A DNA stretch of 64,000 nucleotides, taken from contig NZ_LT629752.1 in assembly GCF_900105145.1 (NCBI RefSeq), positions 3,849,501-3,913,500 of the forward strand, read 5' to 3'. The position numbers and the translations under genes are program-made. The notes below the pieces were generated by a model, which had not been told where the DNA came from, searched no databases, and saw only the letters and a program-made list of their open reading frames with translations. Positions 1 to 64,000 of this stretch are shown piece after piece; position 1 is the first letter of the stretch; every line of letters begins with the position of its first letter. This stretch comes from Polaribacter sp. KT25b. Lineage in GTDB: Bacteria > Bacteroidota > Bacteroidia > Flavobacteriales > Flavobacteriaceae.

Positions 1-238
1 TAGCTTTTAGACTTTCTAGATTTCCTATTTTAGGATGTCCAGTAAAGGCTTCTTTAAAATCTTCTAAAACACAGTTTTCATACCAAATAAAAGCGGCCTT
101 TTCAATGAGTTCTTTTGAAGAATCAAAAGGTCTGCTTTCTACCATTTGAGAGATCCATTGGGTTGAAACGCAACATGCAGCTAATGTTTTAAAAGCCTCT
201 TTTTTTGATAAAGAATTTAATTGACTAATTGTTATCAT
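1..238 (-). CDS. uraD: OHCU decarboxylase, C-terminus cut off by the window edge
   Basis: The first 79 residues begin MITISQLNSLSK and include WISQMVESRPF and GHPKIG. The last matches the conserved HPxIG element of 2-oxo-4-hydroxy-4-carboxy-5-ureidoimidazoline decarboxylases. The family converts OHCU to (S)-allantoin, the last step of the uricase route. The ATG lies 5 bp beyond the stop of the urate hydroxylase gene, so it should be the distal gene of the same operon. The rest of the gene lies to the left. The identification rests on this N-terminal part and on the neighbours. Confidence 0.85.
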   Translation of the reverse strand, partial: MITISQLNSLSKKEAFKTLAACCVSTQWISQMVESRPFDSSKELIEKAAFIWYENCVLEDFKEAFTGHPKIGNLESLKA

Positions 239-243
239 ATTAT

Positions 244-1647
244 TTATTTTGGAGCACCTTGATTAATCCAGCAATTAATCAAATCACGTTCTTCTTGTGT
301 TATTTCTGTTTGATTGTTATTAAACGGCATATTTTTACTTACTACTACTCTTTGATAAATTTTATTACGTAAATTATAGATCTGTTCTCCTGTATCGTAT
401 TTTACTCCATTAGGCGCTACTTTCCAAACAGCATCTGTTGGGTTTGATGAATGACACTGAATACATCTTTTATTAACAATAGTTTGTACATCTGTTAAAG
501 TTACTGATGTTGTACAATTTTCTTCGTTGGTCTTTTCGGGAGCTGTAATAAATGCCATGCCTAATAATAATAAAACTGAAATAGGCATTACCCAAATAGA
601 AATTTGTTCTTTTTCTCGCATATTTAAATAATGCTTAATACCTGCGGTTCCTAAGGTAATACCTAATAGAATCAACCACTGATAATCATTACCAAAAGTG
701 CTTGGAAAATGATTACTTATCATCACAAAAAGCACAGGAAGTGTAAAATAATTATTTGTATACGAGCGTAAAAAAGCTGCTTTACCATCAGCAGGATTAG
801 GTGTTTCTCCTTTTTTTGCTGCTGCAACCATGCGTTTTTGCCCTGGAATGATAACAAAAAACACGTTTCCTGCCATTAAGGTTCCTAAAAATGCTCCAAA
901 GTGAATATAAGATCCTCTTCCACTAAAAACTTGTGCATAAAACCAAGCGGCAAAAAAAACTAAAACTGTAATCGATATTGTAAAGATAACTTTATTTTTA
1001 CTGAGCCTTTTGCAAATTTGATCATAAATAATCCAACCAAATATTAAAGAAATGATACTAATAGAAATGGCTTCTAAAGGCTTTAAATCTAATACTTCTG
1101 GATCAATCAAATAAGAACTGGCATTAAAATAATACACAATTGCCAGTAGAGAAAAACCAGATAACCATGTAAAATAGGCTTCGTATTTAAACCAATGTAA
1201 ATTTTTAGGTATTTTTTTTGGAGCTAGTTTGTACTTTTCTAAATAATAAAATCCGCCACCATGAACTGCCCATAAATTTCCTGCTAATTCATCTCTAACA
1301 CCATCGGTTCTATTTAGTGCGTTTTCTAAAAAAACAAAATAAAAAGAAGCTCCAATCCAAGCAATACCAAAAGTAATATGGATTAAACGAACTGTTAGGT
1401 TTAACCATTCAAAAAAGTGACTTTCGTAAATAGTGCCTTTTAAAAAGATATAAAGAATACCAATTCCACAAAGTGATGTAATAATTATTAATACATAGAA
1501 CCAGTTTTGACGAGTTTGAAATAAATCTGCTTTTTCATAATCTTTTTCATTTTTTAAGTCTTTTATTATTTCATGTATTTTATATGTGGTAGCCACAATT
1601 GCGGTAAAAAGAATAAGCCACTCAATAAGTATTATAATCTCTAACAT
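244..1647 (-). CDS. puuD: Membrane-bound urate hydroxylase with C-terminal cytochrome c domain (PuuD type)
   Basis: 467 residues. The first ~370 form a multi-helix membrane domain (about nine hydrophobic segments) with the run RLIHITFGIAWIGASFYF, typical of the PuuD/DUF989 family. After a linker, residues ~385-467 form a small cytochrome c domain with heme motif CIQCH and a likely Met ligand in KNMPF. In this family urate is oxidised to 5-hydroxyisourate and electrons pass to the respiratory chain, so no hydrogen peroxide is made, unlike soluble uricase. It lies between allB and uraD, 8 bp after allB, as expected for a purine operon. I see no soluble uricase nearby. Confidence 0.88.
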   Translation of the reverse strand: MLEIIILIEWLILFTAIVATTYKIHEIIKDLKNEKDYEKADLFQTRQNWFYVLIIITSLCGIGILYIFLKGTIYESHFFEWLNLTVRLIHITFGIAWIGASFYFVFLENALNRTDGVRDELAGNLWAVHGGGFYYLEKYKLAPKKIPKNLHWFKYEAYFTWLSGFSLLAIVYYFNASSYLIDPEVLDLKPLEAISISIISLIFGWIIYDQICKRLSKNKVIFTISITVLVFFAAWFYAQVFSGRGSYIHFGAFLGTLMAGNVFFVIIPGQKRMVAAAKKGETPNPADGKAAFLRSYTNNYFTLPVLFVMISNHFPSTFGNDYQWLILLGITLGTAGIKHYLNMREKEQISIWVMPISVLLLLGMAFITAPEKTNEENCTTSVTLTDVQTIVNKRCIQCHSSNPTDAVWKVAPNGVKYDTGEQIYNLRNKIYQRVVVSKNMPFNNNQTEITQEERDLINCWINQGAPK

Positions 1648-1655
1648 TCAGTATT

Positions 1656-2993
1656 TTATTTTTTAAGTAAAAGTTCCCCTTTATTTTCTTTAATTATTTT
1701 AGAATCTTTAAGTATCTGATATCCATTTACAAATACAGCCATAATTTTTCCTTTAAATTCATGTCCTAAATAAGGTGTTGCTTTGTGCTTATGTTCTATA
1801 ATTTCTTCAGAAATTATGATGTTTTTAGTGTCATCCCAAATAGTAATATCAGCATCAAATCCAATTTTAAGAGCTCCTTTCCTGTCGTGTAATCCTAAAA
1901 ATTTTGCTGGGTTACTTGTTAATAAAGGAATTAATTTTTCTAATGAATATCCTCTTTTATTAGTTTCTGTAAACATAATTGGAAGTGTAAATTGTAATCC
2001 AGAAATTCCTCCCCAAGCTTTAAAAAAATCTCCATTTTCTAAGTTTTTAATATCTTTTGGTGCTGGAGAATGGTCTGAGGCAATAAAATCGAAACCATCA
2101 TTTAAAAGAGAATCCCAAAGAATATCATTATTCTGTTTTTCTCTTATTGGTGGTGCGCATTTATATATTGGCGATGCATTAGGTATATTTTCTGCATTAA
2201 AATACAAATAATGCGGACAGGTTTCTACGGTTAATTTATCTGTGATTTTTTTTCTTTCTTTTATGGCTTCAACACCGTTAGATGCTGATAAATGCACAAT
2301 GTGTACTTTAATATCAAATTCTTTTTGAAGATTTAAAGCTAATTCAATCGCATTCGTTTCCCAGTGTTGAGGTCTAGAATTTAAATATTCTTTGTAATTT
2401 TTTGGATCAATTACTGTAGGAACATTTTTATCTTCTAGTTCACAATGAAGCAGCAAAGGAACATTATGTTTTTTTAAAATGGGCGCAATTGCTTCTAAGT
2501 GCTCTTTGGTAATATTTTTAAATTCATCAATTCCAGAGTGTGTTAAAAAACCTTTAATCCCAAAAACACCAGCTTCAATTAGACCTTCAATATCTTTATC
2601 ATTATTAGGAATAGCTCCTCCATAAAAACCACAATTAACATGTAGTTTGTTAATTGATGCTTCTTGTTTTAATTTAAAAGCACTAACAGTTGTCGTTACC
2701 GGACTCGCATTTAAAGGCATTTCTATAAGTGTCGTTATTCCTCCAGAAGCTGCAGCTCTTGTTGCTGTATGAAAACCTTCCCAATGTGTTCTTCCTGGTT
2801 CATTAATATGCACATGCGCATCAATAATACCTGGCATCACAATTAAATTATTATAATCAAATAGAGAAAGGCCTTGTAAATGATGATAACCATCTAAAAT
2901 TGACTCAATTTTTTTATTTTTAATGTGCAGAGTAGCTTCAATAAATTTATTATCGATAAAGCAACGTTTACTATAAATTAAAAATTCTGACAT
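1656..2993 (-). CDS. allB: Allantoinase
   Basis: 445 residues of the amidohydrolase (dihydroorotase-like) superfamily. The metal-binding HxH is in DAHVHINEPGRTHWEG near residues 58-73. GVFGIKGFLTHSG carries the Lys expected to be carboxylated. Further metal ligands fall in LLLHCELED and HIVHLSAS, and the catalytic Asp in IASDHSPAPKD. Allantoinases open the hydantoin ring of allantoin to give allantoate. The length is normal and all ligands are present. The gene starts 1 bp from the xdhB stop and is followed closely by the urate hydroxylase gene, which favours allantoinase over dihydroorotase or hydantoinase. Confidence 0.9.
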   Translation of the reverse strand: MSEFLIYSKRCFIDNKFIEATLHIKNKKIESILDGYHHLQGLSLFDYNNLIVMPGIIDAHVHINEPGRTHWEGFHTATRAAASGGITTLIEMPLNASPVTTTVSAFKLKQEASINKLHVNCGFYGGAIPNNDKDIEGLIEAGVFGIKGFLTHSGIDEFKNITKEHLEAIAPILKKHNVPLLLHCELEDKNVPTVIDPKNYKEYLNSRPQHWETNAIELALNLQKEFDIKVHIVHLSASNGVEAIKERKKITDKLTVETCPHYLYFNAENIPNASPIYKCAPPIREKQNNDILWDSLLNDGFDFIASDHSPAPKDIKNLENGDFFKAWGGISGLQFTLPIMFTETNKRGYSLEKLIPLLTSNPAKFLGLHDRKGALKIGFDADITIWDDTKNIIISEEIIEHKHKATPYLGHEFKGKIMAVFVNGYQILKDSKIIKENKGELLLKK

Positions 2994-2994
2994 T

Positions 2995-5319
2995 TTATTT
3001 ATTATATAAACTCATTAATACTTTTTCGGGAGTCATAGGCGCATGAAATTTCATTTTATAATTTGTATTAAAAGCTTTAATAGCATTTTGAATAGCAAAA
3101 TAAGCACCAATTCCGTACATTAAAGGCGGTTCTCCTACTGCTTTAGATTTTAAAATAGCCATCTCATTTCCTTCAGTTTCTACAGGAATAATTTCTACAT
3201 TTTTAGGCACTGAAAAAATATCAGGTATTTTATAAGTAGACAATGCATTAGAAAGTAAACGTCCATCTTTATTATAAGCTATTTCTTCCATCGTCATCCA
3301 TCCTATACCTTGTATAACTGCACCTTCAACTTGTCCTAAGTCGATACCTTTACTCATGCTATCTCCATAGTCATGCACAATTTTTACATCATCAAAAACA
3401 TAAGTTCCACGCATACAGTCTACAGTAGTGGTAATAATTGCTGTTCCATAAACGTGATATGCAAACGGATGTCCTTTTTCTTTTGTCTTATCAAAATGAA
3501 TTATTGGTGTCGCATAATGTGCATTTTCAGTTAAAGCAACGCGATTAAACATGGCTTTACTAATTAATTTTTCCCAACTGATTTCTGATTTTTGATTGTT
3601 TATATAAACAAATTCATTTTTAAATTCAATAGTATTAATAGCAACATCAAATTCTTCAGAAATAAGATTTTTTAATCTACTTTTTAAAGCATTACACGCT
3701 TTTAAGAGGGCTTTTCCGTTTAAATCTGCTGTAGAACTTGCCGCAGAAGGAGATGTATTTGCTACACGCGTTGTATTTGTAGTTTCTAGCTTTATTTTTT
3801 TAGGGCTCAAAGAAAAAATTTGAGAAGCAATTTGAACCATTTTGGTGTTCACGCCTTGTCCCATTTCTACTGCTCCTGTGCTAATACCAATACTTCCATC
3901 TTGATATATGTGAACCAGTGCACGTGCATGATTCATTGATGTATTTGTAAATGAGATGCCAAAAGTAATTGGCATTAGTGCGTATCCTTTTTTGAAATGA
4001 GTATTATTCGTATTAAAATCATTAATATTTTTCTCAATCTGATTTAAATCAAATATAGTTTTTGCAGATTTCCATGTATTTTTTACTTCAACTTGAGTTG
4101 CTATTTGTCCGTAAGAGAAAGTGTCTTGTTCATCTAATAAATTAGCTTCTTGAATTTTTTGGGAAGAAACACCAATTTCTGAAGCTGCTTTTGCTATTGC
4201 AGATTCAATAACAAACATACCTTGTGGCCCACCAAAACCACGAAAAGCGGTATTTGGAGGCAAATTTGTTTTACAGCTGTGTACTGTTGATGATACATTT
4301 GGAATATAATAACTATTCGTTGCATGAAACAATGTACGTTCTGCAATTGCGGGAGATAAATCTGCAGCAGCACCAGAGTTTTGCAAAAATTCTACTTCGT
4401 AAGCAAGTATTTTATAGGTTTTAGAAAGTCCGATTTTAAATGAGCTGCTATAAGGATGGCGTTTACCTGTCATCCGTAAATCATCATGTCTATTTAAAAT
4501 TAGTTTTACAGATTGTTTAAGATGATGCGCTGCTAAAGCTGCCATTACTGCCCAAGGTGTTGCTTGGTCTTCTTTACCACCAAAACCACCACCTAAACGC
4601 GTAACGTCTATTTCTATTTTATGCATTGGTAATCCTAAAACTTGGGCAACCATTAGCTGAACAGATGTTGGTCCTTGTGTTGATGATGTTATTTTGATAT
4701 TACCATTTTCTAAAGGTTCTGCATACGCACCTTGAGCTTCTATATATAAATGTTCTTGTCCGTTAGAAAAAGTTTCACCTTCAAAAACAAAATCACAATT
4801 TTTAAAAGCAGTTTCTGTATTTCCTAAACTAAAAGATCTTGGAGCGTTAATAAATTGTTTTTTCTCTTTAGCTTCTTTTGCAGTAGTAATAACAGGTAAC
4901 TCTTCAATATCAATTTTTATAAGTTGTCTTGCTTTTCTAGCAATAAATTCAGATTCTGCAACAATTAAGGCAATTGGCATTCCTAAAAAATGGACTTCAT
5001 CTTCAGCAAATAAAGGCTCATCAGGAATAATACCACCAATTTGGTTTTCTCCTGTTACATCTTTGTGTGTAAAAATACGTTCTACACCTTCTAGAGCTAT
5101 TGCTTTAGTGTAATCAATAGATTTTATTTTTCCGTGTGCTTTTGGCGAATCAAAAACAACACCAAAAAACGTTCCTTGTCTTACGTTAACATCATCAACA
5201 TAAATAGATTCTCCTCTAACATGTGTGTATGAATCCATATTTTTTACACTAGATTTTAAATCTTTTGTAAGTGCATCAAGCTTTGATTCTAGTTTGTTAT
5301 TTGATATGTTTTTATCCAT
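2995..5319 (-). CDS. xdhB: Xanthine dehydrogenase, molybdopterin-binding subunit
   Basis: About 774 residues from MDKNISNN. An ATG 12 bp further upstream is also open, but the 5319 start overlaps the xdhA stop by 8 bp (ATGGATAA), a usual coupling arrangement. The sequence has the aldehyde-oxidase/xanthine-dehydrogenase large-subunit hallmarks: GESIYVDDV at the N-terminus, GGGFGGKEDQ, TAFRGFGGPQGM, EMGQGVNTK, and GEPPLMYGIG near the C-terminus, which carries the catalytic Glu. It hydroxylates hypoxanthine and xanthine to urate using a molybdenum cofactor. The maturation protein XdhC is not in the window. Confidence 0.92.
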   Translation of the reverse strand: MDKNISNNKLESKLDALTKDLKSSVKNMDSYTHVRGESIYVDDVNVRQGTFFGVVFDSPKAHGKIKSIDYTKAIALEGVERIFTHKDVTGENQIGGIIPDEPLFAEDEVHFLGMPIALIVAESEFIARKARQLIKIDIEELPVITTAKEAKEKKQFINAPRSFSLGNTETAFKNCDFVFEGETFSNGQEHLYIEAQGAYAEPLENGNIKITSSTQGPTSVQLMVAQVLGLPMHKIEIDVTRLGGGFGGKEDQATPWAVMAALAAHHLKQSVKLILNRHDDLRMTGKRHPYSSSFKIGLSKTYKILAYEVEFLQNSGAAADLSPAIAERTLFHATNSYYIPNVSSTVHSCKTNLPPNTAFRGFGGPQGMFVIESAIAKAASEIGVSSQKIQEANLLDEQDTFSYGQIATQVEVKNTWKSAKTIFDLNQIEKNINDFNTNNTHFKKGYALMPITFGISFTNTSMNHARALVHIYQDGSIGISTGAVEMGQGVNTKMVQIASQIFSLSPKKIKLETTNTTRVANTSPSAASSTADLNGKALLKACNALKSRLKNLISEEFDVAINTIEFKNEFVYINNQKSEISWEKLISKAMFNRVALTENAHYATPIIHFDKTKEKGHPFAYHVYGTAIITTTVDCMRGTYVFDDVKIVHDYGDSMSKGIDLGQVEGAVIQGIGWMTMEEIAYNKDGRLLSNALSTYKIPDIFSVPKNVEIIPVETEGNEMAILKSKAVGEPPLMYGIGAYFAIQNAIKAFNTNYKMKFHAPMTPEKVLMSLYNK

Positions 5320-6727
5320 TTTTAATAACATTATTAAGGGTGAATATATTTGGAAATAACTCTGTAAAATGTGTAAAAAATAGTTGACGTGCTAGTAAAC
5401 GTTTGTAATCGCTAGAACCTCTAACATCACTTATTGGGCTAATTTCTTTTTGGAGTATTTCATTTGCTTCAATAATTAATTCTGGATTTAAACTTTTACC
5501 TTCTAAAAAAGCTACTGTATCGTGCAGATATTTTGGAATGGCAGCAACACCTCCCATAGAGATATGAACTTCTTTTATTTTCTGATGATCAGTAATTATA
5601 TGAATAGCAGAATTTACACTTGCTATATCTAAATGTGTACGTTTAGATACTTTTTCGAAATTGAAAAATGAAGTCTCGGTAGGTAATTTAAAATTGATAT
5701 TTTTAAGTAATTCACCTTCTTTTAAATCGTAAATTTTATAATTCTTAAAGAAATTTTTAAGGGGGATATTTCTTTCGTTTTCATTTTTATCAATAATGGT
5801 AATACTACTATTTAGAGCTAAAAAGAAAACAGTCATATCACCAATAGGAGAGGCGTTTACCAAGTTTCCGCCAAGAGAAGCCATGTTACGTATTTGCTCT
5901 GATGAAACGAGTTTAAGATGTTTTCTTAAATTTGGAAAATAGTTGTTTAATTCTCGGTGATTCCATAAATCTGAAACTACATTTCCGGCACCAATTGTAC
6001 AAACATTATTTTTAATAGAAATGCCTTTTAATTTTGAATTATCTGAAATCAGATGAATCGATTTTTCACTTAAACTATCTGCTTTTTGTACATATAAATC
6101 TGTACCTCCAGAAACAAATGTTTCATTTTGTTGTGTCGGTTTTTCTTGTTTTATTTCTGATAATCGCTTAGGAATATCCTTAAAATAATCTGGAATAAAA
6201 TTATTTTCTATAAGCCATTCTGTTGAGGTATTTTCCTTTTTGTCACCTAGTTGATTACAAACTTCATTAGCAGCTTTTTCTATAGATTTATAGCCCGTAC
6301 ATCTGCATATATTTCCACTAATTGCATTTAATGCGTTGTCTTGCTTTTTTTCTGTATCTGAAAGACAAAATCCAGTAAGTGAGACCACAAAACCAGGAGT
6401 ACAAAACCCACATTGTGTAGCGTAGTTGTTTTTCATGGCTTTTTGAGAAACGGTTAAATTATTCTTTAAATTAGTGCCTTCAACCGTTACAATATGTTTG
6501 CCATTGGCATTACCTAATGGAGAAATACAAGAGGTAATACTATGATATTCTATAGTGTTATCTGGTTTTAAAGTTCCAACTAAAACACTACAAGCACCAC
6601 AATCTCCCTCGCGACAACCAATTTTTGTGCCAGTTAAACGTTGTTCATACCTAACAAAGTCCAATAAAGTCATGCTGGTATTTGCGTGAGTATGTATTAA
6701 TTTATTATTAAGAATGAATGCAATCAT
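5312..6727 (-). CDS. xdhA: Xanthine dehydrogenase, iron-sulfur/FAD subunit
   Basis: 471 residues. The N-terminal plant-type [2Fe-2S] domain has CREGDCGACSVLVG (residues ~37-50). A second [2Fe-2S] domain has CGFCTPGF and ICRCTGYK. The FAD-binding domain follows with VSGGTDLYVQ and MASLGGNLVNASPIGD. A CO-dehydrogenase-type C-terminal domain completes the fold. It passes electrons from the XdhB molybdenum site to NAD. This is the first gene of the operon xdhA-xdhB-allB-puuD-uraD, preceded by a long gene-free region. I found no convincing TAnnTTTG element directly upstream. Confidence 0.92.
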   Translation of the reverse strand: MIAFILNNKLIHTHANTSMTLLDFVRYEQRLTGTKIGCREGDCGACSVLVGTLKPDNTIEYHSITSCISPLGNANGKHIVTVEGTNLKNNLTVSQKAMKNNYATQCGFCTPGFVVSLTGFCLSDTEKKQDNALNAISGNICRCTGYKSIEKAANEVCNQLGDKKENTSTEWLIENNFIPDYFKDIPKRLSEIKQEKPTQQNETFVSGGTDLYVQKADSLSEKSIHLISDNSKLKGISIKNNVCTIGAGNVVSDLWNHRELNNYFPNLRKHLKLVSSEQIRNMASLGGNLVNASPIGDMTVFFLALNSSITIIDKNENERNIPLKNFFKNYKIYDLKEGELLKNINFKLPTETSFFNFEKVSKRTHLDIASVNSAIHIITDHQKIKEVHISMGGVAAIPKYLHDTVAFLEGKSLNPELIIEANEILQKEISPISDVRGSSDYKRLLARQLFFTHFTELFPNIFTLNNVIKNG

Positions 6728-7584
6728 ACGGTTATTAATAGTATTTAATATTTTGTTTTATCGACTTTTTTTTGCAATTTTATAAAAGGATCTAGAGTAA
6801 TATAACGAGCTAATTTTTTAAAGCGAATGCTTTTTGTATGAACTTTTCTTTATTTTTTATATACATATTTATACTTTTATATGGTTAATAATCAATTTGA
6901 AAGTTCTTCAGCCAACGAAGTATTTCTAGGAAAAAAATAACACTTTTAATGAAATTTTTAAAACCGTAGTTAAAGTAGATTTTTAAGTACAGTTTTTACA
7001 AATTATATAGAAACGATTAGATTCGTTTTTTAATAATTATTAATTTTATTTCTAAAAATATTTAGATAATATTATTTAGAAATAAAAATTCATTTAGTGT
7101 GTAAATTAATAGTAGTAAGTCTATTAGGTTTTATTCTGAGGGTTTTTTAGTAATGAGAATTACATAAATAGTTTACAGATTTCTTTCTAATATTTTAGCT
7201 ACTATTCTGGTTTATAAAAACAAACATAAAGTTTTTTTAGTTTATTTAAAATTAATGTTGTTAAAAATATTTAAAAAAAATGTTTTCGCTATAATTTTGA
7301 TGTTTTTTTATCAAAATGAAAATATTTTATAGCAAAATATTTGAATTACATACTTATAAAGAGTTAAGTGTGTTAAAATAATAAAGAAAAAAAGGTGTCT
7401 TTTTTTAATTTTTTAGAATTATTTAAATAATAATATCAGGTATCTATATAAAGAATAAACAAAACTTAATAGTGCAAATAAGACGTTATTTGTACTATTA
7501 AGTTCTGTTATTGTGTAAGGTATTTGAGTTCAATAGATTTTAATCTTAAAATGAACCTTTGTGTTTTAGTAAATAAAAGATAAG
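6728..7584. other. Gene-free region between the bat operon and xdhA
   Basis: About 860 bp of very AT-rich DNA holding the 3' end of the bat operon and the upstream region of the purine operon. I see no coding remnant. Two structures stand out: a long inverted repeat at 7463-7504 (listed separately) and a 13-bp-arm inverted repeat, 7044-7056 against 7075-7087 (TTTTATTTCTAAA and its complement), which could be structural or an operator. The length is unusual for this compact window. Confidence 0.5.
7463..7504. terminator. Long inverted repeat, probable terminator of the bat operon
   Basis: AACTTAATAGTGCAAATA pairs with TATTTGTACTATTAAGTT across a 6-nt loop, with a single G-T mismatch. It lies ~80 bp past the batB stop. 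It lacks a GC-rich stem and a strong T-run, so a regulatory role is also possible. Confidence 0.45.
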
Positions 7585-8631
7585 TTATTTATTTGCTTTT
7601 TCCTCATTAAATAAATCAACCTTTCTTAACCATTTCGTTTTCTTATCAAACAAGAAAATATCTAATAGTAAAAATAAAATAGCAATTGCTAAAAACCATT
7701 GAAACTGGTCTTTATAATCAGAAAACTGCTTGGTTTCAAATTCGCTTTTTTGTGCGCTTGTAATTATATCAGAAATCTCTTTTACAGGATTTTTAGTAAC
7801 ATTACCGTCAATATAATTTCCGTCAGCAGCATTTGCAATTCCTTTTAAGACATCAGGTTTGCGTTGTGTAATTACGGTTTCTCCTTTATTGTCTTTTTTG
7901 TAGCCAATCATAGAATTACCAACTCGCATTGGTATTGGAGCTCCTTTTTCTGAACCAACACCAATTGTATAAATTTTGATGCCTTTGTTAGATAAATCTT
8001 GAGCCATTTGTTTAGTTTCTTCTTGATGATCCTCACCGTCAGAAATAATAACTAAAAAACGGTTAGTTTGTTCGTCGTCATTATAATAAGTTTTTGCTAA
8101 ATCTAACGCTTCATTTATAGCTGTTCCTTGGCTAGAAACCATATCTGGATTTGCGTTTTGCAAAAACATATTTGCTGCTGCATGATCTGTAGTAATTGGC
8201 AAAAGTGGATACGCATTACCTGCATATACAATAATACCAACTCTATCGCTACCTAATTTATCTATGATTTTAGAAATTATTTGTTTCGCTTTTTCTAATC
8301 GGTTAGGCGCAATGTCTTCTGCCAACATACTTTTAGAAACATCTAACGCAAAAACGATATCTACACCTTCTCTTTTGATGGTTTTTAACTTCGATCCCAT
8401 TTTTGGATTTACTAAAGAAATTACTAAGAAAGCAATTCCTAAAAGCAACATAATCAATTTTAAAGTTGATTTAAATACGGATGAATTTGGTGCCAACTTT
8501 TTTAATAAACCCGCATTAGAGAATTTACGTTGCGTTCTTTTTTTCCACCATAAAACCAACAGAAAAACAACAATCATTGCAGGAATAATTGCTAGTAAAT
8601 AAAAATAAATTGGTTCTTCAATCTTATACAT
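7585..8631 (-). CDS. batB: BatB-type von Willebrand factor A membrane protein
   Basis: 348 residues. Two hydrophobic segments lie at ~10-28 and ~58-75, then a VWA domain (~90-290) with the metal-ion-dependent adhesion motif FALDVSKSM, then a C-terminal helix (~313-330). The fold matches Bat (Bacteroides aerotolerance) proteins, inner-membrane VWA proteins encoded with MoxR ATPases. Their exact activity is unresolved; they are linked to envelope stress and oxygen tolerance. It is separated from batA by 500 bp holding a decayed four-helix-bundle gene. No batC, batD or batE follows. Confidence 0.85.
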   Translation of the reverse strand: MYKIEEPIYFYLLAIIPAMIVVFLLVLWWKKRTQRKFSNAGLLKKLAPNSSVFKSTLKLIMLLLGIAFLVISLVNPKMGSKLKTIKREGVDIVFALDVSKSMLAEDIAPNRLEKAKQIISKIIDKLGSDRVGIIVYAGNAYPLLPITTDHAAANMFLQNANPDMVSSQGTAINEALDLAKTYYNDDEQTNRFLVIISDGEDHQEETKQMAQDLSNKGIKIYTIGVGSEKGAPIPMRVGNSMIGYKKDNKGETVITQRKPDVLKGIANAADGNYIDGNVTKNPVKEISDIITSAQKSEFETKQFSDYKDQFQWFLAIAILFLLLDIFLFDKKTKWLRKVDLFNEEKANK

Positions 8632-8685
8632 TGTGTAATTGTTTAAGCGGTTAATTGTTTAATTGTTAATTCGCGTTGCTAAGTA

Positions 8686-8716
8686 GTTACACGTTTAAAT
8701 AATTAAACAGTTACAC
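8686..8716. repeat. Direct repeat flanking the IVP cassette (batB side)
   Basis: A 31-bp unit, GTTACACGTTTAAATAATTA followed by AACAGTTACAC, matches 9094-9124 at 28 of 31 positions in the same orientation. It contains the small palindrome GTTTAA..TTAAAC. Confidence 0.75.
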
Positions 8717-8720
8717 TTTT

Positions 8721-9084
8721 TTACTCTTTTTTTAATTGTGATTTTCTTAATGCATTTAGCATATTAGAAATCTTATAAATTCGTTCTCTTAATTTTAAAT
8801 AATCTTCTTCAGAAATAAATTCTAATTCTTTTGATACTAAAATGATTTAAAACTTCCGTTGTTGTACTAAATGCAATGGTTGTAAAATGTGCTTTATCCT
8901 AATTTGTAATTCTTGATGTAACTTCTGCTAAATTAGCCGCAATAGAATTTTTTGATCTCCTTATTTGACTAATTAATCCAAATTTTTCTTCATTAGGAAA
9001 AGTAGAAGTTACTTTATAAATGTCTTTGGATAGCTGAATTGCTTCTTTCCATACTTCTAATTTTTTAAATGAAAATACATACAT
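8721..9084 (-). pseudogene. Decayed four-helix-bundle (23S rRNA intervening-sequence-type) protein gene
   Basis: The frame starting MYVFSFKKLEVWKEA reads the usual family sequence (FPNEEKFGLISQIRRS, SIAANLAE) and then meets a TAG after residue 61. Past that stop the same frame continues with DKAHFTTIAFSTTEVLNH. A +1 shift (one extra T) then restores LVSKELEFISEEDYLKLRER and runs to a TAA at 8721. Intact family members are ~115-125 residues and match the sum of the parts, so this gene carries both a nonsense codon and a frameshift. Such proteins occur inside 23S rRNA intervening sequences and as solitary inserted genes; their function is not settled. It interrupts the bat operon. Confidence 0.88.
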
Positions 9085-9093
9085 TTTTTTACA

Positions 9094-9124
9094 ATTACAC
9101 GTTTAAATAATTCAACATTTACAC
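9094..9124. repeat. Direct repeat flanking the IVP cassette (batA side)
   Basis: ATTACACGTTTAAATAATTC followed by AACATTTACAC is the partner of 8686-8716, 408 bp away. It sits between the pseudogene start and the batA stop. Confidence 0.75.
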
Positions 9125-9131
9125 ATCATAT

Positions 9132-10142
9132 TTATATAAAACTCTTAAATAATGTGTTTCTTAAAATGAATTCTAATATTAAAAATCCAAGAGCTAAAAA
9201 AACTAATTCTCTATATAATTCTTGATAATTGTAATATTTAAATTCTTCTATTTTTGTTTTTTCGAGCTTATCAATTTCATCATAAATTTCTTTTAATGAA
9301 TTGTTGTCTGTTGCTCTAAAATATTTTCCTTGCGTTTCTGTTGCTATTTCTTTAAGCAATTCTTCGTCAATTTCAACTTGTTGTTTTCTAAAATTTAAAA
9401 GACCAGTTCTAGGATCTTTACTCCAAGGAAAATCTGCCATTCCGTTGGTTCCAATTCCTATCGTGTATACTTTGATTTCTAATTCTTTTGCAAGTTCTGT
9501 AGCAGTTCTTGGATCTATGTTTCCAGAGTTGTTTACACCATCAGTCAATAAAATAATAACTTTAGATTTTGCCTTACTTTCTTTTAATCTATTTACGCCA
9601 GAGCCTAAACCCATTCCTATTGCTGTTCCGCCATCTAATTGTCCCCAATGTAATTCAGAAATAGTACGTTTTACAATGCTTTTATCGCTTGTAATAGGTG
9701 TTTGTGTGAAACTTTCACCTGCGTAAACAACAATTCCTATTCTATCATTTGGTCTTCTATCAACAAAATTTACAGCCACTTTTTTAAGCGCTTCTAGTCT
9801 GTTGGGTTTTAAATCTCGAGCCAACATACTTGCAGAAACATCAATAGCCATAACAATATCTATACCTCTGTTTGTTTTTGTTTTTTTACTAACAGAAACA
9901 TTTCTAGGTCTAGCCAAAGCAACTATAATTGCCGCTAAAGCAAAGAGTCTTAAAAGGTGTAAAATTGGTTTTAATTTAGGTAAAATCGACGCTTTTGCTT
10001 TAAAACCTTTTACACTTGGTATGGTTAAAACTGCGGCATCTTTTTTGCGCATAAAGAAATACCAAATTGCTAAAAGCGGAATTAAAATCAACAGCCATAA
10101 AAACTCCGGATTTAGAAATTCAAAATTATTCCAATTCATCAT
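9132..10142 (-). CDS. batA: BatA-type von Willebrand factor A membrane protein
   Basis: 336 residues (starts MMNWNNFEF; the second Met is equally possible). Hydrophobic helices lie at ~13-28 and ~62-80, a VWA domain spans ~90-290 with MAIDVSASM as the MIDAS motif, and a C-terminal helix ends the protein. It is paralogous to batB, as usual in this operon. The start overlaps the end of the upstream gene by ~17 bp, so translational coupling is likely. Probable partners are the MoxR ATPase and the DUF58 protein upstream; function is inferred from the family. Confidence 0.87.
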   Translation of the reverse strand: MMNWNNFEFLNPEFLWLLILIPLLAIWYFFMRKKDAAVLTIPSVKGFKAKASILPKLKPILHLLRLFALAAIIVALARPRNVSVSKKTKTNRGIDIVMAIDVSASMLARDLKPNRLEALKKVAVNFVDRRPNDRIGIVVYAGESFTQTPITSDKSIVKRTISELHWGQLDGGTAIGMGLGSGVNRLKESKAKSKVIILLTDGVNNSGNIDPRTATELAKELEIKVYTIGIGTNGMADFPWSKDPRTGLLNFRKQQVEIDEELLKEIATETQGKYFRATDNNSLKEIYDEIDKLEKTKIEEFKYYNYQELYRELVFLALGFLILEFILRNTLFKSFI

Positions 10143-11040
10143 TTTTTCTAACTGGTTTTGGTTTTAAATTACTAATAATATCAAGTGCATCTTTTCTGTC
10201 TTCTTCAATTTCTAAAGACAAAGGTTTAGATTTTGCAAATTTTACTAAATCTGCCTCTTGCAGTAATTCTTTTAATTTTTTAATGGTTTCTTTTGATGTT
10301 CTTATTGTTTCTGCTTCATTAAAATCTTTTAACATTTCTACAACTTCATCCGTAGTTTTTTCTAAAGCAGGTACACTTAATTCGCGTTCAATATAACCAC
10401 GCACAATTTCTGTTAATTCACTATAATATTCTTTAACTTTATTGTTCTGCCATAAAAGTTTTTCATCCAATTCATTTAATTTAAAGACAGCTTCTTCGAA
10501 AGGTGGTAAAACTCTAAAAGTTGGTGTATCTTCTTCAATTTTTCTTTTTCTGATAACAAACCAGTAAATCCAAAAACCAATTATTGCTAAAGCAGCAATA
10601 AGTATATAAATGTATATTTTAAAATCATCAAAAGTATAAGGTTCTGCTTTGATGGTTTTTATAGGATATTTCTTAACTTTTGTGGTATCAATGGCAACTG
10701 TAGCAACATTTACCAATAAAGAATCTGTAAGATACGCTTGGTTTTTTACAAATACGTGTTGCTGCGGAATGTAATATGCGCCACTATCAAAACCAGTTAT
10801 AATATACTTTTGAATAAGCATATTATTAAGAGTATCAATCTTTGCAGAATCAACTACTTCTAATCCTTTTAATGCTAGTTTTGGCAAAATAACATCGTCA
10901 ATTTCATTTACAGAAATTTTTAAATTAAATTGTTCGCCAATTCTAATTCGCGACGTTTCAATTTGCGCTTTAACCATCGGATTTTGGGCAAAACTAATTG
11001 TCGTTATCAGTAAAAAAATATGTAAAATGTATTTTTTCAT
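10126..11040 (-). CDS. Signal-peptide membrane protein of the bat operon
   Basis: 304 residues from MKKYILHIFLL; a start 36 bp upstream is open, but this one gives a clean signal peptide ending near SFAQ. Residues ~20-140 look like a periplasmic beta-rich domain. One membrane helix follows (~150-168, IYIYILIAALAIIGFWIYWF). The charged cytoplasmic tail contains EEAVFKLNELDEKLLW, a pattern seen in DUF4381-like proteins of VWA/MoxR operons. It sits between the DUF58 gene and batA, a position usually filled by an unnamed membrane protein. I cannot assign a biochemical function; it may anchor the complex. Confidence 0.75.
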   Translation of the reverse strand: MKKYILHIFLLITTISFAQNPMVKAQIETSRIRIGEQFNLKISVNEIDDVILPKLALKGLEVVDSAKIDTLNNMLIQKYIITGFDSGAYYIPQQHVFVKNQAYLTDSLLVNVATVAIDTTKVKKYPIKTIKAEPYTFDDFKIYIYILIAALAIIGFWIYWFVIRKRKIEEDTPTFRVLPPFEEAVFKLNELDEKLLWQNNKVKEYYSELTEIVRGYIERELSVPALEKTTDEVVEMLKDFNEAETIRTSKETIKKLKELLQEADLVKFAKSKPLSLEIEEDRKDALDIISNLKPKPVRKNDELE

Positions 11041-11047
11041 TTTTTGC

Positions 11048-11917
11048 TTATCTTCCTTTATGTTTAAAATAGCCAAGTAATTTTTTTACGTAACCTTCAT
11101 CAACCCTTGTGTTTATTGTACCTGCACCACATCTTTTAAAAGTGTTAACGTAATAATCTGTTAATCTTAGCGCATTTGCTTTGTAATTTCTTCGGATTGA
11201 TTTTGAAGACGTATTTATCAACTGTACAGCTCCAGTTTCTGCATCTAACATTTGAACCATTCCTAAATTCGGAATTTCCTCATCATGTTTATCAAAAATT
11301 CTGATTCCTGTTAAATCGTGTTTTCTAGCAGCAATTTTTAATGTTTTTTCATAATCATCATCAATAAAATCTGATAACATAAAAACAATTGCTTTCTTTT
11401 TCATCACGCTTGATAAAAATTTTAAAGCCACAGAAATATCTGTTTTTTTACTTTTTGGTTTAAATTCTATCAGTTCTCTAATAATTCGTAAAACGTGACT
11501 TTTTCCTTTTTTAGGCGGAATAAATAACTCAATATCATCAGAAAATAAAATTAAACCTACTTTATCATTATTTTGAGTGGCAGAAAAGGCTAGTGTTGCT
11601 GCAATTTCTGTAACCGTATCTTTTTTAAATTGAGTTGATGTTCCAAAAGATTCTGATCCAGAAATATCTACCATTAACATCATTGTTAACTCACGTTCTT
11701 CCTCAAAAACTTTAATATAAGGTTCATTGTAACGTGCGGTAACATTCCAATCAATAGCTCTTACATCATCGCCAAATTGATATTGTCTTACTTCAGAAAA
11801 AGTCATACCACGCCCTTTGAATGATGAATGATATTCACCTCCAAAAATATGATCAGACAAACGTCTTGTCTTAATCTCAATTTTACGAACTTTTTTAAGT
11901 ATCTCTTTAGTTTCCAT
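11048..11917 (-). CDS. DUF58 domain protein of the MoxR/Bat system
   Basis: 289 residues. It carries the DUF58 signature FSEVRQYQFGDDVRAIDWNVTAR (quoted in part: QYQFGDDVRAIDWN, ~44-57), then a VWA-like fold with MMLMVDISGS. No membrane helix is evident, so it is probably cytoplasmic or peripheral. DUF58 proteins almost always accompany MoxR ATPases and VWA proteins and are thought to work with them as a chaperone-like module. The gene follows moxR after a 67-bp gap made of GCTAAAAG/GCTTTTAG-type repeats and precedes the membrane-protein gene by 7 bp. Confidence 0.88.
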   Translation of the reverse strand: METKEILKKVRKIEIKTRRLSDHIFGGEYHSSFKGRGMTFSEVRQYQFGDDVRAIDWNVTARYNEPYIKVFEEERELTMMLMVDISGSESFGTSTQFKKDTVTEIAATLAFSATQNNDKVGLILFSDDIELFIPPKKGKSHVLRIIRELIEFKPKSKKTDISVALKFLSSVMKKKAIVFMLSDFIDDDYEKTLKIAARKHDLTGIRIFDKHDEEIPNLGMVQMLDAETGAVQLINTSSKSIRRNYKANALRLTDYYVNTFKRCGAGTINTRVDEGYVKKLLGYFKHKGR

Positions 11918-11984
11918 TTTATGCTGTTGGCTTTTGGTAGGTTAGCTTTTAGCGAAAGGCTAAAGGCAATTAGCTAATAGCTTT

Positions 11985-12974
11985 CTAAGGTACTTCTACT
12001 TCGTTTATAATTGAATTTATAATGTCTTCTGAAGTTACATTTTCTGCTTCTGCTTCATACGTAATACCAATTCTGTGACGTAAAACATCAAAAACAACGG
12101 CTCTAACATCTTCTGGAATTACATATCCTCTTCTTTTGATAAAAGCATAACATTTAGCAGCTTTTGCTAAGTTGATACTTCCACGAGGTGATGCTCCAAA
12201 ACTTATTAAATCTTTTAATTTTGGTAAATTATATTTCTCTGGATAACGAGTTGCGAAAATAATATCAAGAATATATTTCTCAATTTTTTCATCCATATAA
12301 ACTTCATTAGCAACTTCTCTTGCTCTTAAAATTTGTTCTACAGTTATTACCGGATTTACAGTTGCAAATCCGCCAGATAAATTTTGACGCATAATAACTT
12401 GTTCGTCTTGTAGTTTTGGATAATCGATAACCACTTTTAGCATAAATCTATCAACTTGTGCTTCTGGTAAAGGATATGTTCCTTCTTGTTCTACAGGGTT
12501 TTGTGTTGCCATTACTAAGAAAGGTTCTTCTAATTTAAAAGTAGTATCACCAATTGTAATTTGACGTTCTTGCATCGCTTCTAATAAAGCAGATTGCACT
12601 TTTGCAGGCGCTCTGTTTATCTCATCCGCTAATACAAAGTTTGCGAAAATTGGACCTTTCTTTATAGAAAAATCATTTACTTTCATGTTGTAAATCATTG
12701 TTCCTACAACATCCGCAGGTAATAAATCTGGTGTAAATTGCACTCTACTAAAACTTGCTTGTACAGCTTTCGCTAAAGTGTTAATGGCTAAAGTTTTTGC
12801 CAAACCAGGTACACCTTCAAGTAAAATATGCCCATTACCAAGTAAGCCAATTAACAAACTTTCAATCATTTGTTTTTGTCCAATAATTACTTTATTCATT
12901 TCTAAAGTAAGAATATCTATAAAGGCACTTTCTCTTTCTATTTTTTCATTAATAGCTCTTACATCTACATCCAT
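11985..12974 (-). CDS. moxR: MoxR-family AAA+ ATPase
   Basis: 329 residues. Walker A is GVPGLAKT within LLEGVPGLAKTLAIN (~52-66). Walker B is in FVLADEINRAP (~114-124), followed by LLEAMQERQITIG, and sensor 1 is in VMATQNPVEQEGTYPLPEAQ. MoxR ATPases act as chaperones in metal insertion or complex assembly with VWA partners. It is the first gene of the operon, with a TAGCTTTG promoter element and a perfect palindrome just upstream. Confidence 0.92.
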   Translation of the reverse strand: MDVDVRAINEKIERESAFIDILTLEMNKVIIGQKQMIESLLIGLLGNGHILLEGVPGLAKTLAINTLAKAVQASFSRVQFTPDLLPADVVGTMIYNMKVNDFSIKKGPIFANFVLADEINRAPAKVQSALLEAMQERQITIGDTTFKLEEPFLVMATQNPVEQEGTYPLPEAQVDRFMLKVVIDYPKLQDEQVIMRQNLSGGFATVNPVITVEQILRAREVANEVYMDEKIEKYILDIIFATRYPEKYNLPKLKDLISFGASPRGSINLAKAAKCYAFIKRRGYVIPEDVRAVVFDVLRHRIGITYEAEAENVTSEDIINSIINEVEVP

Positions 12975-13005
12975 TGTATATTTATTAGGTATTATTTTTT
13001 TGAAA

Positions 13006-13042
13006 CAAAGCTACAATTTTAACAAAATTCTTTTTGTTAAAA
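13006..13042 (-). promoter_or_regulatory. moxR/bat promoter with an adjoining palindrome
   Basis: On the minus strand TAGCTTTG (13006-13013) matches the Bacteroidota TAnnTTTG -7 element, 32 bp from the moxR ATG. Immediately upstream is a perfect palindrome with 11-bp arms, TTTTAACAAAA (13017-13027) and TTTTGTTAAAA (13032-13042), with a 4-nt spacer. Its place over the -33 region suggests an operator. Confidence 0.55.
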
Positions 13043-13214
13043 GAAGGTTAAAGATGTTTTTTAAAATTACTTTTTTAAATAGATGATAATTATTGTGTTA
13101 AAAAAAATATGTATTATTTAAATTTAATTTAAAAACGTTATTTTTTTGTTAAATTAAATAGGAATACTCGATATATTAATCAATATTTGTGTATAACTCA
13201 AAATTTTATTGAAT

Positions 13215-16076
13215 ATGAAAAAAAATGACATTTTAAAAACATTAATGTTTTCTTTCTTGTTTTTGTTACCATTAATAATGGCGGCACAAACAATAAAAGG
13301 AAAAGTTACAGACTCATCTGGAGGTGCTTTGCCTTATATGAATGTAGTTGAAAAAGGAACTACTAATGGAACCGTTACAGATGATAACGGAGAATTTTCT
13401 ATACCTGTAAAAGAATTACCAATAAAATTAGTAATTTCTTCTATGGGTTTTAAAACTAAAGAAGTTACAGTGAATAAGGCGTCTTATTTAACAATAGTTG
13501 TAAAAGAAGATAATGCTTTAGGAGAAGTTGTTATTATTGGGTCTAGAAATAAATCTAGAACAATGATTGATACTCCTGTTCCTATAGATATTATAAGTAT
13601 GGAAAATCTTTCTAATTCAGGAGCTCAAACTTCTGTTACAGAAATATTAAATTATGTGGCGCCTTCATTTACATCAACTACACAAACAGTTTCTGATGGT
13701 ACAGATCATGTAGATCCAGCGTCTTTAAGAGGTTTAGGGCCAGATCAAGTATTGGTTTTAATTAATGGGAAAAGACGTCATAAATCTGCCTTAGTAAATG
13801 TAAATGGTACAGTTGGTACAGGTACAGTTGGTACAGATATGAACTCTATTCCCACTGCTTCTATTGAAAGAATTGAAGTTTTACGTGATGGTGCAGCTGC
13901 TCAATATGGTTCTGATGCAATTGCTGGAGTAATTAACATTGTTTTAAAGAAAGCTACTAATGAGTTAGCAATAAATATTAACAGTGGTGCAAATTTTAGT
14001 GAACATTCTAACCAATATAATGAAGGTGGTGTAGATGGCGAAAAATTTCAAATTGATGCAAATTATGGTGTAGATTTAGGAGATAATGGTGGTTATATTA
14101 ATTTTACAGGATCTTTAGCTACAAGAGGCGCAACCAATAGAAGTGATTCTATGGGGCAACCAATTTACACAATGTTTGATATTGCTACACGTAACTTAGG
14201 TTATGATGCAGCCTTTGCAATGAACCCAAGTGCATTAGCATCCTATGTTGGTGGTTTAGATCCGTCTTTGCAAGCAGTTTATGATGCTGGTATAGCAAAT
14301 GGAGATTCATTTTTAGACATTATTTCTTCTAATGGAAATAATGGAGCAGTATCAGAATATGAATTAACACAAAGAGGTTTAACTCGTGATGATTTTAGAA
14401 TGAAAGTAGGACAATCTAAACTGCGTTCTGGACAGTTTATGATGAATATGGAGTTGCCTTTGGATGATAATGGAGCTACATTTTATTCTTTTGGGGGTCT
14501 AAGTTTTAGAGACGGTTTAGCAGCAGGTTTTTTTAGAAGACCAGCTTATACCGATGGACGTGGAAATACAGATGCTTATGCTAACGGTTTTTTACCTCAT
14601 ATTGCATCTCGTGTAATAGATAAATCATTTGCAGCAGGAATTAAAGGTAAAATAGGAGAATGGGATGTTGATTTCTCTAATACTTATGGTGTAAATAGTT
14701 TTGATTTTACGATTGTAAATACAACCAATGCAACTTTAGGAGCTTCATCTCCAAATGAATTTGAAGCTGGAGGATTTTCTTTTGCACAAAATACTACTAA
14801 TTTAGATGTGTCTAAGTTTTATGAAGATACTTTTGAAGGATTAAATGTTGCTTTTGGAGGGGAATATCGTGTTGAAAATTATCAATTACTTGCAGGTGAA
14901 GAATCTTCATACACAGCCTATGATGTATATGGAGAGCCTGTAAACAATCTTACATTAGATAGTGATAAAGTTAAAAGTTATTTTGGTGGTAATGTACCTG
15001 GAGGCGCTCAAGTTTTCCCAGGATATAGGCCAGAAAATGAAGTAGATCAAAACAGAAATAGTTTTGCAACTTACTTAGATTTAGAGGCAGATTTATCTGA
15101 ATCTTTTTTAGTAAGCGCTGCAATACGTTATGAGAATTATAATGATTTTGGAGATGTTTTTAATTGGAAAATAGCTTCTAGATTTAAAGCTTCTGATAAT
15201 TTTGCAATTCGTGCTGCAATTAGTACTGGTTTTAGAGCGCCAGATTTACATCAAATTTATTTTAATGCAACTGCTACACAATTTGTTGGTGGCTTACCAA
15301 TAGAGCAAGGAACTTTCGCAAACAATAGTAGATTAGCAGATTTAATTGGAATTCCAACACTAAAAGAAGAAACTTCTCAAAATTTTAGTTTAGGTTTAAC
15401 AGCTAAATTACCAGAGTCAAAAATAAAAATTACTGTAGATGCTTATATGGTAAATGTTGATGATAGAGTTGGTTTAACAAGAAGTTATAGCCCTAGTGGA
15501 GCTGAACAAACAGCAATTTTTGATGCAGCAGCAGCAGGAGCAGCTAAGTTTTTTACCAATGGTTTTGATACAGAGTCTAGCGGATTAGATATTGTAATTG
15601 ATCAAAATATGAGTATTGGAGAAAATGGTACTTTGAATAATATTTTATCAGGAACATTCTCTAAAACAGAAATTAAAAATGTAAAATCTATTCTTGGAAC
15701 TGAAATTTTAGATGCTACTTTAAAAGGTTATATACAAGATGCAATGCCAAGAACGAAGTTTAATTTAACTAATAGTTATAAAACTGGTAAGTTTAGTGCT
15801 ATGTTACGAAATGTTTATTTTGGTTCTGTAAATGACCCAGACTTTGCAGGAGCAGTAACTTATGATGCAAAAATTATTACGGATTTAACTTTTGGTTATG
15901 AAGTAACAGAGAATTTAAGATTAACTGTTGGATCTAATAATTTATTAGACGTATACCCAGATGAAGTGCCTACAGCAAGTAATTATGGAGGTCAATTCAT
16001 CTTTTCAAGAAGAACTTCTCAATTTGGGTTTAATGGAAGATACGTATTTGGTAAATTAACATTCACTTTAAAATAA
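13215..16076 (+). CDS. TonB-dependent receptor with N-terminal carboxypeptidase-like domain
   Basis: About 953 residues from MKKNDILK; an upstream TTG is open but unlikely. A signal peptide ends near IMAAQ. A carboxypeptidase-regulatory-like domain follows (~25-100, VTDSSGGALPYMNVVEKGTT), then the TonB plug (~125-235, with SLRGLGPDQVLVLINGKRR and RDGAAAQYGSDAIAGVINIV), then a ~700-residue barrel ending in YVFGKLTFTLK. This is an outer-membrane, energy-dependent importer. It is not a SusC of the usual length and has no SusD next to it; the downstream lipoprotein may be its surface partner. The substrate cannot be told from sequence. Confidence 0.9.
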   Translation: MKKNDILKTLMFSFLFLLPLIMAAQTIKGKVTDSSGGALPYMNVVEKGTTNGTVTDDNGEFSIPVKELPIKLVISSMGFKTKEVTVNKASYLTIVVKEDNALGEVVIIGSRNKSRTMIDTPVPIDIISMENLSNSGAQTSVTEILNYVAPSFTSTTQTVSDGTDHVDPASLRGLGPDQVLVLINGKRRHKSALVNVNGTVGTGTVGTDMNSIPTASIERIEVLRDGAAAQYGSDAIAGVINIVLKKATNELAININSGANFSEHSNQYNEGGVDGEKFQIDANYGVDLGDNGGYINFTGSLATRGATNRSDSMGQPIYTMFDIATRNLGYDAAFAMNPSALASYVGGLDPSLQAVYDAGIANGDSFLDIISSNGNNGAVSEYELTQRGLTRDDFRMKVGQSKLRSGQFMMNMELPLDDNGATFYSFGGLSFRDGLAAGFFRRPAYTDGRGNTDAYANGFLPHIASRVIDKSFAAGIKGKIGEWDVDFSNTYGVNSFDFTIVNTTNATLGASSPNEFEAGGFSFAQNTTNLDVSKFYEDTFEGLNVAFGGEYRVENYQLLAGEESSYTAYDVYGEPVNNLTLDSDKVKSYFGGNVPGGAQVFPGYRPENEVDQNRNSFATYLDLEADLSESFLVSAAIRYENYNDFGDVFNWKIASRFKASDNFAIRAAISTGFRAPDLHQIYFNATATQFVGGLPIEQGTFANNSRLADLIGIPTLKEETSQNFSLGLTAKLPESKIKITVDAYMVNVDDRVGLTRSYSPSGAEQTAIFDAAAAGAAKFFTNGFDTESSGLDIVIDQNMSIGENGTLNNILSGTFSKTEIKNVKSILGTEILDATLKGYIQDAMPRTKFNLTNSYKTGKFSAMLRNVYFGSVNDPDFAGAVTYDAKIITDLTFGYEVTENLRLTVGSNNLLDVYPDEVPTASNYGGQFIFSRRTSQFGFNGRYVFGKLTFTLK

Positions 16077-16081
16077 AAACG

Positions 16082-16906
16082 ATGAAGAATATTAATAAAT
16101 TTTTAGGAATTGCACTTTTAAGTGTTAGCATAAGTTTTCTAAGCTGTGATAATAGCGAAGATTTTGATGAAGTTGTTTCTCAAATTGAAACTACAGATAT
16201 AGTGAACACTATTTTTATAGAAACAGATGCTACGCAACAAGAAGTAGCTATTGCAAATGTAGACGAAAGTCAAAATATTACTGTAGGTGTAAATACTGCA
16301 ATTTCCACAGATGTAGATTTCACTTTTAATGTTACAAAAGATGGTAGTGCAGCTGTATTGAATACAGATTATACTGTTGACAATACTTCTTTACTTTCTG
16401 GAGATACAAATATAACTGCTAATGTTACTTTTTTGGCAGCAGGTAGGTATGAGGTGTTTGTGGCTGGTAGTTCTTCTGCAGACTTAACTATTGTAGAAAA
16501 TAAATCTATCTTTTTGGTTCCAAGTCCAGTTAAATATACATTTGAATGGGCAGATGATTTTTATGATTATGATGTTTTTATTTTTGATGTGCTAGACCCT
16601 AATTTGGTAGATGTATATGATAATTTTGATTCTTCATTGGTTACAACAGTTTATGGGTATAGTGGTGAAACTGTAGCTTTAGAAGAAATTTCAACAGCTT
16701 TACCTATTGGCTCAGCTTATATTTTTGTTGAAGATTATTGGAATGATAATAATGCGAGTGATCCAGTTGTTTTAACAATTACTGTTGCAGGAGAAAGCCC
16801 TCAAGTATTTAACTTAACAATAGATAAAGATAAGTATGTTTTAAAAATTGAAACATCTCTTAATGCAGATGCTTCTGGTTTAGAATATACGTTTACGGCA
16901 CTTTAA
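16082..16906 (+). CDS. Lipoprotein partner of the TonB-dependent receptor
   Basis: 274 residues. The signal peptide ends in the lipobox SFLSC, with Cys at ~22. The rest is acidic and beta-rich, with two repeating sections resembling extracellular beta-sandwich modules: NITVGVNTAISTDVDFTFNV, then a section with YTFEWADDFYDYDVFIFDV. The gene starts 5 bp after the receptor stop and ends just before a strong terminator, so the two form a closed two-gene unit. It probably sits at the cell surface and helps capture the receptor's substrate. I do not recognise the family. Confidence 0.75.
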   Translation: MKNINKFLGIALLSVSISFLSCDNSEDFDEVVSQIETTDIVNTIFIETDATQQEVAIANVDESQNITVGVNTAISTDVDFTFNVTKDGSAAVLNTDYTVDNTSLLSGDTNITANVTFLAAGRYEVFVAGSSSADLTIVENKSIFLVPSPVKYTFEWADDFYDYDVFIFDVLDPNLVDVYDNFDSSLVTTVYGYSGETVALEEISTALPIGSAYIFVEDYWNDNNASDPVVLTITVAGESPQVFNLTIDKDKYVLKIETSLNADASGLEYTFTAL

Positions 16907-16924
16907 GTAAAACTAATATTTTAT

Positions 16925-16954
16925 AAAAAAGCGGCAAATTTTGCCGCTTTTTTT
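16925..16954. terminator. Bidirectional intrinsic terminator
   Basis: Stem GCGGCAAA/TTTGCCGC flanked by A6 on the left and T7 on the right. It serves the receptor-lipoprotein unit and the convergent lpxH-like gene. Confidence 0.93.
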
Positions 16955-17717
16955 ATTGCTTATATTCAAGTAATTTAAAATTTTCTTCAAACTCTCCATA
17001 TGTAAAATAGTTAATCCAATCACCAAGGTTTATGTATTTGCTATTTTCTTGAAGTTCAACTTCTAAAGGCAAATGTCTATGTCCAAACACAAAATAATCG
17101 TAATGTTTTTCTGTAAGTTTGTATTTACAATATAAAACTAGCCATTCTTTTTCGTTGCCTAAGTATTTTGCGTCTTCATCACCAGAAATCGCTTTGTTTT
17201 TTACGGACATATATTGACCTAATTTTACGCCTAAATCTGGGTGAAGCCATTTATACATCCATTTAAATAAAGGAAATGTAAACACTTTCTTCATGCGTTT
17301 AAAGCCTTTGTCATCAGGGCCTAAACCATCTCCATGACCAATAAAAAATTTTTTATTGTTGATGAGAAATTCTTGTGGTTTGTGATAAACAGGAATGTTT
17401 AATTCTTTTTCAAAATAATCATTCATCCATAAATCATGATTACCAACAAAGAAATAAATAGGAATTCCAGCATCTTTTATTTCTGCTAGTTTTCCTAAAA
17501 CACGCACAAATCCTTTAGGAACAACGGTGTCGTATTCGAACCAAAAATCGAATAAATCGCCTACTAAAAAAATTGCTCCTGCATCTTTTTTAATTTTATT
17601 TAACCAAGCAACAAACTTTTTTTCTCGAGGAAAACTTGCTGCTGCTGTTGGTGCTCCTAAATGTTGATCTGAAGCAAAATATACTTTTTTATTTTCTGAT
17701 GTAGTTATTGTAATCAT
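16953..17717 (-). CDS. lpxH: UDP-2,3-diacylglucosamine diphosphatase-like phosphoesterase (LpxH family)
   Basis: 254 residues of the calcineurin-like phosphoesterase fold with all metal motifs: ASDQHLGAP (DxH), VGDLFDFWFEY (GDxxD), VGNHDLWM (GNHD), IGHGDGLG and FGHRHLPLE (GHxH). LpxH removes UMP from UDP-2,3-diacylglucosamine in lipid A synthesis, at the inner face of the inner membrane. The GDLFDFW and GNHDLWM forms are typical of the Bacteroidota version. It is 15 bp downstream of the S41 peptidase gene. Some relatives are annotated only as metallophosphatases, so the substrate is an inference. Confidence 0.85.
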   Translation of the reverse strand: MITITTSENKKVYFASDQHLGAPTAAASFPREKKFVAWLNKIKKDAGAIFLVGDLFDFWFEYDTVVPKGFVRVLGKLAEIKDAGIPIYFFVGNHDLWMNDYFEKELNIPVYHKPQEFLINNKKFFIGHGDGLGPDDKGFKRMKKVFTFPLFKWMYKWLHPDLGVKLGQYMSVKNKAISGDEDAKYLGNEKEWLVLYCKYKLTEKHYDYFVFGHRHLPLEVELQENSKYINLGDWINYFTYGEFEENFKLLEYKQ

Positions 17718-17732
17718 TAGTGCAAAGAAAAG

Positions 17733-19391
17733 CTATTCCTTTTTACTTTCCAACTCTAAAACCTTTTGTAACATTTTATCATCTTGATGTATAATTTTAT
17801 AAAATCCAATATCGCCAAAAAGAGTATTTGCGATTGCTGCTTTTAAGTATTTTTTTAAACTTTCTTGTTTTTTTAAATCTAAACTTCCGTTTGTAATATT
17901 GGAGTTTGAATTAAAAGCAGTTCCGTCTTTATATGTTATTTTTAAGTTTTTTAAATCTTTTAATAATGGGTTTTTGCTATTTTCTATACTAGTTAAATAG
18001 TTGTAAAAAACTGTTTCGTCTTTGTCAAAATCAGCAATAAAACTATCAACTGTCCATTTTGATAATTTTTTTCGATTGTTATCTACATAATCAAAAGCAA
18101 AATTATTAATTGAATTAAAATAGAAATTAGACATATAAGAAGCAGTGTCTATTGCAACAAAAACATCAGGAATAATACCGCCTCCGCCATAAACTATTTT
18201 TCCTTTTGGTGTTTTGTATTGTAAAGAATCTACCACTTTAATGCTGTCTTTAGTTAACAATTCTCCGCTAATAATTCTTTTCTGATAATCTTTATAGTAA
18301 CTTGTTTTTTCGCCATTTGTATATGGCTTTTGAATAGAACGACCAGTTGGAGTGTAATATCTTGCAGTTGTTAAACGAACAGCAGAACCATCGCCTAAAT
18401 CCATTTCTATTTGCACTAAACCTTTACCAAAAGACCGTCTTCCAATTATGGTTCCTTTATCGTTGTCTTGCAAAGCGCCAGCAACAATTTCTGATGCAGA
18501 AGCAGAATTTTCATCAATTAAAACATATAAACCACCTTTTTCGAAAGAGCCAATTTCTGTAGCAAAAAATTCTTCTATTTGTTCTTTATTGTTTTTTGTA
18601 AATACCATGAGTTTATTGTCTTCTAAAAACTCATCAATAATTCTGTTTGCAATATCTATATAACCACCACCATTTCCGCGTAAATCTAAAACCAAAGATT
18701 TCATTCCTTTTTTAATTAAGGTATTTAAAGCGGGTTTAAATTCTTTATATGTATTTCTAGCAAAACGATCTAGCTTTATATAGCCAATAGAATCGTTCAT
18801 CATATAAGCTAAATCGACACTTTTAATGTTTACGTTTCCGCGAGTAACATCAACATTAAATAAAGAGTTGTTGCTTTTTCTATAGATTTGAAGTTTTACT
18901 TTTGTGTCTGGTTTTCCTTTAAGATACTGAGGAATATTATTGCTTCTAAGTCTTTTGCCGTATAAAGTATCGTTGTTTGCTATTAAAATACGATCTCCTG
19001 CTTTAATTCCTGCTTTAATACTTGGGCCTCCTTTTATAGTTTGCACAACGGTTATTGAGTCTTTTATCATTCTAAATTGAACGCCAATTCCTACAAAATT
19101 ACCTTGCATATTTTCTGTAACTTCTTGTAATTCTTCTTTTGGAATGTAAACAGAATGTGGGTCTAAATCGCCCAATATTGTAGTAATTGCATCGTCTAAT
19201 AAGCTGTCTGTATCTATTTTATCTACATAATCTTGCTCTATAAAATTAATAAGTTTTTTAATTTTTAACTCTTTTGATTGCGATTTAGAAAACGATAACA
19301 TATCGTTGGAATTCCCTGCAAAAAAAACGCCAATTAAAATTCCTAGAACAATAGCAATTGAAAAATATATTGGTAGATTATTTTTATTCAT
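17733..19391 (-). CDS. S41-family C-terminal processing peptidase
   Basis: 552 residues. An N-terminal anchor helix (~8-25, YFSIAIVLGILIGVFFAG) is followed by a PDZ domain (~95-170, GVQFRMIKDSITVVQTIKGG) and an S41 catalytic domain (~190-370). The latter has DLRGNGGGYID, the nucleophile in ENSASASEIVAGAL and the catalytic Lys in GRRSFGKGLVQ. The extra C-terminal ~150 residues are usual in Bacteroidota. Such peptidases cleave C-terminal tails of periplasmic proteins. The start overlaps the dCMP deaminase stop by 8 bp, indicating co-transcription. Confidence 0.9.
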   Translation of the reverse strand: MNKNNLPIYFSIAIVLGILIGVFFAGNSNDMLSFSKSQSKELKIKKLINFIEQDYVDKIDTDSLLDDAITTILGDLDPHSVYIPKEELQEVTENMQGNFVGIGVQFRMIKDSITVVQTIKGGPSIKAGIKAGDRILIANNDTLYGKRLRSNNIPQYLKGKPDTKVKLQIYRKSNNSLFNVDVTRGNVNIKSVDLAYMMNDSIGYIKLDRFARNTYKEFKPALNTLIKKGMKSLVLDLRGNGGGYIDIANRIIDEFLEDNKLMVFTKNNKEQIEEFFATEIGSFEKGGLYVLIDENSASASEIVAGALQDNDKGTIIGRRSFGKGLVQIEMDLGDGSAVRLTTARYYTPTGRSIQKPYTNGEKTSYYKDYQKRIISGELLTKDSIKVVDSLQYKTPKGKIVYGGGGIIPDVFVAIDTASYMSNFYFNSINNFAFDYVDNNRKKLSKWTVDSFIADFDKDETVFYNYLTSIENSKNPLLKDLKNLKITYKDGTAFNSNSNITNGSLDLKKQESLKKYLKAAIANTLFGDIGFYKIIHQDDKMLQKVLELESKKE

Positions 19392-19809
19392 AAGGTAAAT
19401 ATTTAATTTCTACACCAGCTTTTTCTAAAAATTCTAAACCAGCATTGTCTCTGTAAGCTTTGGCGTAAACAACACGTTTTATACCTGCTTGATGTATTAA
19501 TTTGCTGCATTGTGTGCAAGGCGATAATGTTATATATAAAGTTGCGTTTTTAGCAGATTGTGTAGAAGAAGCAACTTTTAAAATTGCGTTTGCTTCTGCG
19601 TGTAAAACTTCCCATTTTGTAATTCCTTCTTCATCTTCACAACAATTATTAAAACCTGTTGGTGTTCCGTTAAAACCATCAGAAATAATCATTCTATCTT
19701 TTACAATTAACGCACCAACTTGTTTGCGTTTACAATGCGATAATTTACCCCATTCTAAAGCCATTTTTAAATAAGCTTTATCGTATTTTAATTGCTTTTT
19801 TTCTGTCAT
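19384..19809 (-). CDS. dCMP deaminase family protein
   Basis: 141 residues of the zinc-dependent cytidine/deoxycytidylate deaminase fold. Zinc and catalytic residues are in LHAEANAILKVA (HAE) and LSPCTQCSKLI (PCxxC). The N-terminal CKRKQVGALIVKD and ISDGFNGTPTGFNNC are typical of dCMP deaminases, which make dUMP for thymidylate synthesis. It is the first gene of a unit with the S41 peptidase and LpxH-like genes. Confidence 0.9.
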   Translation of the reverse strand: MTEKKQLKYDKAYLKMALEWGKLSHCKRKQVGALIVKDRMIISDGFNGTPTGFNNCCEDEEGITKWEVLHAEANAILKVASSTQSAKNATLYITLSPCTQCSKLIHQAGIKRVVYAKAYRDNAGLEFLEKAGVEIKYLPYE

Positions 19810-19864
19810 ATAACGAAAGTATAAAGATTTGTAGAATTAGGATGTTAATTAATAGACAAAATAA

Positions 19865-20446
19865 TTACCAGAAAACTCTGTCCATCATCATTTGTATCGC
19901 AAAACCAATAACAATTGATGATAAAACTAAAATCCAATCTCTTCTATTTACCCTAAAAAGATTTATAAATAAGTAGCCGAAACTTAAAATTGCTAAAACA
20001 ATAATTATTTGTGCAGCTTCAATACCAAGCGCAAATTCTGCTAAAGGTAAAATTTTATCTTCTTCTTGACCAATCATCATTTTAAAGTAATTAGAAAATC
20101 CTAAGCCATGAATTAATCCAAAAAATAGCGCAAAAATTAAGTTAAGATTTTCTTTTCCGTTGGATGTTCTTTTAGCTGTAAACAAGTTAATTACACCTGT
20201 AATAAAAATGGTTAAGGGAATTAAAAATTCAATTAAATCAACTCTAATTTCCACAATTTTAAAAGCAGCTAAAGCTAGGCTAGTAGAGTGTCCTAATGTA
20301 AATAATGTAACAAGCCATAATACTTTTTTCCATTGTTTAAAAGTGAACACAACCGCTAAAACAATTAAAAATAAAATATGATCAATAGCTAGGTAATCTA
20401 GCACGTGATATAAGCCCATTTTAAAATAAAGTAAAAAATCGTCCAT
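19865..20446 (-). CDS. HupE/UreJ-like membrane protein
   Basis: 193 residues with about six hydrophobic helices and conserved His motifs in membrane segments: YLAIDHILFLI, TLGHSTSLAL and GLIHGLGFSNYF. This arrangement characterises the HupE/UreJ_2 family, where relatives are thought to be nickel or cobalt permeases or, in stand-alone Bacteroidota cases, proteins of unknown substrate. No urease or hydrogenase genes are near, so metal transport is only a family-based guess. Confidence 0.75.
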   Translation of the reverse strand: MDDFLLYFKMGLYHVLDYLAIDHILFLIVLAVVFTFKQWKKVLWLVTLFTLGHSTSLALAAFKIVEIRVDLIEFLIPLTIFITGVINLFTAKRTSNGKENLNLIFALFFGLIHGLGFSNYFKMMIGQEEDKILPLAEFALGIEAAQIIIVLAILSFGYLFINLFRVNRRDWILVLSSIVIGFAIQMMMDRVFW

Positions 20447-20864
20447 TTAAAATTCTAATTTAGAGAGTGTCAAAGATATTAAAAACAATAATTTTAGATA
20501 ATTATAAAAAGGATTGATTTTAAATCAGAATAAATCAATTCGATTATATTGTTAAATCACTTCGTTTAAAATCTTGATTCAAACCAATTATCTCTCGTAA
20601 TTCTTCAAAAACAAAAAGTAATATTTTTTCTGATAGAATGATTTTTTGGATATAATATTCATGTAATATTTGTGTGTAGTATATATCAAAATTAAAAAAG
20701 ATAGAAAATCTGAAAAAAGATTAAAAATTTATAAGTCATACATTGATAAGGTTTAATTATAAAAGAAACAGGTGTTTAGCTTTTAAATAAAAATTTTGTT
20801 CTTATGTAATTCTTTAATTTAAAAAGCCTATATTTGGGTGCCCAAACTGGTTAACCAAAATATT
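20447..20864. other. Intergenic region ahead of the polyuronate operon
   Basis: About 400 bp between divergent genes. The right end carries the operator-promoter at 20829-20858. A short inverted repeat, ATTGATTT/AAATCAAT (20513-20539), lies near the hupE-like gene. The rest is AT-rich with nothing recognisable. Confidence 0.5.
20829..20858 (+). promoter_or_regulatory. Promoter and tandem GntR-type operators of the uronate operon
   Basis: TATATTTG (20829-20836) matches TAnnTTTG. Overlapping and following it are two palindromes, TTGGGTGCCCAA (20834-20845) and CTGGTTAACCAA (20847-20858), with centres 13 bp apart. The same layout occurs before susC and before the secreted lyase-like gene. Placement over the start site implies repression. 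The likely binder is the GntR/FadR protein encoded in this operon. Confidence 0.8.
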
Positions 20865-22766
20865 ATGATTAAAACGAAAGCTAAAATTATCTTTATTATG
20901 GGGGTTTCTGGAGTGGGAAAAAGCACCATAGGAAGCTTATTATCAGAAAAATTAAATATTCCTTTTTTTGATGGAGATGATTTTCATCCGGAAGAAAATA
21001 TTTTAAAAATGTCTAAAGGAGAGCCTTTAAATGATGATGATAGATTGGGTTGGTTGCAAACGCTAAACAAATTAGCGATAGAACAATTGGTAAATAAAGG
21101 TTGTGTTATTGTTTGTTCGGCATTAAAAGAAAAATACCGCGACATTTTAAATACGGATATAAAAGAGCGCGCAGAATGGGTTTTCCTAAATGGTTCTTTC
21201 GAACAAATTAAGCAAAGAATTAACGATCGTAAAGGGCATTTTATGAGTTCTGACTTGTTAAAATCTCAATTTGACATTTTAGAAGCACCAAAAAACGCTA
21301 TTGAAATAGATATAAATTTATCACCTAATAATATTGTAGAAATGATTAGTAAGGAAATCTTAAAAAAATCTGAATTTGGTTTATTCGGATTAGGAGTTAT
21401 GGGTAAAAGCCTTAGTAGAAACCTAGCAAATAAAGGATTTAACATTTCTTTATTTAACAGACATGTTGAAGGTGTAGAAGAAGATGTAGCGAAAAAATTT
21501 AAGAATGAATTTAAAGAATTATCATCAAGTCTTGCTTTTGATAATATAGAATCTTTTGTGAATTCTCTACAAAAACCAAGAAAAATCATGTTAATGGTGA
21601 ATGCTGGTAAAATTGTAGATTATGTTATTGAAGATCTTTTGCCATTTTTAGATGCTGGAGATATTTTAATTGATGGAGGGAACTCAAACTATAATAAAAC
21701 AAAAGAACGATTTCATTATTTAAAATCTAAAAATATTCATTTTGTTGGCACTGGAGTTTCTGGTGGCGAAGAAGGCGCTTTAAAAGGACCGTCAATTATG
21801 CCTGGTTGTGATAAAGATGTTTATAAAGATATTCAGCCTTTTTTAGAAGCGATTGCAGCTAAAGATGCTAATAATTTGCCTTGTTGTACTCACATAGGAA
21901 CTGAAGGAAGTGGTCATTTTGTAAAAATGGTGCACAATGGAATTGAGTATGCAGAAATGCAATTACTTGCTGAGGTTTATGTAATGTTAAAAGCTTTAGG
22001 AAATAATCCAGACCAAATTGCCACTATTTTAGAATCTTGGAAAGCATCAACAAACAGTTATTTATTAGAAATTACGATTGATATTTTAAGAAAAAAAGAA
22101 GGTGATGATTGGTTAGTGAACAAAATAATGGACAAAGCAGGAAATAAAGGAACGGGAAACTGGACAACTATTTCGACTGCTGAATTAGGAGTGCCAAGTA
22201 CCATGATAGCTTCTGCATTATTTGCTCGTTATACTTCATTTTATAAAGAAGAACGAATTACTGCAAGTGAAAATTTTGAAAAAAATACTACTTCTAATCT
22301 AAATCTTACTACGGATGATATTCTAAAAGCATATCAATTTGCTAGAATTATAAATCATTATCAAGGTTTTAAATTAATTCAAGAGGCTTCTAAAAGTTAT
22401 AGTTGGAATTTGAATTTAAGCGAATTAGCTAGAATCTGGACAGGTGGTTGTATTATTAAATCTGATTTGATGGTAGAGTTTGTTGACATCTTTAAAACAA
22501 CAGATAATTTGTTAACCAATAAAATAATAATTAAAAAAATAAAATTATTAAAACCAAGTATTAAAAAAGTGGTTTCTGAAGGTATTTTAAATGAATTAGC
22601 AATTCCTACTTTTAGTGAAGCTATTAATTTTTTAAACAGTTTTGCAGTCGCAGATTCATCAGCAAACTTAATACAAGCTCAACGCGATTATTTTGGTGCA
22701 CATACGTATCAAAGAAAAGATGATAATTCAAAGAAATTTTATCATACAGATTGGATAAATAACTAA
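20865..22766 (+). CDS. Fused gluconokinase / 6-phosphogluconate dehydrogenase
   Basis: About 633 residues from MIKTKAK; a GTG 27 bp upstream lies inside the operator and is unlikely. Residues ~1-165 are a gluconokinase: P-loop MGVSGVGKST, FFDGDDFHP, VCSALKEKYRD. Residues ~170-633 are a decarboxylating 6-phosphogluconate dehydrogenase: GLFGLGVMGKSL (dinucleotide binding), IDGGNSNYNKT, SGGEEGALKGPSIMPG, the catalytic FVKMVHNGIEY, KGTGNWT, and the C-terminal RDYFGAHTYQR. Both halves look intact. One chain could take gluconate to ribulose 5-phosphate with production of NAD(P)H. It is the first gene of the uronate operon, which makes a pathway-specific or reductant-supplying role likely. Confidence 0.88.
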   Translation: MIKTKAKIIFIMGVSGVGKSTIGSLLSEKLNIPFFDGDDFHPEENILKMSKGEPLNDDDRLGWLQTLNKLAIEQLVNKGCVIVCSALKEKYRDILNTDIKERAEWVFLNGSFEQIKQRINDRKGHFMSSDLLKSQFDILEAPKNAIEIDINLSPNNIVEMISKEILKKSEFGLFGLGVMGKSLSRNLANKGFNISLFNRHVEGVEEDVAKKFKNEFKELSSSLAFDNIESFVNSLQKPRKIMLMVNAGKIVDYVIEDLLPFLDAGDILIDGGNSNYNKTKERFHYLKSKNIHFVGTGVSGGEEGALKGPSIMPGCDKDVYKDIQPFLEAIAAKDANNLPCCTHIGTEGSGHFVKMVHNGIEYAEMQLLAEVYVMLKALGNNPDQIATILESWKASTNSYLLEITIDILRKKEGDDWLVNKIMDKAGNKGTGNWTTISTAELGVPSTMIASALFARYTSFYKEERITASENFEKNTTSNLNLTTDDILKAYQFARIINHYQGFKLIQEASKSYSWNLNLSELARIWTGGCIIKSDLMVEFVDIFKTTDNLLTNKIIIKKIKLLKPSIKKVVSEGILNELAIPTFSEAINFLNSFAVADSSANLIQAQRDYFGAHTYQRKDDNSKKFYHTDWINN

Positions 22767-22783
22767 ACTAAAACCATAAAACG

Positions 22784-24058
22784 ATGTCCACAGTCGAAAA
22801 GAAGAAATCATTACTAAAAAAAATTATTGCAATAGTTTTAGGCTTTGGGCCAGGAATTTTTGCCATTGGTTATACCATAGGTACAGGTAGTGTAACTTCT
22901 ATGATTGTTGCCGGAAGTAAGTTTAATATGCAATTATTATGGGTGCTATTATTAAGTTGTGTTTTTTCTGGAGTTTTAATGTTTGCTTATGGAAATTATG
23001 CTTTACTAACTGGCGAAACAGCACTTTATGGATTTAAGAAACATTTAAAATATGGTAAGGTTTTAGCGATTCTAATTATTGTTGGTATAACTTTTGGTCA
23101 ATGGAATTCTTTAATGGGAATTTTGGGTATTTCTGCCAATATTATTTTTGAAATACTAGCAATAAATTTTCAAGGTTTAGAAGCATATAAATATGAAACC
23201 GTTTTAATAACTGCAATTATAATAATTGTTACTTTTTACTTATTAATGTTGGTAGGTAAATATACTTTTTTTGAAAAAATACTCGTCCTATTTGTAAGCT
23301 TAATGGGGTTTTCGTTTCTGTTATCATTATGTTTTGTACAACCATTACCTTTGGATGTTGTAAAAGGATTAATACCAACAATACCAGATATTCCTGGCGG
23401 AAAAATGTTGGTTGCTGCTTTTGTTGGTACAACGATGGCATCTGCTACATTTTTATCAAGACCATTATTTGTAAAAGGAAAAGGTTGGACCATTAAAAAT
23501 TTAGATCAACAGAAAAAAGATTCTATTACAGCGGCAGTTTTAATTTTTGTAATTAGTGGAGTTATAATGGCAGTAGCAGCTGGAGCTTTATTTTATCAAG
23601 GTAAAGAAGTTACTCAAGTTTTAGATATGGCAAATACTTTAGAACCAGTTGCGGGTAAATGGGCAGTTTCTATTTTCTTTTTTGGCGCATTAAGTGCGGG
23701 TTTATCTTCTATATTTCCTTGTTTGTTAATCGCTCCTTTATTAATTGCAGATTATCAGTCTGGTGTTTTAGATACAAACTCTCGTCAGTTTAGAATAATT
23801 ACTGCTATAGCTTGTTTGGTTGCTTTAATTGGTCCTGCTTTTGGAGCAAATCCAATAGAAATTCAAATATTATCTCAAGTATTTAATGTCTTTGTTTTGC
23901 CAGTTGTAATATTTGGAATTATACTGATGTTAAGTAGTAAAAAAGTAATGAAAGATTACAAGACTAGTTTAGGGGTTTATATTGGAATGTACGCTGCGTT
24001 GTTCTTTTCTTTAGTGATTTCATACAACGGTATATTAGCTCTTTTAGAATATTTTTAA
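22784..24058 (+). CDS. NRAMP-fold transporter lacking the canonical metal-binding motifs
   Basis: 424 residues, about eleven membrane helices. The start of helix 1, FGPGIFAIGYTIGTGSVTSM, aligns with NRAMP helix 1, but the metal-binding DPGN is replaced by GTGS. In helix 6 the usual MPHN is replaced by a segment reading VGTTMASATFLSRP. The divalent-metal ligands therefore appear to be absent. It starts 17 bp after the gluconokinase/6PGDH gene in a carbohydrate operon, so I infer an organic solute such as a uronate, gluconate or unsaturated oligouronide. Automatic annotation would call it a manganese transporter, which I doubt. Confidence 0.75.
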   Translation: MSTVEKKKSLLKKIIAIVLGFGPGIFAIGYTIGTGSVTSMIVAGSKFNMQLLWVLLLSCVFSGVLMFAYGNYALLTGETALYGFKKHLKYGKVLAILIIVGITFGQWNSLMGILGISANIIFEILAINFQGLEAYKYETVLITAIIIIVTFYLLMLVGKYTFFEKILVLFVSLMGFSFLLSLCFVQPLPLDVVKGLIPTIPDIPGGKMLVAAFVGTTMASATFLSRPLFVKGKGWTIKNLDQQKKDSITAAVLIFVISGVIMAVAAGALFYQGKEVTQVLDMANTLEPVAGKWAVSIFFFGALSAGLSSIFPCLLIAPLLIADYQSGVLDTNSRQFRIITAIACLVALIGPAFGANPIEIQILSQVFNVFVLPVVIFGIILMLSSKKVMKDYKTSLGVYIGMYAALFFSLVISYNGILALLEYF

Positions 24059-24114
24059 ATGAAATAAATTTTAATTACAGCCAAGTTTTATATAATAATA
24101 GAATAGTCAAACGT

Positions 24115-24822
24115 ATGAAAATAAGTTTAATAGATGAAAATTCAAATAGAATGTTTCAGAATGATGTAATCTGTAAGATTCGTGATTTAATTAACGCTAA
24201 AAATTTAGAGCGTGGAGATAAGTTACCATCAGAAAGAGTTATGTCAGAAAAATTTGATGTAAAAAGAAATCATATTAGAGAAGCTATAAGAAAACTTGAA
24301 TTTTATGGCGTGTTAAAATCAATGTCTCAAAGTGGTACTATTCTAGCAATTGGGTTAACTGGTTTTAACGGTATGATAGAGGAAATAGTGTCTCTAGATA
24401 TACCAGCTTTTAATGAGCTTGTAGAAACTCGTATTTCATTAGAGTTAGAGATTGTTTCTTTAGCTGCTCAAAGACGTACAGATTTTGATTTAAAACGAAT
24501 AAAAGATGCATTAAATGCTTTTAAAGCCAAAATTACTATTGGTGATGATTATTTAGAAGAAGATTTATTATTTCATATATCGATAGCAAAAGCTAGTAAA
24601 AATAATACAATGGTGTCATTAATGCTTTTATTAACACCGCCAATTCTAAAAACATACGATCGAGATACTGTTTGTGAAGGTGATAAAGTATTTTCAGAAA
24701 TTAAAAAACACGAAGATATTTATTTAGCAATAAAATCTAAAGACTCTCAAATTGCAACAAAAATGATGCATAAGCACTTTTTTAAATTATCAAAACACAT
24801 AGAAATAAATGAAACTAAATAA
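24115..24822 (+). CDS. GntR/FadR-family transcriptional regulator of the uronate locus
   Basis: 235 residues. The N-terminal winged helix-turn-helix (~10-80) has GDKLPSERVMSEKFDVKRNH and IREAIRKLEFYGVL. The C-terminal all-helical FCD effector domain (~95-230) has VETRISLELEIVSLAA and FHISIAKASKNN. Proteins of this subfamily sense sugar acids or oligouronides; ExuR/UxuR and the alginate repressor of Zobellia are relatives. The TTGGTTAACCAA boxes at three promoters here resemble the ExuR/UxuR site TTGGTATACCAA. It is encoded inside the operon it probably represses. Confidence 0.88.
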   Translation: MKISLIDENSNRMFQNDVICKIRDLINAKNLERGDKLPSERVMSEKFDVKRNHIREAIRKLEFYGVLKSMSQSGTILAIGLTGFNGMIEEIVSLDIPAFNELVETRISLELEIVSLAAQRRTDFDLKRIKDALNAFKAKITIGDDYLEEDLLFHISIAKASKNNTMVSLMLLLTPPILKTYDRDTVCEGDKVFSEIKKHEDIYLAIKSKDSQIATKMMHKHFFKLSKHIEINETK

Positions 24823-24829
24823 ATTAAAA

Positions 24830-25924
24830 ATGAAAAAACAAATAATTAAGTCCGTATCGGTATGCTTGCTTTTTGGAGCTTTATTAACACTTAATAGCTG
24901 TAAAAAAGAAACGAAGCCAAAAGCTAAAAAAGAAGTACAAAAAACAATGTATGCAAGTGATATTATTCCATTTTTTGATCACTGGAAATTAGTTTTAGGA
25001 AACGGTGTAAATGCAGGAATTGCTAATGATTTTGAAAATAAAGATTTCTTTTATACCGAAAAAGATGCCAATGGAGAATGGGTTGTTTTTAAAGCACCAA
25101 ATGCAGGAAGTACACATGGAACATCAAACAATACAAGAACAGAATTAGGGCAAATTAAAAAATGGTATCCTGAAACTGCAAATGATAAATTATCAGCAAC
25201 GCTTAAAGTAATGAATGTTTCTTCTACTGGTGATAAAACTGTTGCGGCGTCTCATGCTGTGGTTGTAGGTCAAATTCATAGTGCAGATAAACATGAAAAT
25301 GAACCATTAAAAATATTCTATAAAATATATCCTGGTCATACTAAAGGTTCTGTTTTTTGGCATTACGAAATTAATACTGCGGGTAATGATAATTCTGTAA
25401 GATGGGATTATTCTTTACCTGTTTGGGGTAATGATTTTTCTGTAGTTGGACCAGATGCAAATACACCTCCAAGTGAACCAGAAGAAGGTATTGAGTTAGG
25501 CGAAGAATTTAGCTATGAAATTGAAGTTAAAGATGGTATTATGAACTTAACATTTACTAGTGAAGGACACGAGACCAAAACATTTACAAAAAACTTAATT
25601 AAATCCGATTTTTCTACAAAAGCAGATATTCCAGAACAAACACAAAAATTATTTGTGCCAATTGGTCAAGATGGCGTAGAACGAAAAGAAGCATATAAAG
25701 GAGAGGGTTGTTTCTTTAAGTTGGGTTGTTACAATCAAACAAATGGTAAATCTCCGGAAGTAAATAAAAATTGGTGTTCTGGTGCAGAAACACATGGAGG
25801 GGATATTCAAAAACAATATGAAGACGGAAATTATGCCGAGGTTTGGTTTAAAAAAGCAAGTATTTCGGTAAGTAAAGCTGCTGTTTCCAATCAAGGTTAT
25901 TTTAATAAAAACGATCATAAATAA
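24830..25924 (+). CDS. PL7-like polysaccharide lyase lipoprotein 1
   Basis: 364 residues from MKKQIIKS; an ATG 21 bp upstream also overlaps the regulator stop. Signal peptide with lipobox LNSC. The catalytic beta-jelly-roll spans ~45-355 and carries the three PL7-type motifs in variant form: NTRTELGQ (for RTELR), VVGQIHSAD (QIH) and FFKLGCYNQTNG (for YFKAGxYNQ). Alginate-lyase-2 enzymes cleave uronan by beta-elimination with a catalytic Tyr/His pair, both present. The lipid anchor suggests cell-surface or periplasmic work on oligosaccharides. It is close to the second lyase at 27271 along the whole length. Alginate is most likely; glucuronan remains possible. Confidence 0.85.
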   Translation: MKKQIIKSVSVCLLFGALLTLNSCKKETKPKAKKEVQKTMYASDIIPFFDHWKLVLGNGVNAGIANDFENKDFFYTEKDANGEWVVFKAPNAGSTHGTSNNTRTELGQIKKWYPETANDKLSATLKVMNVSSTGDKTVAASHAVVVGQIHSADKHENEPLKIFYKIYPGHTKGSVFWHYEINTAGNDNSVRWDYSLPVWGNDFSVVGPDANTPPSEPEEGIELGEEFSYEIEVKDGIMNLTFTSEGHETKTFTKNLIKSDFSTKADIPEQTQKLFVPIGQDGVERKEAYKGEGCFFKLGCYNQTNGKSPEVNKNWCSGAETHGGDIQKQYEDGNYAEVWFKKASISVSKAAVSNQGYFNKNDHK

Positions 25925-25933
25925 TATATCAAT

Positions 25934-26701
25934 ATGAATCAGAATAAATTAAACGGGAAAAACGTACTTATAACTGCAGGAGCTCAAGGAATTGGAGAAT
26001 CCATATCAAAACACTTTATAGATGCTGGATCTAATGTTGCAATACACTATTTTTCTAGTGCCGATACTGCAAATGAGTTGGTAATATATGCAAAAAGTAA
26101 AGGAGTAAATGCTGTAGCTATTAGTGGGGATTTAACCAAAGAAGCTGATGCAATTACAATGGTAGAAAAAACTGTTGAGGTTTTCGGTGGTTTAGATATA
26201 CTAATTAATAACGCAGGATCTCTTGTGGCTAGAAGATTATTAGGCGAAATGGAAGCTGAATTTTGGCATAAAGTAATGGATATTAATATGACTTCTATGA
26301 TGTTTGTAACAAAAGCTGCTGTACCATATTTAGCAAAAAACGATACTAGTAGTATTGTTAATTTAGCTTCACTTGCAGGACGTAAAGGAGGTCACCCAGG
26401 GTCATTAGTGTATGCAACCAGCAAAGGTGCTATTTTAACATTTACAAGAGCATTATCTACAGAATTAGGTCCTCAAGGAACAAAAGTTAATGCAGTTGCT
26501 CCTGGTTTAATTCTTGGTACATCATTTCATAATACACATACAACAAAAGAATCAGCAGCAGAAACAATTGCTGGAATTCCAATTCAAAGAGCGGGTAACG
26601 CAGCAGATGTAGCAAGAGCTGTTTTATATTTAGCATCAGAATATGATGGTTTTATAACTGGTGCTACACTAGACATCAATGGAGGTGTTTACAATATGTA
26701 A
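25934..26701 (+). CDS. Short-chain dehydrogenase/reductase, possible DEH reductase
   Basis: 255 residues with the classical SDR pattern: NAD(P)-binding TAGAQGIGES (~14-23), structural NNAGS (~92), catalytic Ser in NLASLAG, YATSKGA (YxxxK) and the C-terminal ITGATLDINGG. It lies 9 bp after the first lyase gene. In alginate pathways an SDR reduces 4-deoxy-L-erythro-5-hexoseulose uronate (DEH) to 2-keto-3-deoxygluconate. That assignment is inferred from context only; gluconate-type dehydrogenases share this fold. Confidence 0.8.
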   Translation: MNQNKLNGKNVLITAGAQGIGESISKHFIDAGSNVAIHYFSSADTANELVIYAKSKGVNAVAISGDLTKEADAITMVEKTVEVFGGLDILINNAGSLVARRLLGEMEAEFWHKVMDINMTSMMFVTKAAVPYLAKNDTSSIVNLASLAGRKGGHPGSLVYATSKGAILTFTRALSTELGPQGTKVNAVAPGLILGTSFHNTHTTKESAAETIAGIPIQRAGNAADVARAVLYLASEYDGFITGATLDINGGVYNM

Positions 26702-26782
26702 TTTATTATAAAAAAGTGAATAAACACAAGATCAATTTAAGTTCTTAGCGTTTAAATTTAATCAGTGCCTAAACCTAAAACT

Positions 26783-27217
26783 ATGCTAAAAACTCCAGTA
26801 ATTCATCCAACAATTATGGAAGTGCTTGCACGTTCTGGTCATTTTGCTCAAGTAGTTATTGCTGATGGTAACCTACCTGTTGGTGCTATGAAAGGGCTAA
26901 ATTCTACAACTGTTCATCTTAATTTTCGTCCCGGATTGTTAGATGCTCTTACAGTGCTAGAAGGTATATTAGAAGTTTGTCCCATTCAAGGTGCAATTGT
27001 TATGGAAAAACCAGCAGAAGCAAATGCAGAAATACATGATGCATATAAAAAGTTGCTTGGAGATGTAACTTGGGATGAAATGGAAAGATGGGCTTTTTAT
27101 GATAAAATTAGAGACCAAAATACAACATTAATTATTCAAACAGGAGAACAACGTCGTTTTGCTAATTTGATACTAACTGTTGGAGTGGTAAAAATGGCAG
27201 AAGAAAGCAATTTTTAA
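26783..27217 (+). CDS. RbsD/FucU-family protein (sugar mutarotase-like)
   Basis: 144 residues from MLKTPVIHP; a GTG 18 bp upstream is open, but this ATG matches family N-termini. RbsD/FucU features are HPTIMEVLARSGH (catalytic-type His), VVIADGNLPV (Asp) and the C-terminal RRFANLILTVGVV. Family members interconvert anomers of ribose or fucose. Here, between an SDR and a lyase, the natural ligand is more likely a uronate-derived sugar acid or its keto form, which would be a new substrate for the family. Confidence 0.85.
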   Translation: MLKTPVIHPTIMEVLARSGHFAQVVIADGNLPVGAMKGLNSTTVHLNFRPGLLDALTVLEGILEVCPIQGAIVMEKPAEANAEIHDAYKKLLGDVTWDEMERWAFYDKIRDQNTTLIIQTGEQRRFANLILTVGVVKMAEESNF

Positions 27218-27270
27218 AGATTGTAAAACACACTGTTACAAGAAAAATAATAAAATTAAATAGAAAAATA

Positions 27271-28329
27271 ATGAAAATAAGAATCGCTAAAATATTCATA
27301 AAATATTTTTTAGTAGTAAGCTTTGGTTTACTATTAGTAGGTTGTTTTAAGTCAAAGAAAAAAACTCCTATTAAAGAAACCAATTCTGTCACATATCCTA
27401 GTGATGTGATTCCTTTTATGGATGAATGGAAAATTCTTCTAGGTGATGGAGAACATTCTGATGACTTATTAAAATATAGTAAAAAGGATTTTTTCTATGT
27501 TTCTAATGATGGAAAGACAAATTGGGTGGTATACAAAACACCAAATGCAGGAATAACTTCAAAAACTTCTAGCAATACAAGAACAGAATTAGGGCAAAAA
27601 AAACATTGGATTCCTGAAATAGGAGGGAAGTTAACAGGCACATTAAAAGTACAACATGTTTCTACTTCTGGAGATGCAAGAGTTGCAGCTTCATACTCAG
27701 TTGTTGTTGGTCAAATTCATAGTGATGAAGGTCATGAAAATGAACCTATAAAAATATTTTATAAAAAATTTCCTAGACATAAAAAAGGTTCTGTTTTTTG
27801 GAACTATGAAATTAATACAAAAGGTGATAATTCAAAAAGATGGGATTATTCAACCGCGGTTTGGGGTAATGATATGTCTGTTGTTGGTGAAAATGCAACT
27901 TCATATCCAAAAGAACCTATAGACGGAATTGAATTAGGTGAAGAGTTTAGTTATGAAATAAATGTTTATAAAGGAATTATGTATCTTACCTTTAAAAGTG
28001 AAGGTCATGAAACTATTAAATTTACAAAAAACTTATTGAAATCAGATTTCTCAACGAAAGAAGATATTCCACAACAAATATGGACATTATATGCTGCAAT
28101 AGGTCGTGATGGAGTAGAGCGTGAAAATGCGTACGCTGGAGAAATTCAGTATTTTAAACAAGGTGCATATAATCAAACAAATGGAAAGAATCCAGAAGAT
28201 AATATAGTTTGGTATACAGGATCTGAAACGTATAATGGAGATATTGCAAAACAATATGCAAACGGCTGTTATTCTGAAGTATGGTTTAAAGAAGCTACTG
28301 TGGGTGCGGGTACGCCACCCAAAAATTAG
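27271..28329 (+). CDS. PL7-like polysaccharide lyase lipoprotein 2
   Basis: 352 residues. Signal peptide with lipobox LVGC (Cys ~26). The jelly-roll domain has NTRTELGQ, VVGQIHSDE and QYFKQGAYNQTNG, so the catalytic Gln, His and Tyr positions are kept. It resembles the 24830 lyase from end to end (YPSDVIPFMDEWK against YASDIIPFFDHWK), pointing to tandem duplication followed by divergence. The motif before the catalytic Tyr differs (FKQGAYNQ against FKLGCYNQ), which may shift specificity. It is the last gene of the operon. Confidence 0.85.
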   Translation: MKIRIAKIFIKYFLVVSFGLLLVGCFKSKKKTPIKETNSVTYPSDVIPFMDEWKILLGDGEHSDDLLKYSKKDFFYVSNDGKTNWVVYKTPNAGITSKTSSNTRTELGQKKHWIPEIGGKLTGTLKVQHVSTSGDARVAASYSVVVGQIHSDEGHENEPIKIFYKKFPRHKKGSVFWNYEINTKGDNSKRWDYSTAVWGNDMSVVGENATSYPKEPIDGIELGEEFSYEINVYKGIMYLTFKSEGHETIKFTKNLLKSDFSTKEDIPQQIWTLYAAIGRDGVERENAYAGEIQYFKQGAYNQTNGKNPEDNIVWYTGSETYNGDIAKQYANGCYSEVWFKEATVGAGTPPKN

Positions 28330-28885
28330 TAGTTTTATTTAGATTACGGTAATAGGAAAATAGAAAGCATATCTCTTAAAAACAATAACTCTCTATTTAA
28401 TTGGATTTATTACTTTCTAAACTTAGTTCGAATTTAATTTTTTGCTGATAAAATAGATGCTTAATATTTAGTCGATTTTTTCTTTTGTAGGTATAAAATT
28501 TTGATTTATAGGGTTAATTTAAACTATTATTAAAGAGTGTTTCTTGCTTTTTTAAGTTTCTGTTTATGATTATATTGGGTAGTATAACTTATAATAAGTA
28601 ATCTTTATTTTTTGTTGCTTTAGTTTAGTTGATATATAGTAAAGATAAAATCTTTTTATGAGTGTTTAAAAAAAATGTTGATGATGAACAATGATACTTG
28701 ATTAGTTGGCAAATTAGCGTTAATGTTTTGCAGTAATAATAAGACCTAGTAATAAAAATGAATATTAATGCTAAAGCTATTTTTATTTGTTTATAAATAA
28801 AAAGCTAATAATTTCTATAAAATATAAAAGGGTTACAACTTTTAATGTTGTAACCCTTTTCAAACTTAATTCAAATAATTATTTT
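28330..28885. other. Gap between convergent lyase and susD genes
   Basis: About 555 bp, AT-rich. The right end holds the susD terminator at 28826-28860. I see no coding remnant, RNA gene or operator in the rest. Confidence 0.5.
28826..28860 (-). terminator. Terminator of the susC-susD unit
   Basis: Perfect 14-bp stem AAAAGGGTTACAAC/GTTGTAACCCTTTT with a 7-nt loop, 26 bp past the susD stop. On the minus strand the stem ends in a T-run. Confidence 0.88.
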
Positions 28886-30196
28886 TTAATATCCTGTATT
28901 TTGTGTTATTATTCCATCACTTGCAAAAATTTCTGAAGTTGGAATTGGAAATACATAATATTTGCTATCAACTGTTGTACCCATTTCTGCACTAACGGTA
29001 TTTGTTCTTACCAAATCAAACCATCTATGCCCTTCAAAAGCTAATTCTAATCTTCTTTCATTTGCAATTGCAACTTTAACAGTAGCTTTAGTAGTTGCAG
29101 TTGTATTAGCTAAATTAGCTCTATTTCTAATTTTATTTAATTGAATAATGGCATCAGAAGTTTTGTTGTTTTCATTTAATGCTTCTGCATATAATAAAAT
29201 TGCATCTCCTAATCTTAAATCTATAAAATCTTGATCTGCTCCATCAAATTTAACACCAACTCTATTTGTTGCACTAATTAAAATAGTTGCATCCTTTCTT
29301 GTTACATCACCTTCTGCGTCAAAAGCATCTACTAAAGAACTTGTTATAGGATATTCATCTGCTTTCGTGTCATTACCACCAAACCAAGCAGCAAATACAG
29401 TACCACTACCTGCAGTTATTGCGCCAGAAGTTTGAGTTGCAAATATAATTTCAGAATTTAAATCATTAACACTTCCAAAAACATCAGCAAAATTATCTTG
29501 TAAGCTCACGCCCGCTGCTGCTGCACCATTAATAACATCTTTTAAATGAGTTTCTGCATTAGTAAAATCTCCCATAAAAATATATGTTTTACCTAACATT
29601 CCTTGAGCTGCAAGCTTAGATGCTCTTCCTGTAATAATACCAGAATTATCTAACCCATTTATTGCATCTGTAAAATCATCAATAACAATTTTATAAACAT
29701 CAGCTACGGGTTGTTTTGCTAAAATTGAGGTATCTGTTGTACTAGGACTTGCAGATAAATTTACAGGAATATCACCAAAAACTTTTACTAGATTAAAATA
29801 TGCTAATCCTCTTAAAAATTTAGCTTCTGCAATATGAGTTGCATTTGTAGAATTTTCAATTACATTGTTTGCGCTTAATATAGATTTATATAGGTTAGCG
29901 TAAAAAGGTTGGAAAAAATCACCTTCCAAAGTAATTAAATCTCCATTAAAAACTTGAAAAGAATTATGAGGAGCCTCATCAAAAATTGCATTATCTGCTC
30001 TAAAATCTCCCATTACTGCTAATGGAGTACCTGCTGCTGTTTGATAGTAATAAGCTGCATTTAAAACTCCTGTAAAATCTGTCAAAGAATCTGCATTTGC
30101 AATATTTGGCGGTACTTGTTCTAAACTATTATCACATGATGTTATAAACATCATTGAAACAAAAACTATTAAAAATATTTTTTTCATTTTTTTCAT
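28886..30196 (-). CDS. SusD/RagB-family glycan-binding lipoprotein
   Basis: 436 residues from MKKMKKIF (the first Met inside the susC end is unlikely). Lipobox ITSC. SusD features include the N-terminal NSLEQVPPNIANADSL, TPR-like helices with AKFLRGLAYFNLVKVFGDIPV, and the C-terminal RLELAFEGHRWFDLVRT. It forms a lid over the SusC transporter and captures oligosaccharides at the surface. It starts 1 bp after the susC stop. The length is short for the family (usually ~500-550). Confidence 0.92.
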   Translation of the reverse strand: MKKMKKIFLIVFVSMMFITSCDNSLEQVPPNIANADSLTDFTGVLNAAYYYQTAAGTPLAVMGDFRADNAIFDEAPHNSFQVFNGDLITLEGDFFQPFYANLYKSILSANNVIENSTNATHIAEAKFLRGLAYFNLVKVFGDIPVNLSASPSTTDTSILAKQPVADVYKIVIDDFTDAINGLDNSGIITGRASKLAAQGMLGKTYIFMGDFTNAETHLKDVINGAAAAGVSLQDNFADVFGSVNDLNSEIIFATQTSGAITAGSGTVFAAWFGGNDTKADEYPITSSLVDAFDAEGDVTRKDATILISATNRVGVKFDGADQDFIDLRLGDAILLYAEALNENNKTSDAIIQLNKIRNRANLANTTATTKATVKVAIANERRLELAFEGHRWFDLVRTNTVSAEMGTTVDSKYYVFPIPTSEIFASDGIITQNTGY

Positions 30197-30197
30197 T

Positions 30198-33100
30198 TTA
30201 AAATTTAACATTTAATCCTACAGTAAAACTTCTAACTACAGGACTTGCACCTATTTGAAAACCAGAGTTAACAGGTCCTTGGTAATCACCAGTAGTTTCT
30301 ATACCTTCTGGATTATAAGACGTATAATCGTCTCCGAATATGTATAATAGATTTGTTGCTGCTCCATATATTCTTATGGAACTTAAACCCATTTTTTCTA
30401 CAATATTATCTTCTACAGTGTAACCAATAGTAAGGTTTCTTAAAGCTAAATAAGAAGCATCTTGTACATTAGCGTCTAAATTACTTTTAGCATCTTTAAC
30501 AAACATACCATTATGTACAGCACGACCATCTGCATCTTTAAAATTATCAACTAATCTACCTCCCCATTGAGAACCGTAGTAATATGGATCAACATTAAAA
30601 ACTTCTCCACCTTGAGCTCCTTGAAATTGCATAGAAATATCAAAAGCTTTATAATTAATTGAAGAGTTTAATCCCCAATAAAAATCAGGAGTATTATTAC
30701 CAACTTTAATTAAATCTCCGCCTTCTTCAACTGTTTTAGTAATATCGATTATACCATCTCCTTGTTGGTCAACTACATAATATTCACCAGAAGTGTTATT
30801 TGGGCTTCTTGTTGGGTCTTCTAAATATTTCATTTCTACTTGACCAGCAGTTTCTATTCCCCACATTTCACCAATTTGACCACCTACGTAGTTTCTAAAT
30901 ACAATATCTCTTCCAGATTGACCAGAAGGTAATCTTGGTAATTCATCTCTTTCACCTAAGTCTGTAATTTCTGTTTTAACTGTAGATAAGTTTGCACTTA
31001 AATTCCATGATAAATCTTCTTTTCTAATTAAATCTGCACCTAATTCAAATTCTAAACCAGTACTTTTTACATCACCTGAGTTTAATTTAATTTGGTTTGT
31101 ACCTAATACTTCAGATACACTTTGTTCTAGTAAAATGTTTTCAATATCAGACGTATAGTAATCTACACCTAACGTATAACGATTGTTAACAAAACCAAAA
31201 TCTACACCAAAATTTGTTTCAGTATTTGTTTGCCATGTTAAATCTGGGTTAGCTACATCTGTAGGAATCAAATATCCGTTTCCATATACTGTAGTACCAG
31301 ATTCTAATAAGCTTAAAGAGCTATATGCTCCTAAAAAAGATGCTGTACCTAAAGAACCTGTACTAAATCTTAATTTTAATTTACTTAATTTTTCATTATC
31401 TGCTAAAAAATCTTCTTTATGTAAATTCCATCCTAAAGAAACCGCAGGAAATACTTCATATCTATTGTTAGCCCCAAAACGAGAATCACCGTCTCTTCTA
31501 AGAGATACAGACGCTAAATATTTATCATCATAAGCATAACTAACTCTACCAAAAACACTTCTTCTTGTACTAGTTTCATTTCGTTCTGATACGGTAATGT
31601 TTTCTGGTTCTAATAAGCCATAATTAATTACTTCACCAAAAGGCACGTAACTTCCTAATAACTGAGTTGCTTTTGTATAGTTATTTTGAAATTCAATACC
31701 TGCAACAGCAGAGATATCATGTTTTCCAATTTCTTTAGCATAGCTTAAAGTTGTTGTACTTAAAACAGAAGATCTTTTTGTATCTGTTTGGTCTAAATCT
31801 GTATTTTCCCATCTAGCTTGGTTATCTGCTAAGATTCCTTGGTAGTAATATAATTGAGTATCTCTAAGATCTGCACCTAAAACAGTTTTTAAATTTAATC
31901 CTTCCATTATGTTATATTCTAAATATGAACTAACATTAAAAAAGTAAGTTTTTTCCCAATTTGTGGCGTTGTCTAATTTCGCTGCTGGACCTTGATCTCC
32001 AGAACCTCCAATACCGTTATTTGCTCTACCATAATGCCAGTCGTTAACAAAATCACCAGGTACTAAATCTTGAATACTTTGTACATATCCAGTAACTCCA
32101 TCTGTTTTTGAATTTCTTCCACTATCAAATCCATTTAAACCTAAAGCTTGTGCTTGTCTATCTAAATCTTGAACAAACGCAATAGATTCTTCGGTATGAT
32201 AAATTGGGTGAAAACTATAAGATCTAGCCAAATCTCTTATATCATGAGCTACAATATCTCTTTTAGACATAAACCCATTAAAACTTAAGCCTGTTTTAAA
32301 TTTTTCTCCAAATTGAGTGTTTACATTTAAACGTGCATTAAATCTTTCATATCCTTGAGTTCTTACAATTCCTTCGGTATCTTGATATCCAACAGAAGCA
32401 AAGTAATTTGAAGTGTCAGTACCACCACTCATGCTAAAATCATGATTAACACTTGTACCACTTTGGTATAACCAATCTTCTACACTTACTTCTCCTGGAG
32501 AATTTTCATAAGCAGATAATCTATATTCAATGAATGCTGGGTCAATTTGAGAAAGATCCCAATTTCCTGCAGCAATTTCTTTTCTTGAAAACGCAGCCCA
32601 TTCAGAACCCGTTTTAAGAATGTTATCTCTATATTTATTAGAAACACTAAGATATGTATTATAGTTAAAAGTAGTTTTACCAGACTTACCTGTTTTGGTA
32701 GTAACTAAAATTACACCATTTGCACCTCTAGAACCATAAATAGCAGCAGAAGCAGCATCTTTTAATACTTCCATACTTTCAATATCGCTAGGATTAACTG
32801 TCGCTAAACTTCCTGAAATAGGAAACCCATCAACAACAATTAACGGATTTGAATCACTTGATATAGAAGAAGCTGCTCTAATTTGAATTTTTGGATCTGC
32901 ACCAGGTCCACCGCTAGCGTTTTGAATTAAAACCCCCGATAACTTACCAGCTAATGCTTCATCTACACGAGTAGCTTGAACGGCAGCAACATCATCACCA
33001 CCAATTTTAGAAACAGAACCTGTTAAATGAGATTTTTTACTAGTACCATAACCTACAATTATAATTTCATCTAAAGTACTTGCGTCTTCTTTTAAAATTA

Positions 33101-33386
33101 CATTTATAGTTGATTTTCCATCTACTTTAATTTCTTGTTTTGCATAACCAATATAACTAAAAACTAATATAGCTTCGTTATTTGGTACTTTAAGACTAAA
33201 CAGACCATCAAAATCTGTACTGGTACCTGTAGTAGTTCCTTTAACCTGAACACTAACTCCGGGTAAAACTCCCCCAGAAGTGTCGTCTGTTACTTTTCCT
33301 GTTACTTTTTGCTGTGAATAAGCAAAAAGCGATGCCAGAAGAAATAGGCATGTGCTAATTTTTTTAATTAAGTTGTTTTTTGACAT
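30198..33386 (-). CDS. SusC/RagA-family TonB-linked outer-membrane transporter
   Basis: 1062 residues. Signal peptide ending near FAYSQ, carboxypeptidase-like domain (~28-105, VTDDTSGGVLPGVSVQVKGT), plug domain with the SusC-type IIVGYGTSKKSHLTGSV and DAASAAIYGSRGANGVI, then a large barrel ending RSFTVGLNVKF. It imports oligosaccharides together with SusD. Its promoter carries three of the TTGGnnnnCCAA operators, placing it in the same regulon as the lyase operon. Confidence 0.95.
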   Translation of the reverse strand: MSKNNLIKKISTCLFLLASLFAYSQQKVTGKVTDDTSGGVLPGVSVQVKGTTTGTSTDFDGLFSLKVPNNEAILVFSYIGYAKQEIKVDGKSTINVILKEDASTLDEIIIVGYGTSKKSHLTGSVSKIGGDDVAAVQATRVDEALAGKLSGVLIQNASGGPGADPKIQIRAASSISSDSNPLIVVDGFPISGSLATVNPSDIESMEVLKDAASAAIYGSRGANGVILVTTKTGKSGKTTFNYNTYLSVSNKYRDNILKTGSEWAAFSRKEIAAGNWDLSQIDPAFIEYRLSAYENSPGEVSVEDWLYQSGTSVNHDFSMSGGTDTSNYFASVGYQDTEGIVRTQGYERFNARLNVNTQFGEKFKTGLSFNGFMSKRDIVAHDIRDLARSYSFHPIYHTEESIAFVQDLDRQAQALGLNGFDSGRNSKTDGVTGYVQSIQDLVPGDFVNDWHYGRANNGIGGSGDQGPAAKLDNATNWEKTYFFNVSSYLEYNIMEGLNLKTVLGADLRDTQLYYYQGILADNQARWENTDLDQTDTKRSSVLSTTTLSYAKEIGKHDISAVAGIEFQNNYTKATQLLGSYVPFGEVINYGLLEPENITVSERNETSTRRSVFGRVSYAYDDKYLASVSLRRDGDSRFGANNRYEVFPAVSLGWNLHKEDFLADNEKLSKLKLRFSTGSLGTASFLGAYSSLSLLESGTTVYGNGYLIPTDVANPDLTWQTNTETNFGVDFGFVNNRYTLGVDYYTSDIENILLEQSVSEVLGTNQIKLNSGDVKSTGLEFELGADLIRKEDLSWNLSANLSTVKTEITDLGERDELPRLPSGQSGRDIVFRNYVGGQIGEMWGIETAGQVEMKYLEDPTRSPNNTSGEYYVVDQQGDGIIDITKTVEEGGDLIKVGNNTPDFYWGLNSSINYKAFDISMQFQGAQGGEVFNVDPYYYGSQWGGRLVDNFKDADGRAVHNGMFVKDAKSNLDANVQDASYLALRNLTIGYTVEDNIVEKMGLSSIRIYGAATNLLYIFGDDYTSYNPEGIETTGDYQGPVNSGFQIGASPVVRSFTVGLNVKF

Positions 33387-33412
33387 TTAATTTATTTTAA
33401 ATTATTGATTTA

Positions 33413-33455
33413 TTGGTTGTCCAAATTGGTTAACCAAACTGGTTCGCCAAATATA
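33413..33455 (-). promoter_or_regulatory. susC promoter with three tandem operators
   Basis: TATATTTG on the minus strand (33448-33455) is followed by three palindromic boxes: CTGGTTCGCCAA (33439-33450), TTGGTTAACCAA (33426-33437) and TTGGTTGTCCAA (33413-33424). Centres are exactly 13 bp apart. The first box overlaps the -7 element, as at the other two promoters. Confidence 0.82.
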
Positions 33456-34015
33456 CAAATAATATGTATTATTTTATCTTATTTGTGTGTTATTTTATCG
33501 AAAGAGGGATTTCTTATATAAAAAACATTAACTTTCTGTAGTGTTTAAGTGTTAAATTATTACTAAAACAGTACTGTTTGTTGGGTTTTTCATTTTTTTT
33601 AAGATATCTAGTTGATGAGGTATAAATTTTCATTTTTTTTTTAAAATCAAGTATAATTTATGATTAAAATGAATGAAATTTGTATGAATAAGCCCAATTT
33701 TCTGGGTAAAATAAGTTCTCTTTTATCTTTTTTTAAGATAAAAAACACCTAATAAGATATTCTATTAAGAATTTAAATGAAAATGCGCATTTGGTAATTG
33801 ATAAATAATTTTAGAAACGAGAAAAGGCTAAATATATCTAAAACTCTTAATTAATAATTTTTTAAAACAACCTTATCAAATGATATTTGATAGTTATTGC
33901 ATGCTTACTATCATCTTTATAAAAACTGTATTTAATTATTAGTACTATATATAAGGTTATGATTATCAGAATAATTTGGTTTTATATAATTCTCAATTAA
34001 CAATTATTTTTAGTG

Positions 34016-34045
34016 TATATTTGGAAACCTAAATTGGTTAACCAA
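34016..34045 (+). promoter_or_regulatory. Promoter and tandem operators of the secreted lyase-like gene
   Basis: TATATTTG (34016-34023) overlaps the imperfect box TTGGAAACCTAA (34021-34032), followed by the perfect box TTGGTTAACCAA (34034-34045). Centres are 13 bp apart. The ATG follows 9 bp later. Confidence 0.8.
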
Positions 34046-34053
34046 TTACAATT

Positions 34054-35127
34054 ATGAAAAAAAGCATCTTTTTATCGTTCATTTTTATCTTGATTTATCA
34101 AGGAATTTCTAGTCAAGTTATATTAGAAGCAAATGGTCCAGGTAATACTTACGAGTTAATTAATTCGATTTTAGCAAATGCAGGAAAAGATGTTATTGAA
34201 GTGCCAGATTGTGTTCACACAACTTTTGGTAGACATATAGATGAGGTTTTTGATACTGATTTAAATAAAAATGTATTTCGTTTTTATGCACATGTTTCTC
34301 CTGATAACGACCGTTGTAAAACTTTTGATAGACAAAGAACAGAGATTAAATCTTACGACTCATCACCAGAAAATTTAAAAGCAACTATTGGCGAAACTGT
34401 AGCATATAAATGGAAGTTTAAAATAAGTGATACTTTTAAACCATCCACAAGTTTTACACATATTCATCAAATAAAATCTGTTGGCGGTTCTTACGAATCA
34501 ATACCAATGATTACATTAACCTTAAGAAAATCGAGTCCAGATAGATTAGAGTTAAGATATACGCCAACGAACGATCAAAATACATTAAAAACTGCAGATT
34601 TAGATTTGTTTAGAGGAAATTGGGTAGAAGTTTATGAGAAAATTACTTTTGGTGACGTTGGTCGTTACGAAATTGAAATAAAAAATATTGCAACCAGTCA
34701 AGTTATTTTTACGTATGCGAATAACTCTGTTGATATGTGGCAAGATGGCGCTGAATTTGCAAGACCAAAATGGGGAATTTACAGAAGTTTAAACAGTCCA
34801 GCAGATTTGCAAGACGAAATTGTAAAATTTGCAGATTTTAGCATTGAAGAAATTACGGGATCACTTTCTGTAGATGATTTAACAAGTAACGCAGATCAAA
34901 TTGTGTTGTTTCCAAACCCAGCATCGCATGAAGTGAATTTTAAAAATGTAACTTCTGATACTTATACTTCTGTAGAACTTTATGACACTTTTGGAAGACA
35001 AATTTTTATCAAAAACAGCTTACATCAAAATAAATTAAACGTCTCTGAACTTTCTAAAGGAATGTATTTTGTGGTCTTTAAAAAAGATACAATTACTACA
35101 AAAGTTTTAAAATTTGTTGTTGAATAA
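34054..35127 (+). CDS. T9SS-secreted polysaccharide lyase-like protein
   Basis: 357 residues. Signal peptide ending near ISSQ. A beta-jelly-roll-like domain (~25-265) has RQRTEIKSYD, THIHQIKSVGG and RPKWGIYRSL, a RTE/HQIK/GIYR set reminiscent of the PL7/PL13/PL20 lyase superfamily, but I cannot fix the family. The C-terminal ~75 residues are a T9SS type A sorting domain (LFPNPASHEVNF, GMYFVVFKKD). Secretion and the shared operators suggest it makes the first cuts in the polymer, with the two lipoprotein lyases acting on products. No clear terminator follows. Confidence 0.72.
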   Translation: MKKSIFLSFIFILIYQGISSQVILEANGPGNTYELINSILANAGKDVIEVPDCVHTTFGRHIDEVFDTDLNKNVFRFYAHVSPDNDRCKTFDRQRTEIKSYDSSPENLKATIGETVAYKWKFKISDTFKPSTSFTHIHQIKSVGGSYESIPMITLTLRKSSPDRLELRYTPTNDQNTLKTADLDLFRGNWVEVYEKITFGDVGRYEIEIKNIATSQVIFTYANNSVDMWQDGAEFARPKWGIYRSLNSPADLQDEIVKFADFSIEEITGSLSVDDLTSNADQIVLFPNPASHEVNFKNVTSDTYTSVELYDTFGRQIFIKNSLHQNKLNVSELSKGMYFVVFKKDTITTKVLKFVVE

Positions 35128-35232
35128 TTGAAGGTTGGTTAATTTGTTTGCTAAACATAAATTGGATTTTTAAGCCCAAAAACTTTCGTCTTTTCATCAG
35201 CTTTAAAAACCCAAAATATTCTTTTTACAACT

Positions 35233-35874
35233 TTATTCTACCGCTATTTTCTTTAAAACATTTTCTTCTTCTAGAGCAAATATTAACAAGTTTACATAAT
35301 CATTTACAGTTTCTTCTGTAGAAGAAGGATCAATAATATCTATAGAACCTTTCCACATTAACTCTCTTTCTTTTACAGGGCAAATGCAATACAAAGAAGT
35401 TTCTGCATGGTAAATATCAAACTTTTTATAGTAATCTGGATTGTAAAAAATTTCTTGATTTTTATAATAATCATCTTTAAACCTAATATCTAAATGCTCT
35501 TTGTTTTTAAATGTTTTTGTATAAACTGTTTTATTTTCTATTCCTTTAATTTTTGTAAATAAAATAGCATCAAAATAACTGGTTGCTAAAATTTTCTCAA
35601 CAATTCTTAACTCTTCTTTAGATTTTTTTTCGGCTGTAAATGTTGGCTCAAATAACTCTAAACTCATAACAGCTTCTATACCTCTTGATTCAAATTCTTT
35701 TTTTAGTTTTTGCTCAAATTCTTTTCTAGCTTCAATATTTGATGTCATACCAACAATTAATACTTTAGATATTACAAGTGAATCTATTGCAGGATTTTTC
35801 CAAACATCTACAAGTTCTGTTGTGCTGCAATTCATTAATAATAATGCCGATAGTAAAAAAAGAAAATTTTTCAT
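35233..35874 (-). CDS. Lipoprotein of unknown function
   Basis: 213 residues. Signal peptide with lipobox MNCS. VDVWKNPAIDSL and KVLIVGMTSNIEARKEFEQK are typical of small Bacteroidota lipoproteins that I have seen only under uninformative names. A charged middle section follows. It starts 12 bp after the 149-residue gene and should be transcribed with it from the regulated promoter at 36379-36421, so it belongs to the stress island. Confidence 0.7.
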   Translation of the reverse strand: MKNFLFLLSALLLMNCSTTELVDVWKNPAIDSLVISKVLIVGMTSNIEARKEFEQKLKKEFESRGIEAVMSLELFEPTFTAEKKSKEELRIVEKILATSYFDAILFTKIKGIENKTVYTKTFKNKEHLDIRFKDDYYKNQEIFYNPDYYKKFDIYHAETSLYCICPVKERELMWKGSIDIIDPSSTEETVNDYVNLLIFALEEENVLKKIAVE

Positions 35875-35886
35875 CTTGTGGTGATT

Positions 35887-36336
35887 TTATTCTACATCTA
35901 TGATTCTATTTTGCTTTTCTGATTTCTTAATTTTTTTTAGAATATCAAATAAACTTGACTTTAATGCTCTGTGTTCTTTTAAATGATTTTTAAATGAAAT
36001 TAAAAGGGCTTTATGCTCTTTTTTATATGCTGTTTCTTCTTTTGGTTGATCTATTCCATCAACTAAAATTTCCAGCTCATTTTCATGTTTTTTAATCAAT
36101 TTAATTAAGGTGTCATTTGTATTTTTAGACTTGCTAAAATTTTCAACAATTTCTTTACTTTTAGAGTATGCTTGAAAATCAATTAATTGAAGCGTATTCC
36201 ATTTTATTAGGTCTTCAAAAAATAAATATTCATCATTTAAAAACTCTAATTCTAAAAGCCATTCTTTAGAGTTATTGTGCATTTCTTCTGCACTTAACCA
36301 TTCAATATAGTTTGTATTTATAGGTGTTGTTTTCAT
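35887..36336 (-). CDS. Helical protein of the stress regulon, unknown function
   Basis: 149 residues, strongly charged and predicted helical throughout (EWLLELEFLNDEYLFFEDL near the N-terminus, a Lys/Glu-rich C-terminus). No signal peptide or membrane helix. Its layout resembles the 138-residue protein encoded at 36437, so the two may be distant paralogues. It heads a two-gene unit with the lipoprotein and has its own Crp/Fnr-type promoter. Function unknown. Confidence 0.7.
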   Translation of the reverse strand: MKTTPINTNYIEWLSAEEMHNNSKEWLLELEFLNDEYLFFEDLIKWNTLQLIDFQAYSKSKEIVENFSKSKNTNDTLIKLIKKHENELEILVDGIDQPKEETAYKKEHKALLISFKNHLKEHRALKSSLFDILKKIKKSEKQNRIIDVE

Positions 36337-36378
36337 AATTACAATTATAAAATTAAGATTATAAAAAAAGTTGTGCTA

Positions 36379-36421
36379 CTAAGTTATATTTAAAAATTAA
36401 AATATAAACTGATAATTATCA
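36379..36421 (-). promoter_or_regulatory. Class II Crp/Fnr-type promoter 1
   Basis: TGATAATTATCA (36410-36421, a perfect palindrome extending to CTGATAATTATCAG), then 23 bp, then the -7 element TAACTTAG (36379-36386, minus strand). It drives the gene starting at 36336. Confidence 0.82.
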
Positions 36422-36436
36422 GTTTGTTATAGGTTT

Positions 36437-36853
36437 TTAATTAATTATTACACTTTCTAGATATTGAAAAAACTGAATTTTAAATTTTGTGCATTTAATA
36501 AAGAAATTATGTGTTTTTTCTTCTAATTCATCATGCCTTTTAATAAAAAAATTATCACAAAATAAATCATCACATTCAATCTTATTTGAAATTGAGTTTG
36601 AGTGTAAATTAATTTCTATAAACAAGTCTGAAGCTTCATTTTCTGTTGCATTAATTTCTTTTTTAAATAGCTCTAAGTTTTCAAATAAATTAATTGCATT
36701 CGTTTTATAGATTGATGCTTCTATGAGGTTTTCATAGAATTTATATTCAATAAGCTCTTCTTCTATTTTTGTTTTAAATTGAAGCATATTGTACTTTAAT
36801 TCTTCAATAGATTTTTTTTCATTAAAACTTTTAAAAATATTTTTTGTTTCCAT
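36437..36853 (-). CDS. Helical protein of unknown function
   Basis: 138 residues, acidic and helical (IEELKYNMLQFKTKIEEELI, ENLIEASIYKTNAINLFENL). No signal peptide or membrane segment. It follows the beta-CASP nuclease gene by 15 bp and is the probable last gene of the unit that starts with the Usp at 40098. It shares size and style with the protein encoded at 35887. I cannot assign a function. Confidence 0.65.
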   Translation of the reverse strand: METKNIFKSFNEKKSIEELKYNMLQFKTKIEEELIEYKFYENLIEASIYKTNAINLFENLELFKKEINATENEASDLFIEINLHSNSISNKIECDDLFCDNFFIKRHDELEEKTHNFFIKCTKFKIQFFQYLESVIIN

Positions 36854-36868
36854 TTTGTTTGATGTTAA

Positions 36869-38242
36869 TTAAATTACAACTTCCTCAACACTATCTAGTT
36901 TAGGTATAGTTGCTTGCCAATTATAAGTGTCTTTTATTTTTACTCTAAAAGCATCTAAAGCAGTTGGTTCTCCATGAATTAAATACACTTTTTCTGGGAT
37001 GTTTTTAATGTTCTTCATCCAATTTAATAAATCTTGCTGATCGCCATGCGCAGACAAACTTTCTATGGTTTTAATCGTTGCTTTTACAGGATAATATTTA
37101 CCGTAAAAGCGAATTTCATGAGCACCTTCTAAAAGTTGTCTTCCACGAGTTGCTTCTGCTTGATAACCTACTAATAAAACAGTTGTAGAAGGCTCATCTA
37201 TCAATTGTTGCAAATACGTTAAAACTCTTCCTCCGGTTACCATTCCGCTTCCAGCAATTATAATTTTAGATCTTTTATTATCAATCGTTTCCCAAGTTTC
37301 TTTAAAAGATTGAACAATATTTATGTGATTACACATTGCATTATAGTCTTCAATTGGTAATTTATGCCAGGCTGGAAATCGTTTAAAAACTTCTAAAACT
37401 TTTTCTCCCATTGGGCTATCAACAAAAATTGGAATATTCGGAATCTTGTTTTCTTTGTATAATTTCCATAAAATGTACATCAATGTTTGCATACGTTCTA
37501 CGGCAAAACTCGGAATGATTAGATTTCCTTTGTTGTAAATTGTATCAATAATAATGTTTGCTAACTTTTGTTCTACATCTTCTTTTGGATGTAATTTATT
37601 ACCATAAGTGCATTCAATAAATAAGAAATCTGCCCATTCTGGCGTTTTCGGATTCTCTAAAAGATAATCATTGCTTCTGCCAATATCTCCAGAAAACACA
37701 AAACGTTTTCCGTGAATATCTAATTCTATAAAAGTTGCGCCAATAATATGACCATTATATTGAAAACGATATTTAATATTTTCTGATAAATCAATCCATT
37801 TATTTTCAACTTCTACTTTAAATAGATTTATAGTTTTTTCGGCATCTTCAACTGTGTAAAAAGGCAATGCAGGTTCGTGTTTAGAATAATGTTCTCTATT
37901 CGCTTTTTCTGCATCTTCTTCATTAATTTTAGCACTATCATTTAATATAATTTCTGCAATTGCTAATGTGGGTGCTGTACCAATAATTTTGCCTGTAAAA
38001 CCTTGTTTAACTAGTCTTGGTAAATAACCAACATGATCTAAATGACCATGCGTTAAAAGCACAACATCAATCTTTTTAACAGCTACAGGTAAATCTTTCC
38101 AGTTTAATTCTCTAAGTTCTTTTAAACCTTGAAACATACCACAATCTATCAATATGTTTTTTTCTGAAGTTTCAATCAAAAATTTTGAGCCTGTTACAAC
38201 TCCAGAAGCTCCTAAGAATTTTATTTTAGCAAAATGATCCAT
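36869..38242 (-). CDS. Metallo-beta-lactamase / beta-CASP ribonuclease-like protein
   Basis: 457 residues. The metallo-beta-lactamase motif is LTHGHLDHVGYLPRL (HxHxDH, ~63-68), with further ligands in YNGHIIGA and FSGDIGRS. The beta-CASP insert begins near ECTYGNKLH and includes IPSFAVERMQTLMYIL, then IIAGSGMVTGGRVLTYLQQ and SAHGDQQDLLNW. These resemble CPSF73/YSH1-type prokaryotic RNA nucleases. An RNA-processing enzyme inside a stress island with a hibernation factor suggests RNA remodelling under arrest; that role is inference. It is 3 bp from the ATP-cone gene. Confidence 0.85.
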   Translation of the reverse strand: MDHFAKIKFLGASGVVTGSKFLIETSEKNILIDCGMFQGLKELRELNWKDLPVAVKKIDVVLLTHGHLDHVGYLPRLVKQGFTGKIIGTAPTLAIAEIILNDSAKINEEDAEKANREHYSKHEPALPFYTVEDAEKTINLFKVEVENKWIDLSENIKYRFQYNGHIIGATFIELDIHGKRFVFSGDIGRSNDYLLENPKTPEWADFLFIECTYGNKLHPKEDVEQKLANIIIDTIYNKGNLIIPSFAVERMQTLMYILWKLYKENKIPNIPIFVDSPMGEKVLEVFKRFPAWHKLPIEDYNAMCNHINIVQSFKETWETIDNKRSKIIIAGSGMVTGGRVLTYLQQLIDEPSTTVLLVGYQAEATRGRQLLEGAHEIRFYGKYYPVKATIKTIESLSAHGDQQDLLNWMKNIKNIPEKVYLIHGEPTALDAFRVKIKDTYNWQATIPKLDSVEEVVI

Positions 38243-38245
38243 CGT

Positions 38246-39097
38246 TTAGTGATTTTTACTGTTACACAATTGCTTAAATTCATTTAGTATTTTATCTTTT
38301 CTGATGCTAGAAATACCTAAATGATCTAAGAAAAAAAAGTCTTCAATTAACTCTCTACATAAAACTACATTTCTATTTAATAGAAACTGTTTTTCTCTAT
38401 TTGTAAGTAATGTTGATACTGTTATTGGGTATAATCCTAAGCGATCTATTCTGTCTTTTAAACCATTTCCTTTAGGATAATCCCAACTTAATAAATACAA
38501 GCCACAACAGTTACCAAACTTTAAAGCATCTTCTGTAAACCTTGTATTTGTTACAACCCAACCTGCTGTTAGTTTATTTTGAATTTTACTGCTTTTATCC
38601 CAAAATGATTTAACATCTAAATAACGAGAGTTAATATATAACGGAACTTTTACATTACAATTAAAACCTTGTTCGCTGTGAAACTTACATTCTATAATTG
38701 TAGTTTCATTATTTTTATTTGCAGTAACATCTATTTCATGAGTAACGCATTTACCATTTAAAATTTGACCTACTTCTACATTGTAGCCAGAATGTTTTAA
38801 GATTGCTGCAACAAACCTTTCAAAAGGAAAACCAGTTGGACCTAATTCGTATATTGCTTTTTTTAATTTGTATTTAGAAGCTAAACAATTTTCCTGTTTT
38901 TTGAGTAATGAAAATGCTCTATCATAAATTTCTTTTGTAGAAATCCCTTCATATAATTCATCTTTAACTTTCTCTATAATTTGATTTATAACAACATCTT
39001 CTGCTCCAGTTTTTTTTAATGAATTGTAGAGCTTATTAGCAGAAAATTTTACTTTTTCTCCAGAATATTTTATGATGCTTATATCTTTATCGTTCAT
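38246..39097 (-). CDS. ATP-cone / Mrr-like restriction-endonuclease-fold protein
   Basis: 283 residues from MNDKDISI; an ATG 12 bp upstream is also open. Residues ~1-90 resemble an ATP-cone, the nucleotide-binding regulatory domain of ribonucleotide reductases and NrdR (KYSGEKVKFSANKLYNSLKK). Residues ~95-200 carry a PD-(D/E)xK nuclease pattern: FERFVAAILKHSGYNV, then HEIDV and IIECK. The combination suggests a nucleotide-sensing nuclease or DNA-binding protein. It follows a Usp gene and abuts the beta-CASP nuclease. The biological target is unknown. Confidence 0.75.
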   Translation of the reverse strand: MNDKDISIIKYSGEKVKFSANKLYNSLKKTGAEDVVINQIIEKVKDELYEGISTKEIYDRAFSLLKKQENCLASKYKLKKAIYELGPTGFPFERFVAAILKHSGYNVEVGQILNGKCVTHEIDVTANKNNETTIIECKFHSEQGFNCNVKVPLYINSRYLDVKSFWDKSSKIQNKLTAGWVVTNTRFTEDALKFGNCCGLYLLSWDYPKGNGLKDRIDRLGLYPITVSTLLTNREKQFLLNRNVVLCRELIEDFFFLDHLGISSIRKDKILNEFKQLCNSKNH

Positions 39098-39243
39098 ATT
39101 TAAAATCAAAAAATGAAACTAAATTAATTTGATTTAAAGAAATCTCTAATCTATTTTTTTGCTTGATAATTAGGTGTTATAACTGCTGTTTCAATTGTTC
39201 TAATTTACTTTCTAACTAAATTTTTTGTATTTTTTATCTTGTT

Positions 39244-40098
39244 TTAGTTTCTTAAATCGTGCATTACTAATATTGGAATATTAGAATGAAAGCCCATTTC
39301 TTTTACAAGAGGTTGTGTTAAAACACTACCAAAAAAATAATGCTTTTTATTAATAAATGCCACCATATTACTATCTCTACTTTCAATAAAAATATTTATT
39401 GCAGCTTCTACTGAGTTATATTTTAACTCATGAAATGAACAGGAAACATCTTCAAAAATTTCTGTAAGCAATTGCTTGTTTTCTATTTGATTATTAGTTA
39501 ATTTTTCTTCTTCAGAAACATGTAAGATTGCAATTTTAGCATCACATTTTATAGCTATTTCTATCAGATAAATTAACTCTCGTCTTTTATAATGTGTTTT
39601 ATAACTTGTTGGAAAAACAATTTCTTTTGGTAAGGTGTGGTTTGCTTTTTCTGGAACCACAATTACGGGGCAATTTCTAACCTTTTCCATAACATAAATT
39701 GCAGTTCTACCGTAAGCAATTTGTGTTGAATTTGTTTCTCCTTTTGTGCCCATTACAATCATTTCTATATCTTTCTGCTCCACAATATTTTTGATGGCTT
39801 CTAAAGGATAATTAAAAGTAGAAATGGTTTCAAAATGATGTTTTGGGTTTTTATAACCTTCAACATCTAAGACATCTAAAATTCGTACTAAACCTTGTTC
39901 AGATTTTGCTTTTGAAAGTTCGTATAATTCGCTTCCAGGTTCAAAGTTTATTAGAATGTCATAAACATTTTGTGTTGCAGTAAATACATTTAAAAAGTAA
40001 AAAACACATTCATCATTTTTAAATAATTTTAGAGCATACTCTATAGCATTCCAAGAATTTTTAGAGAAATCTGTTGGTAATAATATTTTACGTTTCAT
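39244..40098 (-). CDS. Universal stress protein, tandem domain (Usp-1)
   Basis: 284 residues, two Usp domains. The first begins KILLPTDFSKNSWNAIEYAL and contains GTKGETNSTQIAYGRT, a variant of the ATP-binding G-x2-G-x9-G(S/T), with Arg in place of Ser/Thr. The second domain lacks an obvious nucleotide motif. Usp proteins support survival in arrest and low energy. The gene has its own Crp/Fnr-type promoter and probably leads a unit running through the ATP-cone, beta-CASP and 138-residue genes. Confidence 0.88.
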   Translation of the reverse strand: MKRKILLPTDFSKNSWNAIEYALKLFKNDECVFYFLNVFTATQNVYDILINFEPGSELYELSKAKSEQGLVRILDVLDVEGYKNPKHHFETISTFNYPLEAIKNIVEQKDIEMIVMGTKGETNSTQIAYGRTAIYVMEKVRNCPVIVVPEKANHTLPKEIVFPTSYKTHYKRRELIYLIEIAIKCDAKIAILHVSEEEKLTNNQIENKQLLTEIFEDVSCSFHELKYNSVEAAINIFIESRDSNMVAFINKKHYFFGSVLTQPLVKEMGFHSNIPILVMHDLRN

Positions 40099-40124
40099 AA
40101 TATGAGTTGTTAAATATGCTGATG

Positions 40125-40167
40125 TAATTATAATTAATAATCTAAAAATATAAAATGATCTAAGTCA
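40125..40167 (-). promoter_or_regulatory. Class II Crp/Fnr-type promoter 2
   Basis: TGATCTAAGTCA (40156-40167 on the plus strand; palindromic core) lies 23 bp from the -7 element TATAATTA (40125-40132, minus strand). This is the weakest -7 of the set. It drives the Usp at 40098. Confidence 0.7.
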
Positions 40168-40169
40168 AC

Positions 40170-41021
40170 TTAGTCCTTTTTTGTATTTGAAGGAATTACC
40201 AAAAAAGGAACATTTAAATGAAAACCGATTTCTTTAATTTTTGATTTAAAAAATAAGTTTTCGAAAAAAGAATGCTTATTATTAATCATCACCAACAAAT
40301 TAACGCGTGTTTTTTGTTGAAATTCAGAAATAGCTTCTGTTACATTTTGATCAGGTACGCTATGAAATACGTGAGAAATAGTATTGAATAACGTATTTAG
40401 TTTTTGTTTATTTTTTTCTTGTTTTTCAGATAAATCATAACCATAAGACACATTTAAAACATGAACTTTTGAAGTTTGAGAAAGAGCAATATCTACAATT
40501 GGTTTTACTTGTTTTTTCTTAAAAGAAATTTCATAATCAGATGGAAATAAGATTTCTTTTGGAGCTTCAAAACTAAAACCACTAGGTATTGCTAATACTG
40601 GGCATTTTGCCTTTTTAATTACATGCACTGTATTTGAACCAAATAAAACTTCATCTAAACCAGTTGCACCTTTTGTACCCATTACAATATAATCCATTGG
40701 TTTGGCTTCAGAAAGTTCTTGAATTTCGAAGGTTAAGGTGTTAAATGAAGAAATTTGAATAAATTTATGATCAGAATTCACATATTTTTTTTCAATTTTC
40801 TTTTGAAGTTTACTAACACCCTTTTCTGATGCTTCTCTCATTGCATCAATTAAACCAAAACTTGCAGCACCTACATTCATGTATTCTACATCATAAATTA
40901 TGGGTGTATACGTGTTTAGTAAAAAGAAATTACATTTTTCATCTTTAAACAATTCAACTGCATATTGAATTGCATTCCAAGAATTATCAGAAAAATCGGT
41001 AGGTAAAAGTATATTTTTCAT
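40170..41021 (-). CDS. Universal stress protein, tandem domain (Usp-2)
   Basis: 283 residues. First domain NILLPTDFSDNSWNAIQYAV with an intact nucleotide motif GTKGATGLDEVLFGSNT. The second domain is degenerate but ends in the sequence shared by the four paralogues (NNKHSFFENLFFKS, FHLNVPFLVIP). It follows Usp-3 by 18 bp and has no promoter box of its own, so it is the second gene of that unit. Confidence 0.9.
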   Translation of the reverse strand: MKNILLPTDFSDNSWNAIQYAVELFKDEKCNFFLLNTYTPIIYDVEYMNVGAASFGLIDAMREASEKGVSKLQKKIEKKYVNSDHKFIQISSFNTLTFEIQELSEAKPMDYIVMGTKGATGLDEVLFGSNTVHVIKKAKCPVLAIPSGFSFEAPKEILFPSDYEISFKKKQVKPIVDIALSQTSKVHVLNVSYGYDLSEKQEKNKQKLNTLFNTISHVFHSVPDQNVTEAISEFQQKTRVNLLVMINNKHSFFENLFFKSKIKEIGFHLNVPFLVIPSNTKKD

Positions 41022-41039
41022 AATGTTTATTTTTAATAA

Positions 41040-41888
41040 TTAAGTACGTCTCATGTTTTGTAATGCTAAAAAAGGAATCTTTATTGATAAACTTATTTTA
41101 TCAATATTATCTTTAAAAAGTATGTTTTCTAAAAAAGAATGTCTTCTATTTATCATAACTAAAATATCTGTTTCATAATCTTCTATGTACTTATTAATTT
41201 CGTTCGAGATATTTTTATCTTTTGTTATTTTAAAATGAATTTTTGTGTTTTTTAAGTTTTCTTTAATAAAAGATTTGTAGCCTTCTTGCCTAACAGATAA
41301 AGAGCCACTGTCTGATATATAAAGTATATCGATTGTTGATTTATAATCAGAAGCTACTTCATTTAAAAGCGCTAATTCTCTTTGTTGATAAGGCATGCTG
41401 TAATCTGTAGCAAAAAGAATATGATTGGGCTTTTTATAAGTATAACCTTGAGGAATTACTAAAACAGGACATCTAACATATTTTAAAACTTGTAGTGTGT
41501 GGCTTCCAAACGTTAGTTTTTTATTATTTGTTTTGCCCAGAGTTCCCATAACAATGAGATCTATGTTTTTTTCTTCTACAACTCTATCTGCCTCATCAAC
41601 AAGAATGTTATTGGCAGATAGAATTTTAAATAGATGTTTAGAGTTTTGGGAAAGCTTTTTAATTTGCTTTAGCGTATTTTTTAGTTGTAATTGAGAGTCT
41701 TTACCTGCAGTTCTAATAACCTCATTAATTACTTCTTTAGTAATAGGCGCATTGCTTAAATTAATATCTTCTTGATATGCATTTAAAATATAAAACTTAC
41801 AAAACTCATGTTTAAACAACGCTAAAGCATAGTTGATAGCATTTATTGAGTTTTTAGAAAAATCGATAGGAATTAATATCTTTTTCAT
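41040..41888 (-). CDS. Universal stress protein, tandem domain (Usp-3)
   Basis: 282 residues. First domain KILIPIDFSKNSINAINYAL with GTLGKTNNKKLTFGSHT, an intact G-x2-G-x9-GS motif. The second domain is degenerate with NRRHSFLENILFKD. It is more diverged than the other three. It heads the Usp-3/Usp-2 unit behind the promoter at 41912-41954. Confidence 0.9.
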   Translation of the reverse strand: MKKILIPIDFSKNSINAINYALALFKHEFCKFYILNAYQEDINLSNAPITKEVINEVIRTAGKDSQLQLKNTLKQIKKLSQNSKHLFKILSANNILVDEADRVVEEKNIDLIVMGTLGKTNNKKLTFGSHTLQVLKYVRCPVLVIPQGYTYKKPNHILFATDYSMPYQQRELALLNEVASDYKSTIDILYISDSGSLSVRQEGYKSFIKENLKNTKIHFKITKDKNISNEINKYIEDYETDILVMINRRHSFLENILFKDNIDKISLSIKIPFLALQNMRRT

Positions 41889-41911
41889 TGTAAGTGTTTT
41901 TAAGGCATATC

Positions 41912-41954
41912 TAAATTTATACCTATTTTTGCACTAAGACAATGATCTACATCA
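41912..41954 (-). promoter_or_regulatory. Class II Crp/Fnr-type promoter 3
   Basis: TGATCTACATCA (41943-41954 on the plus strand) sits 23 bp from the -7 element TAAATTTA (41912-41919, minus strand). It drives Usp-3 and Usp-2. Confidence 0.83.
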
Positions 41955-41998
41955 TGTTATGATAAGAATAATAAATATTTAAAATCTGTATTTACAAA

Positions 41999-42301
41999 TT
42001 ACAAATAAGGTTTTGCTATTCCTTTTCTCTTTTTTAATTGAATTTCTAAGTCAGAAATTGTGTTTTTTACAGCAAGTTCATAATTTTTTTCATCAGAAGA
42101 AGCAAACAATCTTGGTCCAGGAGCGCTTAATTCTATTTCGCAAATCGTTCCTTTATCTTTAGAGTTTTTTTCTTTTTTAAAAACTACGTTTGCACTAATA
42201 ATTTTCTCAAACTTTTTAACCAAACTATCTAACTTTTTAATAGTATAAGCTTCCATAGTTTCACTTGTTGTCATGTTAATGAATTGAATGTTTACGTTCA
42301 T
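41999..42301 (-). CDS. hpf: Ribosome hibernation-promoting factor, short form (HPF/RaiA/YfiA)
   Basis: 100 residues with the HPF fold: VNIQFINMTTSETMEAY (for the usual xHxxxT start), KLDSLVKKFEKI, then CEIELSAPGPRLFASS and AVKNTISDLEIQLKKRKG. Short HPFs bind the 30S decoding centre and help form inactive ribosome dimers when growth stops. It lies 26 bp after the 128-residue membrane-protein gene, so it should be expressed from the Usp-4 promoter. A hibernation factor among Usps strongly suggests a growth-arrest programme. Confidence 0.88.
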   Translation of the reverse strand: MNVNIQFINMTTSETMEAYTIKKLDSLVKKFEKIISANVVFKKEKNSKDKGTICEIELSAPGPRLFASSDEKNYELAVKNTISDLEIQLKKRKGIAKPYL

Positions 42302-42327
42302 AATTATGGATTTTTAAGTTATTAAAA

Positions 42328-42714
42328 TTAAATTAAAATGATTGCGTACCCAATGTTTAAAAGGTATAATCCTATTAGAAAAAGTAATGTATATATTACT
42401 TGTACAAATTTTATGTTTACAAATTTTAACCAATTGATTGTCTGTTTCGGAATAATAAAAAGAGATAAACCAATTACTAAAGATGTGTAACCAATTAGTG
42501 TAATTATAAGTTTCCAATTAGGTTCCCAAATGTTATGAAATAGAATGTTTAACAACCCAATTATAATTGATAAAAATGATAAAATAATCAAGAATTTTTG
42601 ATCTTCTAAATCATTAAATATCTGTCTTATCCTTTTTGGATTAAAGCTCAAAATAACGAAAAAGATAAGTAAATAATATCCCCAAAACTTTGCTAAAAAA
42701 ATTGAACTATCCAT
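42328..42714 (-). CDS. Small four-helix membrane protein
   Basis: 128 residues with four hydrophobic stretches (YLLIFFVILSF, ILSFLSIIIGLLNILF, LIITLIGYTSLVIGLSLFII, VIYTLLFLIGLYLLNIGYAI). No recognised domain. It lies 11 bp after Usp-4 and before hpf, so it is co-regulated with both. Function unknown. Confidence 0.72.
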   Translation of the reverse strand: MDSSIFLAKFWGYYLLIFFVILSFNPKRIRQIFNDLEDQKFLIILSFLSIIIGLLNILFHNIWEPNWKLIITLIGYTSLVIGLSLFIIPKQTINWLKFVNIKFVQVIYTLLFLIGLYLLNIGYAIILI

Positions 42715-42725
42715 AACCTTTGTTT

Positions 42726-43568
42726 TTATTCATGAAGAACTAAGAAAGGAACATCTGTATGATAACTAATTTCCTCTACTTTAGTGTGAAATAATATTTG
42801 TTGAAAATAATTTAGGTTTTTTGCAACCATTGCTATTAAATCTATATTTCTACTTTCTACAAAACATTGCACGGCATCTTCTACTTTTTTATTAGTTAAA
42901 AAATGGAAACTATGTTTGTAATTATAAAAATAATCTTCTAATAATTCTTTGCTTTTTTGTTGATCTCTATTTAATACAGAATCTTTTTTACTAATATTAA
43001 GCACTCTTAATGAAGAGCTAGTTTCTTCTAAAATTTCTGCAATTGGTTGTAATACTTGTAAATTGTTAGATAAAGAAAAATCCGTAGGAAAAGCTACTTC
43101 TTCTAGTTTTTTATATTTTGCATTTTCTGGTACAACAAGTGTTGTGCATTTTACTTTAGTAATAACATCGCCTGTATTGCTGCCAATAATAAATTTACTT
43201 AATCCAGAAGCACCTTTTGTACCCATAACAATAACATCTACTTTTTTTTCTTCGACGTTATTTCTTATAGATTCTATAAAGAAATTGCTTTCTGTTAATG
43301 TGTGAAATTTATGTTTTTTATTTTTTGGAAAATTCTCTGATATTTTTTTTAGAAGCGCTTTTAATTGCGTTTTAGCCGGTTTTATATAAATATCTACAAT
43401 AACATCTTCTGTAGGAATATATGGGTAATCGGTAGTAGCTACGTTACTTAATCTATTAATATGTAATAAATAAAAGTTGCAAGTTGAGTCTTTATAAAAA
43501 TTTAAAGCATACTCAATAGCATTCCAAGAATTATCAGAAAAATCTGTGGGTAATAAAATCGTCTTCAT
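42726..43568 (-). CDS. Universal stress protein, tandem domain (Usp-4)
   Basis: 280 residues. First domain TILLPTDFSDNSWNAIEYAL with GTKGASGLSKFIIGSNT (complete ATP motif). The second domain is degenerate (VAKNLNYFQQILFHTK). It heads a unit with the small membrane protein and hpf. Its promoter has the best -7 element of the island (TAAATTTG). Four tandem-domain Usps within 4.4 kb point to duplications and different ligands or timing. Confidence 0.9.
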   Translation of the reverse strand: MKTILLPTDFSDNSWNAIEYALNFYKDSTCNFYLLHINRLSNVATTDYPYIPTEDVIVDIYIKPAKTQLKALLKKISENFPKNKKHKFHTLTESNFFIESIRNNVEEKKVDVIVMGTKGASGLSKFIIGSNTGDVITKVKCTTLVVPENAKYKKLEEVAFPTDFSLSNNLQVLQPIAEILEETSSSLRVLNISKKDSVLNRDQQKSKELLEDYFYNYKHSFHFLTNKKVEDAVQCFVESRNIDLIAMVAKNLNYFQQILFHTKVEEISYHTDVPFLVLHE

Positions 43569-43590
43569 TTAAATTCGTCTTAGAGTTAGA

Positions 43591-43633
43591 CAAATTTATC
43601 GTTACAGGGCTTTTTAAAAAATGATATTGGTCA
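43591..43633 (-). promoter_or_regulatory. Class II Crp/Fnr-type promoter 4
   Basis: TGATATTGGTCA (43622-43633 on the plus strand), 23 bp, then TAAATTTG (43591-43598, minus strand), an exact TAnnTTTG. It drives Usp-4, the membrane protein and hpf. Confidence 0.88.
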
Positions 43634-43656
43634 TATTGGCTCTAATTAGCTAAAAA

Positions 43657-44715
43657 CTAATAGATGTCTTTTAGTTTTTCTAAATCTAAAATTCTAATAT
43701 TTCTACCTTCAATTTCTATAATATTTTGTTTTTTAAAGTTAGATAATGTTCTTATTAAAGTTTCGGTTGCAATACCAGCAACACTAGCTAAATCGTTTCT
43801 AGAAATTCTTATTTGTTCTTCTGGCTTGCTATTCAATTTTTCTACAAATTTTAAAATTGTATTTGCAGTTTTTTTACTTACAGAACTGTAAGCCATTTGT
43901 AAAAGCTGATTTTTTACAACCGCTAAATCTTCTGTTAGTAATTCTATTAATTCTAAAGTTACTTGATGGTTTTTGTTTAAAACATTTGTTAATGCTTTTT
44001 TAGAAAGACCAACCAATTCTGAATCTTTAATGGCAGTTGCAGATTCTTGATATGATAAATTTTGTGTAAAAGATGTATAACCAAACAAATCATCTTCTTT
44101 ATATAAAGCCGTTGTTAGTTGTTTACCTTGTTCATCTAATTTATGGCATTTTATAAGACCACTAATTATTAAATAAATGTAATTAGAGTTATTGCCTTCT
44201 TGGTATATAATTTGATTTTTAGCAAAATGAAAAATTTCGCCATTATCATCAAAATAATTTTTTAAATCATTTAAATTTCTTATTGATTCTTTTTCTTCTA
44301 TTACTACTTTTTTCTCTTCCTTTTTTTCTCTAAGATCTTTTAATATTGCAGCTTTTGCTAATCTACTTTCAATAGCACTAATTAATTCATCTTCGTTAAA
44401 AGGTTTTGTAATATAATCATCAGCACCTAAATCCATTCCTTTTCTAACATCTTTTCTTTCTGTTTTTGCTGATAAAAAAATAAAAGGAATATGATGTGTG
44501 CTTTCATTTGTGTGTAAAGCTTGTAACACGCCATAACCATCTAGTTCTGGCATCATAATATCGCAAACAATAATATCTGGCAAAGCAACTTTAGCTACTT
44601 CTACACCAATTTTACCATTAGGTGCATTTATAACTTCGTAGTTTGCTAATTCTAAAAGTTCTGATGTGTTTTCTCTTAAAATTAAATCGTCTTCAATTAG
44701 TAGTATTTTTTTCAT
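43657..44715 (-). CDS. Response regulator fused to a Crp/Fnr-type transcription factor
   Basis: 352 residues. Receiver domain ~1-120: phosphoacceptor Asp in DIIVCDIMMPELDGYG, Lys in DYITKPF. After a charged linker, a cNMP-binding-like beta-roll (~160-270, FAKNQIIYQEGNNSNYIYLI) lacks the Arg-x-Ser/Thr pocket for cAMP and has no Fnr-type Cys cluster. The C-terminal winged HTH (~280-350) has the recognition helix ATETLIRTLSNFK. Its Glu and Arg occupy the positions that read TGA in CRP and FNR. The start overlaps the kinase stop by 4 bp. It probably binds TGA-N6-TCA after phosphorylation and activates the island. Confidence 0.88.
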   Translation of the reverse strand: MKKILLIEDDLILRENTSELLELANYEVINAPNGKIGVEVAKVALPDIIVCDIMMPELDGYGVLQALHTNESTHHIPFIFLSAKTERKDVRKGMDLGADDYITKPFNEDELISAIESRLAKAAILKDLREKKEEKKVVIEEKESIRNLNDLKNYFDDNGEIFHFAKNQIIYQEGNNSNYIYLIISGLIKCHKLDEQGKQLTTALYKEDDLFGYTSFTQNLSYQESATAIKDSELVGLSKKALTNVLNKNHQVTLELIELLTEDLAVVKNQLLQMAYSSVSKKTANTILKFVEKLNSKPEEQIRISRNDLASVAGIATETLIRTLSNFKKQNIIEIEGRNIRILDLEKLKDIY

Positions 44716-45953
44716 TTTGCTGTGTTAATAATCTTCATGGTAAAAGTAGAACCAATATTTTCTTTACTTTCAAAGGTAATTGTTCCGCCTAAATTTTCTA
44801 AATGGCTTTTAATAATATTTAAGCCAATTCCTGTTCCTTGTGTTAATAATGCATTTTCTGCTCTAAAATAACGGTTAAATATATTTTTTTGATCTTCCTC
44901 TGGAATTCCAATTCCGTTATCTTTAATCTTAATTGTAGTATATTGTTTGTCTTGAGTTATATTAATGTCAATATCTGTATTTTCTGGCGAATATTTAATA
45001 GCATTATTTACTAAATTAGATAGCGCAAGTTCAATTGTTTTTTCATCTTGTGTTAAAGAAATTTCATCAATATTTTCTGGATATTTAATTCTTTGTCCTT
45101 CTTTTAAAAGCATGTTAGCATTATAAATTACTTCATCTAAAACTTTACTTAATCTAAAAGTATGAAATTTGTAATTTATTTTACCTGTATCTAACTTTTC
45201 TACGGATAAAAAATCGTTTAAAATATTATTTAAATAATGTACTTTATTGGTAATGGTACCTAAATGCTTATCTCTTTTTTCTTGTTGTTCTGCTAATTTA
45301 TATTTTCCTAATAATATTGTTGATGTTAAAATACCACTTAAAGGTGTTTTAAATTCATGAGAAACTAACGATAAAAATTTTGTTTTTAATTCATTTAGTT
45401 CTTTTTCCTTTTTTAAAGCATCTTTAATTTGATTTTCTGCTTCTATTCTTTTATGGTTTTCTTCATCTAGCTCAAGATTTACTGCCTTTAATTCATTAAC
45501 AGTTTTTCTTAATTCTTTTGTTCTTTCACTAACCTTTTTTTCTAATTCTTCATTTAATTTATAGATTTCTTGTTCTTGCCTTTTTCTAACAGAAATATCT
45601 ATAATTAAAGCCATTATAAAAGTTTTTCCATAAATTTCAAACGGATTTAAACCAGCTTCTAACGGAAAAATATCGCCATTTTTTCTAGCGCCATATAAAT
45701 CGCGCCCGTTTCCCATTTGTCTTTTTTCTTTATGCTTCATAAACCCATTAAAATGAGCTCCATGACCAGCATGATAATCTTTAGGAATTAGAACATTTAA
45801 TTTTTTTTCTAGAAGTTCATTTTTCTCATAACCAAACATTTTTTCTACAGAAGAATTTACAGAAACTATGTTTTGTTGGTCGTCTACAACAACAACACCT
45901 TCAGACACAGCTTCAAAAAGTACGTTAAAAACATCTTGTTCTTTATTTAACAT
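44712..45953 (-). CDS. Cytosolic PAS-domain histidine kinase, FixL-like
   Basis: 413 residues, no membrane helix. The PAS domain (~8-125) contains YHAGHGAHF and MGNGRDLYGARKNGD. His64 and Arg84 match the 20-residue spacing and context of the heme-ligand His200 and O2-contacting Arg220 of Bradyrhizobium FixL. The same PAS motif also occurs in domains without heme, so this is only suggestive. A coiled coil (~130-185) leads to HisKA (SLVSHEFKTPLSG) and the ATPase domain (NLVNNAIKYSPE, DNGIGIPEED, TGIGLNIIKSHL). It is translationally coupled to the Crp-type regulator. Its gene has no class II box facing it. Confidence 0.87.
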   Translation of the reverse strand: MLNKEQDVFNVLFEAVSEGVVVVDDQQNIVSVNSSVEKMFGYEKNELLEKKLNVLIPKDYHAGHGAHFNGFMKHKEKRQMGNGRDLYGARKNGDIFPLEAGLNPFEIYGKTFIMALIIDISVRKRQEQEIYKLNEELEKKVSERTKELRKTVNELKAVNLELDEENHKRIEAENQIKDALKKEKELNELKTKFLSLVSHEFKTPLSGILTSTILLGKYKLAEQQEKRDKHLGTITNKVHYLNNILNDFLSVEKLDTGKINYKFHTFRLSKVLDEVIYNANMLLKEGQRIKYPENIDEISLTQDEKTIELALSNLVNNAIKYSPENTDIDINITQDKQYTTIKIKDNGIGIPEEDQKNIFNRYFRAENALLTQGTGIGLNIIKSHLENLGGTITFESKENIGSTFTMKIINTAK

Positions 45954-46024
45954 TTTAGCTATAATTATCAGATTTAATAAGGAAATAAAAATACTACATT
46001 TTTACAGAAAATTATAGTTAATTA

Positions 46025-46067
46025 TGATTAATATCATAATTTAATAACGTTATATAATCTATTTTTA
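46025..46067 (+). promoter_or_regulatory. Class II Crp/Fnr-type promoter 5
   Basis: TGATTAATATCA (46025-46036), 23 bp, then TATTTTTA (46060-46067). It faces the gene at 46091. The same palindrome lies 72 bp upstream of the divergent kinase gene, where no -7 element sits at the 23-bp spacing, so it might control the kinase differently. Confidence 0.8.
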
Positions 46068-46090
46068 CTCATATTCATAAATTCTTGATT

Positions 46091-46504
46091 ATGAAACCAT
46101 CACAAAACACAATTATTTCTTTTTACGAAAACCTTGGTAAATTATTTTATGCAATTGCAGCAGCAGATAATGTTGTAGAGGATGTTGAGTTTAATGTTTT
46201 AAAAGAAACTGTAAAAAATAAATGGACTAAAATTGATCATATTGATGATGATTTTCATTCTGATGCAGCATATCAAATTGAAACCGTTTTCGATTGGTTA
46301 AATAACGAAGGTTTTTCTGATTCTAAAACTTGTTATAACGAGTTTATTGACTTTAAAAGAGAGCATCCTTCTTTATTTACAGAAGAAACTAAAAGTCTTA
46401 TTATACAAACAGCAACTAAAATTGCAGCATCAGTTGCAGATTTAAATAAATCGGAATTAATGTTGGTTGCAAAACTTAGTATCGAATTTAAGAAAACGGA
46501 TTGA
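46091..46504 (+). CDS. TerB-like helical protein
   Basis: 137 residues from MKPSQNTI; an upstream TTG is open but unlikely. LFYAIAAADNVVEDVEF near the N-terminus and a C-terminal helical pair ending LMLVAKLSIEFK resemble TerB-fold proteins, where acidic residues bind metal in tellurite-resistance and related stress proteins. The match is by pattern only. It is a single-gene unit behind promoter 5, divergent from the sensor kinase. Confidence 0.6.
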   Translation: MKPSQNTIISFYENLGKLFYAIAAADNVVEDVEFNVLKETVKNKWTKIDHIDDDFHSDAAYQIETVFDWLNNEGFSDSKTCYNEFIDFKREHPSLFTEETKSLIIQTATKIAASVADLNKSELMLVAKLSIEFKKTD

Positions 46505-46670
46505 TAAGTTTATCGCAGGGCTATAGCCAAGGATTTAATTCCTCAAGGCTTGCTTTGAAATACAAAATATTAGTTTCGTAAGCACACATCGTACCCTTGG
46601 GTCGAGGTTGTTGATTCAGACTTGAAATTTTAAAAATAATTTGCTAAAAAACAGTGTTTTTTATGCTAAC

Positions 46671-46713
46671 TGATGAAGGTCATTTTACTTTTTTTAAAAC
46701 TGTAATACCTTTA
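46671..46713 (+). promoter_or_regulatory. Class II Crp/Fnr-type promoter 6
   Basis: TGATGAAGGTCA (46671-46682), 23 bp, then TACCTTTA (46706-46713). It drives the WG-repeat and ABC-exporter unit starting at 46740. Confidence 0.82.
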
Positions 46714-46739
46714 TTTACTGAATTTTAAATTTTTTGATC

Positions 46740-47333
46740 ATGAAAAAAGCAATCATATTATTTTTCTTAATTCCGTTTTTAGGATTTTCTCAAATCACAG
46801 ATAAGTTAGATTATGTTTCTCCTTTTAATGAAGGCTATTCTGCAGTAAAAAAAGGAAATCAATGGGCATTTATCAATCAAAAAGGAAACATTGTTATCGA
46901 TTTTAGAGACGATTTAGTTTTAACAGAAACTAACAAAGAAAAGTATCCAATATTTGTAAATGAAAGATGTTTAATTTCAGAAAAAAAAGACGGGATTTCT
47001 TACTTCGGATTTATAGATACATCAGGAAAAACAGTAGTTGAACCTTTGTATTTAAATGCTGCAAATTTTAATGAAGAATTTGCAATTGTAATTCATGTTT
47101 ATAAAAATTTATTAGGCAAAGATGTGTTAAACAAACAAGTAGTAAGTTATGAAATTACAGAGATTTTAATTAATAAATCTGGTGAAGTTAAATTCTCTTT
47201 AACGGAACCAAAAGGTATTATTCTTTCTAAAGAATATATTAAAAATCCACCAAAAATAAATAGTAAGTTTCTAACTAAAAATTTAATTGCAGTTTTAGGA
47301 AAAGATAATAAATGGGAGCTTAAAAAATTATAA
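46740..47333 (+). CDS. WG-repeat protein, exported
   Basis: 197 residues from MKKAIILF. Signal peptide ending LGFSQ. It carries WG-type repeats: VSPFNEGYSAVKKGNQWAFI with NQKGNIVIDF, then YFGFIDTSGKTVVEPLY, then LGKDNKWELKK. WG repeats are binding modules of unclear ligand. It is the first gene of a unit that continues with an adaptor, a permease and an ATPase, so it may be the periplasmic partner of that system. Confidence 0.8.
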   Translation: MKKAIILFFLIPFLGFSQITDKLDYVSPFNEGYSAVKKGNQWAFINQKGNIVIDFRDDLVLTETNKEKYPIFVNERCLISEKKDGISYFGFIDTSGKTVVEPLYLNAANFNEEFAIVIHVYKNLLGKDVLNKQVVSYEITEILINKSGEVKFSLTEPKGIILSKEYIKNPPKINSKFLTKNLIAVLGKDNKWELKKL

Positions 47334-47347
47334 ACTAATTAATTTTT

Positions 47348-48427
47348 ATGAAAAGAATAAGCGTAATTTGTTTCCTTTTTTTTTGTATTTCTTGTGCTGA
47401 AAAAGAAGAAAAAACGGTTCCAGAAAGTAGAAATATGACCGAATCTGTGTATTCTTCTGTAACGATTCAGCCAGACAGTTTATACCAAGTTTACGCTTCT
47501 GTGGCTGGGATTTTAGAAAAAAACTTAGTAGAAGAAGGCGATTTGGTTTTTAAAGAAACACCGTTAATTAAGGTGGTAAATAATATGCCTAAATTAAATA
47601 CCGAAAACGCCAAACTTATGGTAGGTTTAGCAAAAGAAAACTATACAGGAAGTGCTGCTATTTTAGATGGAATTGAAGAAGAAATTATTGCTGCAAATCT
47701 TACCTATAAAAACGATTCAATTAATTTTTATCGACAAAAAAATCTTTGGAATCAGAAAATTGGTTCTAAAGTAGCATTTGAAACAAAAAAGTTAAATTTT
47801 GAGTTATCTAAAAATAGTTTACAACTTTTAGAAAGTAAATATAACAGAACAAAAAACGAATTAAAAACAGCCTTAAAACAAGCTCAAAACAATTATGAAT
47901 CTTCATTAATAAACACCAAAGATTTTACTGTAAAAAGTATTATAAATGGTAAAGTTTATGCGCTATTTAAAGAACCAGGAGAAATTGTTTCTACAACAGA
48001 ACCTCTAGCCAAAATTGGTAGCGCAACTAATTTTGTGATAGAATTGTTGGTTGATGAAGTTGATATTGTAAAAATATCAGAAAATCAAGAAGTAATTATA
48101 AATTTAGACGCTTATAGTGGTCAAATTTTTACAGGAAAAGTATCTAAAATTTATCCTATAAAAGACACAAGAAATCAAACTTTTAAGGTTGAAGCTTTGT
48201 TTGACAAAGTTCCGAAAACATTGTATCCAGGGCTTTCTGGCGAAGCAAATATTATCATTTCTAAAAAAGATGCTGTACTTACAATTCCTAAAGACTATCT
48301 AATTGATGCTGATAAAGTAAAAACAGATAATGGCATTGTAAAAATTACAACAGGTTTACAAAACATGGAATTTGTAGAGGTAATTTCTGGAATTTCTAAA
48401 AACACAATAATTTATAAACCAGAATAA
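47348..48427 (+). CDS. HlyD-type periplasmic adaptor lipoprotein
   Basis: 359 residues. Lipobox CISC. The membrane-fusion-protein layout is biotinyl-lipoyl half (YQVYASVAGILEKNLVEEGD), a helical hairpin (~80-190) and a second lipoyl half with ALFKEPGEIVSTTEPLAKIG, then a beta-barrel domain with YPGLSGEANIII. It links an inner-membrane transporter to the outer membrane. The stop (TAATGG) overlaps the start of the permease gene. No outer-membrane TolC-like gene lies in the unit. Confidence 0.88.
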   Translation: MKRISVICFLFFCISCAEKEEKTVPESRNMTESVYSSVTIQPDSLYQVYASVAGILEKNLVEEGDLVFKETPLIKVVNNMPKLNTENAKLMVGLAKENYTGSAAILDGIEEEIIAANLTYKNDSINFYRQKNLWNQKIGSKVAFETKKLNFELSKNSLQLLESKYNRTKNELKTALKQAQNNYESSLINTKDFTVKSIINGKVYALFKEPGEIVSTTEPLAKIGSATNFVIELLVDEVDIVKISENQEVIINLDAYSGQIFTGKVSKIYPIKDTRNQTFKVEALFDKVPKTLYPGLSGEANIIISKKDAVLTIPKDYLIDADKVKTDNGIVKITTGLQNMEFVEVISGISKNTIIYKPE

Positions 48428-49689
48428 TGGTTAATTGGAAAGTTCTTTTAAACATTGCAAAAAAGCATTTGCTAACAAAGTTTAAGCAAACTGCTGTTGC
48501 AGCTTTAGGCGTTACTTTTGGTATTACATCTTATATTACTTTGGCTAGTTTTATGACGGGTTTAAACAATGTATTAGATGATTTAATTCTAAACCAAACA
48601 CCACATATTCATGTTTATAATGAAATTGAACCCTCTAAGCAACAACCCATTTCTTTGTATGATGATTTTAAAAATAGCTTTAATGTTGTACATTCTATTA
48701 AGCCAAAATTAAATCAGAAAAAAATACATAACGCATTGCCCATTATTAAGTATTTAAATGACAATAAAGATGTTAAAGGAGCAATTTCGCAAATAAAAAC
48801 AAATATTTTTTACATTTCTGGTTCAATAGAACTTGTTGGGAATTTAACAGGAATAAATCCGATAGAAGAAGCACGGCTTTTTAATTTTAAAGATTATGTA
48901 ATAGAAGGTTCTCCAAAAGATTTAAAAAACACAGAAAATAGTATCATAATTGGCTCTGGAGTTGCAAAAAAAATGTCTTTATCAATAGGAGAAAGAGTTC
49001 AAATAAGTACTGTAAATGGAACTGTTTTTCCGCTTAAAATTGTTGGTATTTATCAAAGTGGAGTTTCTGATATTGATGCTATTCAAAGCTTTACTAATAT
49101 TAAAACAGTTCAAACTATTTTAGGAGAAGCTAAAAACTATATTACAGATATAAATATAAAATTATATGACATTGATAAAGCCTTACCATTGGCAAAAAAA
49201 ATTGAACAACAATTTAATTTAAATGCAATAGATATTAATACTGCAAATGCACAATTTGAAACAGGTAGTTCTATTAGAAACCTTATAACGTATGTGGTTT
49301 CTATTACTTTATTAGTTGTAGCTGGTTTTGGAATTTATAACATTCTAAACATGTTAATTTATGAAAAAATGAATGACATTGCTATTTTAAAAGCAATCGG
49401 TTTTTCTGGTAAAGATGTACAGATAATCTTTATGAGTGAGGCATTAATTATCGGAATTGTTGGTGGTGTTTTGGGTTTGCTTTTTGGATTGCTTTTTACG
49501 AATATTATTAATACGATTCCGTATGAAACAGAAGGATTACCTAGAATAAAAACATATCCAATAGATTTTAACCTGTGGTATTATGTAATAGGTTTAACTT
49601 TTGCAATCATTTCTACTTGTTTTGCAGGTTTTTTACCTTCTCAAAAAGCTAAAAAAATAGATCCAGTTAAAATTATAAGAGGCCAATAA
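48427..49689 (+). CDS. MacB/LolC-type ABC permease
   Basis: 420 residues. Helix 1 at ~20-42 (AVAALGVTFGITSYITLASF), a large periplasmic domain (~45-275), then three helices in the FtsX domain (YVVSITLLVVAGFGIYNILN, IIGIVGGVLGLLFGLLFTNI, YYVIGLTFAIISTCFAGFLP). The coupling segment MNDIAILKAIGFSGKDV is typical. Members either export substrates or extract lipoproteins. The adaptor next to it favours MacAB-like export. Confidence 0.88.
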   Translation: MVNWKVLLNIAKKHLLTKFKQTAVAALGVTFGITSYITLASFMTGLNNVLDDLILNQTPHIHVYNEIEPSKQQPISLYDDFKNSFNVVHSIKPKLNQKKIHNALPIIKYLNDNKDVKGAISQIKTNIFYISGSIELVGNLTGINPIEEARLFNFKDYVIEGSPKDLKNTENSIIIGSGVAKKMSLSIGERVQISTVNGTVFPLKIVGIYQSGVSDIDAIQSFTNIKTVQTILGEAKNYITDINIKLYDIDKALPLAKKIEQQFNLNAIDINTANAQFETGSSIRNLITYVVSITLLVVAGFGIYNILNMLIYEKMNDIAILKAIGFSGKDVQIIFMSEALIIGIVGGVLGLLFGLLFTNIINTIPYETEGLPRIKTYPIDFNLWYYVIGLTFAIISTCFAGFLPSQKAKKIDPVKIIRGQ

Positions 49690-49690
49690 A

Positions 49691-50365
49691 ATGAGTACAG
49701 TATTAGAAGCAAAATATATTAATAAGTATTTTAAAAAGCCTGTATCTTTTCATGTATTAAAAGATATTAATTTTAAAATTGATAAAGGAGAATTTACTTC
49801 AATTATGGGGAAATCTGGTTGCGGAAAATCTACTTTATTGTACATTTTATCTACTATGGATACAGATTATGAAGGCGAATTGTATTTAGATAATCAATTA
49901 ATTACGGGCGATAGTAAAGACAAATTATCATATATCAGAAATAAAAATATAGGTTTTGTTTTTCAATTTCATTATTTGTTGTCAGAATTTTCTGTGTTAG
50001 AAAATGTAATGCTTCCTGCTAAAAAATTAGGAGAAAAATCTGTTAAAGAAATAGAAAATGATGCAATTCAGAAATTAAAAATATTAAATATAGAGCATTT
50101 AGCTAAAAAAAAAGCATCACAAATTTCTGGTGGAGAAAAACAAAGAGTGGCAATTGCAAGAGCTTTAATAAACAACCCTTCTATAATTATGGGAGATGAA
50201 CCAACAGGAAATTTAGATAGTCATAACTCAGAAAATGTTTTTAATATTTTTAAAAAATTAAGTTTAGAAGAAAAACTATCTCTTTTAATAGTTACTCATG
50301 ATGAAGATTTTGCAAAAAAAACAGACAGAATTATTACAATGGAAGATGGGAAAATAATTACCTAA
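49691..50365 (+). CDS. ABC transporter ATPase (MacB/LolD type)
   Basis: 224 residues. Walker A GKSGCGKSTL, Q-loop FVFQFHYLLSEFS, signature ISGGEKQRVAIARAL, Walker B IIMGDEPTGNLDS and switch VTHDEDF. It starts 1 bp after the permease stop and completes the exporter. The Q-loop Phe-His form is typical of the MacB/LolD subfamily. Confidence 0.92.
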   Translation: MSTVLEAKYINKYFKKPVSFHVLKDINFKIDKGEFTSIMGKSGCGKSTLLYILSTMDTDYEGELYLDNQLITGDSKDKLSYIRNKNIGFVFQFHYLLSEFSVLENVMLPAKKLGEKSVKEIENDAIQKLKILNIEHLAKKKASQISGGEKQRVAIARALINNPSIIMGDEPTGNLDSHNSENVFNIFKKLSLEEKLSLLIVTHDEDFAKKTDRIITMEDGKIIT

Positions 50366-50378
50366 AATAATAGCAAAC

Positions 50379-50421
50379 TGATAATTCTCATTTTATATAC
50401 AATCTAATTATACTACTTTTA
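50379..50421 (+). promoter_or_regulatory. Class II Crp/Fnr-type promoter 7
   Basis: TGATAATTCTCA (50379-50390), 23 bp, then TACTTTTA (50414-50421). It drives cbpA, cbpM and the metallophosphoesterase gene. Confidence 0.8.
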
Positions 50422-50453
50422 GTATTGTTCTTTAATCATAAAAAATAAGGAAA

Positions 50454-51341
50454 ATGGCATTCGTAGATTATTATAAAATATTAGGCATTTCCAAAAGTGC
50501 TTCTGAAGCAGATATTAAAAAAGCTTACAGAAAATTGGCTAGAAAATATCATCCAGATTTAAATCCGAATGATAAAGCAGCCGAAAAAAAGTTTAAAGAA
50601 ATTAATGAAGCTAATGAAGTTTTAAGTAATCCAGAAAATCGTAAGAAATACGATAAATATGGAGAACATTGGGAAAATGGAGAAGCTTACGAACAACAAG
50701 AAAAACAACGTCAACAAGATTATCAAAGAAGATCTCAAAGTAGTCAAGGAAGTTATTCTCAAGAAGATTTTTCTGATATTTTTGGAGATATGTTTGGTGG
50801 TGGAGCTTCTGGTAGACGAACGAGTTCAAAATTTAGAGGACAAGATTACAATTCTGAAATTCAATTACATTTAAAAGATGTTTATAAGACTCAAAAACAG
50901 GTAATTACCGTTAATGGAAAAAATATCAGAATTACAATTCCTGCAGGTGTAGAAAACGGCCAAACCATCAAAATAAAAGGTCATGGAGGAAAAGGTGTAA
51001 ATGGAGGCCCAAATGGCGATTTATACATTCAGTTTTCTATTATAAATAACACCAAATTTAAACGTGATAAAGACAATCTTTATATAGATGTTGATTTAGA
51101 TTTATATACGGCTTTATTAGGTGGGCAAATTATGGTTGATACTTTTGATGGAAAAGTAAAATTGACCATTAAACCAGAAACCGAAAATGGTACCAAAGTT
51201 AAACTAAAAGGAAAAGGATTTCCTAAATACAAAAAAGAAGGTCAGTTTGGTGATTTATATATTACGTATCAACTTAAAATACCTACAAAATTAAACGAAA
51301 AAGAGAAAGAATTAATTAAAGAATTACAAAAACAACGCTAA
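50454..51341 (+). CDS. cbpA: DnaJ-class co-chaperone CbpA
   Basis: 295 residues. J domain ~4-70 with [10 protein letters not shown] (HPD motif), a Gly/Ser/Gln-rich linker (~75-125) and two C-terminal substrate-binding domains (~130-290, [19 protein letters not shown]). It has no zinc-finger domain, which separates it from DnaJ. It works with DnaK and is typically induced in stationary phase. The CbpM modulator follows 2 bp later. Confidence 0.92.
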
Positions 51342-51343
51342 AT

Positions 51344-51640
51344 ATGGAAACTGAAAATTTAATATCTATACAGCAATTTTGTGAGCATTATAGCATTCCA
51401 AAAACTTTTATGAATGATTTAAAAGAGTACGAATTAATAGAAATTATTGTTGCAGAAAATGATGATTACATTAAAATTACTCAAATTACAGAAGTTGAAA
51501 AAATGATTCGTTTGCATTATGATTTAAACATAAATTTAGAAGGTGTTGATGTAATTTACAATTTATTAAATCAAGTTGATACTTTAAAAAAAGAAGTAAC
51601 TGATTTACAAAATAAACTTCGTTTTTACGATAACGTATAA
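51344..51640 (+). CDS. cbpM: Chaperone modulator CbpM
   Basis: 98 residues. N-terminal MerR-like helix-turn-helix fold (ISIQQFCEHYSIPKTFMNDL), then MIRLHYDLNINLEGVDVIYNLL and a short coiled coil (LLNQVDTLKKEVTDLQNKL). CbpM binds the J domain of CbpA and inhibits it. Its position directly after cbpA confirms the call. Confidence 0.9.
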   Translation: METENLISIQQFCEHYSIPKTFMNDLKEYELIEIIVAENDDYIKITQITEVEKMIRLHYDLNINLEGVDVIYNLLNQVDTLKKEVTDLQNKLRFYDNV

Positions 51641-51666
51641 AGTACCAGAAAACTAAATATTTTCTA

Positions 51667-52884
51667 ATGAAAAGCTACTCTCTATTTACCATTTTGCTTT
51701 TATGTTTAGCAATTTTAATCGTAGATATTTTAGCTTTTTATTGGTTGCAATCTATAACACAAATCATTGCTTCGGATGGTTTAAAAACTGCAATAAATAT
51801 TGTTTTTTGGGGTTTTACAATAGGATTAATTGCTTCAATTATAACGCTGAAAATTACTTTAGAAGATATTGAACCTAAAAGAAAACACAAGCTAGTTTCA
51901 GCTTTATCAGGATTAACAATTTCTTCTTTTATTCCTAAAATTATTTTTGTTGTTATTTTCTCTCTAATGTATTTTTCTAATCAGTTTTTTTCTGAAACGG
52001 AATCATTAATTGTTGTTCCGTTATTTGGTTTGCTTTCTGGATTTTTGCCATTTTTTGTAATAATGTATGGTTTTTTTAAAGCTGTATATAAATTTAAAGT
52101 GCATCATGTTACTGTTAAACATCAAAAATTACCTGCATCTTTTAATGGTTTAAAAATTGTTCAAATTTCTGATATTCATTTAGGAAGTTTTAATTATAAA
52201 TATCACATTTTAGACAGAGCAATAAAAGTAATAAATGATGCTGAACCAGATTTTATTTTTTTTACTGGAGATTTAGTTAATAATTATGCTTGGGAATTAA
52301 TTGGTTGGGAAAAGGTTTTAGACAAATTAGTTGCTAAAAAAGGCAAATATGCCATTTTAGGAAATCATGATTATGGAGATTATAGCGAATGGAATTCAAA
52401 GGAAGAAAAAAAAGAGAATTTTGATAAAATAAAAACTTTTTTTAAAAGAATTGATTTTAAACTCTTGTTAAATCAATCAGAAATAATTGAAAAGAACAAT
52501 GAAAAAATTGCAATTATTGGCGTCGAAAATTGGGGAAAACCTCGTTTTAAACAATATGGAAATCTACAAAAAGCAGTAAAAAATGTTACTGAAATTCCGT
52601 TTAAAATATTGTTAACACACGATCCAACACATTGGAGCAAAGAAGTACTTAAAAAAACAGATATTGCTTTAACGCTTTCTGGTCATACGCATGGAATGCA
52701 ATTGGGTTTTCAATACAAAAAAAGGCAATGGAGCCCAAGTAAATATCAATACAAACATTGGGCTGGTTTGTATAATGAAAACGAAAAATATTTATATGTT
52801 AATCGTGGTTTAGGTTGGGTTGGCTTTCCTGGTAGATTGGGTATGAGACCAGAAATTACATTACTTGAGTTAAAGAAGAAATAA
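51667..52884 (+). CDS. Membrane-anchored metallophosphoesterase
   Basis: 405 residues. Four hydrophobic segments in the first ~140 residues, then a calcineurin-like domain: IVQISDIHLGSFN (DxH), FTGDLVNNYAW (GDxxxN), ILGNHDYGDY (GNHD), LLTHDPTHW and LSGHTHGMQLG (GHTH). Homologues of the YaeI/YkuE type are thought to act on lipids or nucleotides at the membrane. It probably follows cbpM in the same unit. The substrate is unknown. Confidence 0.85.
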   Translation: MKSYSLFTILLLCLAILIVDILAFYWLQSITQIIASDGLKTAINIVFWGFTIGLIASIITLKITLEDIEPKRKHKLVSALSGLTISSFIPKIIFVVIFSLMYFSNQFFSETESLIVVPLFGLLSGFLPFFVIMYGFFKAVYKFKVHHVTVKHQKLPASFNGLKIVQISDIHLGSFNYKYHILDRAIKVINDAEPDFIFFTGDLVNNYAWELIGWEKVLDKLVAKKGKYAILGNHDYGDYSEWNSKEEKKENFDKIKTFFKRIDFKLLLNQSEIIEKNNEKIAIIGVENWGKPRFKQYGNLQKAVKNVTEIPFKILLTHDPTHWSKEVLKKTDIALTLSGHTHGMQLGFQYKKRQWSPSKYQYKHWAGLYNENEKYLYVNRGLGWVGFPGRLGMRPEITLLELKKK

Positions 52885-52896
52885 ATTTTTGTAAAC

Positions 52897-52939
52897 TGAT
52901 GTATATCAGCTTTTTTCTTTAAAATTTCAAATACCTTAG
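52897..52939 (+). promoter_or_regulatory. Class II Crp/Fnr-type promoter 8
   Basis: TGATGTATATCA (52897-52908; CTGATgtatATCAG), 23 bp, then TACCTTAG (52932-52939). It drives the PNPOx-like gene at 52966. Confidence 0.82.
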
Positions 52940-52965
52940 CTTTTCCATTACCTAAAACTTGCGTT

Positions 52966-53424
52966 ATGATTACTAATTTAAAAGAAGAAGAGTGCAGTCA
53001 CCTATTAGCAAATAATTATATTGGTCAACTGGCCTATATTTATAAAGATCGACCTTTTGTAGTGCCAATTACTTATTTTTTTAATAAAAATAATATTATT
53101 ATTGGTTATTCTGATGAAGGGCATAAAACGATGGCTATGAGAAAAAATAATAAAATTTCTCTACAAGTTTCAAACATAATAGATTGTGATAATTGGATTT
53201 CTGTTCTAGCTCATGGAGTTTATGAAGAGGTTACAGGCTCTGAAGCAAAAAAATATTTACATGAATTTACATCAGGAATTAAAGACATAATCTTAAGAAA
53301 AGAAGATAGATGTTTGCGTTCTGTAGGTGATTTTTCTAGCAAAAAATATACAAATCATCCGCCAATTATTTTTAGAGTAACTGTTGATGAAATGACAGGA
53401 AAAAGAAGGGTTCATCATTCATAA
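52966..53424 (+). CDS. Pyridoxamine 5'-phosphate oxidase-like flavin-binding protein
   Basis: 152 residues of the split-barrel fold: NNYIGQLAYIYKDRPFVVPI, IIIGYSDEGHKTMAMRKNN and a conserved WISVLAHGVYEEV. This is the stand-alone PNPOx-like group that often binds FMN, F420 or heme, and it is common in hypoxia-induced regulons. The C-terminus is VDEMTGKRR. It is a single-gene unit behind promoter 8 and the last member of the island, followed by a strong terminator. Confidence 0.85.
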   Translation: MITNLKEEECSHLLANNYIGQLAYIYKDRPFVVPITYFFNKNNIIIGYSDEGHKTMAMRKNNKISLQVSNIIDCDNWISVLAHGVYEEVTGSEAKKYLHEFTSGIKDIILRKEDRCLRSVGDFSSKKYTNHPPIIFRVTVDEMTGKRRVHHS

Positions 53425-53566
53425 ATTTCCTAAAATTCTTTATTCTGAAGATATAGATTAGTGTGTGAGATGAAACTTTATATTTTATTCTAAAACTAAA
53501 ATAATTAATAGATTGTCTAAGAAAAATATTCTAAAATTATTTTTTAAAAATTAAATATATTCTATA

Positions 53567-53608
53567 AATAAAAATCGTCTAGAAATTAATTTCTAGACGA
53601 TTTTTATT
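53567..53608. terminator. Bidirectional terminator
   Basis: AATAAAAATCGTCTAGAA pairs perfectly with TTCTAGACGATTTTTATT over a 6-nt loop. It closes both the PNPOx-like gene and the convergent symporter gene. Confidence 0.93.
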
Positions 53609-53626
53609 ATTAATTACGCTTTATTT

Positions 53627-55255
53627 TTACCAGAATAAGCAATAAAGTACAATAAGTAAAATACAAATTACAATAGAACCAATATTAAATAAAGGCGTTG
53701 TTTTAAACAAATCTTTTGTAATTTCAATTCCCTTCGGATCGTCTTTACCATTATTTTGTAAATGACTTAATACCATGATTATAAGCATTGTTAAAAGAGT
53801 TGTTATTCCCATTTGATGCATCCAAGGTTCTAAACCAGCAATCGGAATAAATTTTAAAGCCAATGCAATAGGGAAAGATAAAATAGCCCCCCAAATTGCA
53901 GCGTTATTTGTAGTTTTTTTCCAGAATAAACCTAGTAAAAATATAGCTAAAATACCCGGACTTAACATTCCTGTAAACTCTTGTATGTATTGAAAAACTT
54001 GATCCAATCCATTTAACATTGGCGCGATAATAACTGCAATTATCAAAGCAATTGCACCAGAAATTCTACCCACATTTACAGTTGTTTTATCAGTAGCATT
54101 TTTGTTGATGTATTGCTTGTAAATATCCATCGTAAAAATAGTAGAAGTAGAGTTTAACATCGAAGCTAAAGAAGAAACAATTGCAGCTGCTAAAGCAGCA
54201 AAAGCAACACCTTTAAGACCAGTAGGTAAAAACTGTAATAACCAAGGATAGGCTTTATCAGCTTGCTCTGTAGAAGGAACATTTAACATTCCCGCTTCTC
54301 CTAAATTAGCCATAATTGATGGGTCATTTACCATTACATATGCCGCAATACCTGGCACAACTACAATTAAAGGAATAATTAACTTTAAAAAAGCCGCTAA
54401 TAAAATACCTTTTTGAGATTCTTTTAAAGATTTAGCCGCTAAAGTTCTTTGTATAATATATTGGTTGAAACCCCAATAATATAAGTTGGCCACCCATAAA
54501 CCACCAACTAAAACCCAGATTCCAGGTAAGTTTATATAATTGTCATTAGATTTTTCAAGAATCATATGGAATTTTTCTGGAGCAGCTTCCCAAATTTTAG
54601 AAAACCCAGCTAACATTCCTTCTCCGCCAGAAACTGTATTTAAAGCTAAATAAGTGGTTATTAAGCCACCTAAAACTAAGAATACTACTTGTATAACATC
54701 TGTCCAAGCAACTGCAGATAAACCTCCATATAGAGAGTAGGCAGCAGCAAAAAGAGCAAGGCCAATAATTGCATATAACATATCTACCCCCATAATAGTT
54801 TCTATCGCTAATCCGCCTAAAAACAGTACAGAAGTAAGGTTTACAAAAACATAAAGAGATAACCAGAAAACAGCTAAAATGGTTTTAAGGTTTGTAGAAA
54901 AACGTTTTTCAACAAATTCAGGAATTGTGTATAATCCTTTTTCAATAAAAATAGGTAAGAAATATTTACCAACAATAATTAAAGTTAAAGCAGCCATCCA
55001 TTCATAAGAAGCAATTGCAATACCAAGAGCAAAACCAGAACCAGACATTCCAATAAATTGTTCTGCAGAAATATTAGCTGCAATTAGTGATGTACCAATA
55101 GCCCACCAAGGCAAAGATTTACTTGCTAAAAAGTAATCTTCTGCATTTTTTTGATGTCCCTTTTTATCACGAGAAACCCATAGTCCTACACCTAAAATTA
55201 AAATGGCATATCCAACGAAGACGACATAGTCCCACATTTCAAATCCTGCTTTCAT
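53627..55255 (-). CDS. Sodium/solute symporter (SSS family, SGLT-like)
   Basis: 542 residues, about fourteen membrane helices. The N-terminal YFLASKSLPWWAIGTSLIAANISAEQFIG, quoted in part as LASKSLPWWAIGTSLIAAN, is the SSS signature. AAYSLYGGLSAVAWTDVIQ and ASMLNSTSTIFTMDIYKQY match sugar-type members such as vSGLT, whose second Na-site Ser/Thr residues are present. It probably imports a monosaccharide with sodium. Its neighbours suggest a sugar from the polysaccharide locus on the right. Confidence 0.88.
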   Translation of the reverse strand: MKAGFEMWDYVVFVGYAILILGVGLWVSRDKKGHQKNAEDYFLASKSLPWWAIGTSLIAANISAEQFIGMSGSGFALGIAIASYEWMAALTLIIVGKYFLPIFIEKGLYTIPEFVEKRFSTNLKTILAVFWLSLYVFVNLTSVLFLGGLAIETIMGVDMLYAIIGLALFAAAYSLYGGLSAVAWTDVIQVVFLVLGGLITTYLALNTVSGGEGMLAGFSKIWEAAPEKFHMILEKSNDNYINLPGIWVLVGGLWVANLYYWGFNQYIIQRTLAAKSLKESQKGILLAAFLKLIIPLIVVVPGIAAYVMVNDPSIMANLGEAGMLNVPSTEQADKAYPWLLQFLPTGLKGVAFAALAAAIVSSLASMLNSTSTIFTMDIYKQYINKNATDKTTVNVGRISGAIALIIAVIIAPMLNGLDQVFQYIQEFTGMLSPGILAIFLLGLFWKKTTNNAAIWGAILSFPIALALKFIPIAGLEPWMHQMGITTLLTMLIIMVLSHLQNNGKDDPKGIEITKDLFKTTPLFNIGSIVICILLIVLYCLFW

Positions 55256-55351
55256 AATTGTTGTTTTTGTTTTTTTTAATTGATTTAATAAATGATAAAG
55301 TAACGTAAAGTTTAAAAAATATAATAATTTTTAGAGAGATTTTTTGAAAAA

Positions 55352-55385
55352 AGTATTCCATTTTGAATTTTCAAAATGGAATACT
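55352..55385 (-). terminator. Terminator of the LRR-peptide unit
   Basis: Perfect 15-bp stem AGTATTCCATTTTGA/TCAAAATGGAATACT with loop ATTT. On the minus strand a run of T follows. It lies ~60 bp past the 60-residue gene. Confidence 0.9.
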
Positions 55386-55447
55386 AAAAACGATGTTGAT
55401 TCTTAATAACTTAATAAAGTTAAGGGGGGAGTTTATAGTTTTATTTT

Positions 55448-55630
55448 TTAGAATCCAGTTCCTGGAGATTCTATAGGAGAAGAGGCTTGCGCTTTATGAG
55501 GGCTAAGAATTAAATAAGTTCCTAAAGCTGTTAAAGCAGCATATTTACCGTAATTTCCTATTTTCTTTAAAGCATCTTTACGAGTAATATCTTGAGTTGT
55601 GCCTTGTGTGTTTTCTATATGTTTTTTCAT
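55448..55630 (-). CDS. 60-residue exported peptide, unknown function
   Basis: Sixty residues starting MKKHIENTQGTTQDITRKDA. A charged N-terminal part is followed by one hydrophobic stretch (~27-43, YAALTALGTYLILSP) and a possible AxA cleavage site in HKAQASS. The mature product would be only ~11 residues, SSPIESPGTGF. It starts 29 bp after the leucine-rich T9SS gene and shares its terminator. Small proteins with such a leader and a Gly/Pro-rich tail occur in other Flavobacteriaceae as hypotheticals. A structural, signalling or modified peptide are all possible. Confidence 0.65.
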   Translation of the reverse strand: MKKHIENTQGTTQDITRKDALKKIGNYGKYAALTALGTYLILSPHKAQASSPIESPGTGF

Positions 55631-55659
55631 AATATCTTGTCTTTATAAGTTATTGTTAA

Positions 55660-58050
55660 TTATTCTAAAATTATTTTCTTATTTAATTTACCTGTTTCAG
55701 TTTCTAACTGAACAATGTAAAGCCCTGTAGCTAATTTTGATAAAGAAATATCTTTTACTCCGTTAGATTCAAAAGATGTGTTTATCATTTGTTTTCCTAG
55801 AACATTAAATAATTTAACACTTGCTTTTCCTTGCGATAAACCTGCAATTCTTAATGTAGCATTGTTCATCTTATAAATACTTACACTTTCTAAAGTTGAA
55901 GTAGTATCAACACTTAAACTTGATTTTGCAGAGGTGTGTATATAGAATCTTCCAACACCATTTAAAGCTTCTGATAAAGTTATTTTATAATTACTTTCAT
56001 TTAAGTTTGTAAAGATGTTTTTTGCTCTATCTTCGATAAAAATGTTAAGATTTTCTGGTAAGTTTATATTTTCAGTAGAAAAAGTAATTTGTTTACCTGC
56101 TTCTGAAATTAAACCAACAGGAACTACAACACTCTCTATACTTGCACTTGGTAAAGACTGTGTTTGATAATTTTTACCAGTATTATTATCTAATAATTGT
56201 GTAAAAACATCCATTTTATTTGAAATTCCATTAAATCTTTCTCCGTCCCAACCTTTATCAAATCCTGTTGTAGCAGCTTCTGTAAAGTATATTTTAGCAA
56301 ATCTTTGAGTATCTTCACTATTTATAAGTAGTTTTATTTCTGATAAAGTTTTAGCTTTTTGAAAAGTACCTGTAGAAGTATTTTGGATAGCTTCTGTAAA
56401 ATCTACATCTGTTCCACTGGTTGCTTTTACAAAAAATCCTTGTGCAGGAGCAAGTATTTTATCATCTCCCGTAACATGAGTTTCATAATTACCTGTAGCT
56501 TGGTTATATAACCATATTTCACCAGAAAGATTTGTGTTAGCAGTTAAAAAGTCACCACTATTTATATTTGTTAAATAAGGGTTTCCTAATAAATTATATC
56601 CATCATCATCAAGAGAAACAGGTATATTATTAACATCACCAGAATTTAATGCGCTTCCAGTAAAAGAAATACTTCCTGCGCCAGTTGCATTTGCTCTTTT
56701 TACAGAATATCCTACACCTGGTGTAAATTGTAAATCTTCACCGTCTTGCATATAATCCCAAGTATTTCCGTTTGTAGTATACGTTGCTATTGCATTATTT
56801 GTTGTAATTGTACCTGCAGCATCAATACTATTAGCTGATACATAAGCATCATTAAACATTTCATTATTTACAGGAGAAGATACTAAAAACCAGTCATCAT
56901 CAACACTTAAGTTTCTACTGTATGTAATGTCTGTAGCTGTTTTAGATAACGTTCCTTCAACAATAGAGAAATCTGTCCATACATCAGCCGCGTCATAAGC
57001 AGAAGCAGCTCCTTCAGGTACTATTATAGTGCTTAAAGCTGTTCCATTAAACATATCAGATCTTCCAGAAATACCTACTGGTGTTGCAGATGTAAAAGCA
57101 ATATGCTTTAAAGATGCTGCATTAGCAAAATGATTAGAAGGCCCAGACCCAAAAGTAGTAAATGATGCGGGAAATATTATAGATTCTAATCCAGTACTAT
57201 TAAAAGAACCTGTATTTGCAGTTATTAATGAGGGTAAGTTTAGATATTTAAGAGAAGAACATTTATAAAAACTAAGGTTACCAGTTTGTGTTAAAGCAGG
57301 TAAATCTAGAGAAACTAATGAAGAACAATCTACGAACATTTGAGTTCCTGTAGTTTCTAAAAGAGGTAAGTTTATGGTTGTTAAAGCATTACAATTTTGA
57401 AAACCATATTGTAGTCCAGTTATAGCTTTAGGCATATCTATAGTTGTTAAAGATGTACAATTTCTAAACATTTTGTTACCAACCGCTAATGCAACAGGTA
57501 AATTTACAGTTGTTAACGACGTACAGTTAAGAAACATGCTAGTACCACCTCCTGATGATACCAAAGTATTTGCAGAAAAAGTAGTTAAATTAGTACAACC
57601 GCTAAAAATTTGATTTCCAATTGATGTAACACCGTCAAAATTAGCAGAAGTTAATGCTGTACAGTTTAAAAAAGCACTATTACCTATTTTTTTTGTAACA
57701 ATAGCGGAAACATCTACAGTTGTAAGACCAGTATTCCTAAAAGCCTGTAACTGAATTTCAGTATCTCCTTGAACTACTAGAGAAGTAATGCCAGCTTCGT
57801 CATTATAAGCAGCACTTTTTATTACAGTAATGGTATAACTATATGAACCATCACTAATATGAGTTGGTACTACAATCGCACCAGTTAATGTACCTGGAGT
57901 AACTGCATCATGGACAGATACTGTTGTATTATCAGCATTTACTTCATAAATCATATCTCCAACAGTAAATTGGGTGCCAGAAGCTTGTTGAGCGTTAGTT
58001 ATTGCTATTGTTAGCAACATCACAATTAATAATAGTATTCGTTTTTTCAT
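55660..58050 (-). CDS. BspA-like leucine-rich-repeat protein with T9SS sorting domain
   Basis: 796 residues. Signal peptide ending ITNAQ. BspA-type LRRs span ~65-365 with units such as GNSAFLNCTALTSANF and MFRNCTSLTTIDMP. A beta-rich region follows (~375-700). The C-terminal ~75 residues are a T9SS type A sorting domain (VKLFNVLGKQMI, LATGLYIVQLETETG). It is secreted or surface-attached and probably mediates adhesion or binding. An exact TAnnTTTG element (TACTTTTG, 58082-58089, minus) precedes it by 32 bp. Confidence 0.9.
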   Translation of the reverse strand: MKKRILLLIVMLLTIAITNAQQASGTQFTVGDMIYEVNADNTTVSVHDAVTPGTLTGAIVVPTHISDGSYSYTITVIKSAAYNDEAGITSLVVQGDTEIQLQAFRNTGLTTVDVSAIVTKKIGNSAFLNCTALTSANFDGVTSIGNQIFSGCTNLTTFSANTLVSSGGGTSMFLNCTSLTTVNLPVALAVGNKMFRNCTSLTTIDMPKAITGLQYGFQNCNALTTINLPLLETTGTQMFVDCSSLVSLDLPALTQTGNLSFYKCSSLKYLNLPSLITANTGSFNSTGLESIIFPASFTTFGSGPSNHFANAASLKHIAFTSATPVGISGRSDMFNGTALSTIIVPEGAASAYDAADVWTDFSIVEGTLSKTATDITYSRNLSVDDDWFLVSSPVNNEMFNDAYVSANSIDAAGTITTNNAIATYTTNGNTWDYMQDGEDLQFTPGVGYSVKRANATGAGSISFTGSALNSGDVNNIPVSLDDDGYNLLGNPYLTNINSGDFLTANTNLSGEIWLYNQATGNYETHVTGDDKILAPAQGFFVKATSGTDVDFTEAIQNTSTGTFQKAKTLSEIKLLINSEDTQRFAKIYFTEAATTGFDKGWDGERFNGISNKMDVFTQLLDNNTGKNYQTQSLPSASIESVVVPVGLISEAGKQITFSTENINLPENLNIFIEDRAKNIFTNLNESNYKITLSEALNGVGRFYIHTSAKSSLSVDTTSTLESVSIYKMNNATLRIAGLSQGKASVKLFNVLGKQMINTSFESNGVKDISLSKLATGLYIVQLETETGKLNKKIILE

Positions 58051-58081
58051 TTTTTTAAATTTTAATTAATTTTAGTTTGTT

Positions 58082-58089
58082 CAAAAGTA
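58082..58089 (-). promoter_or_regulatory. -7 promoter element of the LRR/T9SS gene
   Basis: TACTTTTG on the minus strand, an exact TAnnTTTG, 32 bp before the ATG. Confidence 0.6.
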
Positions 58090-58323
58090 AAAGAAATGTT
58101 AAAATTTTATTTATCATAAACGGGGTAATAATGTTTCATTATGAGCTATATATGGGTGTTTTAATGTAAATAATGAGATTTTGATGTTTTTTTTGGTATT
58201 GTCACTTGTCAATTTTTTTAAGGAAATAAAAGCATTTTTTATAATTATTGTAGTTTATAATTATCTTTTTTATATTTATTACTGAAAGGACTAGTTTTAT
58301 ACAATCTTCTAAATCTTATGTAA

Positions 58324-58362
58324 AATTAGGGGTAAGAAAATATAATTTTCTTACCCCTAATT
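58324..58362. terminator. Strong intrinsic terminator-like hairpin
   Basis: AATTAGGGGTAAGAAAA pairs perfectly with TTTTCTTACCCCTAATT over a 5-nt loop. It lies 525 bp past the hybrid-sensor stop, directly at the end of the decayed frame, so it was probably the terminator of that lost gene. Confidence 0.8.
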
Positions 58363-58599
58363 AAATTTAAAATAATAATTTAGATATTCTTTAACTATTT
58401 TTAATGTGTTAATAACTAAGTCATTTGCGTCTTTACCTTTTAATAACTAGACGCTAGATTTTAAAGTACTCATATCAACAGCATTTATTACCTTTTAAGA
58501 AAGAATTTTAGCTTCTAATATATTTTAGATTTCTACAGAAGAAACAGTATTTGTAGAAAAGTATAAAAAATCTTTTACTGCGTTATGGAATGTTTTAAA
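58357..58599 (-). pseudogene. Remnant of a coding sequence, family not recognised
   Basis: One minus-strand frame reads KTFHNAVKDFLYFSTNTVSS, a stop, NILEAKILS, a stop, VINAVDMSTLKSSV, a stop, then LLKGKDANDLVINTLKIVKE and YLNYYFKFN to a final TAG inside the hairpin. It reads like amphipathic protein broken by three in-frame stops, two of which (TAA) replace likely Glu or Lys/Gln codons by single changes. Judged by amino-acid texture only; chance is not excluded. Confidence 0.35.
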
Positions 58600-58886
58600 T
58601 ATTTCTTTAGATAATTAGTTCACTATTAAAGTACCACATTAAAAAATGTTACTATATCAGCATCTATAATAGTTTTTTATAAATTTGAATATAGTTTATT
58701 TTAGAAATTGTTACAACTATATATTTAGTGCATCTCGTTTTAGTGTCTAATTTTTTATTTGACACAAATTACACGAATTTTCATAAATCTGTATTTTCCC
58801 ACTTTAATGATTACTTTTTTTTTATGAAGCAAATTTTTAGTTTGCTGTTAAAATCTATGAACTTTTAGTTTATAGCGGTTTATTTT

Positions 58887-61800
58887 TTACTTATCATCCA
58901 TGTACGAATTGTTGCTATTCTCAATAGAATCTTTATGTTGTTTTGTATATTCTGTAGGACTTATACCGTATTCTTTATTAAAGCACTTACTAAAATATTT
59001 TTGATTATTAAAACCTGTTAAATATGCAACTTCAGAGATGTACATACTATTTTTTTTAAGAAGTTGCTCTGCACGTTTTAGGCGTATTTTTTTTATAAAA
59101 TTAACGGGTGTTTCATTTACAATTACTTTTAGTTTTCTATATAGATTTGCTCTACTCATTCCTACTTCCGATGCTAAATATTCAACACTAAAAAGATGAT
59201 CGCTCATTGAGCTTTCTACAATACTTACTAACTTTTTAATAAATTTTTCATCATTAGATTCTATTTCAATTTCAGAAGGTGCAGCCGTAATTACTTTACT
59301 ATATTCATTTCTAAGTTGTTTTCTTGAAACTAAAGTGTTTTTTACTTTCCATTTTACAAATTCCATACTAAATGGTTTCTCAATATAATCATCTGCACCT
59401 AAAGCAAGGCATTCAATTCTTGTTTCTTGAGAGTTTTTAGCTGTTAACATAAAAATAGGAATGTTTTTAATCTTAGAATTTCTTTTCATTCGTTTTAGCA
59501 TAGAAATACCATCTTCTATAGGCATCATTATATCGCTTATAACAAGTTTAGGTTTCTCGCGAACCATAATATCGTAGCCTTCTTTTCCGTCTGATGCCTC
59601 TAAAATATTAAACAGATCTATTAACTCTTCTTTTATCATTAATCTTAATTCAGAATTATCATCAACAATTAATACTTTGGGTTTTGTGTTCTCTGTTGAG
59701 CTAACTTTTTCATCAAATTCTGTTGAAACTTCTTCAATAATTTGAAATTCTGAATTTTTAATAAAGTTTTTTAAAAGCGGTGTACTTGTTTTTAGAATTT
59801 CATTTTTGTTATACATTTTTTTACTTATTGGTAAGTAAAAAGTAAATTCTGTAAATTTATTTTCTTCACTTTCGGCAAGTATAAGTCCATGGTGTCTTTC
59901 CAATAGTTTTTGAACCAATTCCATACCAATTCCTGTACCCGGAATTTGATTACTATAAGGTTTTGTTGCTTGATAATATCTGTCAAAAATATGTTCTAAA
60001 TCTTTTGGCGGAATACCAACTCCGTTATCCTTTACAATACATTTAATATATTTGCTTTTAGGAAGATTTAAATCTGTAAGTTCTTGAGCATCTTCTTTAA
60101 CTAAATTTGTTATGATGTTTATTTCTCCTCCTTCTTGTGTGTATTTAAATGCATTTGATAGTAAGTTAAATAAAATTTTCTCAAGAATATCTACATCATA
60201 CCATGCTTTAATAACTTCTTCGTTAGATGTTAGTTCGTAGGTTATACCGTAAATTCTAGCAAAATCGTTAAAAGCATTTTTTATGATGCTAATATCTTTT
60301 ATAATATCATTTTTAGAAATATTTAATTTAAACTTACCTTGATCAAATTTTCTGATATCCATAATTTGATTTATAAGCCTGTGCATTCTTAAAGTATTAT
60401 TGTAAATACGTTGAGAAGTAAGTGGACTTAACGTAAATTTCTTTTCTTTTACTACTTTTTCTATTGTTCCTAATATTAATGATAAAGGTGTTCTTAATTC
60501 ATGAGAAATGTCTGTAAAAAAGGTCATTTTCATTTGATTAAGTTCATTGTCTTTTTCTCTGCTAATAGTTTCTTTAACAAGGTTTTGTTTTAAGCGATAC
60601 CATCTTCTAATTAAAATTGTACTTATAAAAAGTAGTATTAAGGCAATAATTATATAAGCCAAAATTGCCAAATTAGATTTCCAAATAGATGGCATTATTT
60701 TAAAGGATAATTCTGTTGGTATTTCGTTCCAAACTCCATCACTATTAGAGCTTTTTACTTTAAAAGTATATTTACCAGAGGAAAGATCATTATAATTTGC
60801 ATTTCTGTTAGAAGCATTGGTGTAAATCCAATAATTATTTAAACCCTCTAACATGTATGCAAATTCATTTTTATTTGGGGTAGTAAGGTCTAATGAAGAG
60901 AAATTTACTACAATATTGTTTTGATTATAAGGTAAAACAATAGGTTTTTCTGAATTTACATTTATAAGATTCGTTGCATTTAATTCTGAATCAGTTTCAT
61001 CATTTTCTGTAGCTCCAAGTGTAGCAAAACTTGTAATTACGGTTGATGGCAATATACTTTTTTGAGAAAAATTATCGCAGTGAACTGTATAAAAACCATC
61101 GGAACAACCAAAATAAAGAGTGTTTTTACTTTTGTTTGATGTACTTGAGTTAAAAAGAAATTGACTCTCTTTTATGCCATCTTCTTCTTTAAAAGGAATA
61201 ATTTTTTCGTCTTCTATATCAAAACGAGCCAATCCATCTTGTGTGCTAAGCCAAATATTGCCTTTATGATCACTTTTTATAGATGACACTGTGTTAGAAG
61301 AAGGTCCATTTAATTTTCTAAAGCTTTTAAAACTATTTGTTTCTTTAATGTATTTGTTAAGTCCTCCACTTCGTGTTCCAATCCATACATTTTTGTTGTT
61401 ATCTTCATGTAAGCTTAAAATAGCATTTGATGTTAATCCGTTTTCTTTTGATGGAATAAAATCCTCTATAGTTTCATTGTTAAGATCTACCTTAAATAAG
61501 CCTTCACCTCTTGTTCCTATCCATAATTTTTGATCTTCGGTTAAAAGAAAAACCGAAGTATGACTTTTAGAGAGTTTTTGAATTATATCTTTTTTAAATT
61601 TTGATATTTCATTTTTTGTATTAATAATGTCAACGCCACCATTCCAGAGGCCAACCCAAATTTCATTTTTATTTATAACAGTAATATCAGTAATTTCATA
61701 GTTAAAAGTTTTTATTTTAGATAACTTAAAACTATTCTTTTTAAAATCGAAAAGTTCAGATTCATAGAGCTTATTTCCAGATGCTAATAAGAGTTTATCC

Positions 61801-63062
61801 TTTTCATAATTTAATGAAACATGTTTAATATTACGGATATTTGCGTGTATTTTGGTTGATATATTAGTTTTAGGATTGTGGGTGTAAAGACCACTATTCA
61901 TACCTATTAAAATATTGCTCGGCGAGAAAAAAACCATACTGTTTGCTATGTCATTTTCTATTTTATTAGGCGCTATAATTTCATTATACTCAAAAATAGA
62001 TGTTCTAATACGGTATTTATTTATTCCTTTTAAGGTACCAATCCAAAGATTGCCATATGTATCAAAAACAATAGAGCTTACATAGTTGCTTTTTAAGTTT
62101 CCGTTTTCTGGTTCTTTAGAAAATTTTACAAACGTGTAGCAATTGTTTTTTCTAATAGCTTTAAATAAACCGTTTGTTGTACCTATCCATAAATCCTCAT
62201 TGTTTAGATTTTTTGCTAATGATGTAAGTGTTGCTTGTGTATCAAGTGTGTTTGTAATGTTTGGATAAGATTCTAGAATTTCTAAGTTAGCATTAGCTTT
62301 ATTATAATTTAGAATAAATAGGCTGTTGCTACTTATGGCAATAAATCTATTATTTCCAAAATTTTTAAAATTAATAATATCATTATTAAAATTGGATTTA
62401 ATAAAAGAATTATCATTATTTAAAATGTATAATCCTTTTGATGTTCCTATCCAATTTCTTCCAAAATCATCTTCAGTAAAAGAGTTAATTTGCCCCTTAA
62501 GTATGGGTTTTTTAAGATTAATAGTAATCTTTTTCTTATCACTTATTTTATTAAAATTTTTTGTTGTGTCAATTTTTGCAAAACCACTACCTTTTAAATC
62601 AATGAATATATTTCCTTTAGAGTCTGAGTATAGTACCTCTGTTGTTGTGTTTTTATTAAAACCTTTAAATTTATTTTCCTTTCTGTTAAAGTGTATTAAA
62701 AAGCTTTCGCTACCAATCCATAAATTTTTATTTTTATCTTCAATAATGGAATTAATACTGTTATTTGGTATAGAGTGTGGATCAAAAACGTCTTGCTGAT
62801 AGGAAACTAAATTATATCCATCATATCTATATAGGCCAGTATTACTTCCGATCCATAAGTATCCTATACTGTCTTCAAATAAAACATTTACTTTTTTATT
62901 AAAAGGATCTCCTTGTATAATTAAATCATTAAAAAAAGTTTCATTCTTTTGAGAGAAACTAGAACTAGAAAAAAATATAAGTACAAAAAGTGTTATTTTT
63001 TTTAATATTTGAATTTTATCTTTATAAATCAATGATGCTGTATTTATTAAGTTATTGTTCAT
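58887..63062 (-). CDS. Hybrid two-component system sensor-regulator (HTCS)
   Basis: 1391 residues. A signal sequence ends near SFSQ. About fourteen two-component-propeller repeats follow (~45-690; YLWIGSNTGLYRYDG, NLWIGTLKGINKYR), then a Y_Y_Y domain (~725-790) and one membrane helix (~795-815, LAILAYIIIALILLFIST). The cytoplasmic part has HisKA (DISHELRTPLSLIL), an ATPase domain (DNGVGIPPKD), a receiver (DDNSELRL, ISDIMMPIED) and an AraC helix-turn-helix (EVAYLTGFNNQKYFSKCFNKE). HTCS proteins sense oligosaccharides in the periplasm and switch on adjacent utilisation genes. The sulfatase on the right is a likely target. Confidence 0.94.
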   Translation of the reverse strand: MNNNLINTASLIYKDKIQILKKITLFVLIFFSSSSFSQKNETFFNDLIIQGDPFNKKVNVLFEDSIGYLWIGSNTGLYRYDGYNLVSYQQDVFDPHSIPNNSINSIIEDKNKNLWIGSESFLIHFNRKENKFKGFNKNTTTEVLYSDSKGNIFIDLKGSGFAKIDTTKNFNKISDKKKITINLKKPILKGQINSFTEDDFGRNWIGTSKGLYILNNDNSFIKSNFNNDIINFKNFGNNRFIAISSNSLFILNYNKANANLEILESYPNITNTLDTQATLTSLAKNLNNEDLWIGTTNGLFKAIRKNNCYTFVKFSKEPENGNLKSNYVSSIVFDTYGNLWIGTLKGINKYRIRTSIFEYNEIIAPNKIENDIANSMVFFSPSNILIGMNSGLYTHNPKTNISTKIHANIRNIKHVSLNYEKDKLLLASGNKLYESELFDFKKNSFKLSKIKTFNYEITDITVINKNEIWVGLWNGGVDIINTKNEISKFKKDIIQKLSKSHTSVFLLTEDQKLWIGTRGEGLFKVDLNNETIEDFIPSKENGLTSNAILSLHEDNNKNVWIGTRSGGLNKYIKETNSFKSFRKLNGPSSNTVSSIKSDHKGNIWLSTQDGLARFDIEDEKIIPFKEEDGIKESQFLFNSSTSNKSKNTLYFGCSDGFYTVHCDNFSQKSILPSTVITSFATLGATENDETDSELNATNLINVNSEKPIVLPYNQNNIVVNFSSLDLTTPNKNEFAYMLEGLNNYWIYTNASNRNANYNDLSSGKYTFKVKSSNSDGVWNEIPTELSFKIMPSIWKSNLAILAYIIIALILLFISTILIRRWYRLKQNLVKETISREKDNELNQMKMTFFTDISHELRTPLSLILGTIEKVVKEKKFTLSPLTSQRIYNNTLRMHRLINQIMDIRKFDQGKFKLNISKNDIIKDISIIKNAFNDFARIYGITYELTSNEEVIKAWYDVDILEKILFNLLSNAFKYTQEGGEINIITNLVKEDAQELTDLNLPKSKYIKCIVKDNGVGIPPKDLEHIFDRYYQATKPYSNQIPGTGIGMELVQKLLERHHGLILAESEENKFTEFTFYLPISKKMYNKNEILKTSTPLLKNFIKNSEFQIIEEVSTEFDEKVSSTENTKPKVLIVDDNSELRLMIKEELIDLFNILEASDGKEGYDIMVREKPKLVISDIMMPIEDGISMLKRMKRNSKIKNIPIFMLTAKNSQETRIECLALGADDYIEKPFSMEFVKWKVKNTLVSRKQLRNEYSKVITAAPSEIEIESNDEKFIKKLVSIVESSMSDHLFSVEYLASEVGMSRANLYRKLKVIVNETPVNFIKKIRLKRAEQLLKKNSMYISEVAYLTGFNNQKYFSKCFNKEYGISPTEYTKQHKDSIENSNNSYMDDK

Positions 63063-63569
63063 AATGTCAAGTGTAAATAGGTCTTTTAATAATCCTATAA
63101 TAGTATCTATTTTATCTCAAAAGTATGCAATTTTATTGGTATAATTATGTTGCATTCTAAGAGTTTTAATGTTGCAGGGTTGTGTTTTTTCTTGGTCTTG
63201 TTAAATTTGTTTAGAATTTTAATAAAAATCATAAGTTACGTAAAGTCTATTTTTTAAAGGGTTTGTTAGTGGTGTAGTTTATTTTATGTACTTAAAATAA
63301 GTGTAATTAATATTTATTTTATGTCAAAAAAATACTAATTCGTAGAAGTAAGTAATTTACTAAAAAAAGAGATTTGAGAGTGATTATGGGATTATTATAC
63401 ATAAAAAATAGGCTTTTAATGTTGCTTTTTGTGATTTTTAGGCTTATTTCATTAAAAGTGCAACATTCATAGGGTGTATTTTGTATTTTTATGTTTTATT
63501 TTAATAATACATTTGAACTTGCGAGTTAATTTCGCTTTGTTAATCAGTATATTATTAAAAATAAAAGAA
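63063..63569. promoter_or_regulatory. Divergent HTCS/sulfatase control region with repeated ATGTTGC motifs
   Basis: 507 bp. An exact TAnnTTTG element faces each gene: TACTTTTG (63118-63125, minus) and TACATTTG (63508-63515, plus). TTTTAATGTTGC occurs twice in direct orientation (63164-63175 and 63414-63425). ATGTTGCA also occurs at ~63148, and GTGCAACATT in inverse orientation at ~63459. These four copies are candidate binding sites of the AraC-type output domain of the HTCS. Confidence 0.5.
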
Positions 63570-64000
63570 ATGAAAAAAAGTTTAAAAATGTTCTCTTTAG
63601 CTGTTTTAATTTTCACTTTGTTTTCATGTAATCATAAAAACACAGTAAAAGAAAGTTCTTCTCAGCTTACTAAAAAAACCAATAAAAAGCCAAATATTAT
63701 CTATATCCTGGCAGATGATTTAGGGTATGGAGATTTAAGTAGTTACGGGCAAGAAAAATTTAAAACGCCAAATATTGATAAATTGGTAACACAAGGTTTA
63801 ATGTTTACACAGCATTATGCAGGTAATACTGTTTGTGCTCCATCGCGTTCTGCTTTGTTAACTGGTATGCATACAGGTCATACGCCTGTAAGGGGAAATA
63901 AAGAAGTTCAGCCAGAAGGTCAATATCCAATTCCAGATGCTACTTATACGTTAGCAGAATCATTAAAAAAAGGTGGTTATGTAACAGGTGCTTTTGGTAA
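63570..64000 (+). CDS. Sulfatase lipoprotein, N-terminal part only
   Basis: The first ~143 residues, open to the window edge. Signal peptide with lipobox LFSC. The sulfatase core begins PNIIYILADDLGYGDLSSYG (metal-binding Asp pair). The maturation motif is VCAPSRSALLTG, with the Cys of CxPSR converted to formylglycine, and then TGHTPVRGN. This is a type I (S1) formylglycine sulfatase and needs an anaerobic- or FGE-type maturase encoded elsewhere. It is divergent from the HTCS, suggesting removal of sulfate from an algal polysaccharide. The substrate cannot be told from this part. Confidence 0.93.
   Translation, partial: MKKSLKMFSLAVLIFTLFSCNHKNTVKESSSQLTKKTNKKPNIIYILADDLGYGDLSSYGQEKFKTPNIDKLVTQGLMFTQHYAGNTVCAPSRSALLTGMHTGHTPVRGNKEVQPEGQYPIPDATYTLAESLKKGGYVTGAFG

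Follow-up and report, generated by a model that had tools for sequence, protein, structure and literature searches.

The window, a stretch of 64,000 nucleotides of Polaribacter sp. KT25b DNA, carries between positions 35233 and 53424 an island that has at its middle a histidine kinase gene and, overlapping it by 4 bp, the gene of a REC-Crp response regulator. This kinase and regulator pair recurs in many related bacteria. The genes are as follows.

36869..38242, minus strand: MBL-fold beta-CASP ribonuclease-type protein
38246..39109, minus strand: ATP-cone and Mrr-type nuclease domain protein
39244..40098, minus strand: universal stress protein (Usp)
40170..41021, minus strand: universal stress protein
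41040..41888, minus strand: universal stress protein
41999..42301, minus strand: HPF-type ribosome hibernation factor (Ribosomal_S30AE)
42726..43568, minus strand: universal stress protein
43657..44715, minus strand: REC-Crp response regulator (Response_reg, cNMP_binding and HTH_Crp_2) with recognition helix ATETLIR
44712..45953, minus strand: histidine kinase with one FixL-type PAS (H64 and R84)
46085..46504, plus strand: unknown protein, recurrent in relatives' islands
46734..47333, plus strand: WG-repeat protein
47348..50365, plus strand: HlyD, FtsX/MacB-type permease and ABC ATPase
50454..51640, plus strand: CbpA-type DnaJ chaperone and a CbpM-like MerR_2 protein
52966..53424, plus strand: PNPOx-like protein (Pyridox_ox_2)

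Eight 12-bp palindromes named in the sequence-only reading were all found in the island.

36410..36421, minus strand: box TGATAATTATCA, 23 bp to TAACTTAG; the gene at 35887-36336 (function unknown) lies 73 bp away
40156..40167, minus strand: box TGACTTAGATCA, 23 bp to the weak TATAATTA; head of the Usp gene at 39244-40098
41943..41954, minus strand: box TGATGTAGATCA, 23 bp to TAAATTTA; head of the unit of Usp 41040 and Usp 40170
43622..43633, minus strand: box TGACCAATATCA, 23 bp to TAAATTTG; head of Usp 42726, membrane protein 42328 and HPF 41999
46025..46036, plus strand: box TGATTAATATCA, 23 bp to TATTTTTA; head of the unknown gene 46085 (ATG 46091)
46671..46682, plus strand: box TGATGAAGGTCA, 23 bp to TACCTTTA; head of the WG-repeat and exporter genes
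50379..50390, plus strand: box TGATAATTCTCA, 23 bp to TACTTTTA; head of the CbpA- and CbpM-like genes
52897..52908, plus strand: box TGATGTATATCA, 23 bp to TACCTTAG; head of the PNPOx-like gene

On both strands of the island, TGATnnnnnTCA has 11 matches; the eight boxes are intergenic, and the remaining three (46246, 49074 and 50059) fall within genes. Because the boxes at 40156 and 43622 start with TGAC in gene direction, TGA[CT]N4[AG]TCA is the better consensus, from which the box at 50379 deviates on one side. The fixed distance of 23 bp holds for all eight boxes and leads in each case to a TA-starting element of the Bacteroidetes -7 type, which reads TAnnTTT at five boxes (41943, 43622, 46025, 46671 and 50379), TAnnTTAG at two (36410 and 52897) and, at its weakest, merely TAnnATTA (40156). 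Start codons lie 53-63 bp from the box end in seven of eight cases, with the ATGs at 46091 and 46740 used (54-64 bp in the sequence-only reading, which counted by another convention), and 73 bp away for 36410. As that reading also held, no phased box was found upstream of the island's kinase or regulator. The box centre stands 29.5 nt ahead of the TA of the -7 element, which equals the class II geometry of E. coli CRP and FNR (-41.5 to -12); the island differs in its -7 element and in a putative activator that has a receiver. The distance to the -7 element fits the class II placement that had been proposed for these Crp/Fnr-type boxes, with the box centre predicted at about -41.5.

A genome scan, suggested earlier as a check, put the box-N23-TAnnTTT pattern above chance, with 64 sites in the own genome versus 11 for the reversed pattern. 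For the exact N23-TAnnTTTG pattern (strict sites) the counts were 27 versus 0, and for N22-24-TAnnTTTG 31 versus 4. Across 199 genomes of the family, TGAN6TCA-N23-TAnnTTTG occurred 1676 times and its reversal 173 times. Within 40 relatives' loci, drawn from 37 genomes, a spacing of 23 was found in 69 cases, and every other spacing from 5 to 45 in 0-3 each. In the 207-site profile, the letters of the -7 element are partly set by site selection. A sigma-70 scan performed no better than shuffles (119 vs 118.7). The bare 12-mer is weakly enriched in the window (23 occurrences vs 12.1 on average in shuffles, of which 2 in 100 had as many), but a chance alignment in a region of 28.7% GC was rejected as wildly improbable in view of the spacing peak and the low reversed-pattern controls.

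Several operon-head genes keep their box in related flavobacteria. In 80 named loci, where frames with the earliest start codon upstream of the box were scored as misses, a box lies ahead of Usp42 in 75/84 cases, the 46085-type gene in 39/47, WG in 12/15 and Usp41 in 28/37; rates were lower, which counts against the proposed regulon, for CbpA (4/25), 35887 (3/20), Usp40 (20/75) and PNPOx (7/17), and no box was found ahead of ATP-cone (0/20), MBL (0/18) or CbpM (0/24) genes. Autoregulation of the pair was rejected, a phased box being present upstream of none of 80 regulators and of five of 78 kinases.

The PAS domain of the kinase aligned to FixL (1d06) without gaps, and H64 and R84 match the heme histidine and arginine; FixL-type PAS domains have a proximal heme His and an oxygen-contacting Arg. 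Both residues are invariant across 30 aligned kinases. The PAS alone had 17 PDB sequence matches, the best 13 of which are FixL or DosP-type heme PAS entries, including one titled only yddU, which is presumably DosP. By residue criteria the domain is FixL-type, and heme binding and oxygen control are predicted, in line with the low-oxygen theme first proposed. A structure model of the kinase (mean pLDDT 76, pTM 0.40) led in Foldseek to PAS-kinase folds, including 4gcz, an engineered LOV-FixL chimera, and was uninformative on heme.

Some relatives of the kinase carry a LOV motif. Among 80 kinases (79 named loci and the window; L280 yielded no kinase, and L254, with 626 aa and no motif, was scored as LOV-less), the motif is present in 13, of which eight have lost the heme signature and five keep the pair; of the 67 LOV-less kinases, window included, 63 keep the pair and four have lost it. 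In a first kinase set, which shares some genomes with the named set and excludes L149 because its reading frame begins at LOV, R84 is kept in 0/7 LOV kinases and the pair in 32/33 others (window included). A tie between LOV insertion and heme loss, near absolute in the first set and weaker in the named one, is suggestive; tested on the tree, where 3 pairs support it, the link lacks significance. The signal might be nitric oxide, redox or, in the LOV relatives, light instead of oxygen, as heme PAS domains can bind NO and CO and as the heme signature was lost in 8/13 LOV kinases versus 4/67 without the motif. We consider this unlikely for the island, whose kinase lacks the LOV motif and has retained H64 and R84, and several targets elsewhere are of low-oxygen type; the tree result also speaks against it.

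The regulator belongs to the Crp/Fnr superfamily (PF00027 and PF13545 above cut-off), and its receiver (PF00072), with D52 in 41/41 regulators, and the adjacent kinase mark it as a two-component response regulator. E318 and R322 of the recognition helix are invariant in the 41 regulators, and E-x3-R helices of this kind read TGA/TCA. A conserved Fe-S cysteine cluster is absent, as only C51 (40/41) and C190 (27/41) are conserved in at least half of the sequences; the regulator is therefore not FNR proper. Of the 199 genomes, classed by hand from identities with a few best hits near 46% ambiguous, 83 have the regulator and 15 a paralogue, and four (paralogue-only or receiver-only) were set aside. 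In the 143 genomes retained once these four were removed and minima of 95% completeness and 2.0 Mb applied, mean strict sites were 1.92 with neither regulator nor FNR (13 genomes), 7.75 with FNR alone (53), 10.0 with REC-Crp alone (32) and 14.1 with both (45), and the reversed control averaged 0.54-1.19 per genome across the four classes. An RpoB tree covered 100 of the 143 genomes, hand-picked among the RpoB matches listed, so that it includes only 7 of the 13 that lack both regulators. On this tree, where the regulator state changes 29 times or more, the regulator effect on strict sites was +6.07 +/- 1.00 (p 2.5e-8, ML lambda 0) and +6.30 (p 3.2e-9) at lambda 1. On the other side, independent pairs (n=15) gave 5.7 in the same direction, 0.7 opposite and 8.5 without difference (median p 0.07). 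In four genomes (G198, G090, G098 and G101), no Crp-family protein above the Pfam cut-off other than REC-Crp has an E-x3-R helix, and the boxes at their regulator loci number 8, 6, 2 and 4, respectively; against the link, G098 has 2 strict sites versus 3 controls.

The boxes could instead be of the common FNR kind, with the FNR encoded at 2119708 as their main reader and REC-Crp modulating or serving another role. This FNR has an ATESAIR helix and Cys 4, 7, 29 and 106, conserved in 9 or 10 of 10 sequences; a few kb from its gene, two N23 boxes precede a gene that by eye resembles ccoN. The 7.75 sites of FNR-only genomes also fit, as do the boxes of regulator-less relatives: among 11 that carry MBL and FNR genes and lack both the regulator and its paralogue, five keep N23 boxes beside MBL (G162 5, G182 5, G008 3, G107 2 and G066, 80% complete, 1), G142 has one box at spacing 22, and five have none; G001, which has only the paralogue, shows four. 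However, the FNR effect, on which any sharing of the boxes by FNR depends, is +3.36 (p 0.0016) at lambda 0 and fails at lambda 1 (+1.17, p 0.34; independent pairs 2.0 same, 2.7 opposite), whereas the regulator effect is bigger and holds, and boxes persist in genomes without FNR, among them G198, G101 and G090 at their regulator loci. We regard FNR as an improbable main reader. In 8 of the 40 relatives' loci fnr follows kinase, regulator and Usp in that order; in a ninth (L145) it lies elsewhere.

A second REC-Crp (2731150-2732220), accompanied by a 929-aa multi-PAS kinase and bearing the same E-x3-R residues, may control part of the island, chiefly box 40156. Sites of the form TGAYYYRRRTCA-N23-TAnnTTTG are concentrated in the 15 paralogue genomes (33, against 47 in the other 184; reversed, 3 overall), 23 of the 33 lie less than 36 kb from the paralogue by hand count, and box 40156 matches the YYYRRR core of these sites. 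However, this core fits one of eight island boxes, the one with the weakest -7 element, and the paralogue is present in only 12 of the 83 regulator-bearing genomes as classed by hand; we regard such control as improbable.

The island's own REC-Crp regulator is a likely reader of its boxes, as the tree regression and the four genomes with no other E-x3-R protein suggest. The view that it activates all eight stands to that extent, with other regulators probably sharing them; a reading with this regulator alone was discarded, since some relatives that lack it still have boxes. Nor did the claim of a self-contained regulon hold: just 1 of the 27 strict sites lies in the island, FNR and the second REC-Crp of the same genome have the same recognition residues, and the boxes beside MBL persist in 5/11 regulator-less relatives.

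We propose that the kinase (44712-45953) senses oxygen through its heme PAS and, as oxygen falls, would phosphorylate Asp52 of the regulator (43657-44715), a receiver joined to a Crp/Fnr core. Since the regulator has no conserved Fe-S cysteine cluster, phosphorylation would replace the cofactor signal of FNR. The active dimer would bind TGAY-N4-RTCA boxes centred 29.5 nt before the -7 TA and recruit RNA polymerase at the class II position. Predicted targets are the Usps, HPF, the CbpA-type chaperone, the beta-CASP nuclease operon, the exporter, the PNPOx-like protein and chromosomal sites elsewhere. Probable further readers of these boxes are FNR and, in part, the second REC-Crp; with the sites elsewhere, this would make the island a dense cluster of a wider low-oxygen regulon. 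To this overall reading, a FixL-like kinase driving a REC-FixK/FNR-type regulator within a shared regulon, we assign a probability of about 0.68 from sequence evidence.

In DosRST of Mycobacterium, low-oxygen kinases, which sense through heme GAF domains, control Usps and dormancy-type genes. The suggested analogy to DosR, built from different parts, is apt in function only, Usps and a low-oxygen kinase (predicted for the island) being common to both; DosR is a NarL-family regulator, whereas the island output is Crp-type, and the island is not a DosR regulon. Rhizobia have FixL-FixJ-FixK and hFixL-FxkR-FixK, plus FnrN as a second sensor on the same anaerobox, according to PMC7888657. Shared are a FixL-type kinase and an FNR-type box and, as predicted for the island, oxygen sensing by that kinase, low-oxygen activation and a second sensor on the box, but in the island the receiver sits directly on a FixK/FNR-type DNA-binding core, which does away with the FixJ/FxkR step; the predicted targets include stress and hibernation genes, and the -7 element is of the Bacteroidetes type. 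As the output is Crp-type instead of a NarL/FixJ HTH, the system would act like FixL-FixJ-FixK without being a FixLJ member. The low-oxygen lxa locus of Burkholderia cenocepacia resembles the island in that it brings together six Usps, a member of the MBL superfamily and a heat-shock protein; in the excerpt of PMC6127331 it has FixLJ homologues elsewhere and, unlike the island, no embedded heme kinase/REC-Crp pair. NmpRSTU of Myxococcus xanthus, as outlined in PMC11841059, has a heme-based kinase controlling a hypoxic regulon (cbb3 oxidase and hemN), with an NtrC-like regulator and a protoglobin sensor instead. No report of a REC-Crp regulator in Bacteroidetes appeared, by title and abstract, among the matches listed in the literature searched; an earlier domain-architecture listing is possible.

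More tentatively, Flavobacteriaceae may have replaced the FixL-FixJ-FixK cascade of three proteins by a switch of two, FixL plus REC-FixK, that would feed phosphorylation straight into an FNR box network, in which one phase-locked code would serve two or three regulators responding to different signals (phosphorylation, Fe-S); in some lineages the oxygen PAS might have decayed and a LOV insertion in the same kinase shifted the regulon toward blue light, which would be nature's equivalent of the chimera 4gcz. Low-oxygen and dormancy control seems poorly mapped in Bacteroidota, a major marine and gut phylum, and the finding supplies a candidate kinase, regulator, box and promoter geometry for it, with the class II distance maintained despite a different -7 element. 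It would add a Crp-type solution to the recurrent pairing of heme kinase and Usp regulon, and genomes that carry one of the regulators, both or none offer a natural test ground for how a single box becomes shared between regulators.

The predicted Crp/Fnr-type 12-bp palindromes (boxes) of the 35233..53424 island were all found where the sequence-only reading had placed them (36410, 40156, 41943, 43622, 46025, 46671, 50379 and 52897), each 23 bp from a TA-starting element in the direction of the gene. This element fits TAnnTTT in 5/8 cases, reads TAnnTTAG in two and is weak after 40156. The near-constant distance to the start codon was borne out for seven boxes (53-63 bp; 73 bp for 36410). Three extra 12-mer matches in the island region all lie inside genes.

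Island features (genes named by start coordinate; putative transcription units are runs of consecutive genes, with the grouping inferred from gaps)
43657..44715 (-): REC-Crp response regulator (the regulator)
44712..45953 (-): kinase with one FixL-type PAS
Putative unit: Usp42726, 42328, HPF
Putative unit: Usp41040, Usp40170
Putative unit: Usp39244, then ATP-cone, MBL (beta-CASP) and 36437 genes
Putative unit: 35887, 35233
Putative unit: 46085 alone
Putative unit: WG, HlyD, FtsX, ABC
Putative unit: CbpA, CbpM, metallophosphoesterase
Putative unit: PNPOx alone

Four genes (35887-36336, 36437-36853, 42328-42714 and 46085-46504) recur in relatives' islands and have no over-cut-off Pfam and no NCBIfam match. 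The MBL protein (36869-38242), whose gene accompanies the ATP-cone/Mrr gene in many relatives, best matched the NCBIfam type VII Cas14 nuclease model at 400 bits (cut-off 800), and is therefore a relative rather than a member.

The genome-wide scan proposed in the sequence-only reading revealed a clear excess in the organism's own genome: 27 strict sites (TGAN6TCA-N23-TAnnTTTG) versus 0 with the reversed pattern, 31 versus 4 for the N22-24 form and 64 versus 11 for a looser form. Summed over 199 family genomes, the counts were 1676 and 173. Across the 20 kb surrounding the regulator at 40 loci of relatives, TAnnTTTG lay 23 bp from the box in 69 cases, versus at most three at any other spacing from 5 to 45 bp and one at 23 bp from the reversed box. 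The profile of 207 looser sites was TGA[TC]nnWTRTCAT, the -7 letters being partly set by how sites were selected. The box centre lies 29.5 nt from the TA of the -7 element, which is the class II distance in E. coli.

The boxes were also conserved in relatives, as the sequence-only reading had proposed to check, recurring before several island genes among 80 named loci.

Genes with a box within 250 bp upstream (80 named loci)
Usp42 (42726): 75/84
46085 gene: 39/47
WG: 12/15
Usp41 (41040): 28/37
HPF: 5/10
PNPOx: 7/17
Usp39 (39244): 13/30
Usp40 (40170): 20/75
CbpA: 4/25
35887: 3/20
42328: 2/18
36437: 1/10
Kinase: 5/78

At the same loci and distance, no box was found before the regulator (0/80), ATP-cone (0/20), MBL (0/18), 35233 (0/13), HlyD (0/12), FtsX (0/12), ABC (0/18), CbpM (0/24), metallophosphoesterase (0/3) or FNR (0/8) genes; some gene-wise misses are false because ORF starts were set mechanically. 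Other ORFs of at least 150 aa had an upstream box in 52/678 cases, and the reversed control gave 0. The nearest named relatives of the regulator are from Polaribacter (83-84% identity), whose 21-kb loci retain kinase, regulator, box and Usp with fewer island genes.

Elsewhere on the chromosome, strict sites precede genes encoding malate dehydrogenase, Fe-alcohol dehydrogenase, Hsp20, an AAA_26/DRTGG (Pta-like N-terminal) protein and a copper oxidase of nitrite-reductase look. The ClpB gene has a strict site 242 bp away, its box also lying within another frame, and the PEPCK gene has a looser site upstream. Genes resembling ccoN, SQR, thioredoxin, patatin and ferritin (named by eye) also have strict or looser sites upstream. 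The survey covered 60 loci, with each of two overlapping searches contributing 30, so that many sites appear twice; 34 further places from the looser search lay outside it. At least 13/30 looser loci lie within long ORFs and probably reflect chance.

The regulator comprises Response_reg, cNMP_binding and HTH_Crp_2 domains, with D52, E318 and R322 invariant in 41 sequences; an FNR-like cysteine cluster was not found in it. The single kinase PAS, searched alone, gave 17 PDB sequence matches, the best 13 being FixL or DosP-type heme sensors, including one entry titled yddU, another name for DosP. It aligned without gaps to 1d06, H64 and R84 falling on the FixL histidine and arginine, residues with heme roles. 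Both were invariant in 30 aligned kinases (the island kinase and 29 others chosen among 48 comparable in length) and kept by 63/67 LOV-less kinases of the named set, the island kinase included.

A LOV motif was found within some relatives' kinases, and in the named set the heme pair was lost in 8/13 LOV kinases versus 4/67 others. The LOV motif may be tied to heme-pair loss, a lead only, because the tree offers just three independent supported pairs. In eight kinases adjoining the regulator (L132, L133, L136, L137, L142, L144, L146 and L149), the LOV motif (NCRFL) is accompanied by additional PAS domains; the heme Arg is gone in all seven with a readable first PAS, and the His also in two.

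Six HTH_Crp_2 proteins were detected in the own genome at E 1e-3, three of which have an E-x3-R helix in common: the regulator (ATETLIR), a second REC-Crp (ATETAIR, 2731150) and FNR (ATESAIR, 2119708). Within a few kb of FNR is a gene that resembles ccoN (named by eye) and has two N23 boxes upstream. Mean sites per genome were 1.92 with neither regulator nor FNR (n=13), 7.75 with FNR alone (n=53), 10.0 with the regulator alone (n=32) and 14.1 with both (n=45), versus 0.54-1.19 for the reversed control across the four classes. In phylogenetic regression on an RpoB tree of 100 genomes (ML lambda = 0), the regulator added 6.07 +/- 1.00 sites (p 2.5e-8) and FNR 3.36 (p 0.0016); at lambda 1, the effects were +6.30 (p 3.2e-9) and +1.17 (p 0.34). 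This tree requires a minimum of 29 changes in regulator state, so the regulator effect does not stem from one clade. Independent pairs, which were few, gave 5.7 same and 0.7 opposite of 15 for the regulator (median p 0.07), and 2.0 same and 2.7 opposite of 11 for FNR. The regulator is the strongest correlate of the sites.

Among over-cut-off Crp proteins of eight regulator-bearing, FNR-less genomes, none besides the regulator had the E-x3-R helix in G198, G090, G098 and G101, and another with this helix (VETVIR) was found in G078, G156, G054 and G027. Among 11 loci that have the MBL gene and lack the regulator, five kept N23 boxes (G008, 3; G162, 5; G182, 5; G107, 2; G066, 1); G142 had one box at spacing 22, and no boxes were found in G155, G169, G012, G030 and G172. 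This persistence and the helix common to three proteins contradict the proposal of a self-contained regulon. The box set is real and conserved but not self-contained, and the box probably serves more than one reader.

The boxes associated with the second REC-Crp (2731150-2732220) have the promoter phase of the island boxes and a different core. Boxes TGAYYYRRRTCA in 23-bp phase numbered 33 in 15 genomes with this paralogue versus 47 in the other 184, and 23/33 lay within 36 kb of it by hand count. This second island (L068, G000:C1:2725000-2744999, and L069) encodes a 929-aa multi-PAS kinase with the second REC-Crp. Its boxes, built on a YYYRRR core and in the same phase, occur close to genes for Usp, Dps-, ferritin- and BON-like proteins, these neighbours being named by eye.

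Regulator matches were found in 87/199 family genomes at 1e-30 and in 60/395 phylum genomes at 1e-40, four of these 60 over the receiver only. Eight of 40 relatives' loci have the order kinase, regulator, Usp, fnr. Seven of them have the box upstream of Usp, and L128 has it upstream of fnr; this arrangement would agree with a model in which the kinase primes FNR. The reduced unit (kinase, regulator, one Usp, FNR) was seen at L117, L119, L120, L122, L124, L127, L128 and L139, and G110, G061 and G121 have it together with another copy that looks more like the island (L138, L149 and L146).

In gene content, the island resembles the Burkholderia lxa locus (PMC6127331). For control, the nearest working analogue is the rhizobial hFixL-FxkR-FixK and FnrN network, which acts on one anaerobox and whose hFixL-FxkR-FixK middle step is fused away in the Polaribacter island (PMC7888657 for rhizobia). 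The kinase and regulator would sense oxygen, pass on phosphate, bind the boxes and activate the genes; the control of the island would be a new form of FixL/FNR control.
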